Virus record (IMG/VR): IMGVR_UViG_3300030943_000043
Coordinates: 1-44,712 of that record
Reading direction: 5' to 3' (one strand)
Source: a virus
Length of the DNA stretch: 44,712 nucleotides
The translations under genes and the position numbers were made by a program. This document shows positions 1-44,712 of this stretch, in pieces. The notes under the pieces are model-generated. The model saw only the letters and a program-made list of their open reading frames with translations. It was not told where the DNA came from and did no database searches. Numbering within the stretch: position 1 is the stretch's first letter; each line of letters opens with the position of its first letter.

Positions 1-282
1 GATGTGTTACCGGATTATATTCAATTTAATAATGTCTTTGGTTTTATGGAATGTAATTTAAAGACATTTAGAGGAGTTCCATATTTTGTTGATAAACATT
101 TTCTTACGATGAATAAAGAAGTTATTACAACTGAATATCTACCAAGAATTTTAAAAGGAGATTTATTTATTAACAGTTTTAAAATTCCTGATGATGAATT
201 ATTTAAATACAGGAAAATTTTTAAAGGAAAAATGTATATTGGAGTAGAACCCAAAACTAGAAAATGGATACTAAGAAAATAG
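1..282 (+). CDS. LRR-like family protein, 3' fragment cut by window edge
   Basis: The reading frame is open from the first base, so the true start lies left of the window. The visible 93 residues begin DVLPDYIQFNNVFGF and continue with an LKTFRGVPYFV block. These match the PDYIQFNKV and LTTLRGCPK blocks of the repeated family that fills much of this window. The N-terminal head (DKLSSLGVGK type) must lie upstream. The usual LTSLEYAP repeat has decayed here into MNKEVITTEYLPRI. No function is known. An internal GTG at position 4 is not a credible start because it falls inside the conserved block. Confidence 0.75.
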   Translation, partial: DVLPDYIQFNNVFGFMECNLKTFRGVPYFVDKHFLTMNKEVITTEYLPRILKGDLFINSFKIPDDELFKYRKIFKGKMYIGVEPKTRKWILRK

Positions 283-289
283 TATAATT

Positions 290-556
290 ATGAAATTAAA
301 GGAATTTAGACAACAGACCAAATATTTGCCTGGAGATACAGAAATAATAGTATTTAAGGAAAACCCTGATGACGCTACCTGTTCACCATTATCATCGATG
401 GATAATTGTCATCATTATAGTGAAGTTGATAAATGTTGCGGAAATATTTATAATGAAAACGATTCAGCAAAAGACCATGATATGGAAGAAAATGATATAG
501 AATGGAAGACTTTAAAAAGTAGTCCATTAGTGTTGGTTCTCTATCCAATGAATTAA
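290..556 (+). CDS. Small hypothetical protein
   Basis: The ORF encodes 88 residues starting MKLKEFRQQTKYLPGDTEIIV and starts 7 bases after the previous stop, with no clear Shine-Dalgarno site. The middle is rich in Cys, His, Asp and Glu (HHYSEVDKCCGN, then DHDMEENDIEW), and the C-terminus is hydrophobic (SSPLVLVLYPMN). I do not recognise a family. The LPGDTEI phrase recurs in small phage proteins of unknown function. The tight packing between neighbours argues that it is a real gene. Confidence 0.6.
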   Translation: MKLKEFRQQTKYLPGDTEIIVFKENPDDATCSPLSSMDNCHHYSEVDKCCGNIYNENDSAKDHDMEENDIEWKTLKSSPLVLVLYPMN

Positions 557-592
557 AAATAGAAAAAAATATTAAAAATAAATTAAATATTA

Positions 593-3130
593 ATGAACGA
601 ACAGATTTATAGTGCAGAGAAAGTGAAAGAAAATTCACTTTCTTTTTTTCGAGGTGATGATCTTGCGTCGAGTGTTTGGATGACCAAATACTCTTTAAAG
701 AATGATGAACATTACATGGAATTAGATCCAACTCACACAATAGATAGGATGACAGACGGAATTCTAGCTGCTGAAATTTTACAACCGAATTCACTTAACC
801 GCGAAGATATTCATGAACAGCTTGCCGGTTTTAAAAAATTTATTTTTGGAGGTAGCATACAATTCGGTTTGGGAAATATCTATCAAGTTTCCTCATTAGG
901 AAACTGTTTTTTCATAAACAACGGTGCAGACTCATATGGTGGTATATTTAACACCGATGAACAGATGGTTCAACTGATGAAGAGAAGAGGTGGTGTGGGA
1001 ATTACGATAGAAGGATTGAGACCTGAAGGTTCAAAGGTCAACAATTCTGCAAGAACATCTACAGGTGCAGTATCATTTATGAACAGATTTTCAGAATCTA
1101 CAAGAGAGGTTGCACAAGATGGTCGTAGAGGTGCATTGATGATAAGTATGGATATTAATCATCCAAATTCCCCACAATTCTTAATGGTTAAGGATAATAC
1201 TAAAAAGATAACTGGTGCTAATATATCTATAAAATTCACAGATGAATTTATGAAAGCTGCCAAGAACAATGAAGAGTATAATTTACACTGGCCTGTACAA
1301 AAAACTCCACCTCCATTTGTTGACCAACAACCGTTAAATAAATTATTAAAGGACGGTAAAACATATACCAAGAAAATAATGGCCAAGGATTTATGGAAAC
1401 AATTCATAAAACAAGCACATAAGAATGCGGAACCTGGAGCATTGTTTTGGGATACAGTAATAAGAGAATCACCAGCAGATTGCTATGCAGATAAAGGGTT
1501 TAATTCAATGGGAGTTAATCCTTGTGGCGAAGTTATTCTTAGTTCTCACGATTCATGTAGGTTGGCTTCAATTAATTTAGCTGAATTTGTTCTTTTTCCA
1601 TATACTTCAGAAGCTAAACTTGATACTGAAGGCTTGATTAAAACAGCCAGATTTGCACAACGTGCGATGGACGATATTGTAACTCTTGAGGAAGGTAAGA
1701 TTAAAACAATCATCCAAAAAATTCATGATGATCCTGAAGATATTGAATATAAACAGGTTGAATTAAATTTATGGAATAAAGTTTTAAGAGTTCTTCAAAA
1801 TGGTAGACGTACAGGTATCGGCGAATTGGGTTTAGGAGATATGCTTGCAAAGTTAGGTTTACGATATGGTACACCTGAAGCGACTGATTTTACCGAGGAA
1901 GTTTTTAAATTAATTGCAGCGAGTTGCTATAAGGAAACAGTCCAATTAGCAAAGGAACGTGGTTGTTTTCCTATTTGGAATCTCGAAGCTGAAAAGAATA
2001 ATCCTTTCATTAAAAGGATACTTGAAAATTTTAATCCACAGGAATTACATGACTATGTAACATTTGGACGTAGAAATATTGGATTATTATCAATTGCTCC
2101 TACTGGTTCCCTATCAATTGAAGCTGGAGTTACATCAGGCGTAGAACCAGTTTTTAAAATTTATTACAGGCGTCGCAAAAAAATCAACCCTAATGATAAA
2201 AATACAAGGATTGATTTTGTTGATGAAGTAGGAGATTCATGGGAGGAATATAATGTTATCCACCCGGAATTCGTCAATTGGTGTGTTATTACAACACCTA
2301 AATTTACATTTAATGGTGCAAAAACATTTTTATCTAAATTGTCCCCGACCGAATTTGATAAACTAATAGAATCATCTCCATGGGCACATTCAGAATCTCA
2401 TGACATAGATTATCATGAAAAAATCAAAATGCAAGGTAGAATTCAAAAATGGGTAGATCACGCAATTTCAATTACCCATAATCTACCAGAAACTGCAACA
2501 TTAGAAGAGGTTGATAATATTTACTATGAAGCCTGGCAAGCAGGATGTAAAGGATGTACAATATACCGTGAAGGATCTAGGTCAGGTGTTTTAATATCAG
2601 ATACGAAAAAGGAGGAAAAAACAGAGTTTGTTGAACATAGCGCCCCAAAAAGACCTAAGGTATTAATCGCAGATTACTATATTGCTACAAGCCAAGGTAA
2701 AAAATATGCAGTTATAGTTGGTCTTTTGGAAAATAAACCATATGAAATATTTGCATTTGAAAATCCAACCATATTGGATAATTGTAAAGGTAAAATAATC
2801 AAAATGGGGAAAGGCTGCTATAAATTTGAATCTTCTTGTGGAAACATTGATAATCTTCAATTATCTGTTGACAACATAACAGCCAGAGCACATACGATAT
2901 TTTTATCTATGTTATTGAGACATGGCGTTGGTTTGAAATATATAATTGAGGTGTCTAAAAAGGTGGATGAAACAATTTCAAGTTTTAGCTCAGTATGTAG
3001 AAGAATGCTAAGTAAATATGTTGCTGTCGAAAATAGCGTAGATAAATGTCCAAAATGTGGTGGAACACTTGTAAGAGAGGAAGGATGTGAGCATTGTGTT
3101 GAATGCGAATATAGTAGGTGTTCATCTTGA
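593..3130 (+). CDS. nrdJ: Class II (adenosylcobalamin-dependent) ribonucleoside-diphosphate reductase
   Basis: The 845-residue protein would reduce ribonucleotides to deoxyribonucleotides using a radical generated from adenosylcobalamin. The NPCGE finger-loop motif lies at residues 309-313. C311 is the expected thiyl-radical cysteine with N309 and E313, and C105 (SLGNC) and C322 (DSCRLASINL) form the expected redox pair. The IAPTGSLSIEAGVTSGVEP block follows the single-subunit class II pattern, and a TSCPD-like region precedes the tail. The C-terminus is a cysteine cluster (C819, C822, C832, C835, C838, C843) typical of the re-reducing tail. No separate radical-generating subunit lies nearby, which fits class II. 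The gene ends before a terminator. It would supply dNTPs for phage replication. Confidence 0.93.
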   Translation: MNEQIYSAEKVKENSLSFFRGDDLASSVWMTKYSLKNDEHYMELDPTHTIDRMTDGILAAEILQPNSLNREDIHEQLAGFKKFIFGGSIQFGLGNIYQVSSLGNCFFINNGADSYGGIFNTDEQMVQLMKRRGGVGITIEGLRPEGSKVNNSARTSTGAVSFMNRFSESTREVAQDGRRGALMISMDINHPNSPQFLMVKDNTKKITGANISIKFTDEFMKAAKNNEEYNLHWPVQKTPPPFVDQQPLNKLLKDGKTYTKKIMAKDLWKQFIKQAHKNAEPGALFWDTVIRESPADCYADKGFNSMGVNPCGEVILSSHDSCRLASINLAEFVLFPYTSEAKLDTEGLIKTARFAQRAMDDIVTLEEGKIKTIIQKIHDDPEDIEYKQVELNLWNKVLRVLQNGRRTGIGELGLGDMLAKLGLRYGTPEATDFTEEVFKLIAASCYKETVQLAKERGCFPIWNLEAEKNNPFIKRILENFNPQELHDYVTFGRRNIGLLSIAPTGSLSIEAGVTSGVEPVFKIYYRRRKKINPNDKNTRIDFVDEVGDSWEEYNVIHPEFVNWCVITTPKFTFNGAKTFLSKLSPTEFDKLIESSPWAHSESHDIDYHEKIKMQGRIQKWVDHAISITHNLPETATLEEVDNIYYEAWQAGCKGCTIYREGSRSGVLISDTKKEEKTEFVEHSAPKRPKVLIADYYIATSQGKKYAVIVGLLENKPYEIFAFENPTILDNCKGKIIKMGKGCYKFESSCGNIDNLQLSVDNITARAHTIFLSMLLRHGVGLKYIIEVSKKVDETISSFSSVCRRMLSKYVAVENSVDKCPKCGGTLVREEGCEHCVECEYSRCSS

Positions 3131-3174
3131 GGTGGTGTTCTAAAAAAAATGAACAAATGAATAATATGAACAAT

Positions 3175-3212
3175 GGGTAGGTTATCGAAAGATTTCTTAC
3201 CCTTGTTTTTTT
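3175..3212 (+). terminator. Rho-independent terminator after nrdJ
   Basis: GGGTAGG at 3175-3181 pairs with TCTTACCC ending at 3202 (about 7 pairs including one G-T). A TTGTTTTTTT tract follows. It lies between the nrdJ stop and the first family gene, so it separates two transcription units. Confidence 0.7.
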
Positions 3213-3214
3213 GT

Positions 3215-3227
3215 GATATATAATTAT
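3215..3227 (+). promoter_or_regulatory. Putative AT-rich promoter element
   Basis: GATATATAATTAT sits right after the nrdJ terminator and directly before the first gene of the 3228-7286 run. It is a weaker copy of the GATATATA element seen before other transcription-unit starts, and it lies closer to its ATG (13 bases) than the others (20-32). Confidence 0.3.
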
Positions 3228-3698
3228 ATGAAGATAGTAAAGGAACATATCAACGAAATTTTTTCTAAATCAGAGGATAAATTAACATCTTTAGGAGTTG
3301 GTAAAAAATCACAAATTAAAGAATGGATGACAAATCTATCTAGAATGTGTTTAAATGATACAATAATCCCTCCAAGATATGAAATAAACAAAGATTTAAC
3401 GATAGATGTTGATAGTCATCTATATTTGCCTGGTAACTTCGGTAATTTACCAAGTTTTATTCAATTTAATATAGTCGCCGGCGATTTTAATTGTGTTAAT
3501 TGTGATATGACTACACTTAGAGGATGTCCAAAAAAAGTTGGAGGATATTATGATTGTAGTTTTAATAAATTAAAAAACCTAGATTACGCACCAACACATG
3601 TAAGCAGTCATTTTAGTTGTGGTGATAACTGTTTATTGGATAAAGATGAGGTTGACGAATATAAAAGAAAAATATTATATAATAATGAAATTAGTTAA
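3228..3698 (+). CDS. LRR-like internal-protein-family member, one unit
   Basis: I chose the ATG at 3228 because the protein then begins MKIVKEHINE, matching its paralogs. An upstream in-frame start would add five unconserved residues. The 156-residue protein has a tag (INE, then IFSKSED), a head (KLTSLGVGKKSQIKEWM), an INKDLTIDVDSHLYLP strand and LRR-like repeats (MTTLRGCPKKV, LKNLDYAP). Cysteines occur as NCVNC. The tag resembles a T4 capsid-targeting sequence ending at a prohead-protease site, which is inference. The 3' end overlaps the next gene by 14 bases. Confidence 0.85.
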   Translation: MKIVKEHINEIFSKSEDKLTSLGVGKKSQIKEWMTNLSRMCLNDTIIPPRYEINKDLTIDVDSHLYLPGNFGNLPSFIQFNIVAGDFNCVNCDMTTLRGCPKKVGGYYDCSFNKLKNLDYAPTHVSSHFSCGDNCLLDKDEVDEYKRKILYNNEIS

Positions 3699-5040
3699 GG
3701 AATATATTAATGAAGTTTTTTCTAAATCTGAAGATAAATTATCATCTTTGGGTGTTGGCAAGGTTCACCAAATAAAATTATGGATTGAAGAATTATTAGA
3801 AAAATGTGATGATACAAATATAGATTCACCTGATATAATTATTAATGGTGATTTTACATTAAATGTTATAGGTAATTTATTTTTGCCAAATGGTTGTGGT
3901 GATCTCCCGGATTATATTCAATTTAATGAGGTTGGCAAAACATTTAATTGTGTTGAATGTGATTTAACTACACTTAGAGGATGTCCAAAAATTGTACACG
4001 GAGATTATATATGTGATAACAATCATCTAACATCTTTAGAATTTGGACCAATATATGTTATGACATCTTTTTTATGTGGGTCTAATAGATTAAGTGGTAG
4101 TGAAATACGTAAATTTAAAGAAAAACTAAATATTACTAAGAACGCAGAAAATAATATATCAGAAGAATTTATTAAAAATAGTGATAAGCTATCTTCGTTA
4201 AACATAGGGAGGACTGCTCTGATAAAGAAATGGATAGAAAACCTTAGAAAAAAATGTGACGAAGATAGAATAGATGCACCAAATATCACCTTAAATCCTG
4301 ATAACACATTAGATGTTCATTACAACCTATTTATTCCAGATAATTTTGGTGATATGCCAGAGTATATTCAGTTTAATAAAGTAGGTGGTCATTTTAATTG
4401 TAAGGGTTCTGAACTAACTACATTAAGAGGATGCCCGAGGTGGGTTAATAAGGATTACATATGTGATTTTAATAGGTTGACCTCTCTTGAATTTGGTCCA
4501 GATTTTATAGGCGGGTGTTTTACATGTAGTAATAATTATGAACTAAGTATTAAGGAAATTGAAAGATTTAAAAAAAAATTAGGTGCTGATGAAGAAAGAA
4601 TCAATATAGATGAAGGGTTTGTTAAACATGAGGATAAATTGAATTCATTAGATGTAGGGAAAAGAAAAATGATAGAAAATTGGATAGATGAAATTAAAGA
4701 ATTATATAGTGTAAATTCGCTGTTTCCCCCAGAATTCAATATAAATGATGATCTAACAATAGATATAGATGGTGATTTTGGTCTGCCTGATAATTGTGGG
4801 AACCTACCAACATATATACAATTCAATAGAGTTAATGGAAATTTTAATGTATGTAATTGTGATTTGACAACATTAAGAGGATGTCCGAGGTTTATTGAAG
4901 GTTCATTTTTTTGTAATAACAATCATTTAACATCTTTAAAATTTGCGCCAATAGTTATTAATGGAAGATTTGAATGTGATAATAATGATATCAATAATGA
5001 AGAAAAATACAATTACATAAAAAATTTACTTAAAGAATGA
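3685..5040 (+). CDS. LRR-like internal-protein-family member, three tandem units
   Basis: The ATG at 3685 gives MKLVKEYINE, the conserved family N-terminus, and a 451-residue protein. Three complete units follow, each with a head (SLGVGK, SLNIGR, SLDVGK), an IN.D.T strand and TTLRGCP plus TSLEFGP/TSLKFAP repeats. The first and third boundaries carry a hydrophobic-x-Glu tag before Phe: INE at 8-10 and IDE ending near 310. The second reads ISEE at 158-161. Each boundary resembles the site cut by T4-type prohead protease, so the product could be a polyprotein (inference). Units average about 150 residues. It ends in an ATGA overlap with the next gene. Confidence 0.85.
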   Translation: MKLVKEYINEVFSKSEDKLSSLGVGKVHQIKLWIEELLEKCDDTNIDSPDIIINGDFTLNVIGNLFLPNGCGDLPDYIQFNEVGKTFNCVECDLTTLRGCPKIVHGDYICDNNHLTSLEFGPIYVMTSFLCGSNRLSGSEIRKFKEKLNITKNAENNISEEFIKNSDKLSSLNIGRTALIKKWIENLRKKCDEDRIDAPNITLNPDNTLDVHYNLFIPDNFGDMPEYIQFNKVGGHFNCKGSELTTLRGCPRWVNKDYICDFNRLTSLEFGPDFIGGCFTCSNNYELSIKEIERFKKKLGADEERINIDEGFVKHEDKLNSLDVGKRKMIENWIDEIKELYSVNSLFPPEFNINDDLTIDIDGDFGLPDNCGNLPTYIQFNRVNGNFNVCNCDLTTLRGCPRFIEGSFFCNNNHLTSLKFAPIVINGRFECDNNDINNEEKYNYIKNLLKE

Positions 5041-5492
5041 AATTAGTAAAGGAACATATCAATGAAGGATTTGAAAGATCTGAAGATAAATTGTCATCAG
5101 TCGGGGTAGGAAAGATTGTATTGATAAAAAGATGGATAGAAGAATTAAAGTATGAACAATATATTCAAAGAGTTGTTATTTCGGAAATAACAATAAATGA
5201 TGATTTTACTTTAGATACTAAAAATTCTTTAATGCTACCTGATGATTTTGGTGATTTTCCAGATTTTATACAATTTAATAAATGTGGAGATGATTTTAAT
5301 TGTCGCAAATCAAATATTACATCATTGAAAGGTGCGCCAAAATTTGTTGTTGGTGATTATATTTGTTGTGATAACCCTAGCTTATCTTCTTTAAAATATG
5401 GACCGAAAAAAGTTATAGGAAATTTAATATGTAGTAAGACAAGCATACCAAAAAATGAAATTCTAGATTTATTAAAAAAACTACATAAATGA
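5037..5492 (+). CDS. LRR-like internal-protein-family member, one unit
   Basis: This 151-residue protein begins MKLVKEHINE followed by GFERSEDKLSSVGVGK. It then has INDDFTLD, FPDFIQFNKCGDDFNC, ITSLKGAPKFV and LSSLKYGPKKV. The INE-Gly-Phe junction is the closest match in the window to the T4 prohead-protease consensus ([LI]-x-E before G/A). It starts by ATGA overlap with the upstream gene and ends by ATGA overlap with the next, which indicates coupled translation. Function is unknown beyond family membership. Confidence 0.85.
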   Translation: MKLVKEHINEGFERSEDKLSSVGVGKIVLIKRWIEELKYEQYIQRVVISEITINDDFTLDTKNSLMLPDDFGDFPDFIQFNKCGDDFNCRKSNITSLKGAPKFVVGDYICCDNPSLSSLKYGPKKVIGNLICSKTSIPKNEILDLLKKLHK

Positions 5493-5953
5493 AAATAGTA
5501 AAGGAAAGTTTAAATCAAACATTTACAAGAAATGAAGATAAACTATCATCGATTGGTGTTGGTAAAATAGACATGATTAAAAAGTGGATAGAATTATTTT
5601 ATAAAAAATGCAAAGAAGAAGTAACATTTATTGCAGATTTGGTTATAAATGATGATCTAACTATAAATAGTATGTCTAATCTAGTATTTCCGGATAATAT
5701 CGGTGAACTGCCTTCATATATTCAATTTAATAAAGTTTATGGATATTTTAATTGTAACCGTTGTGAATTGAAAACATTAAGAGGATGTCCAAAAGAAGTA
5801 ATTGTAAACTATAAATGTCAGACAAATAAATTAACATCATTAGAATATGGTCCTACTTTCGTAAAAGGATATCTTGATTGTGAAGGAAACAATATCCCAA
5901 CAGAAGAAGTTGATAAATTTAAACATATTTTATACATAACTAAAGATATATGA
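5489..5953 (+). CDS. LRR-like internal-protein-family member, one unit, tag altered
   Basis: The 154-residue protein begins MKIVKESLNQTFTRNEDKLSS. Glu of the usual INE/LNE tag is Gln here, so a Glu-specific protease might not cut it. The remainder is standard: IGVGK head, INDDLTINSMSNLVFPDN, YIQFNKVYGYFNC, LKTLRGCPKEV and LTSLEYGP. Its N-terminal segment is almost identical to that of the gene at 6657, which suggests recent duplication or gene conversion. ATGA overlaps join it on both sides. Confidence 0.85.
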   Translation: MKIVKESLNQTFTRNEDKLSSIGVGKIDMIKKWIELFYKKCKEEVTFIADLVINDDLTINSMSNLVFPDNIGELPSYIQFNKVYGYFNCNRCELKTLRGCPKEVIVNYKCQTNKLTSLEYGPTFVKGYLDCEGNNIPTEEVDKFKHILYITKDI

Positions 5954-6660
5954 AATTTATAAGAGAAACATTATATGAAGGATTTGTTCGTTCTGGTTCA
6001 GACAAACTTTCATCATTAGGTATTGGTAAAATTCAACTCATAAAGGAATGGGTTGAAAAGATAGATCTTAAAAATTATACAATCAATGATGATTATACAA
6101 TTGATGTCATAGGTACTATTAATCTTTATCAAAAAATTATTCCTGAATATATTCATTTTGGGATAGTTAAAGGATATTTTAATTGTTCTGAAACTGGAAT
6201 TAAAACATTAAATGGTTTAATTAAACAATGTTGGAGTTTTTCGTGCATAGGAAATGAATTAAAATCTTTAGAAGGAGGACCAACATCAGTACGTGGCGTA
6301 TATAATTGTTCTGAAAATTTATTGACATCATTAAAAGGAGTGTCAAAAGATGTAACCTCTCTTTTTTGTGATCATAATAACTTACGTGATTTGGAATATT
6401 GTCCTATGAATAAAGACGGTATGTTAATAAGTCTTTTTTGTCAAAATAATTTATTAACTTCTTTAAAGGGGTCTCCAAAAATCATAGAAGGGGATTTTAG
6501 TATACAGGATAATTTGTTAAAATCATTGAAATACGCACCCAAATCAGTAAGTGGTGATATTTGGTTAGGAACCAATAATTTATCAGCATCAGAAATAAAA
6601 TTTTATAAAAATAGTATAGTATTAGGTGGTAAAATATATTCAAAAAATCAATCTAAATGA
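5950..6660 (+). CDS. LRR-like internal-protein-family member with an extended repeat tract
   Basis: The 236-residue protein has the N-terminus MKFIRETLYE then GFVRSGSDKLSSLGIGK. Unlike the other single-unit paralogs it carries about six LRR-like turns instead of two: IKTLNGLIK, LKSLEGGPTSV, LTSLKGVSKDV, LRDLEYCP, LTSLKGSPKII and LKSLKYAPKSV, with CxxN or QDN spacers. The fold would be a longer right-handed solenoid. It shows that repeat number varies while the head stays constant. ATGA overlaps join both neighbours. Confidence 0.85.
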   Translation: MKFIRETLYEGFVRSGSDKLSSLGIGKIQLIKEWVEKIDLKNYTINDDYTIDVIGTINLYQKIIPEYIHFGIVKGYFNCSETGIKTLNGLIKQCWSFSCIGNELKSLEGGPTSVRGVYNCSENLLTSLKGVSKDVTSLFCDHNNLRDLEYCPMNKDGMLISLFCQNNLLTSLKGSPKIIEGDFSIQDNLLKSLKYAPKSVSGDIWLGTNNLSASEIKFYKNSIVLGGKIYSKNQSK

Positions 6661-7286
6661 AATTAGTAAAGGAAAGTTTAAATCAAACATTTACGAGAAG
6701 TGAAAGCAATGATAAATTATCATCACTTGGTGTAGGTAAAATAGCAGCTACAAAAGCATATTTGGATGATATGGCAATCACAGAATTTGATGATAATGAA
6801 GATGGAACTATAGATGTATATTGTCCTTATGCATTAGATGCTGATAATTTAGAGAATTTATTAAATTTATCACCGTCATATATAAAAATACGTAATATTT
6901 TTGAAGATCCGCAGGAGTTGGAATACGCTCCAATTTTAAAAAGAGAGATTATAGATTATAAATTAAAAGGTGGGATTACAATAAAAACAATGCATATTTT
7001 TATGACTGAAGAAAATTATACATTTGATTTTTTATTTTCTGATGATAAAAATATACATTTTGTATCCTATTTTGAAATAGGTCCAGGTAGTAATTTTAGT
7101 GGAAAAGAATCAAAGGATTATGTTTACATTGAATGTGATGGAGGTAAATCATATCACTTAGACGCTGATAAATGGATAGATCTTTTAGGACAATATGGAA
7201 ATTTATCAATTATGATATTGATTTCGGCTTTATATTATGGTGACACAAGTGAGATAAAAAACATATCGGATTATATTAAGTATTAG
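6657..7286 (+). CDS. Family head fused to a different C-terminal domain
   Basis: The 209-residue protein begins MKLVKESLNQTFTRSESNDKLSSLGVGK, the family N-terminus, but lacks the LRR-like repeats. After the head the sequence (DEDGTIDVYCPYALDADNLENL onward) turns into an unrelated beta-rich domain with FLFSDDKNIHFVSYFEIGPGS and YVYIECDGGKSYHLDADKWIDLLGQYG. I do not recognise that domain. The arrangement suggests the N-terminal part acts as a portable targeting module. Its 3' end overlaps the convergent minus-strand gene by 11 bases. Confidence 0.8.
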   Translation: MKLVKESLNQTFTRSESNDKLSSLGVGKIAATKAYLDDMAITEFDDNEDGTIDVYCPYALDADNLENLLNLSPSYIKIRNIFEDPQELEYAPILKREIIDYKLKGGITIKTMHIFMTEENYTFDFLFSDDKNIHFVSYFEIGPGSNFSGKESKDYVYIECDGGKSYHLDADKWIDLLGQYGNLSIMILISALYYGDTSEIKNISDYIKY

Positions 7287-7803
7287 GGCTAGTTTTATTT
7301 CCTATAGTTTCAATTAATTCGAATCCCCATACAGGTTCATAATGAGATTGCAAAGCCTCTTCTATTGTTTTACCTAACTCATCAATACCAGGGTCTCCAA
7401 ATTTACCTATATCGAAAACTCTCTTTTGTTTATGTGTATCATCTTTTGGTGAATCTCTAAAATACACTATATTTTCAAACACGCTTAAATCATGAGTATT
7501 TAATTCATAACCATGGGAAGTATAACTATCCTTATATTCATTTGTAAAATATTTCGGATATTCAACATATTTCATGATATATTTTAGATTTTCTAATCTC
7601 CATTTATCTTGCATATTATCAAGATATTCCTTTTTTACAAATATTTCTATGTGATCGAGATCAATTATCTTATATGTTAAATACATATGATCATTATACA
7701 TTTTATCTAATTTGTCCTTTATCTTTTTGTATTTTCCTACACCCAACGTTGCCAGAGAATTTTCTCCTTGTTTAAATCCTTCATTAACCATTTTAGCTCT
7801 CAT
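7276..7803 (-). CDS. Minus-strand relative of the family head with unique C-terminus
   Basis: This 175-residue protein starts MRAKMVNE then GFKQGENSLATLGVGKYKKIKDKL, clearly the family tag and head. It continues with a non-LRR domain (IDLDHIEIFVKKEYLDNMQDKW and so on) that I do not recognise. It is the only complete minus-strand gene in the window. A GATATATAGAATAAAA element lies 24 bases before its ATG, so it has its own promoter. Convergent with the gene at 6657, it overlaps that gene by 11 bases. Confidence 0.8.
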   Translation of the reverse strand: MRAKMVNEGFKQGENSLATLGVGKYKKIKDKLDKMYNDHMYLTYKIIDLDHIEIFVKKEYLDNMQDKWRLENLKYIMKYVEYPKYFTNEYKDSYTSHGYELNTHDLSVFENIVYFRDSPKDDTHKQKRVFDIGKFGDPGIDELGKTIEEALQSHYEPVWGFELIETIGNKTSPNT

Positions 7804-7811
7804 TAAATGTA

Positions 7812-7827
7812 TTTTATTCTATATATC
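7812..7827 (-). promoter_or_regulatory. Putative phage promoter for the minus-strand gene
   Basis: Read on the minus strand the sequence is GATATATAGAATAAAA, about 24 bases before the ATG at 7803. The same element occurs on the plus strand before 18560 and 39983. Its presence in the opposite orientation before the only minus-strand gene supports a promoter role over mere AT richness. Confidence 0.5.
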
Positions 7828-7884
7828 TCGAATAAGAACTTAACGGCTTCAAACCTATATAAAATACAAGGACTATCATCTTCA

Positions 7885-7899
7885 GATATATAAATAAAG
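7885..7899 (+). promoter_or_regulatory. T4-late-type promoter (TATAAATA) before the ligase-like gene
   Basis: GATATATAAATAAAG contains TATAAATA at 7889-7896, identical to the T4 late promoter -10 consensus. It lies 32 bases before the ATG at 7917. It is divergent from the element at 7812-7827, so the 113-base gap holds back-to-back promoters. Confidence 0.55.
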
Positions 7900-7916
7900 T
7901 TTTAAATAATAAGGAT

Positions 7917-9746
7917 ATGAGTTTAAATACAATCAATGAATCGATAGAAAAATTAGGATTGACTGCAGTCCAAAAAATACTATCGGAGGAAGTTATCATC
8001 ACAGAAAAAATCGATACATACCGTATTCTTTTTGAAAGAGTTGGGGATACTATAAACTTCTATAAGAAGGATAATACACCCATTGATTTGGTATCTCGAA
8101 CACTTACCGATATCTACGAAGATTCTATCACTGAACTTTCAATCTTGATAGAAAATGCGAATGTACCAGAAAACATGAGATTTGGGCTATATTACACACC
8201 AAATGAAAGACCTCTGAGGATACCATACATGAATATTCCAAAGTACATCCTTACTGATATAACATGTAAAAATGGTGCAAAACCTGAATGTTTGGACTAT
8301 GATATGGTCACTGAATGGGCAGGAAATTTATGTATTGGAATGCCTCCTATCATATTCAAAGGAAAACTATCACAAGATCAGATATCGAAACTGATAGCAT
8401 ATGATAATAAAACATTCATGGATGATTATGAAGATACTGCAACTAATTTTTCTCATATATTAACAGGAACCATTAATTCACCATATTCTAAACAAGACAT
8501 AATTGAAGGCATCATAATCAAATCAAAGGATAAACTTTTTCAAGTTATTTCATATGAGTTCGATATTTTAAATGAGGCGTACGAACACATAACTGTCCCA
8601 AGAGATTTTTATGATCTTACTCTGATGAGTGTTATAAATTTTCTAAATGAATATTCTCTTGCTCTGCCTTCCAATGTAAATAAGGAAACAGCGTATATTT
8701 CAATAATAAACGACATCTTCAATAAATATTGTGCAAAAAACAATCTAAATGAATCCATTGAATTAAAGTATTTAACACCAAGACAGTATGGCTACGCAGG
8801 AGAATTGAATAAAAAGTTCATAAACAACAAAGAAACTTTGACCATTCTATCAAAAGGAAAGATATATGAGGGCCTATACAAGGTGATACTTTCTTCATTT
8901 AGAAAAAACAAGAAGCCTTACGGTTTGTTAAATGAAAGTATGATAGAGAAATTTAATACGTATGTATATTTGATAAACACCGCAATTAACAATTTCGATA
9001 TCGAACCTGAAATATTGAATGAAGCTGACGAACCTGAAGTTTCTGTTGATCTTAACAAGGAGATGGACAAGGAAAAGGAAAATGATAACGTTGTTGTTGA
9101 TGCAATAAATAGAAGAGAATACACTGATGTTGATAATATGAGAGTTATATCATCAATACAGGTTGCATTTGAACCTAAGGCTAGGGATATTACAAAAGGA
9201 AAGACAAAATGTGCTATCTATCTCACAACATATAGACCATTTTCCAATGCTCAAATGGAAAACATCAATAAGATCATAGATAAATGGAATGTTCCAGTTA
9301 TCATCGCCGCTATAAGTAATAAATACAAGATGATTGGCACTGATTTTATTTTAAGTGATGAACTTGTTAAATCTCAAATGTCTGCCATTTGTAATTTTAA
9401 TAAGGAAACCGTTCCTTTTAATATCATGTTGGATTCTTGGAATCTAAAGGAGATTTTTGAATATTGTAGACCTGATTATGAACCAATTGTGATAATAACT
9501 GACATTGATAAAAAATCTGATCTTATGTTACAACTTTATTTTGAAGAGGAGATGATGGGTCATAGAATAAATGTTGATAAGGATTTTAACATAGGAGAGT
9601 TAGATAACACAGATAGGTTAATGGCGTTAAGAAGTATAGAGGATTCTGATGCAAGTTCATTTAACACATTAGTACCTCAGGCTATAAAGAATTTTTACTA
9701 CAACATTATTGAAGAATATAAAATATGGGTACCTAATAAACGATGA
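7917..9746 (+). CDS. RNA/DNA ligase-like domain fused to nucleotidyltransferase-like domain
   Basis: In this 609-residue protein the N-terminal ~250 residues resemble covalent nucleotidyltransferases (ligases). Motif I is EKIDTYR with K31 as the likely AMP-accepting lysine. A motif III-like FGLYYTPNERPL block precedes motif IV, EGIIIK at 197-202. A charged linker (~365-400) follows. The C-terminal ~200 residues (CAIYLTTYRPFSNAQMENI, then IAAIS, ending ALRSIEDSDASSFNTLVP) look like a HIGH-type cytidylyl/adenylyltransferase fold. The usual HxGH is not evident, so that domain may be inactive. The N-terminus MSLNTINES resembles the packaged-protein tags. A repair or sealing role is plausible; substrate is unknown. 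Confidence 0.6.
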   Translation: MSLNTINESIEKLGLTAVQKILSEEVIITEKIDTYRILFERVGDTINFYKKDNTPIDLVSRTLTDIYEDSITELSILIENANVPENMRFGLYYTPNERPLRIPYMNIPKYILTDITCKNGAKPECLDYDMVTEWAGNLCIGMPPIIFKGKLSQDQISKLIAYDNKTFMDDYEDTATNFSHILTGTINSPYSKQDIIEGIIIKSKDKLFQVISYEFDILNEAYEHITVPRDFYDLTLMSVINFLNEYSLALPSNVNKETAYISIINDIFNKYCAKNNLNESIELKYLTPRQYGYAGELNKKFINNKETLTILSKGKIYEGLYKVILSSFRKNKKPYGLLNESMIEKFNTYVYLINTAINNFDIEPEILNEADEPEVSVDLNKEMDKEKENDNVVVDAINRREYTDVDNMRVISSIQVAFEPKARDITKGKTKCAIYLTTYRPFSNAQMENINKIIDKWNVPVIIAAISNKYKMIGTDFILSDELVKSQMSAICNFNKETVPFNIMLDSWNLKEIFEYCRPDYEPIVIITDIDKKSDLMLQLYFEEEMMGHRINVDKDFNIGELDNTDRLMALRSIEDSDASSFNTLVPQAIKNFYYNIIEEYKIWVPNKR

Positions 9747-10741
9747 AATTAATCAAGGAATCTATAGAACACACATTTATAAGAGGAGACAAGGATAAAT
9801 TATCTAATTTAGGTTTAGGTAAAAGGGAAATTGTATATAAGTGGTTATTAGATAATTATACAGAAAAACGTATAGATATATTTATAATAAATGATGATTT
9901 TTCTATAGATGCATCTGGCGATATTTTTATTAGAGATTTTGCTGGAAACCTTCCAGAATTTATTCAATTTAGAAATATTTACGGTTCATTTTCATGTACT
10001 AATTCCGACTTAACAACACTGCGAGGTGGACCTGTCCGCGTAACTGGAGATTATTTTTGTAATTATAATAAGATGAAAACATTAGATTTTGCACCTATGT
10101 TTGTTGGTGGTGATTTTTCAATTGAATATAATGAATTAAAAATGATTGAAATAGCCTTATTTGCAAATAGAAAACCATATATTGGTGGTACAATAACATT
10201 TGGAGGAAGAGAAATAAGTGGAAGGAGTTTTATAAATGGGTTTTTTGAAAATTACAAACCAAACGTGTATGAATCATTTACCAAAAGTAATGATAAATTA
10301 TCAAATATTGGTGTCGGAAAAATAACACTTATAAAAAAGTGGTTGGAAGATGACTACGGTTTGCAATTAAATAAATATACACTTAGAGATGATTTAAGTA
10401 TAGATGTAGGAACATCTATTACTCTTCCAGATGGATTTGGGAATCTTCCAGATTATATCCAGTTTCATAAAATAGATGGAAATGTAAATTTTGAACACTG
10501 TGGATTGACAACTCTGAAAGGTTCACCTAAGATAGTAACCGGCGGGTTTTATATAGCCAATAATAATTTAACATCTCTAGATTTTGCACCAAGAAAAATA
10601 ATGGCTGGATCCATAAGTTGTGGAAATAATAATATTCCAAAAGAAGAAATACAAAAATATATAGATAGCAAACCAAAAATTAGTGGTTATCTTTATTCCG
10701 ATTATAAAGAATTTGAACAATATAAAATATTTAATTATTAA
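9743..10741 (+). CDS. LRR-like internal-protein-family member, two units
   Basis: The 332-residue protein has two tandem units. It begins MKLIKESIEHTFIRGDKDKLSNLGLGK, where the tag Glu is replaced by His. A second unit follows after VYE then SFTKSNDKLSNIGVGK, with an intact hydrophobic-x-Glu-Ser-Phe junction. Each unit has a DDFSID/DDLSIDV strand, a YIQF-type block and LTTLRGGP or LTTLKGSP repeats. ATGA overlap couples it to the ligase-like gene upstream. Confidence 0.85.
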   Translation: MKLIKESIEHTFIRGDKDKLSNLGLGKREIVYKWLLDNYTEKRIDIFIINDDFSIDASGDIFIRDFAGNLPEFIQFRNIYGSFSCTNSDLTTLRGGPVRVTGDYFCNYNKMKTLDFAPMFVGGDFSIEYNELKMIEIALFANRKPYIGGTITFGGREISGRSFINGFFENYKPNVYESFTKSNDKLSNIGVGKITLIKKWLEDDYGLQLNKYTLRDDLSIDVGTSITLPDGFGNLPDYIQFHKIDGNVNFEHCGLTTLKGSPKIVTGGFYIANNNLTSLDFAPRKIMAGSISCGNNNIPKEEIQKYIDSKPKISGYLYSDYKEFEQYKIFNY

Positions 10742-10742
10742 T

Positions 10743-12035
10743 ATGAAAAAAGTAACAGAATTTATCGATAATTCGCAAATATTAAATGAAGACGTAAACA
10801 TTATTGATCCTACACTTGCTCAACAATATTCACAACTTCAAAAACAAATGTTAGATAAGGATAATCAGATAAATGCCTTAAGAAAACAGATTAATACCGT
10901 TGAATCTGCAAAAGTTGAAATTCAAAAGATGATGGTAGCTATAGAACAACAGGCCGCAAAGATTGCACCCGTCCAACCTACGACACCACCTGCTGTCACT
11001 ACACAACCTACAACTAATGTTACTCCATCTGTTGCAAAAAGTGTCACAGTTGCATCACCACAACAAGGAGGTGTTGTATCGGAAAGTTATAATCAAAAAA
11101 ATATAAATCTCTTAAAGATTGCAATAGATAGAAATTCATATGAACTATTAGATGATGCTATAAATGAAGGTTCTGATGTAAATGCTGACGATAATTACGC
11201 TCTTAGAAATATTAAATACGAAAGACCTGCATCTATAAAAATGTTTAAAAGATTATTAGAAGATAAGAATATAGATGTTAATTTTGAAGATGGATGGTTA
11301 TTACGATATTTTGTTACACACAATAAACCCGAATATGTTGATATTCTTGTCAACTATTCATCCTATAAATTACCTTCTAATTTGACATTTTGGATGGATT
11401 GGGCATTAGAATATGGATATAATGAAATATTTAACATTCTTTCTAAAAAATCCAAAGTTAATGAGTCGGCCATAAACGAAACATTATTATATGAATCTGT
11501 TCAGATTTGGGACAAAAGAGATGTTAGTAATAAAGATCTAGAACAATTAATAAAATATATGGCAGCTGAGAACATAGAATATGATTTAGAGGAAGATACA
11601 ATAGAATTTGATATTGATGATTTAGATTCAGAATGGTCAGATAGATTGGAAGATATGGGATTTAAGGAAAGTTGGAAGGAAGCGGATGAACTTTATTTAG
11701 ATGATGAAAATATTGGCGATTCAGACCTTGAATATATTGATTTAGAAGAGCCTGAACTGGACGATAAAAAATTCACTGATATAAATGGAGATATTGAAGA
11801 TGTTAGTGTTTTTTATGTTAAAATTAAAAATAAAGGTGAAACATTAATAGGAAAGATTTTTAAATTAGATGATGATAGTGATTGGTCAAGTAAGATAGTT
11901 GTCGGCGAATTGTCATCATTTGATAAATTTGAATTCGATAAAGATTGGGATGAAATAGATATTATTGCATTTCTAAGAGATAATTATGATAGTGCTGAGG
12001 TTATAACTAAACAAAAATATGAAGAATATTTATGA
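10743..12035 (+). CDS. Coiled-coil/ankyrin-like protein with capsid-tag-like N-terminus
   Basis: I chose the ATG at 10743, just after the upstream stop, giving MKKVTEFIDNSQILNE. This is close in pattern to the T4 internal-protein leader MKTYQEFIAE. The 431-residue product has a coiled coil at roughly 20-75, a Pro/Thr/Gln-rich linker at 80-115 and ankyrin-like helices at about 113-240 (LLKIAIDRNSYELLDDAINEGSDVN). A very acidic C-terminal half contains LEEDTIEFDIDDLDSEW. Function is unknown. The same ankyrin-like style appears in the family fusion at 21780. Confidence 0.75.
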   Translation: MKKVTEFIDNSQILNEDVNIIDPTLAQQYSQLQKQMLDKDNQINALRKQINTVESAKVEIQKMMVAIEQQAAKIAPVQPTTPPAVTTQPTTNVTPSVAKSVTVASPQQGGVVSESYNQKNINLLKIAIDRNSYELLDDAINEGSDVNADDNYALRNIKYERPASIKMFKRLLEDKNIDVNFEDGWLLRYFVTHNKPEYVDILVNYSSYKLPSNLTFWMDWALEYGYNEIFNILSKKSKVNESAINETLLYESVQIWDKRDVSNKDLEQLIKYMAAENIEYDLEEDTIEFDIDDLDSEWSDRLEDMGFKESWKEADELYLDDENIGDSDLEYIDLEEPELDDKKFTDINGDIEDVSVFYVKIKNKGETLIGKIFKLDDDSDWSSKIVVGELSSFDKFEFDKDWDEIDIIAFLRDNYDSAEVITKQKYEEYL

Positions 12036-13582
12036 AAATATTAAAGGATCATATCAATATTAATGAGTCTTTTGAAAGAAATAATGCAAAATCTTCTAGT
12101 GATAAATTAGGAGTAATCGGTATAGGAAAGATAGAACTTATTAAAAAATGGCTTGATGAACATAGGATTTTTGATTATACCATAAATAATGATATGACCA
12201 TTGATTTGATAGGATCCGCATTCAAAAATCATGATTTAGAATTACATAGCTGTAAATTGACAGAATTTCCTTCATATATACAATTTGGACATGTAAAAGG
12301 GTGGGTAGATTTAAGAGACAATAAATTAACAAGTTTGCGTGGTTGCCCAAAAAACATAGGAGGTTTCTTTGATTGTGCATATAATAATTTAAAATCACTA
12401 GAAGGAGGCCCAGAAAAAGTAGGAGGCGATTATATGTGTTTTAGTAATCTCGATCTAGTTTCATTAGAAGGCGCTCCAAGATTATTGTATCCATCATTTA
12501 TTTTTAAATGTGAAAAAACAGGATTAACAAAACAATCATTAATTGATTATAAAAAAAATAATAAGATATTTTCAACAATAATTAGCGATTTTATCGGTAA
12601 TGATTTTAGTGAAATAAATAGAACAAAACAATTAGAAGAAAGTTTTATAAGAAATAATGATGATAAATTAAAGTCAATTGGCGTTGGTCATCGCAAACTC
12701 ATAGAAAAATGGATGGATGAGAATGTAAATTTAAGTGTAAAATATGATTATGAAATAAATTATGATTTTTCAATAGATGTATTTATCAAAGGACAACAAT
12801 ATTTTAATTTACCGGACAATATAGGAAATTTACCAGAGTATATACAATTCAATTATATAGATGGGTCTATGGATTGTACTAATTGTAAACTGACTTCATT
12901 AAGAGGTATGCCAAAAAAAGTTACCAGAGATTTTATATGTCGTAGAAATAATCTAATAAATCTTGATTATGCACCAACAGAAATAGGCGAGGATTTTAAT
13001 TGTAAACACAATCTTCGCATTTCTAAAAAAGAAGTACTTAAATATTTAGAAAAATCACATATAAATGGTGATTTTATATGTGATTTTGATGATCTAAATG
13101 TAGATGCACATTTAGAAGAAAGTTTTGTAAGAGATGTTAATAAACTTGATTCATTAGGAATAGGAAAAATTTATCTTATTAAAAAATTCATGGAACCATT
13201 AACAAGATCAAATATGAGGTATGAAATAAATCCTGATAACACAATCGATATTTTTGTAATAAATGAAAATTTTTTCCTTTTTCCAGATAATATTGGAAAT
13301 CTTCCATATTATATTCAATTTAATACTGTTCATGGATCTATTGATTGTAGTAAGTGTAATTTGACTACATTAAAAGGGATGCCAAGAATTGTGACGGTAG
13401 ATTTTAAGTGTCATAACAATCACTTAACTTCATTGGATTATGCTCCAGAATCAATAGGAGGTAGTTTTACTTGTGATAAAAACAAAATCACAAAAGAGAT
13501 GATAATAGAATATATTAAAAAGATAAATTTTAGTGGTTATCTTGATTCTGATTTTGGGGGTTACTATAAAACCGATCTCTAA
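12032..13582 (+). CDS. LRR-like internal-protein-family member, three units
   Basis: The 516-residue protein starts MKILKDHININE then SFERNNAKSSSDKLGVIGIGK. Units two and three start after LEE-SFIRNNDDKLKSIGVGH and LEE-SFVRDVNKLDSLGIGK. All three boundaries keep the hydrophobic-x-Glu-Ser-Phe pattern. The first unit has four repeats (LTSLRGCPKNI, LKSLEGGPEKV and others); the others have two, with DCTNC and DCSKC cysteine pairs. ATGA overlap joins it to the coiled-coil gene upstream, and it closes this transcription unit. Confidence 0.85.
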   Translation: MKILKDHININESFERNNAKSSSDKLGVIGIGKIELIKKWLDEHRIFDYTINNDMTIDLIGSAFKNHDLELHSCKLTEFPSYIQFGHVKGWVDLRDNKLTSLRGCPKNIGGFFDCAYNNLKSLEGGPEKVGGDYMCFSNLDLVSLEGAPRLLYPSFIFKCEKTGLTKQSLIDYKKNNKIFSTIISDFIGNDFSEINRTKQLEESFIRNNDDKLKSIGVGHRKLIEKWMDENVNLSVKYDYEINYDFSIDVFIKGQQYFNLPDNIGNLPEYIQFNYIDGSMDCTNCKLTSLRGMPKKVTRDFICRRNNLINLDYAPTEIGEDFNCKHNLRISKKEVLKYLEKSHINGDFICDFDDLNVDAHLEESFVRDVNKLDSLGIGKIYLIKKFMEPLTRSNMRYEINPDNTIDIFVINENFFLFPDNIGNLPYYIQFNTVHGSIDCSKCNLTTLKGMPRIVTVDFKCHNNHLTSLDYAPESIGGSFTCDKNKITKEMIIEYIKKINFSGYLDSDFGGYYKTDL

Positions 13583-13602
13583 AAACTATACGTTAGTATT
13601 CC

Positions 13603-13620
13603 CATATAATAATTAAATAC
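13603..13620 (+). promoter_or_regulatory. Possible promoter before the nucleotide-metabolism genes
   Basis: CATATAATAATTAAATAC lies 25 bases before the ATG at 13628, in the only gap (45 bases) before the kinase/hydroxymethylase pair. It resembles but does not match the GATATATA element. It could also be ordinary AT-rich spacer. Confidence 0.25.
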
Positions 13621-13627
13621 TTTATTT

Positions 13628-14209
13628 ATGAAGGTACTTATTATAGAAGGGATAGATAATGTCGGCAAAAATTCAGTTATCACATCCATTTGTGAACATT
13701 ATGAATACGACAATGTAACAATTCGTCATTGTGGTAAACCACCAAAAGATGTAGAAATTCCTTTCAGTTTCCAAACACATGCATTTTCAAACGAATTTAA
13801 GATAATGGATAAACTCTTAGACTCAGAAAAGAATGAGAACTATTATGAAAATAGAATTATATACAATAGATTTTATTTAGGCGAATATGTTTACGGACAA
13901 ATGTATAGAAATGTAACCCCTGAAAAAATACTCAGTTTTATAGATTTTTTTGAACAACGAATGTTACAATTTTTTGATCCTTATTTAATTACGTTGTATT
14001 CAACACCTGAATTCGCAGTTAAGGTAGAAGATGGATGTTCAATCTCAGAAAAAATAGAAGATAAAACAAAGGAAATTGAACTCTTCAAAACAATTCACAA
14101 TCATAGTGCTATAAATAATAAATTACTTCTAAAGATTGATAATTTAGGAGAATGGAAATCAAAGGAAGAAATAAATTCAACAATTTTAAATTTCATCAAT
14201 AAGAAATGA
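13628..14209 (+). CDS. Thymidylate-kinase-like (deoxy)nucleotide kinase
   Basis: The 193-residue size fits the dTMP kinase fold. The P-loop is EGIDNVGKN at residues 7-15, with the usual Ser/Thr after Lys replaced by Asn15 but followed by Ser16. A YNRFYLGEYVYG segment corresponds to the DR..xxS..Y region of dNMP kinases. The gene overlaps the dCMP hydroxymethylase gene by ATGA, so the kinase may phosphorylate hydroxymethyl-dCMP as T4 gp1 does, although it is not obviously a gp1 homolog. Substrate is inferred from context only. Confidence 0.7.
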   Translation: MKVLIIEGIDNVGKNSVITSICEHYEYDNVTIRHCGKPPKDVEIPFSFQTHAFSNEFKIMDKLLDSEKNENYYENRIIYNRFYLGEYVYGQMYRNVTPEKILSFIDFFEQRMLQFFDPYLITLYSTPEFAVKVEDGCSISEKIEDKTKEIELFKTIHNHSAINNKLLLKIDNLGEWKSKEEINSTILNFINKK

Positions 14210-14883
14210 ATAAAATAGAGGATATAAGGAAAATATTTGTTGAGAAATATAAAACTTTACAACTATCTGATACTATAACAGATACTATTGAAATAATTGG
14301 TGCTCAATTTATCGCAGATGCATCAACAATATTTGGTAACGTTAATGAAAATTATTTGACAAATGAGATTGCTTGGTATAAATCACAATCTTTAAATGTT
14401 AACGATATTCCAAACACGCCAAAGATTTGGACAACAGTCGCAGATCCTTCAGGATTTATAAATTCTAATTATGGATGGTGTATTTTTTCATCAGATAATA
14501 ATTATCAATATTATAATTGTCTTGCAGAATTAAAGGAAAATCCAAATTCTAGGAGAGCGACTATGATATACAATCGTCCTTCAATGTGGGATGATTATAA
14601 TAAGAATGGTATGAGTGATTTTATGTGTACATATAGCACACAGTATTTCATAAGGGATAATAAATTAGTCACCTTGGTGTTTATGAGATCAAATGATTCC
14701 ATATTCGGTTTTAAAAATGATTTAGGATGGCAAACATATGTGTCAAATAAATTAGTGAAAGATTTAAAAGGAACATACCCATTAATTGAAATGGAACCCA
14801 TAATTTGGCACGCGGGTAATTTACATATCTACCCAAGACATTACAAACTAGTTGAAGATTATATAAAAGAAAATAATTTATAA
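14206..14883 (+). CDS. 42: Deoxycytidylate 5-hydroxymethyltransferase (T4 gp42-like)
   Basis: The 225-residue protein converts dCMP to 5-hydroxymethyl-dCMP using methylenetetrahydrofolate. It follows remembered T4 gp42 closely along its length: IEIIGAQFIAD, IFGNVNENYL, SNYGWCIFSSDN, CLAELKENPNSRRATMIYNR, DYNKNGMSDFMC, RSNDSIFGFKND and LHIYPRHYKLV. The catalytic cysteine is C141 and the cytosine-selecting aspartate is D172, where thymidylate synthase has Asn. The 31-residue spacing equals that of C148 and D179 in T4. It ends about 20 residues short of T4 gp42. The phage DNA therefore probably contains modified cytosine (inference). Confidence 0.92.
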   Translation: MNKIEDIRKIFVEKYKTLQLSDTITDTIEIIGAQFIADASTIFGNVNENYLTNEIAWYKSQSLNVNDIPNTPKIWTTVADPSGFINSNYGWCIFSSDNNYQYYNCLAELKENPNSRRATMIYNRPSMWDDYNKNGMSDFMCTYSTQYFIRDNKLVTLVFMRSNDSIFGFKNDLGWQTYVSNKLVKDLKGTYPLIEMEPIIWHAGNLHIYPRHYKLVEDYIKENNL

Positions 14884-15191
14884 TGAAAACACCAGAAATA
14901 AAAGCGTCAGTTGTAAAAGAAGCTCCGTTTATCACATGCGACTGTGGTGGTAAAATGTTTACAGAAGCAGTGATGTTTAAAAAAATATCGATGTTTGTTT
15001 CACCTACAGGAAAAGAGGAAATACTTCCTATAAGTGTTATTTTATGTAAAAAATGTGGTTTAGTACCATCTGCGTTCAATACGGATAGAATGATTCCACA
15101 GGAATATATTGCCTTTGCTGATTTACCAATCGATCTTAAATTTAAAATAACAAAAAGAGATGAACAGAAAATTATCCCTGACGCTGAGTGA
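14883..15191 (+). CDS. Small zinc-ribbon-like protein
   Basis: The 102-residue protein carries CDCGG near residues 20-24 and CKKCG near 57-61, a CxC...CxxC pattern suited to one zinc ion. The stretch between them is a beta-rich segment (FKKISMFVSPTGKEEILPISV). Similar small proteins occur in T4-like phages without assigned function. It overlaps the hydroxymethylase stop by one base and the next gene by 32 bases. Confidence 0.65.
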   Translation: MKTPEIKASVVKEAPFITCDCGGKMFTEAVMFKKISMFVSPTGKEEILPISVILCKKCGLVPSAFNTDRMIPQEYIAFADLPIDLKFKITKRDEQKIIPDAE

Positions 15192-15477
15192 TGATATTTT
15201 TTCTGTATCTACTGAATGTTCTTTAGATTCATTAGTTAAACTTAAAGAATTTGGTTTAGATCCTCTTAGAGTGATTCTTTCAACTCTTGATAAAGAATTA
15301 AATATCTTGCGTTCAAAGGAAGGAAATAAAAATTACAATTTGGGTAAAGGAAAATATGCTGTTAGAGTTAGAACTACCAATGAACCAATAATTGTTAGAT
15401 TCAATAAAAAATTTAACAATTGGAATGATTTAACATTTGGCGGACATTATGAATACAATGAATTAATATTTAAATAA
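15160..15477 (+). CDS. Small hypothetical protein
   Basis: The 105-residue protein has the only in-frame ATG at 15160, which overlaps the zinc-ribbon gene by 32 bases. A downstream non-ATG start cannot be excluded. It is lysine-rich and mixed alpha/beta: an N-terminal helix around DSLVKLKEFGLDPLRVILSTLDKEL, then KGKYAVRVRTTNEPIIVRFNKKF strands. I do not recognise it. Confidence 0.6.
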   Translation: MNRKLSLTLSDDIFSVSTECSLDSLVKLKEFGLDPLRVILSTLDKELNILRSKEGNKNYNLGKGKYAVRVRTTNEPIIVRFNKKFNNWNDLTFGGHYEYNELIFK

Positions 15478-15502
15478 ATAATAACAATAAATTTTAGAAA
15501 TT

Positions 15503-15706
15503 ATGGAAATGGTAACGTATTACAAAGTAGTTGTAAAGGTTGAAATTGAAAATGAAAAAGGTAAGGTTAAAAAAACACCAGAACTTTATATCGTAGAAGC
15601 AGTTTCACCTACCGATGTAGAAGCAAAGATTGCCAAAAAATTGTCGGGCCTTGATTATGAAATCGCTGGCATTAACATCACAAAAATTATCGACATTATT
15701 CGATAA
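15503..15706 (+). CDS. Small conserved protein, DUF4494-like
   Basis: The 67-residue protein MEMVTYYKVVVKVEIENEKGKVKK then TPELYIVEAVSPTDVEAKI resembles the N-terminal pattern of DUF4494. That family is found mainly in Bacteroidota and their phages and has unknown function. The assignment rests on remembered pattern and is tentative; this copy is about half the usual length. It is the last gene before a strong terminator. Confidence 0.6.
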   Translation: MEMVTYYKVVVKVEIENEKGKVKKTPELYIVEAVSPTDVEAKIAKKLSGLDYEIAGINITKIIDIIR

Positions 15707-15721
15707 TCAAACACACATCTC

Positions 15722-15765
15722 TGAGAGCTGATATCATAATATATGATACCGGTTCTCATTTTTTT
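15722..15765 (+). terminator. Strong rho-independent terminator
   Basis: A 16-position stem (15722-15737 with 15743-15758) has one mismatch and two G-T pairs around an AATAT loop. Seven T residues follow. It ends the kinase/hydroxymethylase transcription unit. Confidence 0.85.
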
Positions 15766-15786
15766 ATATATAGATATAAAAATAAC
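15765..15786 (+). promoter_or_regulatory. Putative promoter element after terminator
   Basis: TATATATAG at 15765-15773 followed by GATATAAAAATAAC lies about 20-28 bases before the ATG at 15793 and directly after the terminator. It is a variant of the recurring GATATATA element. Confidence 0.35.
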
Positions 15787-15792
15787 AATGAG

Positions 15793-16164
15793 ATGACTAT
15801 TCAAAATTATAAAGGTGATAAATTTGTTTTTCATGAATTTTTTACAAATAGTGATGGTAAACAATCAGGTTCGGGATTTATAGGTTTTTATCTAGGAATT
15901 ATTGCAGGTTTGTGTTTTGTAGCTGCGATGATAGGATATTTCTTAAAAATGCCAGATACTGTAAATGTAATGGAACAAATAATAATATTGTGTGGAATCG
16001 CCGGCGGGTTGTTAGGAGTTAGGAAGGTTATAAGTGCAAAAGTTGCAGCTTTACAAAACGAAACTATAACAGAAACTTCTACATCTACAACAGTTCCACC
16101 CATAATACAAACGCCAATAGAAACATTAACAGAAACAAAGATCACTTCTAATCCAGTAAAATAA
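15793..16164 (+). CDS. Small membrane protein with two predicted transmembrane segments
   Basis: The 123-residue protein has hydrophobic stretches at roughly 29-51 (FIGFYLGIIAGLCFVAAMIGYF) and 60-78 (MEQIIILCGIAGGLLGV) separated by a short loop. A Thr/Pro-rich tail (TETSTSTTVPPII) follows. The first ATG after the promoter is out of frame with an early stop; 15793 opens the long frame. Two-segment topology fits a holin or other small phage membrane protein, but nothing specific confirms that. Confidence 0.65.
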   Translation: MTIQNYKGDKFVFHEFFTNSDGKQSGSGFIGFYLGIIAGLCFVAAMIGYFLKMPDTVNVMEQIIILCGIAGGLLGVRKVISAKVAALQNETITETSTSTTVPPIIQTPIETLTETKITSNPVK

Positions 16165-16165
16165 A

Positions 16166-16489
16166 ATGCCAAACAATGTTGATCTTTCCAAAGTCATTGA
16201 TAAAATACATGCTTTGGAAACAGCCCCAAATGGATGGGTTAATCCATTGACAATAGAATATGTTGTTATGCCTATTTCTGAAATGGTGAATTGGAGAGTT
16301 AAAGGTACACAACACACGTTCACTATACCGTTGATGAGATTACATTATTTAAGTGAGGGAAATTATGCAAAACATTTTGAAGAGGTTCTATACTCTTTTC
16401 GACAACAATATAAAGATTGGGAAACAGAAGGGTTCAAATATGAATGGACAAGAGAATATAGAGACCAATTTAAAAATTATATTACCTGA
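16166..16489 (+). CDS. Hypothetical phage protein
   Basis: The 107-residue protein MPNNVDLSKVIDKIHALETAPNGW is mixed alpha/beta with several Trp and Tyr residues near the C-terminus (YSFRQQYKDWETEGFKYEWTREY). I do not recognise it. It starts one base after the previous stop, which indicates an operon. A possible small gene overlaps its 3' end. Confidence 0.65.
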   Translation: MPNNVDLSKVIDKIHALETAPNGWVNPLTIEYVVMPISEMVNWRVKGTQHTFTIPLMRLHYLSEGNYAKHFEEVLYSFRQQYKDWETEGFKYEWTREYRDQFKNYIT

Positions 16490-16547
16490 AGACAAAACTA
16501 AAATAGTCATCACTAATATAAAGATTAATAAGATCAAATTTAAATAG
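16440..16547 (+). CDS. Possible very small gene bridging a 60-base gap
   Basis: The ATG at 16440 gives 35 residues, MNGQENIETNLKIILPEDKTK and onward, ending two bases before the next start. It fills the gap that would otherwise separate two tightly packed genes and overlaps the upstream CDS by 50 bases. A longer in-frame version from 16353 is less likely because of its deeper overlap. Coding potential is uncertain. Confidence 0.35.
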   Translation: MNGQENIETNLKIILPEDKTKIVITNIKINKIKFK

Positions 16548-16549
16548 AT

Positions 16550-17221
16550 ATGAATACGAAATATTGTCAATGGATTGCCGGTGAGCGTAGAGGTGAAGTT
16601 ATGATTTATGATAGCACTGTTGAGGAAGATGGCATCGAATTTATTTGTTTTAAGGATGGTTCTAGAATAAATAAAGAATTTGTTTTAGATATAAATCTTG
16701 CCGATGCGTCTGGAAAAATGATGGCAGAAGTTGAAAGTCCTGATGTTTTGTGGAAATTTAATGAGGAATGGGTTGGAAGAACTGAAGAAAAAACTGCAGA
16801 AAGTGAGAGTGGAGAGGTTTTTATTGTTGAACCATTTGTACCTGGGAGAAAGGTTGTAAATCTTGTGCCGCCTCGCCGAACGAATTTAAATAATCTAAAC
16901 AAAATAGAGGAACAATATATAACCAAAATAGAATCATCGCCAGTGGCTGTTAAACAATTTATAGAAATTCCTAAAATAGATATAGATCCGGTTTCTATAA
17001 TGTTAAATAAATCCAAAAAGGTAGAAACAGAATTGAATATGACACTTACAATAAATTTACCTTCAAGAGATTTATTTAACGTGATAAAGGAAAATTTTGA
17101 TTTGGGATCTGAGAAAACTATAAATTATATAGTTGATAATTTAGATTTGACACTTATAAAGGAGTCCCTTAAAAGTGCGATAAATAGTTTATACAACGAA
17201 GAGATCGAAGTTATCGAATAA
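16550..17221 (+). CDS. Hypothetical phage protein
   Basis: The 223-residue protein has an N-terminal beta-rich part (CQWIAGERRGEVMIYDSTVEEDG, then ICFKDGSRINKEFV) suggesting a small SH3-like barrel. A central proline/basic stretch (VPPRRTNLNNL) and a C-terminal helical part beginning PVSIMLNKSKKVETELNMTL follow. A role in head or tail assembly would suit the location, but no family is recognised. Confidence 0.65.
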   Translation: MNTKYCQWIAGERRGEVMIYDSTVEEDGIEFICFKDGSRINKEFVLDINLADASGKMMAEVESPDVLWKFNEEWVGRTEEKTAESESGEVFIVEPFVPGRKVVNLVPPRRTNLNNLNKIEEQYITKIESSPVAVKQFIEIPKIDIDPVSIMLNKSKKVETELNMTLTINLPSRDLFNVIKENFDLGSEKTINYIVDNLDLTLIKESLKSAINSLYNEEIEVIE

Positions 17222-17235
17222 AATAATAAAATAGA

Positions 17236-17841
17236 ATGAAAAAAGATGATATAAAAAAACGAACGGTATTTGAAGGAACTTATGAAGATATCATTGAGAT
17301 AGAGGATCATTTTTATATCGTCAATAAAAAACATAAAATTGGAATATTACCATACACAATTTCAGATCTTGGATTATTAGATAAGGTAGTCACTATTTTG
17401 GATTATAATTATTTGTCTGAAGATTATGATTACACATTGATTCATGACTATATAAGTAGTGATGATGATACAAATCTTTTAAGTGCAAATAAGATACTTT
17501 ATAACATTATAAATAAGAATGTTATAGATGCAGGAAAATGGATGTATCTTGGAGCTTTATATAATAATATGACAAGTGATTCAACTGTTGACATTTATGC
17601 TGTTGACATTACAGATATTGATATCACAAATATAACAAGTGAAGAAAATAAGGATAATAAGGTAAAATTATTAGATTTAAGTTTCATTGTAACTACAGAT
17701 GATACACTTTTTTTAAGTGGTGTGTTAAGATTATTTCACTATTTTTTCATAAAATCGATTAATAAACCAAAAACAGAAGATAATGAACCGAAGGGAAACA
17801 AGAGGCCTGAAAAAGAAGCTGGGAATGTCAGAAGCGTTTAA
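17236..17841 (+). CDS. Hypothetical phage protein
   Basis: The 201-residue protein starts MKKDDIKKRTVFEGTYEDII. It is rich in Asp and Ile with repeated DITDIDITNIT-type strands. An SGVLRLFHYFFIKSI helix precedes a charged tail (KPKTEDNEPKGNKRPEKEAG). I recognise no domain. Its 3' end overlaps the next gene by up to 59 bases in another frame. Confidence 0.65.
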   Translation: MKKDDIKKRTVFEGTYEDIIEIEDHFYIVNKKHKIGILPYTISDLGLLDKVVTILDYNYLSEDYDYTLIHDYISSDDDTNLLSANKILYNIINKNVIDAGKWMYLGALYNNMTSDSTVDIYAVDITDIDITNITSEENKDNKVKLLDLSFIVTTDDTLFLSGVLRLFHYFFIKSINKPKTEDNEPKGNKRPEKEAGNVRSV

Positions 17842-18079
17842 GAAATTGAGTCTTAATGATAAATTTGCACAGATTGCACAAAACATTGAAGCTGGTAAGC
17901 AACAGTCGACAGCTTTCATGAGAAAGATTCGTGAAGAAAATGTTAACAAAATTGATCAAATCAATTCTAATAAAATTTATAACCGAGCTGAATCTATCGC
18001 AAAATCAAAATCTATTCCATTGGTTGATGCAATGGAAGAAGCTAAAACGGAATTAACCGCCCATTATAATAAACGATGA
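17783..18079 (+). CDS. Small helical hypothetical protein
   Basis: The 98-residue protein MNRRETRGLKKKLGMSEAFKK is basic at the N-terminus and almost entirely helical. An alternative ATG at 17825 (MSEAFKKL) would cut the overlap with the upstream gene from 59 to 17 bases, but the basic N-terminus looks deliberate. It ends in an ATGA overlap with the next gene. Function is unknown. Confidence 0.6.
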   Translation: MNRRETRGLKKKLGMSEAFKKLSLNDKFAQIAQNIEAGKQQSTAFMRKIREENVNKIDQINSNKIYNRAESIAKSKSIPLVDAMEEAKTELTAHYNKR

Positions 18080-18528
18080 AATTGTATCTGACTGTAGAAG
18101 GCCATAACACTCTAAGGAGATCATTTTTAAATCTTAAATTGTTTTCGGTTATAAGTGTACCGGATATCATAAGTGATCTAGGCTATTCGCCTTCAATCAT
18201 AGATGAATATGGAGCATTTATCATCAGCGCTCGCATACAGTCATTAATGAAATGTTATTCAAAATCTAAACGCATAAGAGGCATAATATATTCTAACCCG
18301 AATTTATCTCAAGGAATATTACCGTCTTTATTTGATGTAGCATCAGAATATGAAACAATAAATAGTATAGTTTTATTGGATGATTATAACATTCCACGGG
18401 TTAAACATCTTTATGATTTTTTTGATGAAATTATATTTTTTCCTTCAATAAAAAAAATCCGGTTGATTGAATGTAACGAGATAAAGGAATCATTTAATGT
18501 CAATATATCTGCAAAACCTATCAAATAG
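18076..18528 (+). CDS. Hypothetical phage protein
   Basis: The 150-residue alpha/beta protein has alternating hydrophobic strands (RIRGIIYSNPNL, SIVLLDDYNIPRV, EIIFFPSIKKIRLIEC) resembling a P-loop or Rossmann-type fold, but no Walker A motif is visible. It begins by ATGA overlap and its stop lies inside a terminator hairpin. Confidence 0.6.
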   Translation: MKLYLTVEGHNTLRRSFLNLKLFSVISVPDIISDLGYSPSIIDEYGAFIISARIQSLMKCYSKSKRIRGIIYSNPNLSQGILPSLFDVASEYETINSIVLLDDYNIPRVKHLYDFFDEIIFFPSIKKIRLIECNEIKESFNVNISAKPIK

Positions 18529-18534
18529 GTTTTT
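18513..18534 (+). terminator. Rho-independent terminator overlapping a stop codon
   Basis: AAAACCTAT (18513-18521) pairs with ATAGGTTTT (18525-18533) around a CAA loop. The T run is partly inside the stem. The TAG stop at 18526-18528 is within the hairpin. A promoter-like element follows immediately. Confidence 0.6.
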
Positions 18535-18538
18535 CGGG

Positions 18539-18554
18539 GATATATAGAAAAAAC
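18539..18554 (+). promoter_or_regulatory. Putative late promoter before the virion protein gene
   Basis: GATATATAGAAAAAAC lies 21 bases before the ATG at 18560, directly after the terminator at 18513-18534. It matches the element before 39983 and before the minus-strand gene at 7803. Confidence 0.5.
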
Positions 18555-18559
18555 ATTAT

Positions 18560-21142
18560 ATGCCGCTTAAAAAAAATCTTATTGGCATAAAGGATTTACA
18601 AGGTCCTTTAATAAATATCAAACCATTGTCAAATAACAGTGTGTTTGTTGATCCAAAAAATGCTGCTGATGTGCCATGGTTTAGCACATCAGGACCAGAT
18701 AAGATAGATTTGTGGTTAAGTAGACAAACAGGTGTTCCTATCCTTAATTCAACCTTTCAATTACCTACAGTCACAGCTGATAATGTAATAACTGTAACAA
18801 AAAATATATCTAGTCTTGCAGATTTCACATCAGTGTATTTGAGTAATGAATGTTTTAAAATTAAAACAAATACATTATATGCAAATCACCTTAAATCCTT
18901 GAGTACAACCAATAATGGTAATATAAATCCTAATATCACAGCTATTTATGGGATGCCAAAGGGTCCAAGTACTCCAACAAACTTATCTGAAAAGATTACT
19001 GCTATTTTTGGAGGAGATAATTGGACAGATAATTTCGATATAACGAGTAGTTCGCCGGTATCTGTTGGGACATGGTGTCTATCTAATGCACTGGCACAAA
19101 CCCAAGCTGCGTTGGATTCATGTAGAACATCAGAAATATCTAAAAAAAATAACGGCAATTCAATTACAAAGGTAAATACAGAAACATTTGAATATATTGG
19201 AAGCAATACTTCTCCATTTGATAGAAGGTTGGATAGATTAAGAAGAGATAAGGATGATACCTATCACTTTACAACACCATTTGCTACAGAATTTGCTGAA
19301 GCTTCAACTATTGCATTTACAACAACGAATAAAACTATCGCAGAAAGTAATCTTTCTGATGAAGGTAAAAAACTATATTCTGAAAAATTAGATGCTGACA
19401 GGGAGAAAATGAGAAAAAATAATCTTTATGTTGGTGTTCCTGCATTACAAAATTCGTATGCTATCATAAAATTATATGGGTCTAATGGTGGTGAAAAACT
19501 TATCAATAGGAAGAATGAAAGAAGATGGTATGAAGTTGACCAAACATCAGATACAAATTTAAATTACGCAAGTGTTCCTACAACAAGCGCTATAATATCT
19601 TGGGGCGCTGGAGATCCATATGATAGAACTCCTTATCATTTTAGCGATTTTGCTATGTGTAAATATTGGAATAAAATTCCAAATAACAGAATGATAACAT
19701 TACGCAGATATCCAGCTCCAATTTTAGATAATCTTAAATTTCCTGGTATGGATAAAGATCAAACAAAAACTCCACTTCCGCCAGTTGCGAGTGCGGTAAC
19801 ATACTTTGGTGGTGATTCCGGAAACACATTATCACAGATATTGAAATTTACAACAGGTGTATCATGGGAAGATGTTAAGGCAGATGTTTGGCCTGTTAAT
19901 ACCCAGAGTGGTAGTGCTCCAGGATTAGGGGATGGACCAGGTAAACTATTTGGAGGAAAATTGACATCATTTGCTGAAATGTTAAATGTTGCAGGTGGAG
20001 AATGGGGAAAAGATAAAAATCTCTTAACACAAAATAGTGGACAATTGCCTCCAGATCCATATAAAGATGGTCCATATGAAAATATGATAATGGGTCCATT
20101 AAATAGGATTGATAGTGTAAAAAAACGTAAACCCGGTCTAACTTTTACTATGGATGGTATAAATCTAGTGTTTGAATATGTAGCTAGACCAATAGGAGGA
20201 ATAAATCCAAAGGCTGTAATTTTAGATATCATGTCTAATTTTCTTGTCATGGGTTCTGCAACAGCTGTATTTTTTGGAGGTGCTCACCGTTTTATGGCAA
20301 ATCCAGCAATATATCCATTTGCTGGTGGCGATAAAGGTATAGAAGCATGGTATAGTGGTAATCCAACAAAGGCAGGCGGAGCTATTCTTGATAATTTTGC
20401 AAAGGTTGGGGTAAAAGGAATTAGTAATATATTTGACCAGTTTTCAAATCTTTTAAGCGCATTCACTAGTGGTGGTAATTTAAATGATGTGTTTAAATCT
20501 ATGTCAGGAGGAGTTGTTGGAAACTTAGGACAACGTTATCTATCAAAACAAACAGCAGGAACTATACCTTATTTGACAGGTATGAAAGCATTGTTAACTG
20601 GAGAACCTGTAGGCGACTGGCATGTAACCATAGGAAATCCTTTAAACCCAATAGCGATGATAGGAAATTTAATTTGCACAGGCATAACTGTAGATATGAA
20701 TGATGAACTTGGGCCAGATGATTTTCCGACAGAGATTAAGATCACAGTTAAACTTGACCATGGTATGCCCAGAGACAAGGATGCGATACAATCAATATTT
20801 AATAGAGGTATGGGCAGAATATACGATCTTCCAGATTATTTAGGATCTGCAGATGCACAAACAAAGGTGGATGCTGCGACAACTAAGGCTGGAAGTGTAA
20901 CAAACGGTAATGCGTCAGGTGGAGCGGCATGGGATGTCACACCAAAAGCAAATAGTAATACATCTGGTAGAACTTTGAAACAGAAAACTGCAGTACTTTC
21001 AAATAAAGGCGAAACGAGCGTGTGGGGAAGAATGATGTTTGATTCAACATCTCCAAATGTTGAAGAACTTTCGTCAACATTTAAAGTTCAAAGAACAGAT
21101 TATCGTTCTATAGATTGGGTTGCTATGAAAGGATTAAAATAA
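18560..21142 (+). CDS. Large virion structural protein, probably tail/baseplate
   Basis: This 860-residue protein has no identified catalytic motif. Notable blocks are YWNKIPNNRMITLRRYPAP (about 370-390) and MDGINLVFEYVARPIGGINP. A C-terminal stretch includes WHVTIGNPLNPIAMIGNLIC followed by DDFPTEIKITVKLDHG and FNRGMGRIYDLPD. The W-x-V-x-IGNP phrase is reminiscent of tail-tube or baseplate-like proteins. The gene immediately precedes the gp53-like wedge gene, and a late-type promoter lies in front. It lacks the packaged-protein tag. Assignment as structural is contextual. Confidence 0.6.
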   Translation: MPLKKNLIGIKDLQGPLINIKPLSNNSVFVDPKNAADVPWFSTSGPDKIDLWLSRQTGVPILNSTFQLPTVTADNVITVTKNISSLADFTSVYLSNECFKIKTNTLYANHLKSLSTTNNGNINPNITAIYGMPKGPSTPTNLSEKITAIFGGDNWTDNFDITSSSPVSVGTWCLSNALAQTQAALDSCRTSEISKKNNGNSITKVNTETFEYIGSNTSPFDRRLDRLRRDKDDTYHFTTPFATEFAEASTIAFTTTNKTIAESNLSDEGKKLYSEKLDADREKMRKNNLYVGVPALQNSYAIIKLYGSNGGEKLINRKNERRWYEVDQTSDTNLNYASVPTTSAIISWGAGDPYDRTPYHFSDFAMCKYWNKIPNNRMITLRRYPAPILDNLKFPGMDKDQTKTPLPPVASAVTYFGGDSGNTLSQILKFTTGVSWEDVKADVWPVNTQSGSAPGLGDGPGKLFGGKLTSFAEMLNVAGGEWGKDKNLLTQNSGQLPPDPYKDGPYENMIMGPLNRIDSVKKRKPGLTFTMDGINLVFEYVARPIGGINPKAVILDIMSNFLVMGSATAVFFGGAHRFMANPAIYPFAGGDKGIEAWYSGNPTKAGGAILDNFAKVGVKGISNIFDQFSNLLSAFTSGGNLNDVFKSMSGGVVGNLGQRYLSKQTAGTIPYLTGMKALLTGEPVGDWHVTIGNPLNPIAMIGNLICTGITVDMNDELGPDDFPTEIKITVKLDHGMPRDKDAIQSIFNRGMGRIYDLPDYLGSADAQTKVDAATTKAGSVTNGNASGGAAWDVTPKANSNTSGRTLKQKTAVLSNKGETSVWGRMMFDSTSPNVEELSSTFKVQRTDYRSIDWVAMKGLK

Positions 21143-21154
21143 AAATATTTAAAA

Positions 21155-21742
21155 ATGTTTGAAAATAGTTTAGATAATAAACCTATATTTGTAAAAAAGG
21201 ATGGCAACCTGATAAAAGATTTAACAATGTCTATGTTAAATCTTACTTCAAAATTTTCGGGAATGGCAACCAAAATATTTAAGGTTTCCAAAGATTTTGT
21301 GATGAGACCAGATCTGATAACTAGTGCAATATTTGGCAATGATGAAAAAACTGAATTTGTTTTAAAATATAATGGAATTTCTAACCCATTTTCTATAGAT
21401 GTTGATGATATCATCATTGTTCCTGAGATAGATACATTACAGCAGATGGCCAAAACAGCGACTGCGATAAACGACGCAAGTGATAAAATAAAGAATAGTT
21501 ATAAATATATAGATCCAACAAAAAATCCAAAAACATCAAGTGAAATATCAAATTTTGAGAGTAGATCACTTATAAATGTAAATACTGGTGCATTACCACC
21601 AAATATATCTGACACAGGTGTTTCTCCTGTAACATTTAAGAATGGACGAGTGTATTTTGGCAATGGCGCCGAAAGTTGTTTACAGAATGGTGCAAGTTCT
21701 AGTGAATATTTAACCAATGTCATCAAAAATAAGGTTCAATAG
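21155..21742 (+). CDS. 53: Baseplate wedge protein, gp53-like with LysM-like segment
   Basis: The 195-residue protein contains MRPDLITSAIFGNDEKTEFVL followed by YNGISNPFSIDVDDIIIVPEID, about residues 50-95. This is the LysM-like arrangement characteristic of T4 gp53-type baseplate wedge subunits. In T4, gp53 links adjacent wedges around the hub. It sits just after a large virion protein and before the hub and spike genes. The C-terminal segment (VTFKNGRVYFGNG) is beta-rich. Its 3' end runs close to the next gene, which starts 37 bases later. Confidence 0.7.
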   Translation: MFENSLDNKPIFVKKDGNLIKDLTMSMLNLTSKFSGMATKIFKVSKDFVMRPDLITSAIFGNDEKTEFVLKYNGISNPFSIDVDDIIIVPEIDTLQQMAKTATAINDASDKIKNSYKYIDPTKNPKTSSEISNFESRSLINVNTGALPPNISDTGVSPVTFKNGRVYFGNGAESCLQNGASSSEYLTNVIKNKVQ

Positions 21743-21779
21743 GCCCAATAATATCGGTAAAATTGATTATATTTACTCT

Positions 21780-22382
21780 ATGAAAATTATCAACGAACAC
21801 ATATCATTTAATAGAACGGCGATGACCGCGAAGGATAAAATAATGAACTTTGCGAGAGGTTCACACGATATAGATAGTCTTGGAATAGGAAAGGTCCCAC
21901 TTATTAAATTGTGGCTTGACGAAAATAAAATTGAGGATTATGTAATAAATGATGATCTTACAGTTTCTATGGAAGGTGAATTTGTTATAAATTGGGCCAT
22001 ATTGGAAAAAAGAGGAATACCAGATTATATAGTTTTTAAATATAAACCCGATGATGAAGTTGCCTTATATAGTTATTTAGGAAATTTTAAAAAATTAAAG
22101 GAGGCCATAGACAAAGGTGGTAATCCTGCAGTTCATGATAATTTTGCCCTTCGATGGGCATCTTCAAAGGGTCACGCAGACATTGTTGAATATTTATTAA
22201 ATGATGACAGAGTAAATCCAATAATTAGAAAGTGTGCTCCCGTATATTCGGCTTTAATTGAAAAAAAATATGATGTTCTTAAAATACTATACAAAAATCA
22301 ACAGATAAATAATTATATCCGTAACCATTTTGGTGCAGTAACACGTAAAAAAATTAGACAAATAATCAATAATAAAATATGA
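21780..22382 (+). CDS. Family head fused to ankyrin-like repeats
   Basis: I chose the ATG at 21780, giving MKIINEHISFNRTAMTAKDK. The upstream in-frame ATG overlaps the wedge gene and adds unconserved residues. The 200-residue protein has the head SLGIGKVPLIKLWLDENKIEDY then VINDDLTVSMEG. After that the LRR-like repeats are replaced by ankyrin-like helices (LGNFKKLKEAIDKGGNPAVHD, WASSKGHADIVEYLL, KKYDVLKILYKNQQ). The tag Glu is missing (ISF). It shows the head can carry different binding solenoids. ATGA overlap joins the next gene. Confidence 0.8.
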   Translation: MKIINEHISFNRTAMTAKDKIMNFARGSHDIDSLGIGKVPLIKLWLDENKIEDYVINDDLTVSMEGEFVINWAILEKRGIPDYIVFKYKPDDEVALYSYLGNFKKLKEAIDKGGNPAVHDNFALRWASSKGHADIVEYLLNDDRVNPIIRKCAPVYSALIEKKYDVLKILYKNQQINNYIRNHFGAVTRKKIRQIINNKI

Positions 22383-24076
22383 ACAAACTCTTCGAATCAC
22401 AAGGTAAAACACCTCCAAGAATAGATGATACAGAAAAAGTCATTTCGCCCAAAGGGGTTGAAGTTGACATGAAAAAATTACATTTTGAAATAGAATCCGC
22501 AAAGATCGCAATCATATCGCAAGCACCATTGTTTGGGCCTTATGTTCATGAACTCACAACAATCTATACATGGTATTTTGATACCATGGCAACAGATGGA
22601 ACCAGATTATTTATAAATCCTGAGTTTGCACAAGAACTTACATGGCCACAAAAGATATTTGTATTAATGCATGAGTTAATGCATTGTTTGTTGCTTCATG
22701 TGTCTCGTGGAAAAAATTATGAACAGAGAAAATTTAATTATGCGGCCGATTATGAGATTAACGCAATTTTAGCAGATATTGAAGATGATTTTAGTCCAGA
22801 GTTTGTAAAAGAACTACAAGGATTATACGATGTTAAATATCTTAACTGGGGTGCTGAAGCAATTTACGCTGACATTCCAGAACCTCCACCACCTCCTCCA
22901 GGTCAAAAGGGTCAGGGTCAAGGTCAACCACAACCTGGTCAAGGACAGGGGCAAGGACAACCAGGTCAGGGACAGGGGCAAGGACAACCAGGTCAGGGAC
23001 AGGGGCAAGGACAACCAGGTCAGGGACAAGGTCAACCAGGTCAGGGGCAAGGACAAGGTCAACCAGGGCAAGGACAGGGGCAAGGACAACCAGGTCAGGG
23101 AAAAGGAGAAGGAGAAGGAGAAGGAGAAGGTGGCACAAAGGTTTGGTCTGCGTCAGATTTAAATCCAGCGTTAAAAAATAAGGCAGCTTCTATGGATCCC
23201 GGAAACACCGGTGCAGTTATTTCAGAAGATTTAGGAAAAACAATTGCTGCAGCATCCGGATATTCTGATGAAGATATGAAGGCTGATAATCCAAATACCG
23301 AAAAGGATTGGAATAATAAATCAAAGGATTTAATGAAAAGAGCGGCTTCAAAAGGTACAGGAACAGGAAGAGGAAGTTCGCTTGTTAATGCACTCGGAGA
23401 AATACATAATAATGTAGTAAACTGGCAAGCTGTTTTAGCTAATTTTGTAGGTCGTGCTTTATCGAATAAATCTAAGGAATGGAGAATGCCAAACCGTAGA
23501 TACATGGCAGGTAGTCCAGATACATTTAGATATGGTATGAGAAAAAAAGCCAAAGATCTCGATAAGATTGTTGTTTGTGTTGATGTATCTGGATCAATGG
23601 GTGATGAACTGATAGAACTATGCTTGAATGAAATTAACGGTATCATCTTTTCAAAAAAAGTTTCGGAGATAATAGTTTTATTTTTTGATGATGGTGTTTC
23701 TGAACCACAAATAATTAAATCTCAAAATCAAAAACCTTTCCTTATAAAGGATGGTGTTATAGGTGGAGGAGGAACGAATTTTCAAAAACCTTTGGATGTT
23801 GTTAGTCGCCTTTATAATGATAAAATTAACCTAATGGTATTTATGACAGATACAGGTGCACCGATGCCAAAGGAACCACCTTATGCAAATAAATTTATTT
23901 GGTTAGCAACTGACGCTCCGGCTTTTGATGCGCCATTTGGATCATGTATACATTTAAATTCAAAAAAATTAGGAATAGATCATTTTAAATCTGTTTCTGA
24001 ATCAATACATGATTTTATGTTAAAATTTCAATCATTAAATGAAAATGTTACATTTAAATTTTACGAAGACCTGTAA
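22379..24076 (+). CDS. VWA-like metallopeptidase (DUF2201 type) with Gly-Gln linker
   Basis: The 565-residue protein resembles the predicted metallopeptidase/VWA partner of MoxR ATPases. HELMH at 98-102 is a zinc HExxH site, followed by YAADYEINA. Residues ~171-250 form a PPPPPPGQ and GQGQPGQ linker made of tandem repeats, ending GEGEGEGEG. A C-terminal VWA domain has the MIDAS motif DVSGSMG (D402, S404, S406) and a GGGGTNF loop. The MoxR-type ATPase follows 42 bases downstream. Together they would form an ATP-driven chaperone-like module, perhaps acting in virion assembly or after injection (inference). Confidence 0.8.
   Translation: MNKLFESQGKTPPRIDDTEKVISPKGVEVDMKKLHFEIESAKIAIISQAPLFGPYVHELTTIYTWYFDTMATDGTRLFINPEFAQELTWPQKIFVLMHELMHCLLLHVSRGKNYEQRKFNYAADYEINAILADIEDDFSPEFVKELQGLYDVKYLNWGAEAIYADIPEPPPPPPGQKGQGQGQPQPGQGQGQGQPGQGQGQGQPGQGQGQGQPGQGQGQPGQGQGQGQPGQGQGQGQPGQGKGEGEGEGEGGTKVWSASDLNPALKNKAASMDPGNTGAVISEDLGKTIAAASGYSDEDMKADNPNTEKDWNNKSKDLMKRAASKGTGTGRGSSLVNALGEIHNNVVNWQAVLANFVGRALSNKSKEWRMPNRRYMAGSPDTFRYGMRKKAKDLDKIVVCVDVSGSMGDELIELCLNEINGIIFSKKVSEIIVLFFDDGVSEPQIIKSQNQKPFLIKDGVIGGGGTNFQKPLDVVSRLYNDKINLMVFMTDTGAPMPKEPPYANKFIWLATDAPAFDAPFGSCIHLNSKKLGIDHFKSVSESIHDFMLKFQSLNENVTFKFYEDL
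22905..23132 (+). repeat. Gly-Gln coding tandem repeat with 27-base units
   Basis: Near-identical 27-base units lie at 22934-22960, 22961-22987 and 22988-23014, followed by degenerate copies up to about 23100 and a GGAGAA hexamer run. They encode the GQGQGQPGQ linker of the metallopeptidase and keep the reading frame. Copy number may vary between isolates. Confidence 0.85.
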
Positions 24077-24095
24077 ATGTCTATTAAAAAATAAA

Positions 24096-24112
24096 GATAA
24101 ATAAAATAAAAG
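24096..24112 (+). promoter_or_regulatory. Possible promoter before the MoxR-type ATPase gene
   Basis: GATAAATAAAATAAAAG lies 23 bases before the ATG at 24119 in a 42-base gap. It is a weaker variant of the recurring element, at the same distance from the start codon as the better copies. Confidence 0.3.
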
Positions 24113-24118
24113 AAAGAT

Positions 24119-25741
24119 ATGAGAAAAATGGTAGCCGAATCGCTTGATGAATTTGCAGGTGATTCTTTGAATGAAGGTTTTAAAGATAATGCAAAGGAGA
24201 CCTACAATAAAGTAAAGGAATTTGTAAATACTAAATTAAAAAAAGTTGGTGAATTTTTCGTTGCTTTATACGAAGGAGCTAAATTAAGCGCATCACTTCC
24301 AATTAATATCGCTATTAATTTTATCAATGGTGGAGTTAGCGGCCTTATTAATGTGGTCCCATCACAAGGAGATAAATCAAAGGATTCGGAACTTGACTCT
24401 CTAAATGGTGAAAGATCTATAGCATATAGAAAGGAAGCTCGCAGACGTTATCTAACAAGACTTAGCCAGATGAATGAATCTGATTATGCTAAATTTGTTG
24501 CAAAAAGAAAATTATTTGAAGCAAACGTCCAGCTTGAACACCCTGACACTAAAATTTCAAACATATCTGCAGAATTTTTTATGATGCAGGTTAGAATGAA
24601 GATTAAAAATCCAATGTCAACACCATTAATGATATGGGGAGCTCCAGGTATTGGAAAAACACAGATTGTTGAACAGATGTTAAAAGCAACAACTGGTGGT
24701 CGTCTTATAGATATAGACGCGCAGAAAATGTCTCCTGAAGAATGGTTCATGCCATATATTAGTCATGATACCGGTAAAGCAAAATATACAGATCTTCCTA
24801 AGGATGTACTTCCTTTATATTTACCTACAGGTGATCCTGAAATAGATAAGGCAGCAGATGAAGCTGTAAATGAAGGCGTTGGAGGTATAATATTCTTTGA
24901 TGAACTTTCACGTGCAAATGACGCAGTCCAAGGATCATGTCTTAAACTTATAGGTGAGAGAAAATTAGGTAAATTTCATCTTGGATCAAAATGGGCTATT
25001 GTTTCTGCCGGTAATAGAAAAAGTGATGAAGCTAATAGTGACCTGGAATTTGGTTCTGCATTAGGAAACCGATTTGTACAATTTAACTTTGTTCCTGATT
25101 TTAAATCTTGGAAAAAATACGCTCTTTCAAAGGAGATGAATAATTCAATGATAGATTTCATTGAAAACTATCAAGAAAATTTCTATACAAAAACAAACAA
25201 TCCTGATGATGCTATCTTTGCAAGCCCACGTTCTTGGGAAGCTGCATCTCGCGAATTTGCTTTACTTAAAGCAGAATGTGCAGAATTTGGCCTTAAAGTA
25301 AACCGCACAATGGTAATTGACCAAATATCCGGTTCTGTAGGAAGAGTTGTTGCAGAGAAATACGCAGCGTTTGCTCTTATCAGTGAAAAATTTCCTATTG
25401 AAGAGATCAAAAAAATATGGACAGATCCTAAACACGGTCCAGTTATTGTCAAAAAAGGAAAATCCGGTGGTGGAGTTGATGAAGCAGAGGTTATTGCATT
25501 AGTATATGCCGCTGTATCAATGAAAACAGGTCAAACAATTACAGGTAAAGAATTTGAAAACTTTGCAACATGGTTAGTATCGATAGATCATGCATCTACA
25601 GCAACATATGCATTTAGATTGGTATTTGATAAACATCCTTACATGAACTTTGATGTAAACTTCCCAGATGCACCTTTAAACCCAACATATCAACCAGGTG
25701 CCGATATATTCTTAGAGAAATATAGTTCTTGGTTGCCATAA
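24119..25741 (+). CDS. MoxR-type AAA+ ATPase with tagged N-terminal extension
   Basis: The 540-residue protein has Walker A GAPGIGKT (174-181) and Walker B IIFFDE (D261, E262), followed by LSRANDAVQG and a sensor-1-like SAGNRKSDEAN. These place it with MoxR-type AAA+ ATPases. The ~150-residue extension begins MRKMVAESLDEFAGDSLNE then GFKDN, like the packaged-protein tags. It then has an amphipathic/hydrophobic stretch (FFVALYEGAKLSASLPINIAINFI). It pairs with the upstream VWA-metallopeptidase. A perfect 15-bp terminator hairpin follows. The tag suggests the ATPase may be packaged (inference). Confidence 0.85.
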   Translation: MRKMVAESLDEFAGDSLNEGFKDNAKETYNKVKEFVNTKLKKVGEFFVALYEGAKLSASLPINIAINFINGGVSGLINVVPSQGDKSKDSELDSLNGERSIAYRKEARRRYLTRLSQMNESDYAKFVAKRKLFEANVQLEHPDTKISNISAEFFMMQVRMKIKNPMSTPLMIWGAPGIGKTQIVEQMLKATTGGRLIDIDAQKMSPEEWFMPYISHDTGKAKYTDLPKDVLPLYLPTGDPEIDKAADEAVNEGVGGIIFFDELSRANDAVQGSCLKLIGERKLGKFHLGSKWAIVSAGNRKSDEANSDLEFGSALGNRFVQFNFVPDFKSWKKYALSKEMNNSMIDFIENYQENFYTKTNNPDDAIFASPRSWEAASREFALLKAECAEFGLKVNRTMVIDQISGSVGRVVAEKYAAFALISEKFPIEEIKKIWTDPKHGPVIVKKGKSGGGVDEAEVIALVYAAVSMKTGQTITGKEFENFATWLVSIDHASTATYAFRLVFDKHPYMNFDVNFPDAPLNPTYQPGADIFLEKYSSWLP

Positions 25742-25759
25742 CATTGAGCAGATAATAAA

Positions 25760-25804
25760 CAGAAACGCCATAACATTCTTCAGAAGTTATGGCGTTTCTG
25801 TTTT
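25760..25804 (+). terminator. Strong rho-independent terminator
   Basis: A perfect 15-bp stem (25760-25774 with 25786-25800) closes an 11-base loop. TTTT follows. It ends the ATPase transcription unit. Confidence 0.85.
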
Positions 25805-25806
25805 AT

Positions 25807-25836
25807 GAATATATAGGAAAAGAGATATTTATAAAG
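25807..25836 (+). promoter_or_regulatory. Putative late promoter region before the hub gene
   Basis: Two AT elements lie back to back: AATATATAGGAAAAG (25808-25822) and GATATTTATAAAG (25824-25836). The second starts 20 bases before the ATG at 25844. They sit directly after the terminator, as a new transcription unit requires. Confidence 0.4.
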
Positions 25837-25843
25837 TTATAAT

Positions 25844-27973
25844 ATGTTATATGATTATTTAGTCACACAAAATAGAGATAAGTTTATCTCGAAGGTACAA
25901 AGTGTATCGGATCTATTAGGTATAAATCCCGATTGGCTGATGACAGTTATGAAAATGGAAAGTGGGATTAACCATACAGCCGTAAATAATAATGGAGGGG
26001 CAACTGGTTTAATACAGTTTATGCCTTCTACAGCAAATGGTTTAGGTACATCAACATCGGCATTACTATCTATGAGTAATGTAGATCAATTAGATTATGT
26101 TTATAAATATTTTAGACCATACACAGGAAGACTTAACAGTGTCACAGATCTATATATGGTGACATTTTTCCCTATAGGATTGGGTAAACCCGATGATTGG
26201 GTGTTAAAATCAGATACACTTTCGGCCGAACTTATTGCAAAAAGCAATACGGTATTTGATCTTAATAAAGATCTACAAATAACTGTCGGAGAATTTAAAA
26301 CTTCTATAATTAGTAGACTTCCATCTGATGTATCCAGAAATATTGTTGCTGAGGAAGCGTTTGATGCTAAACATTTAGCAGAATTAAATAAACAAACAGG
26401 AGAGTATTCATTTAAACCTACAACATCAACTATAATAAATCAACCAAAATCAACTGCTCAAAAAAATAGAATTTATACAAAATTTAAACATTCGATAATT
26501 CTTGACGAATTATCTTTGCCAGCAGAAAAAAATTCAGGGAATTATAATATAGCTGATGATTTGTCATTAATGAGACCTCTTGTCAAGATAAATGATTTTA
26601 TATTTAATGAGGATGAACTTGTTTCTTTAACAATAGAAACGGATGATTTTTTACCAAGAATAACACTTTCACTTTCTATCTTAAACGATGTATTTTTATC
26701 AAAGGAGATGCCAAAAGATGGTGATATCATATCCGTTGCAATAAGAAACAGCAGTGACGTGTTAAATATGATACGTAATGATTATGTAATAACAAATATG
26801 ATAGTTGCAACCAAATCGACATCACATAAACGACCTGCGTTAATCACAATATTTGGAGAACTTTTCGTACCATATTTAAGGAGTCAAAAAAATGATTTCT
26901 CTGTATTAGGAACTTCAATGGATACAATGATAGCCGTTGCCAAAAATTTAAACCTTGGTTTTGCAACAAATGAAGATGATACAAATGATAAACAGATATG
27001 GATAAAGGCAAACTCATCTCCGATTTCATTTATCAATGATGTGATAGTAAAGGCATGGAAGGACAATGAATCTTTTTATGATGTGTGGATAGATGTCTAT
27101 TATAATTTAAACTTTGTGAATATGAATAAACAACTCATATCATCAGAAACTTTAGATATGGCAGTTCTTATAGATAATTTAAATACGAAATATATGTTTG
27201 GAACAAAATCTAAAAAAGATGAAGCTGTTTCAATGCCAAAGGTTTTTTCTAATTTTCCAGATATAATAAACACCTCATTTTATATAGATTCATGGAGTCC
27301 TTTAAACAATTCAACAGCAATTACATTTGAAATAGGGGCAGTCCTTGTAGGAGAAATGTTTGAACATAATATTTCTCTTTATAGAGATGTTGTATCACAA
27401 AAATATTGGGCCATCCCTATAGAACCGACTTACGATAGTGCAAAATTAGATAAGTTTATAATACTTAGAGGAAGATCGGCACAAGATAGTAGTACAAGTG
27501 GTGATGATTCAAAACAAGCGAATTACAGTTATAGAGAAATATATGAAAAATATCCATGGTTAGGTATACAATACACCATCGGTGATAGTACCCAACCTGT
27601 TGAAAAATGGACCGGTAATCATCATAAGAATTATCTTAGAGCTGCTGCTCAAAATTTGATAAATTTAAAGGAACTTGATAAATTAAATGTATCAGTAAAT
27701 GTCACAGGAACAAATCTAAACCTAATAAAGGGAGAGAAGGTACCAGTTATTTTGATGAGAACAAACGTGATAAACAATATGTTGATTGATAAAAATGCAG
27801 ATCCAACAGAATCCCCGGATCTATTTTATAGCGGATGGTATATAATAAAAGGATTTAGCATAGGGTGGTCAAAGGAAAATAACAGGTCTTTAAAGAATGG
27901 TTTTTCACAAAGTTTTGTTTTAACCAGAAGAGAATGGCCAGCTCCAGTGGAAATAGAATCAAGGAAGAGTTAG
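25844..27973 (+). CDS. Baseplate hub protein with N-terminal lytic transglycosylase domain
   Basis: This 709-residue protein is a fusion. Residues ~15-130 form an SLT-type transglycosylase: MKMESGINHTAVNNNGG (likely catalytic E39) and GLIQFMPSTANGLG. From ~240 to ~690 it resembles gp27/gpD-like hub proteins: LVSLTIETDDFLPRITLSL, KDGDIISVAIRN, IWIKANSSPISFINDVIVKAW and FYDVWIDVYYNLNFVNMNKQ. In T4 the cell-wall enzyme is fused to the spike gp5 instead; here the wall-cutting activity sits on the hub. The gp5-like spike gene lies downstream at 30744. Confidence 0.75.
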   Translation: MLYDYLVTQNRDKFISKVQSVSDLLGINPDWLMTVMKMESGINHTAVNNNGGATGLIQFMPSTANGLGTSTSALLSMSNVDQLDYVYKYFRPYTGRLNSVTDLYMVTFFPIGLGKPDDWVLKSDTLSAELIAKSNTVFDLNKDLQITVGEFKTSIISRLPSDVSRNIVAEEAFDAKHLAELNKQTGEYSFKPTTSTIINQPKSTAQKNRIYTKFKHSIILDELSLPAEKNSGNYNIADDLSLMRPLVKINDFIFNEDELVSLTIETDDFLPRITLSLSILNDVFLSKEMPKDGDIISVAIRNSSDVLNMIRNDYVITNMIVATKSTSHKRPALITIFGELFVPYLRSQKNDFSVLGTSMDTMIAVAKNLNLGFATNEDDTNDKQIWIKANSSPISFINDVIVKAWKDNESFYDVWIDVYYNLNFVNMNKQLISSETLDMAVLIDNLNTKYMFGTKSKKDEAVSMPKVFSNFPDIINTSFYIDSWSPLNNSTAITFEIGAVLVGEMFEHNISLYRDVVSQKYWAIPIEPTYDSAKLDKFIILRGRSAQDSSTSGDDSKQANYSYREIYEKYPWLGIQYTIGDSTQPVEKWTGNHHKNYLRAAAQNLINLKELDKLNVSVNVTGTNLNLIKGEKVPVILMRTNVINNMLIDKNADPTESPDLFYSGWYIIKGFSIGWSKENNRSLKNGFSQSFVLTRREWPAPVEIESRKS

Positions 27974-27975
27974 TT

Positions 27976-30744
27976 ATGAATAAACAACATATCAAAGAAT
28001 CGTTTAGTAGAACTAGTGGTGATAAATTAAATTCATTAGGGATAGGCAAAAGGATGCTTATTCAAAATTGGATAGATGAACATATCCCTACACCAGAATA
28101 TTGTATCATAAATAATGATCTAACAATATCAACAACTCAAGATATAAATATTGATCATGATCTTGATGGTAATCTTCCTGAATATATCCAATTCGATAAA
28201 ATAAGTGGTTATTTTTCTATTTCACATAATAAAATAACATCTTTAAGAGGATGTCCAAAATATGTATACTCTTCATTTTATTGTAATGATAATGATTTAA
28301 CATCACTAGAATATGGGCCATCATATGTAGGAAAAGATATCATTTGTACACAAAATCAATTATCAGTTGAAACATTATATAAAGAAATTAATAAAATTGA
28401 AGGTTTTAAAACAGCATTTACAGATCATGGCGAATATTATGGGTCGTCATATGTAAAGAAAAATAGACGAAAAATAGATGAAAGCTTCAAAAAAACTAAT
28501 AATAAATTATCATCATTAGGAATAGGAAAAAAAGCGTTGATTGAACAGTGGTTAGATAAAAAAACATTATCTAATGTTGATTTTATAATAAATGATGATT
28601 TAACGATAGATTGTATAGGCGATGTTTATTTAGATAAACATATTAATGGTAATTTTCCTGATTATATTCAATTTAATCATTGTGCTGGTTATTTTTCTAT
28701 AACTGGTAATAATATGACCTCTTTACGTGGGTGCCCTAAAGAAGTAACGGCCGAATTTTATTGCGACTCGAATTTATTGACATCATTAGAATACGCCCCA
28801 TTAATTATAGGTATATCTATCGACTGCAGTGGAAATAATATTCCAAGAGATCTATTAATTAAACAACTAAATGATATATTTTTCACAAAAACAGCAACTA
28901 CAGACTTTGGTAATTTCATAAAGGATGAGTTAAAAACTTTATTAAACGTAAATGAAGGATTCTCTAGAGGTGAAGGAGAAAAATTATCAAGATTAGGAGT
29001 AGGTAAAAAACAAATGATAGAAAAATGGTTAGATGAGAAAACATTTTTGAATGTAATTGTTAAAATAAATAATGATTTAACAATAGATTGTATAGGCGAT
29101 GTTTATTTAGATCGGAAAGTTAATGGTAATTTTCCCGATTACATACAATTCAATAGATGCGAAGGATATTTTTCTGTGTCATATAATAATATGACATCTT
29201 TGCGTGGATGCCCTAAAGAGGTATCTCAAGAATTTTATGCTGATTCTAATCTATTGACATCATTGGAATTTATTCCTTCATTCATAGGAGCGCACATAGA
29301 ATGCGAAGATAATAAAATTCCTGAAGAATTATTATATAAACAATTAAATAATATCATATTTAAAAATTGGATAAATACTGACTTTGGACGATTTACACCA
29401 AATGATATTAAAATAAAGGGCCGTGTCGATGAAGGATTCTCCAGAGGAGAAGATGAAAAATTATCAAGATTAGGAGTAGGTAAAAAACAAATGATAGAAA
29501 AATGGTTAGCTATAAATCTACCTGCTGGTTATACTGATTCTAAAATCATCATAAATAGTGATTTAACTTTAAGTGCTAAAGGACATGTTTATTTAGATGA
29601 ACTATTAAATGGAAATTTTCCAGATTATATAAAATTTAAAGATGTTACAGGATATTTTTCTGTGTCACATAATAATATGACATCTTTAAAGGGTTGTCCT
29701 GACAAGGTTGGTGAGTGTTTTTATTGTGATAGAAATCTTTTAACTTCATTGGAATTTGCTCCAAAAATTGTGTCAGATTCAATTTATTGCCAAGGAAATA
29801 ACATACCGCAAAAAATATTGACGAAACAATTAGCAGATATTGATTTTAGAGAAGATGCATGGACAAATTTTGGAAAATTAAGATCTAAAGATCTTAAAAA
29901 TATTTTAGGAATAACGGAATCTTTTTCTAAAACGGAAGGTGATAAATTGAATACCTTAGGAATTGGTAGGAATTCAATAATTAAGGAATGGTTGGAAAAT
30001 CACAGTGTTCGTAATTATTTTTTGAGAGATGACGGCATTATTGATATTGTAGGTGCAATTAATCTAGATTCTAAACATCTTAAGGATTTTCCTGATTACA
30101 TAAAATTTGGTAACGTAACGGGTTTTTTTAGTGTTTCAGATAATGAATTTACAAATATGAAAGGTTTTCCTGATGTTGTAGAAGGATCATTTTATTGTAG
30201 TTCTAATAAAATTATAAATATAGATGACATGCCACTTATTAAGGGTAGTTTTGGTAATTGTCTAAAAAATCCTATTCCAGAAACAGATTTTTATAAAAAA
30301 TATTTAGAGGTTAAAAGAAAAAATCAATATGGTACTTTATATGAATCGTTTGTAAAATCTGATGATAAATTATCAAACATTGGTGTTGGTAAAATAGCGG
30401 CAATAAAGAATTGGCTAGAAGAATATGAAATACACAAATATACAATAAATTCAGATTTAACCATAGATGCACAATCAGTGATGATATCAAATAGAAAGGA
30501 ACTTGAATATCTACCGAATTATATCAATTTTAATCGTATAGAATGGTTTTTTGCAATTATGAAATGTAATTTAAAATCTTTAAGAGGATGTCCAAGATTT
30601 GTAGGAGGCGCATTTAATGTATCAGTTAATAATCTAAATTCTTTGGAATTTGAACCTGATGAGGTTGGTGGTAATTATTGGTGTGATAAAAATAATTTAC
30701 CATCCAGTATTGTACAAGAAAAACAAGCAAAAAATATAATTTAA
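27976..30744 (+). CDS. LRR-like internal-protein-family member, six tandem units
   Basis: I chose the ATG at 27976, two bases after the hub stop, giving MNKQHIKE then SFSRTSGDKLNSLGIGK. The 922-residue protein has six complete units. Unit junctions carry Glu before a Gly/Ser-Phe pair at about residues 8, 169, 327, 486, 648 and 790 (IKE, IDE, VNE, VDE, ITE, LYE). The spacing of roughly 140-160 residues is what a protease-processed polyprotein would show (inference). Units two to four share near-identical DNA, so duplication is recent. The gene sits between hub and spike genes and overlaps the latter by one base. Confidence 0.87.
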   Translation: MNKQHIKESFSRTSGDKLNSLGIGKRMLIQNWIDEHIPTPEYCIINNDLTISTTQDINIDHDLDGNLPEYIQFDKISGYFSISHNKITSLRGCPKYVYSSFYCNDNDLTSLEYGPSYVGKDIICTQNQLSVETLYKEINKIEGFKTAFTDHGEYYGSSYVKKNRRKIDESFKKTNNKLSSLGIGKKALIEQWLDKKTLSNVDFIINDDLTIDCIGDVYLDKHINGNFPDYIQFNHCAGYFSITGNNMTSLRGCPKEVTAEFYCDSNLLTSLEYAPLIIGISIDCSGNNIPRDLLIKQLNDIFFTKTATTDFGNFIKDELKTLLNVNEGFSRGEGEKLSRLGVGKKQMIEKWLDEKTFLNVIVKINNDLTIDCIGDVYLDRKVNGNFPDYIQFNRCEGYFSVSYNNMTSLRGCPKEVSQEFYADSNLLTSLEFIPSFIGAHIECEDNKIPEELLYKQLNNIIFKNWINTDFGRFTPNDIKIKGRVDEGFSRGEDEKLSRLGVGKKQMIEKWLAINLPAGYTDSKIIINSDLTLSAKGHVYLDELLNGNFPDYIKFKDVTGYFSVSHNNMTSLKGCPDKVGECFYCDRNLLTSLEFAPKIVSDSIYCQGNNIPQKILTKQLADIDFREDAWTNFGKLRSKDLKNILGITESFSKTEGDKLNTLGIGRNSIIKEWLENHSVRNYFLRDDGIIDIVGAINLDSKHLKDFPDYIKFGNVTGFFSVSDNEFTNMKGFPDVVEGSFYCSSNKIINIDDMPLIKGSFGNCLKNPIPETDFYKKYLEVKRKNQYGTLYESFVKSDDKLSNIGVGKIAAIKNWLEEYEIHKYTINSDLTIDAQSVMISNRKELEYLPNYINFNRIEWFFAIMKCNLKSLRGCPRFVGGAFNVSVNNLNSLEFEPDEVGGNYWCDKNNLPSSIVQEKQAKNII
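28978..29032 (+). repeat. 55-base direct repeat, copy 1
   Basis: This segment is identical to 29455-29509. Both encode the KLSRLGVGKKQMIEKWL head of units three and four in the six-unit family gene. Identity at third codon positions indicates recent duplication or gene conversion. Confidence 0.9.
29455..29509 (+). repeat. 55-base direct repeat, copy 2
   Basis: This is the second copy of the 28978-29032 segment, one unit (477 bases) downstream in the same reading frame. Confidence 0.9.
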
Positions 30745-31511
30745 TGGCTAAAGTATACTTACAAAAGGATTTAACACATCAGAATTGGATAGGAATAGTA
30801 ACAAATAATAAGGATGTTACATTTTCGGGTAGAGCCCAGATACGTGTATTTGGACTGTTGGACGAAATTCCAAGTGAACATTTGCCATGGGCTACACCCA
30901 TATATTCGAATATATGTGCGGGTAACGGTGCCGGAAATATAAGCATTCCAAAAATAGGACAATTTATGAGAGTAAATTTCTATAATGGAGATATTTATTC
31001 GCCAGAGTATACCGCAATACAAAATATAGATACAGAACTAATAGATAAGATAAAGACTGACTATGAAGGAACACATGTTCTTCTTTTTGATCCAATTGCA
31101 GATCTATCTATAATCTATCAACCGTTAAGCGGAATTCAGATATTTCAAAAAGGTTCATATTTTCAGATAGGAGCTGATTCTATGATAACGATGCAAACCC
31201 CTGACAACGAATCAACGATTCAAATGGAAGGAGATATTACAAGAATCGTAACAAAAAACAATATAGATATATCAGCAGCCAATAAGGTAAGTGTCAATGC
31301 CGAGGAGGTTGCAGTTGTAGGAGCACAGACAACCAAGGTTGGTACAGCACCATATTTTCATGGCGTGTTAGCTGAACCACTTATAACTCTTCTTACATCC
31401 TTTGCAACAGCGTTGGATGCAAAATTTCCTCCTACACCCGGTGTTAATGCCGGGTTGATAGAATCATTAAAACAAACAATGACATCGACAAATGTATTAA
31501 TAGGAAAATAA
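30744..31511 (+). CDS. 5: Baseplate central spike protein, gp5-like OB-fold
   Basis: The 255-residue protein starts with an OB-fold domain: QNWIGIVTNNKDVTFSGRAQ, RVFGLLDEIPSEHLPWATPIY and IPKIGQFMRVNFYNGDIYSPEY. This is the N-terminal domain style of T4 gp5/gpV-type spikes. It continues with beta-rich repeats (YFQIGADSMITMQTPDNEST, DISAANKVSVNAEEVAVVG) expected of a trimeric beta-prism or helix. No lysozyme domain is present; the wall-cutting activity is on the hub protein instead. It starts by one-base overlap with the family gene. Confidence 0.8.
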   Translation: MAKVYLQKDLTHQNWIGIVTNNKDVTFSGRAQIRVFGLLDEIPSEHLPWATPIYSNICAGNGAGNISIPKIGQFMRVNFYNGDIYSPEYTAIQNIDTELIDKIKTDYEGTHVLLFDPIADLSIIYQPLSGIQIFQKGSYFQIGADSMITMQTPDNESTIQMEGDITRIVTKNNIDISAANKVSVNAEEVAVVGAQTTKVGTAPYFHGVLAEPLITLLTSFATALDAKFPPTPGVNAGLIESLKQTMTSTNVLIGK

Positions 31512-31514
31512 TAA

Positions 31515-34500
31515 ATGGCCAAACTTAAAATAGATAAAGCGGCGCTACTTTCAAAATTGAAGGTATATTTTACAAAAAAATTAAAGGAAGAAGTTAATTT
31601 TTTTAAAAACCCCATGTCTCTAGATGCTATACGTGATTTAACATTGGCAGGAATATTAGCGCTGTTAGACAAATATATACGCACTGGATCAAATGATGAA
31701 AAGGAAATAGAAAACTATATAAATTCTACACCGTTAACACGTTCAATAAAGAGCACTGCAACATCATCATTTGAGGACGATTTTGTTTCAAATTTATTGA
31801 TACAATGTTCAAGTGATTTAGCCATACCACAAATAAATGATGATACCTTAATTGCCAATTCTAAAGATTTTGACACATCTACAGATAAACCTATAAAATT
31901 AAAAGGAAAACAAGGCAAAGATTTGACAGATTATCTTTCATATGTTATGTTACTTAAGTACATAATTTTCTTGATACGAAATCTATTAAAGGATACCGAT
32001 CATCCATCAAGATATAGGACAAAATATATCCAAAAACTTATACGTATTAGTGTTGCCACATTAAAGTCTGCATACAAAAACACATCAAATGGAATATCCT
32101 CAAACATAAATTCTTTGTATTCAAAGGAAAAGATAGATCTAAGTAAGGCTGGTGATTCAATATCCAGGGAATTTGGTAACCTCACAGATAGATTGAAATC
32201 TCTGATAGCACCATTTAAGGAACTTGATAATCTTTTGGTTATTTTGGCAGCATCATCATATCTTTATTTAAAGAATCGTAAAAAATTACAGGACGATTCT
32301 TTTGCTGTGATGAAAGCAAATCTCGAAAACCAATCATGTATATCATTTCCTGACACAAGCGATCCATTGGTCATAATCAAACAATTAACAAACACTGTAA
32401 GTTGCGATTTTAGAGATGACGGCGTGATTGTTCCAAAAACGCCGATAGAGGAAAAATATATAAATCTTTGTGAAGTTGTAGTTGAAAAGGATCAAGAAGT
32501 GGCAGATATAACCGAATACACGGAATTAGCTGATAGAGCTTTATTATCAAATAAATCTACAGATCTGTTGAGTATATCCATAACACCAAAGACCGTTATT
32601 TCAAACGATACGGTATTAGGAACTTACAAAGGTAGATCAGTTTATTCTCCTGTAACGGGGGTTGTTGAAAAAATTAAAGGTCAATCAATATTTATATCTG
32701 GGATTTCTGATAATGTAAATAATATAGATGAACAGGTTACATCTTTAAATAATAAATATAAAGATTTAAATGATGTTAAGGATTTTATCAAAAAATATCT
32801 TATTTTGATTTTATATCCTTCTATGCTGGTTAATTCAAAAACTTTAGCAAGTAAATTTAGATTAAGACCATATTACGATGCAGTGATAAAACAAAAATCT
32901 AATATTGATAAAGATTATGAGACTAAGATAAAGGATCTATCAAGTCAATCCAACATTCAAAAACATGCGGATAATGAAACACTTAATGAATTTAAGGATT
33001 CATTTGATAAGGAGGAATCGGCATATTATAATAATATAATCAATTTGTTTAATACATCTAAATTAAATTCAAAGACATTAATATCTGATGTTTCTGAGGA
33101 ATCGTTAATAGAATACTATCTTTATGATGTCATGCCTAATTTAACTTCAGATAACCTATCAGTTTATGAACAAACTCTCAAGGATAAAATAACCACATTT
33201 ATAAATAAACGATATGTTTTAGATTCATATTCAAAAGGAAAAATAGCAGCAAATATAAACAGTTATCTTAAAGTTCTTCAATCTATACCCGAAAAACTAT
33301 TATTTTTTGTAACTAAAAATTATATAGATATCGATAGTTTGATGAGCAGTTATAACATAGGCAAAAATATCGATATCATAAAAAAAACCTTAAGAACACT
33401 GGCATCTAATAATAAAAAACTGTCAGATGAAGATAAATTGAAGATTGTAAATAAGATATTATGGTTATTTGAGTTCTATCTAAATGCAGATAATATTGCC
33501 CAAAAAATAAAATCAAGCGTTATTTCAAAAAAGAATGAATTGTCAACTGAAACATCATGGATTAACGATTTTACCAATGGTATAATATTATCAAAAAATT
33601 CAATATTAGATGATATAACAAATATTCAAAACAAGATAGACGATTTGAGTATATTCAATATTTATAGAGTTGATGAAATAGATGATGAATTGACAAGAGT
33701 TTATGAAATAAGTTCATCTAATTGTGCGCAACCGTTAGAAATAGATGAAAATTTAACGGCGAAAACCGCCGTGAATCAAAATAATATTAAGTATTGGCTA
33801 AAGTACTGTGCTTTGGCTACTGGAGCTGGAGTGATAAATCCTATAACCGGTTGGTCTACAGGATTGATAACACCTTTGGGACCTTTAAAATTTCCGGTTG
33901 TTTACATACCGATAAAACCAGTTGTAACGAAATATGGGATAATAGTGTTAGGTTTAAGCATATGTGGAATATATTTAACTCCATTTGTCTTGCTTGCCAA
34001 TCATAGTATAGACGCCGTTATGCCATTTGTGGATCCGTTTAAATTTGTGAAAACTCAAATAGAACAAGTTAAAACAGAGATAAAAAATAATCTTAAGGAT
34101 CTTAGAAAGGGAGCTCTGAAAGGTTATATGGATAAAACAAAAACAGATATTGAAATTAAAGTAAATGAATTGTTTGTTGCTAAAAATCAATTGAATAACC
34201 TAAAGAAAAACAAACCAATAAAACCCGAATATAAATCTAAAGATAATATTGATGACGAAAGATTTTCGGTTAAGGAAAAAACAAAGGTGGCCGATAATAT
34301 CGCAAGAGCAAAGCATAACGTTGAATATGAAATGTCATTGATACAATGGAACATTGACCAGATAAAATTAACGGAGCAGAATAAAGTAATTCGTTATGAA
34401 CTTTGGGCATTGCAGAAAAAATGGAAATTGATAAATGATTACTATGAAGATAATAGTGTTGATAAAAAAGGAGTTGATAAAAATATAGATGCAATACAGA

Positions 34501-34970
34501 CAAAGATAGACGATAAATTCTCCTTTTTAAATTCTCAGATGACTAAATTGAATAAATTATATGAATCGAGTCCATTATCTCTGAAGGCTGAATCTGTAAA
34601 TTTTGGGATGACATTAAAAAATCCCGAACCAATAATACGTATAGATAGTGATATTTTAAGTTCAACATATGGAAATAATATCGATAATGTCCTTTTAGAA
34701 AAAATAATGGGTACTGTTAAATTAAATAACGAAATTTTAATGTCAGATCAGTATGACAATCTTAAAAGCAACACGATATTAAATACCGAAAAATATAAAA
34801 AACTTTTATCATTATCAATGAATTCATTGATAGTTAAGGATCAGTTCCCAAAATATGAAAATTTAAAGCTAAATAACGTTCCTTTTATGACATTTTTAAT
34901 AAAGGATTTTGTTACTGTTGGCGCTCAAACATTTGGAATACCTGGTATGTTACCATTACCGATAGGATAG
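31515..34970 (+). CDS. Large virion-associated protein with barrel-like and hydrophobic segments
   Basis: This 1151-residue protein has a helical N-terminal half and a beta segment near residues 370-395 (GTYKGRSVYSPVTGVVEKIKG). That segment resembles a barrel-sandwich (biotinyl/lipoyl-like) hairpin. A hydrophobic region at ~760-850 (VTKYGIIVLGLSICGIYLTPFVLL) could be a membrane-active helix. Long coiled coils follow at ~860-1010. It lies right after the spike gene with no tag. Size, coiled coils and hydrophobic segments would fit a tail component such as a tape-measure-like or baseplate protein, but no definite family is recognised. Confidence 0.6.
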   Translation: MAKLKIDKAALLSKLKVYFTKKLKEEVNFFKNPMSLDAIRDLTLAGILALLDKYIRTGSNDEKEIENYINSTPLTRSIKSTATSSFEDDFVSNLLIQCSSDLAIPQINDDTLIANSKDFDTSTDKPIKLKGKQGKDLTDYLSYVMLLKYIIFLIRNLLKDTDHPSRYRTKYIQKLIRISVATLKSAYKNTSNGISSNINSLYSKEKIDLSKAGDSISREFGNLTDRLKSLIAPFKELDNLLVILAASSYLYLKNRKKLQDDSFAVMKANLENQSCISFPDTSDPLVIIKQLTNTVSCDFRDDGVIVPKTPIEEKYINLCEVVVEKDQEVADITEYTELADRALLSNKSTDLLSISITPKTVISNDTVLGTYKGRSVYSPVTGVVEKIKGQSIFISGISDNVNNIDEQVTSLNNKYKDLNDVKDFIKKYLILILYPSMLVNSKTLASKFRLRPYYDAVIKQKSNIDKDYETKIKDLSSQSNIQKHADNETLNEFKDSFDKEESAYYNNIINLFNTSKLNSKTLISDVSEESLIEYYLYDVMPNLTSDNLSVYEQTLKDKITTFINKRYVLDSYSKGKIAANINSYLKVLQSIPEKLLFFVTKNYIDIDSLMSSYNIGKNIDIIKKTLRTLASNNKKLSDEDKLKIVNKILWLFEFYLNADNIAQKIKSSVISKKNELSTETSWINDFTNGIILSKNSILDDITNIQNKIDDLSIFNIYRVDEIDDELTRVYEISSSNCAQPLEIDENLTAKTAVNQNNIKYWLKYCALATGAGVINPITGWSTGLITPLGPLKFPVVYIPIKPVVTKYGIIVLGLSICGIYLTPFVLLANHSIDAVMPFVDPFKFVKTQIEQVKTEIKNNLKDLRKGALKGYMDKTKTDIEIKVNELFVAKNQLNNLKKNKPIKPEYKSKDNIDDERFSVKEKTKVADNIARAKHNVEYEMSLIQWNIDQIKLTEQNKVIRYELWALQKKWKLINDYYEDNSVDKKGVDKNIDAIQTKIDDKFSFLNSQMTKLNKLYESSPLSLKAESVNFGMTLKNPEPIIRIDSDILSSTYGNNIDNVLLEKIMGTVKLNNEILMSDQYDNLKSNTILNTEKYKKLLSLSMNSLIVKDQFPKYENLKLNNVPFMTFLIKDFVTVGAQTFGIPGMLPLPIG

Positions 34971-35003
34971 ACGTTACCTTTAAAAGCCCACTTGCTAAAT
35001 GAA

Positions 35004-35018
35004 GATATATAAATAAAA
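35004..35018 (+). promoter_or_regulatory. T4-late-type promoter (TATAAATA) before the acidic protein gene
   Basis: GATATATAAATAAAA contains TATAAATA at 35008-35015 and lies 25 bases before the ATG at 35029. It is nearly identical to the copy at 7885-7899. Confidence 0.55.
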
Positions 35019-35028
35019 ATAAAACAAT

Positions 35029-37404
35029 ATGAAAAACTATGTTTCGACATCACTGGAACAATTCTTAAATGAATCTAAAACAGTGCAATTAAAACGCCAG
35101 TATAAAGACGTCCCATCAACAATAGTAAATACAAATGCTCCTATAAGAAACCAGGTCATTGGTTATGTAAATGAAAATGTTAAGGTGTCAAAGGATAAAC
35201 TTAAAAAATTCATTGCATCTATCAACGAGTCAAACGTCCCAAATGCGTCAATAATGTGGTTGAAACGTAATTCCACCTTCTTTTTAAAGGAAAATCGCAA
35301 GGGTGTTGATTTTATTAAACTTTCTCCTTTAGGAAAGAAGTTAGTAGAAAAAATGAATTGTGAAATCAATGAAGGATGTAACTGTGGCAAGAAAAAACCG
35401 CCTATTAAAAGATCTCAACGTATCAATGAAGACGAATATAATATCAATTTAAACATAGCAAATAAAGAAATTGTTAAGGATGAAATTCCTGAACCTTCTT
35501 TTACTCCTATGATTACAGGCATTGATTATGAAGGTGCTCCAGAGGCAATAACATCCGATATAGAAGGTTATGATGAAGAAGATTTTAATGTTTCAGAACC
35601 AGAGGAACAAGAGGAACTTGAACAGACATCCTTAGAAAATAAGGAAATTGATGATGTTGAAGAACTTGAAGCTGATGAACTCAACAATAATAAGGATGAT
35701 ATAGATTCAGATGTTGAAAATATAGCTAAAGATGAAGAGGATATCGATGATGAAATCGCCGCAGAAGTTTCTGACGATGAAGTTGATATGGAAAATATGA
35801 ACGCAGATGTTACTGAAGATGATGATGAAGAATTTGCAGATCTTAACAGCGATGATGAAGAAGTTGAAAACGCGGAAATAGATGATGAAATTGAATATGA
35901 CCCTGAAATAGATGAGATCGAATCTGACAATGATGAAGTCGAAAATATAGAGGAAAATGAAAAGATGGCAAAACGTCCTACAGATGAAACCAGAGCATAT
36001 GATTTCAAGGATAAAGGAAAACCAGGCCTTTTAGACGAAGAACTTCCAGATGATAAAATTAAAGATGGCGTTCTTGAAGAAGATGAAGACATCAAACTAA
36101 CTGAATCAAAAAAAGAAAAGGTTATGTCTCTTATTGCAAAGGTTCGTAGAACTATGTTGCTTGAGGCAGAAACAGCAAAGGAAGCCATAGCTCCAGATGA
36201 AACTGATGAATTGAATTCAGATGATCTTGATGCTGATGTTGACACTACAGAAGAAGACACTACCGATGATGACACTACAGAAGAAGACACTACCGATGAT
36301 GAAGATGAAAAAGTCGAAATTACGGAATTTGTTCTTAGTGTTGAAGATGTAGAGGAATCGTTAAAGGAACTTGAAGAACTTGGAATAAACGCTGAAAAAG
36401 TACCAACAGGAGAAGATGATGAAAATGGTGAGGCACTTTATGAACCAGATCAGATTAAAGTATCTGCAGATCAATGGTCAGAACTTAAAGGATGGTTAGA
36501 GGAAAAGGGAGTTGATATCACTGAATTATTTGGCGGTGAAGTTGAGGTTGAAGGAGAAAATGAAGAAGCTGATGATATCGATTTTAACGATATCGATTTT
36601 GAACTGGAAGACACAGATGATGAGGAAGAAGAAGGAGAATCTACCGAAAAACCTTCCAAGGAAAATACGGATTTAGAAAAATCAGAAATCCCAAAAAAAA
36701 AGTCTAAAGATTTAAACGAGTCCGCTGAACCCTTAAATGAATTTCTAGGGGCTGCTGCTGCGCTTGTAGCCGGAGTATTTGTTGGTTATAAAGGTTTAAA
36801 AGCATTATGGAACAATAGAAATTCTCTCTATAAGAGTATTATTTCAACAGGTGTATCATCATCTCAGATGAAAAAGATTGACCAGATGGTTGCCGACATT
36901 AAGAAAAATACAATTGACACAATAACCGATAATGTAAAAACTTATATCGCAAATACAAAGGATATGAGACAAAGACGTGCTAAGAGACTTAAACAAAACA
37001 TCAATATTGATGCTTTAGATTCTGCTCTTGAAAAGGAATCAAAGAAACTTATGACAGGTATTGGTGAAGTACTTTTAGCAAAGGCTAAAGTTTCAATGAA
37101 TGAATTATACGCTTCACTTGCCGCATCTAAAAGATTATCAGAAGATCAAAAGAATAAAATTAAACAATATTGGGATCTGAAGATGAAGATTGTAAACAGC
37201 GATATAGCCAATCAACTTGCTGAACAGAAATTATTATTTGTCCATGAAGCGAGTAAAGCATCTGTTGAAAGAGAAGATGCAAAGGTTAAAGCTCAAAAAC
37301 CAACAAATCAACAAGGAACTGGTCAAAACCAAAATACGAATCAAAACCAAAATACGAATCAAAACCAAAACGTAAATCCTGCTGTTAATGCTGGAACAAT
37401 TTAA
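35029..37404 (+). CDS. Large acidic low-complexity protein with capsid-tag-like N-terminus
   Basis: The 791-residue protein begins MKNYVSTSLEQFLNES, a leader like T4 internal or core proteins. Residues ~150-560 are extremely Asp/Glu-rich with imperfect repeats. A helical C-terminal part starts after a small hydrophobic segment (AAAALVAGVFVGYKGLKAL) and ends in a NQNTNQNQ tail. Several LNE, INE and VNE triplets occur in the first 150 residues. An abundant prohead-core/scaffold or internal protein is possible, as T4 gp22 is also acidic and proteolysed, but no homology is visible. It has its own TATAAATA promoter. Confidence 0.65.
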   Translation: MKNYVSTSLEQFLNESKTVQLKRQYKDVPSTIVNTNAPIRNQVIGYVNENVKVSKDKLKKFIASINESNVPNASIMWLKRNSTFFLKENRKGVDFIKLSPLGKKLVEKMNCEINEGCNCGKKKPPIKRSQRINEDEYNINLNIANKEIVKDEIPEPSFTPMITGIDYEGAPEAITSDIEGYDEEDFNVSEPEEQEELEQTSLENKEIDDVEELEADELNNNKDDIDSDVENIAKDEEDIDDEIAAEVSDDEVDMENMNADVTEDDDEEFADLNSDDEEVENAEIDDEIEYDPEIDEIESDNDEVENIEENEKMAKRPTDETRAYDFKDKGKPGLLDEELPDDKIKDGVLEEDEDIKLTESKKEKVMSLIAKVRRTMLLEAETAKEAIAPDETDELNSDDLDADVDTTEEDTTDDDTTEEDTTDDEDEKVEITEFVLSVEDVEESLKELEELGINAEKVPTGEDDENGEALYEPDQIKVSADQWSELKGWLEEKGVDITELFGGEVEVEGENEEADDIDFNDIDFELEDTDDEEEEGESTEKPSKENTDLEKSEIPKKKSKDLNESAEPLNEFLGAAAALVAGVFVGYKGLKALWNNRNSLYKSIISTGVSSSQMKKIDQMVADIKKNTIDTITDNVKTYIANTKDMRQRRAKRLKQNINIDALDSALEKESKKLMTGIGEVLLAKAKVSMNELYASLAASKRLSEDQKNKIKQYWDLKMKIVNSDIANQLAEQKLLFVHEASKASVEREDAKVKAQKPTNQQGTGQNQNTNQNQNTNQNQNVNPAVNAGTI
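36241..36300 (+). repeat. Two perfect 30-base direct repeats
   Basis: 36241-36270 and 36271-36300 are identical and encode DTTEEDTTDD twice in the acidic protein. Replication slippage that preserves frame is the likely origin. Confidence 0.95.
37324..37377 (+). repeat. Three 18-base tandem repeats
   Basis: CAAAACCAAAATACGAAT is present at 37324-37341 and 37342-37359, with a diverged third copy at 37360-37377. It encodes the QNQNTN tail of the acidic protein. Confidence 0.9.
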
Positions 37405-37410
37405 TAAATT

Positions 37411-37953
37411 ATGAAGGAGAATCCAAACTATACAAAATATAAGAAAGCTTACTATCTGTATAATGATATAGATACTCTTTATAATCAAATAGATAGTAAG
37501 CTCGAAGACGAATCTTTGGATATAAAATCTAAATTGATTGTTGATTGTAAAAAATTAATGAGATTATTGGATGGTATTGACACTAAAGAATTTATAAACC
37601 TATTTACAACTGATAAGGTCAATAATATTACCAAAAATATTTCATTATTTTATGAGGCGGCCGATTTTATTTATAGAAGTATGTTAGGATCTGAATTGTA
37701 TGACGCATGTTTGGATAAAATATACGAAAAATTTAAAAAGATAACTCTCCATTATAAGGATACTATTAAATACAGCGAATCTAAATATGACCTTGCAAAA
37801 GCCTTTACGTCAGCGTTGACGAAACCTTCAAATATCATCATGTTTAAAGATAAATTGAAAAGGATTGCGTTAGGAACAATGGGGTTAGAAGAATTTACAA
37901 AGATATACGAAGCTAACAGACATATGATGTCAAATCAACATAAATTTAAATAA
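37411..37953 (+). CDS. Helical hypothetical protein
   Basis: The 180-residue protein MKENPNYTKYKKAYYLYNDID is lysine-rich and almost all helix, starting six bases after the acidic protein. I recognise no domain and no capsid tag. It overlaps the SET-domain gene by one base and is probably in the same operon. Confidence 0.65.
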   Translation: MKENPNYTKYKKAYYLYNDIDTLYNQIDSKLEDESLDIKSKLIVDCKKLMRLLDGIDTKEFINLFTTDKVNNITKNISLFYEAADFIYRSMLGSELYDACLDKIYEKFKKITLHYKDTIKYSESKYDLAKAFTSALTKPSNIIMFKDKLKRIALGTMGLEEFTKIYEANRHMMSNQHKFK

Positions 37954-38642
37954 TGATGGAACATAAAATCCCAAAATTAGATGATTATATAGTATCTGAA
38001 GGATTCACCAATCCATTCGATAAGAAAGAAGGCGATAAAACACCAAAACCTATAACAGATAGTAATCAATTAAAAATAAGATCAGAATCATTTAACATGT
38101 CTCGCGTAGAGTTTGCTAAAAGAGCAAATGGCGGATATACAGTAACAGCAAAGACACAGTTTGCCAGAGATGAAATCATAGAGATATGCCCTATCATAAT
38201 TGTAGGTGTTGAGGCAAAGGCCATACCTCGTTTAAAGGATTTTATCTTTGAGATAAACAAAACAAATAATATATATGGGGTTGTTCTAGGATATGGTTCA
38301 TTATATCGTCATTCCCAGACACCTAATTGCAGATTTGCATACAATTCATCAAATCGCCAGATGTATTTTATTTCACTAAGGCCTATACAGATGAGCGAGG
38401 AATTAACCATTGATTACGGTAAGGAATATTGGGCTGAAAGAACCCAATTTAATATATCTCCTGAGATTCAACCTGAGGGTACAACGTTACAGAAGCCAGT
38501 TGCTCCAGTGACAGAAAGCGGAGTATCTCCAGGAACAGATGAAGGAACAAATACTAACTTTGTTAAGGTGTTAAGCACTCCAGTTCCTAATTCAAACCAA
38601 GTACAAACTTCCCATATAATACAAGGTTTGGGGCAATCATAA
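37953..38642 (+). CDS. SET-domain protein (putative lysine methyltransferase)
   Basis: In this 229-residue protein residues ~35-160 form a SET-like domain. GGYTVTAKTQFARDEIIEICP is the opening strand pair. YGSLYRHSQTPNCRF (~114-128) corresponds to the NHxxxPN pseudoknot motif, with RHSQTPN here. EELTIDYG (~149-156) gives the closing Tyr. SET enzymes transfer methyl groups from SAM to protein lysines. The N-terminus (LDDYIVSE then GFTNPFDKKEGDK) resembles the packaged-protein tag. A Pro/Thr-rich tail follows. A second ATG three bases later is an equally good start. The substrate, host or phage protein, is unknown. Confidence 0.75.
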   Translation: MMEHKIPKLDDYIVSEGFTNPFDKKEGDKTPKPITDSNQLKIRSESFNMSRVEFAKRANGGYTVTAKTQFARDEIIEICPIIIVGVEAKAIPRLKDFIFEINKTNNIYGVVLGYGSLYRHSQTPNCRFAYNSSNRQMYFISLRPIQMSEELTIDYGKEYWAERTQFNISPEIQPEGTTLQKPVAPVTESGVSPGTDEGTNTNFVKVLSTPVPNSNQVQTSHIIQGLGQS

Positions 38643-39955
38643 TGAAAATTATATCCGAACATATATTATTCTCAAGAGATAATATCGATAAGTTAGATTC
38701 TATGGGTGTTGGTAGAATTGCAGCAATAAAAGGCTGGTTGGATAAGTATAATATAAAAAACTACATAATAAACTCAGATAAAACAATAGATGTCAAAGGT
38801 GATGTTGATCTATTCAATAAGGGGTTAGAGGAGATACCAAATTTTATACAATTCAATGTGATTTACGGAAAATTTGATGTTTCTCATAATAGATTAACTT
38901 CGCTAAAAGGTGGGCCAAAAAAGGTAAAGGATAATTTTATGTGCCAACATAATAGTTTAACTGATTTGGAATACGCACCAACTTATGTTGGCACATATGC
39001 GTATCTTTTTAATCAAAAAATGAAACCAAAGGCAGAAAAAAAATATTTACAAAAATATCCACCAAAGAAAGGATATACTGGGGTTAATCCAAATGAGATG
39101 AATGAAGAGTTTACTCGTAACCAAGAAGATAAATTATCTTCTGTAGGTGTAGGAAAAATATCATTGATAAAACAATGGTTAGAAAAATATAAAGTGTATA
39201 ATTATATAATAACTGAAGATTATTATATTGACACAACAGATAGTGTTAATTTGTCTTACAGAAAAATAAATAAAATTCCAGACTATATACAATTTAATAT
39301 AATTAAAGGTTATTTTGACATTAGTAATAACTCCTTGACGTCATTAAAGGGTTGTCCAAAATGGATCCAACATTCATTTTCATGTTCCAATAATAATCTT
39401 TCATCTTTAGATTATGCGCCTGATTATGTTGGCTCTACATTTTATGCCACTCGTAATCCAAATGTTGATCAAACAATCATAAACGAATTTACAAAAAGGC
39501 TTAAAATGAATAATCAATTTTCCATTATTGATGAATCATTCAAAAAAGGAAGTGATAAAATATCGAATTTAAATATAGGAAAGGTTACAATGATTAAAAA
39601 ATGGTTAGATTTAAATGGCATTGATGATTACCAGATAAATTCTGATTTGACAATTTCAGTCATAGGAGATGTTTATATAGAACATCCTTCCGATTTTCCA
39701 GACTATGTTCAATTTAAAAGTGTTTATGGAAATTTTTCAGCAAGTGGTGGAAATCTTACAACACTTAGAGGTTTTCCAGATTTCGTTTCAAACTATGTTG
39801 ATATTGACAATAATGAATTAAAAAATTTAGATTTTGCTCCAACAGGTGCAAAGGAAATTTGGTGTCAAGAAAACTATGATATAGAAAAGGAAGATATTGA
39901 AAAATACAACAAAAGAGTTTTTTATTCAGTGCCAGTTGTATGGGACGAGCGTTAG
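38642..39955 (+). CDS. LRR-like internal-protein-family member, three units
   Basis: The 437-residue protein begins MKIISEHILFSRDNIDKLDSMGVGR, where the tag is degenerate (ILF). Units two and three follow MNE-EFTRNQEDKLSSVGVGK and IDE-SFKKGSDKISNLNIGK. Each unit carries YIQF/YVQF and LTSLKGGP, LTSLKGCP or LTTLRGFP repeats. The last unit lacks the Cys of the CxxN spacer. The start overlaps the SET gene stop by one base. Confidence 0.85.
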   Translation: MKIISEHILFSRDNIDKLDSMGVGRIAAIKGWLDKYNIKNYIINSDKTIDVKGDVDLFNKGLEEIPNFIQFNVIYGKFDVSHNRLTSLKGGPKKVKDNFMCQHNSLTDLEYAPTYVGTYAYLFNQKMKPKAEKKYLQKYPPKKGYTGVNPNEMNEEFTRNQEDKLSSVGVGKISLIKQWLEKYKVYNYIITEDYYIDTTDSVNLSYRKINKIPDYIQFNIIKGYFDISNNSLTSLKGCPKWIQHSFSCSNNNLSSLDYAPDYVGSTFYATRNPNVDQTIINEFTKRLKMNNQFSIIDESFKKGSDKISNLNIGKVTMIKKWLDLNGIDDYQINSDLTISVIGDVYIEHPSDFPDYVQFKSVYGNFSASGGNLTTLRGFPDFVSNYVDIDNNELKNLDFAPTGAKEIWCQENYDIEKEDIEKYNKRVFYSVPVVWDER

Positions 39956-39956
39956 T

Positions 39957-39972
39957 GATATATAGGATAAAG
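39957..39972 (+). promoter_or_regulatory. Putative late promoter before a virion protein gene
   Basis: GATATATAGGATAAAG lies 26 bases before the ATG at 39983 in a 27-base gap. It closely matches the elements at 7812-7827 (minus) and 18539-18554. Confidence 0.5.
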
Positions 39973-39982
39973 CGATTGTTGT

Positions 39983-41881
39983 ATGAACATTTATAATGAT
40001 TTTAGAAAGGTAGAAAAACAAGGTTACCCAAATACCTTCTCTAAAAGGTTTGACGAACCAACATATGTAAGTTTTAAACTATTATTCGGTATAAACGATG
40101 ATTCAAGAAACATCGCCAATAATTCTGCATATTTTGATAATATGCCACATCCCCTGTTAAATCTAAAAACAAATTACACAGATATAAAGGATAGAACTGA
40201 TTATGCCGCAATGGACTATCTAATGGATGCAAATGAGTTTACGAGAGCTGAACTTCTTAAAGAATTTATAATCAAATTAAAAAGTATTCAAACTGATGCT
40301 CCTTGGTATTTCCAAAGTGTAGAAGGGTTACAAAATCTTATAACTGCAAACCCAGGTCAAGGACAACGCATAAAGAATGATTCAAAGATAACCATAAATT
40401 GTCTTGAAGGATTAGACGCAAGGATGACATACCTTCTTAATTTATATCGTAAGATTGCTTGGGATGATACCTACCAACGTTGGATACTTCCAGATATGAT
40501 GAGATATTTCACTATCGATTTGATCATAACAGAATTTAGATCTTTCCATATTTCATCATTAGATACTGCGTGGGGCAATGCAGATTTTTCTAATCCTGTA
40601 TTTGGTCCTGCGACAAAGATGACAAAGAACGAAGGAGATATGGTACTTAAACTTTTTGATAATTACATCCTACCTTCATGGCACATAAAATTAGAGATGT
40701 GTGAATTTGATATCACTTCATTTAAAACATTTGATAAGTTAGATGTAACAACACCAAATCAACAGGCTGTTTCATTTAGTGTAAAGGTGGGTAATATAAC
40801 AGAAACACAAAATTATCCAATATTCTCAAAACTCCTATCAGATTATGTAATCAATAGTAGAAACAGATCAGTTGAAGGAGAGGCGGCCAATGGATTAACC
40901 GATATCTATAAGAATAAACATAGTTTAGATTCACCAATAGCTCAAGATATTCTTCAGCAGGAGAAAACTCACATATCTGGTGCACCATTCAATCAACTAA
41001 CAAATGATAAAACTATATATAAATCTAGCACATCATCTATAACTGATTCTACAATAGCTACATCATCTACAGATAAAAATACATGGATTTCTAATGCCTT
41101 TAATTTTGGAACAAATTTTGCAAAGAATTTTGTCAATGATAAGATTAACGCGGCAATAACTACACCTATAGGAGGTCTCGGTGTATCAGTAACAGAAGCC
41201 ATAGCGGCTTTACAATCCAAAGATATAATGACAACTCTTGGAATGATAAGGAAAGCTGTGACAACTGTCGCAAATGAATCTGTTTCTGCTTCAGAAAATT
41301 TATCAATGAATGCTACTACGTCCCGTCAAATATCTGGTGGCATGGTGGATAACGGTGGGTTAGCCTCTATGAAACTGGCAGATGAAACATTTAGATCATT
41401 CCTTGTAGGTATATCGAAATCTACAGCTACAGACAGTGATCTTGGCAAATTAGCAAACCTTGCTCTTACAGATGGTGCCGTTTGGAATAAAATTGTTGAT
41501 AGATCACTTGCAACAGACTTGGATAATGATTCAAAGTTAGTCATAAACACTCCTGGGTTATTTGGGAGCAATTACACAAAATCTTCAATTGAGAATCCCA
41601 CGGCTCTTAAAACATTACAAGAAACACAACAGAAACACACAGATACATTATCTACAGAGAAGTTTAGTAAACAACTAACTTCGAATTATAATGCATCAAA
41701 AGGTGCGGGATTACAATCTAAGATAGCAGACTCTGATGGATACACAAATAGGATTTTAAATCCGTTGAATGGTGATCTATCAATGGCGACAGATCTAACT
41801 GGAGATCCAAAACCGATCATAGAAGGTATGATAATAACAGGCGTACCATCATCACAAGCAACAAATGGTAAAATAATATAG
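39983..41881 (+). CDS. Large virion structural protein, probably tail/baseplate
   Basis: This 632-residue protein has an N-terminal ~300 residues that look folded and conserved: GYPNTFSKRFDEPTYVSFKL, MDYLMDANEFTRAELLKEF, YLLNLYRKIAWDDTYQRWIL then DMMRYFTIDLIITEF, and LEMCEFDITSF. The C-terminal half is Ser/Thr/Ala-rich and flexible. No tag is present. The CEFDI motif and the late-type promoter fit a tail or baseplate protein. I know similar phage proteins only as virion proteins without assigned place. Confidence 0.6.
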   Translation: MNIYNDFRKVEKQGYPNTFSKRFDEPTYVSFKLLFGINDDSRNIANNSAYFDNMPHPLLNLKTNYTDIKDRTDYAAMDYLMDANEFTRAELLKEFIIKLKSIQTDAPWYFQSVEGLQNLITANPGQGQRIKNDSKITINCLEGLDARMTYLLNLYRKIAWDDTYQRWILPDMMRYFTIDLIITEFRSFHISSLDTAWGNADFSNPVFGPATKMTKNEGDMVLKLFDNYILPSWHIKLEMCEFDITSFKTFDKLDVTTPNQQAVSFSVKVGNITETQNYPIFSKLLSDYVINSRNRSVEGEAANGLTDIYKNKHSLDSPIAQDILQQEKTHISGAPFNQLTNDKTIYKSSTSSITDSTIATSSTDKNTWISNAFNFGTNFAKNFVNDKINAAITTPIGGLGVSVTEAIAALQSKDIMTTLGMIRKAVTTVANESVSASENLSMNATTSRQISGGMVDNGGLASMKLADETFRSFLVGISKSTATDSDLGKLANLALTDGAVWNKIVDRSLATDLDNDSKLVINTPGLFGSNYTKSSIENPTALKTLQETQQKHTDTLSTEKFSKQLTSNYNASKGAGLQSKIADSDGYTNRILNPLNGDLSMATDLTGDPKPIIEGMIITGVPSSQATNGKII

Positions 41882-41886
41882 AAATT

Positions 41887-42153
41887 ATGGCCAAATTATT
41901 AAAGGAATCATTGGATTCATATATAAATGAATCGCTTTCTTCTTCTGATGAAAGATGGATGCAAAAGCATTCAAGTAAAGATGAATTGGCTAAGTTTATA
42001 GGCGTACCTGATGCTGAAGATATTCCTATGGATCTTATCAATAAAAAAATTACAATCCTTAAAACAAAAAAAAATAAAAATAAATCAGAATTAAAATTGT
42101 TACAACGATTGGTAGGCGCCCAAAGATTTTTTATAAATTGGTTAAAAAGCTAA
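41887..42153 (+). CDS. Small protein with capsid-tag-like N-terminus
   Basis: The 88-residue protein MAKLLKESLDSYINE then SLSSSDERWMQKHSS. The leader matches the MK-hydrophobic-K-E-S-L pattern and ends in INE before Ser. The rest is helical with DAEDIPMDLINKKITILKTK and a basic, aromatic C-terminus (LQRLVGAQRFFINWLKS). It may be a small internal head protein (inference). It starts five bases after the virion gene. Confidence 0.7.
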   Translation: MAKLLKESLDSYINESLSSSDERWMQKHSSKDELAKFIGVPDAEDIPMDLINKKITILKTKKNKNKSELKLLQRLVGAQRFFINWLKS

Positions 42154-42157
42154 AAAT

Positions 42158-42682
42158 ATGAAATTAATAAATGAACATATAGATGAAGCATTCATAAAAG
42201 GAGAAGATAAATTAAAATCTTTAGGAATTGGGCGATTAGAACTTATTAAAAAATGGCTTGATAAATATGATTCTACTCGATATGATCAATATGTGAATAA
42301 TCCTGTTATAAATGATGATTTGACAATTGATGCAAATTGTATAAATATTTCCGAAGTCCCATTTCATGAATTCCCAGATTATATTCAATTTAGAAATTTA
42401 ACCGATTATTTTATGGTTGATTATTGTGGATTGACCACATTAAGAGGTTGCCCTCAAAAAGTAGGAGGATTTTTTAGTTGTTCCGGAAACAATTTAACAT
42501 CATTAGAATATGCGCCTAAATATATTGGTAGTCACATCTATATTAATGAAAATGAAATATCTGTTGAAGAAGTTTTGGAATTTATCAATAAGAAATTTCA
42601 AAACAAAGATAACTTAAATACACTATCAACTGATTATAAGTTTGATTTTAATAAAAAAACAAAAAAATTTTATCTGAAATAA
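42158..42682 (+). CDS. LRR-like internal-protein-family member, one unit
   Basis: The 174-residue protein MKLINEHIDE then AFIKGEDKLKSLGIGR. IDE before Ala-Phe is an excellent match to the T4 prohead-protease consensus. It has INDDLTIDANCINISE, FPDYIQFRNL, LTTLRGCPQKV and LTSLEYAPKYI. A C-terminal basic tail (FNKKTKKFYLK) is unusual for the family. Confidence 0.85.
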   Translation: MKLINEHIDEAFIKGEDKLKSLGIGRLELIKKWLDKYDSTRYDQYVNNPVINDDLTIDANCINISEVPFHEFPDYIQFRNLTDYFMVDYCGLTTLRGCPQKVGGFFSCSGNNLTSLEYAPKYIGSHIYINENEISVEEVLEFINKKFQNKDNLNTLSTDYKFDFNKKTKKFYLK

Positions 42683-42687
42683 AAATT

Positions 42688-44163
42688 ATGAACAATTTCC
42701 AAAAAGGAGGTGATAAGTTAAGCAACATTGGTGTAGGTAAGATACAAATGATAAAACAATGGTTAAATGATAATCAACTTGAAGGGTTTTATTATATAAA
42801 TGATGACTTAACAATAGATATCGAAAAAGATGTAAATTTCCGCTTGAAAAAAATGGGAGATTTTCCATCATACATACAATTCGGTAAAATAAATGGCGGA
42901 TTTGATTGTTCTAGGTGTAATATGACAACTCTTAGAGGATGCCCAACATATGTAAAAAAATTCTTTTTCTGTGAAAAAAACAAATTAACAAATCTAAAAT
43001 TCATGCCTAAATACATAGGTGCAACATTTTCTGCATGCGATAATAATATAACGGATCTTTCAGATTTAAATTCAACAATTATGGGTGATACATGGTTAAG
43101 TAGAAACTTATTAAGTGAAAAAGAAATATTTAAATTTGAGAACCGTTTATATAAAAATAACACAAACCATGGCATTCATACAAATGATCAAAGAAATAAA
43201 TCGGATAATTTAAATTTAGACGAGGCATTTATTAAAGGTAGTGATAAATTATCAAATTTAGGTGTGGGAAAGGAAGAATTGATAAAACGGTGGCTTGAAG
43301 ATTATAAAGTTAAAAATTATAGAATAAATTCGAATTATGATATAGATGTTATGAGCACAGTTGATGATAAAGATGGTTCTGTTAGACTTAGTCATGAAAA
43401 TTTAACCGAATTTCCATCTTACATTCAATTTAATAATATTGAACATTCATTTGTTATAAGTCACAATTATTTCAAAACACTTAGAGGAGGACCAAGATTT
43501 GTAGGCGGAATTTATAATGCCTGTTGGAATGAATTAGAATCTCTTGAATTTGCACCAAAGGCTGTAGGTTCAGATACATGGTTCAATAATAATAATTTGT
43601 CGGACAAAGAAATAAAAAACTATATGGATTCTAGAGATAAAAATGTATACCATGGATCAAAAAGTGTGTATACACATAATCAAAGACATATAGATGAAGC
43701 ATTTACTAAGGGTGGAGATAAACTCGTTGATTTAGGCGTAGGAAAAATTGCAAAAATAAAAGAGTGGTTAGAAAAAAATAATATTAAAAATTATAGAATT
43801 TTGGATACTTATGAAATAGATGTATTAAGGACATATCCAACAGAGAATATATACGTAGATTTAAAATATAAAAATATGGAAGAATTACCACATTATATAC
43901 AATTCAGAAATATACAAGGATCATTTTCTATAGGTCATAATAATTTAAAAACTCTTAGAGGAGGGCCAAAGAGTGTTGAAGGAATTTATGATGGAGGCTA
44001 TAATGATTTAACATCCCTAGAATTTGCACCAGAGGTTGTGAAAATAGATACATGGTTTAATAACAATAAATTATTAGACACTGAAATTGAAAAATATATG
44101 GAATTACGAGGAAAATCTTATATGGGTAATAAAAACATTTATTTTTACAATCAATTTAAATAA
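42688..44163 (+). CDS. LRR-like internal-protein-family member, three units
   Basis: The 491-residue protein begins directly with a shortened head, MNNFQKGGDKLSNIGVGK, lacking the leader. Units two and three follow LDE-AFIKGSDKLSNLGVGK and IDE-AFTKGGDKLVDLGVGK. Repeats read MTTLRGCPTYV, FKTLRGGPRFV and LKTLRGGPKSV. It is in a different frame from the preceding family gene. The missing leader could mean that an ancestral four-unit gene was split by a frameshift. This is the last complete family gene. Confidence 0.82.
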   Translation: MNNFQKGGDKLSNIGVGKIQMIKQWLNDNQLEGFYYINDDLTIDIEKDVNFRLKKMGDFPSYIQFGKINGGFDCSRCNMTTLRGCPTYVKKFFFCEKNKLTNLKFMPKYIGATFSACDNNITDLSDLNSTIMGDTWLSRNLLSEKEIFKFENRLYKNNTNHGIHTNDQRNKSDNLNLDEAFIKGSDKLSNLGVGKEELIKRWLEDYKVKNYRINSNYDIDVMSTVDDKDGSVRLSHENLTEFPSYIQFNNIEHSFVISHNYFKTLRGGPRFVGGIYNACWNELESLEFAPKAVGSDTWFNNNNLSDKEIKNYMDSRDKNVYHGSKSVYTHNQRHIDEAFTKGGDKLVDLGVGKIAKIKEWLEKNNIKNYRILDTYEIDVLRTYPTENIYVDLKYKNMEELPHYIQFRNIQGSFSIGHNNLKTLRGGPKSVEGIYDGGYNDLTSLEFAPEVVKIDTWFNNNKLLDTEIEKYMELRGKSYMGNKNIYFYNQFK

Positions 44164-44168
44164 AAAGA

Positions 44169-44240
44169 GCCGATACGAGAGGACGATTCCCGATGACTAG
44201 ATTACAAATCTAGCATAATAACCAATTATATGATACCGGC
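44169..44240 (+). other. tRNA-like cloverleaf or truncated tRNA, uncertain
   Basis: The segment 44197-44213 is a perfect five-pair stem with a seven-base loop (TTACAAA), like an anticodon arm reading ACA. GCCGATA (44169-44175) can pair with TACCGGC (44234-44240) apart from one mismatch, and ATAAT/ATTAT forms a third arm. A D-arm with the usual consensus and a proper T-arm are not seen; GATTCGAAATC just downstream recalls a T-loop. It may be a degenerate tRNA, one broken by the adjacent homing endonuclease gene, or only a structured intergenic RNA. Confidence 0.25.
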
Positions 44241-44249
44241 GATTCGAAA

Positions 44250-44712
44250 TCATTTTTCTATTAAAGATTTTATATATTCCCAATTTAATTGTAATTTCGA
44301 TAAAACAAAAACTTTAATATTATTTTGTATTTCTACTAATTTAATTTTATCAATATCTTTAAATCCTAATGAAGGATTAATATTATTAATTAAAAAATCA
44401 TTTTTAGGATCAAGATAAATATCGTAATCAGATAAATAAAGATCGGGTGTATAAGACCTAATTTTTCCAAATGGATCTTCGTATTTAAATTTACTACAAG
44501 TATCCCATTTTATATTATTTTTTTCTAAATCAATAACCACTTGCAATTCATATGTGCTTCCTAAAATTTTATCTTTATATTTAATCCACTTGGATTGTCT
44601 AACACCTCCCAAATTATGGGCTTTTGCAGATTCTGATAAATTAAATCTTCTTTCTTCTGAATAAATAGTGTGTGATCTATCGATTATTATTTTCCCATTT
44701 TTTACATTTTCT
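44250..44712 (-). CDS. PD-(D/E)XK-type homing endonuclease, 5' part beyond window edge
   Basis: The frame is open to the right edge, so the start lies outside the window; 153 residues are visible. The first part (FNLSESAKAHNLGGVRQSKW) is a DNA-binding-like segment common in phage homing endonucleases. The nuclease core follows: GSTYELQVVIDLEKNNIKW, then SYTPDLYL and YLDPKND, giving E, PD and D-x-K residues of a PD-(D/E)XK fold in Vsr-like phage homing enzymes. Such genes insert into other phages by double-strand-break repair. It is convergent with the family genes. Confidence 0.75.
   Translation of the reverse strand, partial: ENVKNGKIIIDRSHTIYSEERRFNLSESAKAHNLGGVRQSKWIKYKDKILGSTYELQVVIDLEKNNIKWDTCSKFKYEDPFGKIRSYTPDLYLSDYDIYLDPKNDFLINNINPSLGFKDIDKIKLVEIQNNIKVFVLSKLQLNWEYIKSLIEK

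Follow-up and report, generated by a model that had tools for sequence, protein, structure and literature searches.

In phage T4, the internal proteins IPI to IPIII and Alt bear a capsid targeting sequence of 10 residues, in which positions 4 and 7 serve targeting and positions 8 and 10 processing, and which gp21 cuts at an L/I-X-E motif (as summarised in PMC9026906). Inner-body and ejection proteins of phiKZ and SPN3US are cut by gp175 and gp245, respectively (PMC10052503, PMC9026906), and many SPN3US head proteins are described as entirely uncleaved (PMC10052503). Polyvalent proteins, encoded by phages and by conjugative elements, combine several domains and are believed to undergo packaging and injection, in some cases after processing (PMC5512222).

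We analyzed a viral DNA stretch of 44,712 nucleotides (IMG/VR record IMGVR_UViG_3300030943_000043), the whole of which is called the window here, together with related phage genomes, the nearest larger of which is a 405-kb relative, G002. As in the T4 account cited above, a 10-residue leader starting MK, with Ile 8 and Glu 10 and, in part of the copies, a candidate L/I-x-E site at its end, stands on unrelated proteins, and an S77-type protease and a gp23-like capsid protein are encoded, here in relatives. Unlike in that account, the sites of the window and G002 are repeated at internal junctions, with an extra conserved tag past the site; the members number in the tens and the domain clusters 41, against a handful of proteins in T4; the mature parts have no detected homology, and the leader is dissimilar beyond a few positions. 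The first-pass annotation had likened the leaders to T4 MKTYQEFIAE. The 10-residue length, the MK start, E6, I8, and E10 are indeed shared, but on a position-specific matrix (PSSM) of 21 family leaders the T4 leader scored -0.5, compared with a family median of 25.7. Agreement is thus confined to spacing and a few residues, which falls short of homology with the T4 targeting sequence.

With phiKZ and SPN3US the system would share giant heads filled with numerous proteins that a relative of gp21 cuts after Glu, as is predicted here. In the published accounts cited, the propeptides of those phages are mostly long and single per protein, the phiKZ motif is S/A-x-E, and a repeated short tag is not described, unlike here (PMC10052503, PMC9026906). 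Several disparate domains per polypeptide occur in G002, as in polyvalent proteins; processing of the latter has been ascribed to built-in metallopeptidase domains (PMC5512222), whereas a separate prohead protease is proposed here, and a Pfam search of 53 tagged G002 proteins found no built-in peptidase domain. Standardized junction motifs and few recognizable enzymatic domains also set the present proteins apart. The Lak megaphages of Prevotella (PMC6784885) have a capsid protein 46% identical to that of another relative, G001, and a gp5-like baseplate protein 35% identical to that of the window; they differ in that Lak-A1, read in the standard code, yielded zero head or tag copies at the threshold used. 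The titles and abstracts retrieved in literature searches on internal head proteins, LRR and ankyrin proteins of huge phages, and prohead polyprotein cleavage do not describe the tag.

A head-domain family in 14 genes

A hidden Markov model (HMM) of the DKLSSLGVGK..LIKKWL core, run on all six frames of the window, identified exactly 28 head domains across 14 genes, in agreement with the earlier count of about 28. All of the genes but one, 13 in number, were on the + strand, the exception (7276-7803) being on the - strand, and most copies lay on the same strand between baseplate and other structural genes. Because E-values were mostly 1e-9 to 1e-18, the repeats are not attributable to chance. 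A profile made from a full-length multiunit alignment gave zero matches in the relative, and a single-unit model was used instead. The genes, all found with the HMM, were as follows (arrows mark candidate cuts).

3228..3698, + strand: family gene 1, leader MKIVKEHINE↓IF (P1 Glu codon 3255-3257, +); one head and an LRR-like unit
3685..5040, + strand: family gene 2, leader MKLVKEYINE↓VF; three units; internal sites (+) ISE↓EF (P1 4162-4164) and IDE↓GF (P1 4612-4614)
5037..5492, + strand: family gene 3, leader MKLVKEHINE↓GF; one unit; also modeled with AlphaFold2
5489..5953, + strand: family gene 4, leader MKIVKESLNQ↓TF, P1 Gln
5950..6660, + strand: family gene 5, leader MKFIRETLYE↓GF; longer LRR-like array
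6657..7286, + strand: family gene 6, leader MKLVKESLNQ↓TF, P1 Gln; head, then a different domain
7276..7803, - strand: family gene 7, short leader MRAKMVNE↓GF; head, then a non-LRR domain
9743..10741, + strand: family gene 8, leader MKLIKESIEH↓TF; two units; internal site (+) VYE↓SF (P1 10271-10273); also modeled with AlphaFold2
12032..13582, + strand: family gene 9, 12-residue leader MKILKDHININE↓SF; three units; internal sites (+) LEE↓SF at 12638 and 13118
21780..22382 (ORF from 21717), + strand: family gene 10, ankyrin repeats and a head that has no Glu site; leader-like ATG at 21780 (+), MKIINEHIS...
27976..30744 (ORF from 27934), + strand: family gene 11, MNKQHIKE↓SF; six units; internal sites (+) IDE, VNE, VDE, ITE, and LYE at 28480, 28954, 29431, 29917, and 30343
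38642..39955, + strand: family gene 12, leader MKIISEHIL-F, Glu absent; three units; internal sites (+) MNE↓EF (39104) and IDE↓SF (39533)
42158..42682, + strand: family gene 13, leader MKLINEHIDE↓AF; one unit
42688..44163, + strand: family gene 14, leaderless start M-N-N-F; three units; internal sites (+) LDE↓AF (43222) and IDE↓AF (43696)

The head core was homologous throughout, and the F was kept in every copy. Hydrophobic-x-Glu (phi-x-E) preceded x-F in 22 of the 28 head domains of the window, the same number as before; that total had pooled N-terminal and internal copies and missed a split between them, since phi-x-E was present in 14/14 internal copies versus 8/14 N-terminal copies (Fisher p = 0.016). 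The site is strict within proteins and loose at protein starts. The eight N-terminal copies end their leader in [L/I]-x-E if V is counted as phi; the six others read LNQ↓TF (twice), IEH↓TF, HIL-F, and MN↓NF (no leader) or have the displaced leader at 21780. In a wider class of relatives with a DP motif past the site (DP class), N-terminal Glu was found in 114/119 copies, some of them fetched by a Glu-containing pattern. At least seven family members start leaderless, and those starting M-S-F or M-A-F have no phi-x-E at all.

Internal junctions and predicted structure

Internal junctions, made nonredundant at 80%, had phi-x-E in 47/47 and F in 47/47, and their upstream sequence was unconserved, as if random. 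The DP-class junctions, in which tags were found by the post-site part and part of the loci had been fetched with a Glu-containing pattern, had phi-x-E in 78/78, and G002 internal junctions had it in 26/26 with a tag profile that includes the site. The F never varied (51/51 and 47/47), and conservation extended over about 14 residues beyond the Glu, as F...DP..D.GIG or F...DKL..LGVGK. Two or three residues separate phi-N-E from F in two loci, L036 and L053.

The AlphaFold2 model of family gene 3 had a mean pLDDT of 91; residues 1-20 were of low confidence, with coil to residue 17 and pLDDT of 66 for residues 1-10 and 56 for residues 11-20, which hold the leader and E-G-F. In the two-unit protein (9743-10741), pLDDT fell below 50 only at residues 1-16, at residues 171-182 (VYE177↓SF), and at the C terminus. 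By these predictions, the leader and E-x-F lie outside the fold and the two-unit junction lies in a disordered linker. Burial of E-x-F in the head fold, which had been set beforehand as speaking against processing, is therefore not what the models predict. The low pLDDT and the leaderless members support a leader separable from the folded protein. Among curated models, LRR_4 remained under its cut-off (19.6 versus 27 bits). A PDB fold search matched zero significant solved structures, the one hit in a viral fold library, an unnamed protein, had an E of 0.0045 and so missed the 0.001 threshold, and no Pfam or PHROG family names the leader/tag proteins.

Protease, capsid protein, and scaffold in relatives

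Neither a protease gene nor a capsid gene is present in the 44.7-kb record of the window. The gp21-like protease that the earlier note had proposed to look for was found in relatives, which encode an S77 prohead protease of the T4 type (G002, E 2e-17; G001, 4e-16; and five more records). Its GELDHP and SSRAAG motifs are conserved. The capsid protein of the relatives has the same phi-N-E (or L-Y-E) at its inferred propeptide end, which in seven phages reads ALNE↓AA, ALNE↓AA, ELYE↓NA, QINE↓NA, QMNE↓NV, SINE↓NA, and KLNE↓DA, the last of these being the Lak site. In the two nearest scaffolds, which form half of a protease fusion, phi-N-E was enriched (G002, 8 versus 1.06 expected, p < 0.001; G001, 5 versus 1.11 expected, p 0.005). 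These data support a probable correspondence of the family phi-x-E to the inferred capsid and scaffold processing sites of S77-encoding relatives. Unlike family sites, capsid-protein sites have no F after the site; P1' is Ala or Asn in the capsid protein and Lys in the G002 lineage.

Tag expansion in G002

G002 contained 88 copies of an 18-residue tag around the site, in genes spread all over the genome. In the part of G002 examined, the tag stood ahead of 75 domains in 41 sequence clusters, and some proteins had up to five tags with differing post-tag domains. Synonymous codons of the tag vary freely, so that the tag is kept as protein; the same variation ruled out recent DNA-level copying. 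A distant 597-kb phage had at least 165 LRR-type matches, and the proteins of the dense stretch examined there start without such leaders.

The site in nonfamily proteins

Six further window proteins had the site.

7917..9746, + strand: RNA-ligase-like protein, nonfamily; ILSE↓E ahead of the point where the conserved domain begins; three orthologs have LNE
10743..12035, + strand: coiled-coil/ankyrin protein, nonfamily; ILNE↓D; phi-N-E in 4/4 across differing leaders
24119..25741, + strand: MoxR-type AAA ATPase, nonfamily; MRKMVAESLDEFAGDSLNE↓GF; G002 ortholog retains LNE↓G
35029..37404, + strand: acidic protein, nonfamily; leader MKNYVSTSLEQFLNE↓S; phi-x-E in 5/5 group sequences
37953..38642, + strand: SET-domain protein; IVSE↓GF; phi-x-E-x-F in 4/4 sequences
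41887..42153, + strand: small 88-aa protein; MAKLLKESLDSYINE↓S; leader resembles small core-like G002 proteins (the alignment covers the leader only)

Ortholog comparison showed phi-x-E to be conserved in five unrelated protein groups despite diverged leaders. The leader PSSM matched 6/912 N termini versus 3/3573 internal Met decamers (Fisher p 0.003); as a general cargo detector it was weak, with few nonfamily proteins found, and orthologous phi-x-E conservation was used instead. In the first 30 residues of nonfamily proteins, [LIV][NDS]E was modestly more frequent in G001 (5.6 versus 4.2 per 1000) and G002 (5.2 versus 4.3) and higher in the window (12.3 versus 4.8).

Proposed cargo loading and dicing, and alternatives

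The reading that we favor, as somewhat more probable than its negation, is an expanded cargo-tagging system of T4-like logic in which prohead cleavage divides multidomain proteins into single domains. In a huge phage of the T4 superfamily, the window proteins would be cargo of the head interior, carried into the prohead core by a short N-terminal leader of 8, 10, or about 12 residues. The S77 prohead protease of the phage would cut after phi-[N/D/Y]-E, behind the leader and at every unit junction, and multiunit precursors would thereby become single-domain proteins retained in the head, ejectable with the DNA, and possibly active in the host. Leader and site would form a module placed on LRR-like, ankyrin, and many unrelated domains. 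The first-pass annotation had likewise proposed an expanded set of internal head proteins with a common leader on variable domains, and the separable leader, the capsid/scaffold site match, and the unrelated carriers strengthen that proposal; its picture needs change in that 6/14 N termini are without Glu and half of the 28 sites lie at internal junctions. Because the sites are also strictest there, cutting of multidomain precursors into units is likelier than leader removal alone. Tentatively, and with rather less confidence, the system may be a general form of cargo labeling, in which one leader or tag is put on dozens of unrelated domains, the capsid-maturing protease dices polyprotein cargo, a diversified set is delivered, and the post-cut residues serve a second common step (core binding or ejection).

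Cleavage specificity alone fails to explain the conserved post-site residues, which counts against cargo dicing and could instead reflect a docking peptide, one per unit, by which phi-[N/D]-E-x-F and the downstream residues bind a common phage partner (core scaffold, portal, or hub protein). The invariant F, its absence from capsid sites, and the predicted disorder of the segment when alone, as in binding motifs, fit such docking; left unaccounted for are the phi-N-E at the inferred capsid-protein site, its scaffold enrichment, and its conservation on unrelated proteins without the F motif, and we regard docking without cleavage as unlikely. Also counting against cargo dicing are the absence of protease and capsid genes from the window record, the capsid-protein sites that have no F, the many uncut head proteins of SPN3US (PMC10052503), the N-terminal copies without Glu, the leaderless members, the few nonfamily PSSM matches, the Lys P1' of the G002 lineage, and the 597-kb phage, rich in LRR matches and without such leaders in the sampled stretch. 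The massive diversification in that phage, the leaderless members, and the genome-wide scatter of tagged G002 genes would suit unpackaged intracellular effectors or regulators, with LRR/ankyrin binders diversifying against host proteins and an N terminus kept for expression or stability. That explanation leaves the identical sites at internal junctions unaccounted for and sits poorly with the location of most window copies among structural genes on one strand; we judge it improbable. Plain structural conservation, in which E-x-F stays uncut and opens the head fold as its first strand or as a cap, would explain the universal F and the homologous core, but is already weakened: both AlphaFold2 models show the segment as a low-confidence stretch apart from the fold, M-S-F and M-A-F starters dispense with phi-x-E, the spacing to F varies in L036 and L053, and the G002 tag precedes 41 unrelated domain clusters. 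We consider it very improbable.

The function of most huge-phage proteins is not known. Should the tag prove to be a mark of virion cargo, dozens of proteins in one genome could be assigned to an injected set, and a sequence rule would predict the host-entering proteins of related metagenomic phages. Cargo dicing, if true, would turn T4 capsid targeting, which serves a few internal proteins, into a large modular platform that also processes polyproteins, and its leader might be usable to package foreign proteins in the heads of large phages. The sequence case is strong and points to a head into which unrelated proteins would be loaded and in which they would be trimmed to single domains.

Host link and promoter boxes

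The exact tag pattern was absent from a collection of bacterial and archaeal genomes with one genome per species, which gave no host link. T4 late-promoter boxes (TATAAATA) were not enriched (18 versus 14 expected). Two of these boxes sit just upstream of 7917 and 35029.

Head-domain family and the phi-x-E motif

The window, at 44,712 bases an entire virus record, is a piece of a larger genome, and its other genes include a coenzyme-B12-type ribonucleotide reductase gene, a thymidylate-synthase-like gene, and baseplate and tail genes. A core HMM recovered 28 copies of the head domain (DKLSSLGVGK..LIKKWL) in 14 genes, 22 of them with a hydrophobic-x-Glu motif (phi-x-E) ending two residues ahead of an invariant Phe, figures identical to those of the first-pass annotation. 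The meaning of the 22-of-28 count is altered by position: the motif was present in all 14 internal copies and in 8 of the 14 N-terminal copies. Each unit consists of a leader or linker, phi-x-E-x-F, a short polar stretch, DKLSSLGVGK..LIKKWL, INDDLTIDV, LPDYIQF, and LRR-like LTTLRGCPKxVGGxF repeats. A fold search with the unit gave no significant match among solved or predicted structures.

Conservation of the site

Heads were gathered from the window and its relatives using a profile whose first position was the Phe, which kept the Glu from steering detection; the first seeds of this profile did contain the Glu. After copies more than 80% identical were dropped, all 47 nonredundant internal junctions had a hydrophobic residue (I, L, V, or M), mostly N or D, Glu, then S, K, or A, and Phe. 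Positions -13 to -5 of these junctions carried at most 0.46 bits over background, compared with 1.0 to 2.1 bits at the leader positions of 51 N-terminal copies, of which 31 had the Glu and the others M (leaderless, e.g., M-S-F), H, Q, and more (internal versus N-terminal, p = 2.6e-7, uncorrected for relatedness and inflated by kinship of the copies). Retention of phi-x-E in copies whose upstream sequence has diverged argues for selection on the site itself.

Leaderless members that start right where the mature protein is predicted to begin (M-S-F, M-A-F, and M-N-T-F) were seen at four loci of relatives (L033, L041, L043, and L050), directly upstream of multi-unit genes in L033 and L043.

The motif also occurred near the N-terminus in five window groups outside the family, and their orthologs retained it despite differing leaders.

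Non-family window proteins with phi-x-E near the N-terminus (start or coordinates; protein; sequences with the motif)
35029; acidic protein; 5/5
37953-38642; SET-domain protein; 4/4
7917; RNA-ligase-like protein; 4/4
10743; coiled-coil/ankyrin protein; 4/4
24119; AAA ATPase; 2/2

The SET-domain protein (Pfam E value, 8e-13) lies in a phage structural region and is conserved among relatives. At 22379-25741, a VWA/DUF2201 metallopeptidase-like gene adjoins the MoxR AAA ATPase gene, whose product bears an LNE|GF leader site.

Predicted structure

The single-unit protein at 5037-5492 was modeled by AlphaFold2 with a mean pLDDT of 91.4 (67 aligned sequences), falling to 66 for residues 1 to 10 and 56 for residues 11 to 20, with coil through residue 17. 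In the two-unit protein at 9743-10741, pLDDT was below 50 only at residues 1 to 16, 171 to 182, and 320 to 332, the second of these being the inter-unit junction with VYE177|SF179; the pTM of 0.50 indicates no fixed arrangement of one unit against the other. From the low-pLDDT leader and junction, phi-x-E-x-F is predicted to sit in exposed, flexible segments. The first-pass annotation had named burial of E-[GS]-F in the head fold as evidence against processing, and the models place the motif outside it. Low pLDDT can also fit a segment that orders only when bound.

Protease and capsid sites in relatives

The protease and capsid genes compared are those of relatives rather than the window's own. 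A 322,902-base contig (G001), found via one window tail protein at 47% identity, has a tail module with the window's gene order and encodes a gp23-like capsid protein (46% identity to Lak megaphages) and a 796-residue protease-scaffold fusion matching Peptidase_S77 (E value, 4e-16); a profile search found no family copies in it. A second, weaker S77-like stretch (E value, 4e-6) lies in a 168-aa gene at 194919-195425 of G001. A search with close unit copies yielded 51 loci. Family and S77 protease (E value, 2e-17) occur on one contig in IMGVR_UViG_3300027899_000001 (G002; 405,016 bases; loci L093-L102 and L112-L124), and the protease was also found in further huge-phage records. Putative capsid propeptide ends, positioned by analogy with T4 gp23, were ALNE|AA in G001 and G002, ELYE|NA, QINE|NA, QMNE|NV, and SINE|NA in four more phages, and KLNE|DA in the Lak megaphage Lak-A1. 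By this analogy, the putative capsid site and the family site share phi-[N/Y]-E. Scaffold halves of the two nearest fusions contained 8 and 5 phi-N-E motifs against about 1.1 expected by shuffling (p < 0.001 and 0.005); five more distant fusions had no significant excess by shuffling.

A motif-bearing tag on many domains

G002 carries the motif within an 18-residue tag, phi-N-E-K-F-x-E-E-S-D-P-I-x-D-M-G-I-G, with 88 genome matches; in the portion examined, 76 tags lay on 54 proteins, following leaders that were mostly 10 or 8 residues long (MKLVREHINE and MRAKFIYE) or sitting internally before further domains. Single-linkage clustering placed 75 post-tag stretches in 41 groups, a lower bound for the whole contig, the biggest with 20 members; Pfam matches were chiefly ankyrin repeats, and most of the tagged domains had no Pfam name. 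Synonymous codons in the tag varied about as much as genome-wide. About 30 additional viral contigs contained the exact pattern, whereas a search of one-genome-per-species bacterial and archaeal genomes gave no occurrence. Among internal tags of this class (F...DP..D.GIG after the site), 78 of 78 had the hydrophobic residue and Glu, a count biased by loci fetched with a Glu-requiring pattern; the bias is smaller for the 26 of 26 within G002.

Processing or docking

As described in PMC9026906, T4 internal proteins enter the core via a 10-residue capsid targeting sequence, in which positions 4 and 7 serve targeting and 8 and 10 processing, and gp21 cuts after L/I-X-E. The first-pass likening of the family leaders to this sequence held for spacing but failed for sequence profile. 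Because the T4-like layout (E10 and I8) occurs in a protease-bearing phage group, we favor capsid targeting and processing, by analogy with T4. Internal sites would then allow multi-unit precursors to be cut into single domains, an addition to the earlier claim. The present data provide the motif, its conservation, its predicted exposure, its match to the group's putative processing sites, and modularity; from these we infer packaging, cleavage, ejection, and a cargo role in the host. The strongest competing reading takes the phi-x-E region as a docking motif, as suggested by the invariant Phe and by a conserved stretch that would stay on the protein after cutting. The two readings are compatible, since a docking tag could sit beside a cut site. 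In giant phages, motif-fitting sites are not always cut (PMC10052503).

Other LRR-like relatives

A 597-kb phage contig, IMGVR_UViG_3300020045_008999 (G007; loci L103 and L104), matched the LRR-like unit at least 165 times, and members of its dense tandem block at 150-170 kb begin MKNLISKEEKDRID, without leader or site. LRR-like relatives at L107 and L108 (contigs G008 and G009) begin with a different recurring sequence, MKHIKPYKIFE or MKHLIKYRLFE; similar starts ending in FE or NE are present in several other proteins there.
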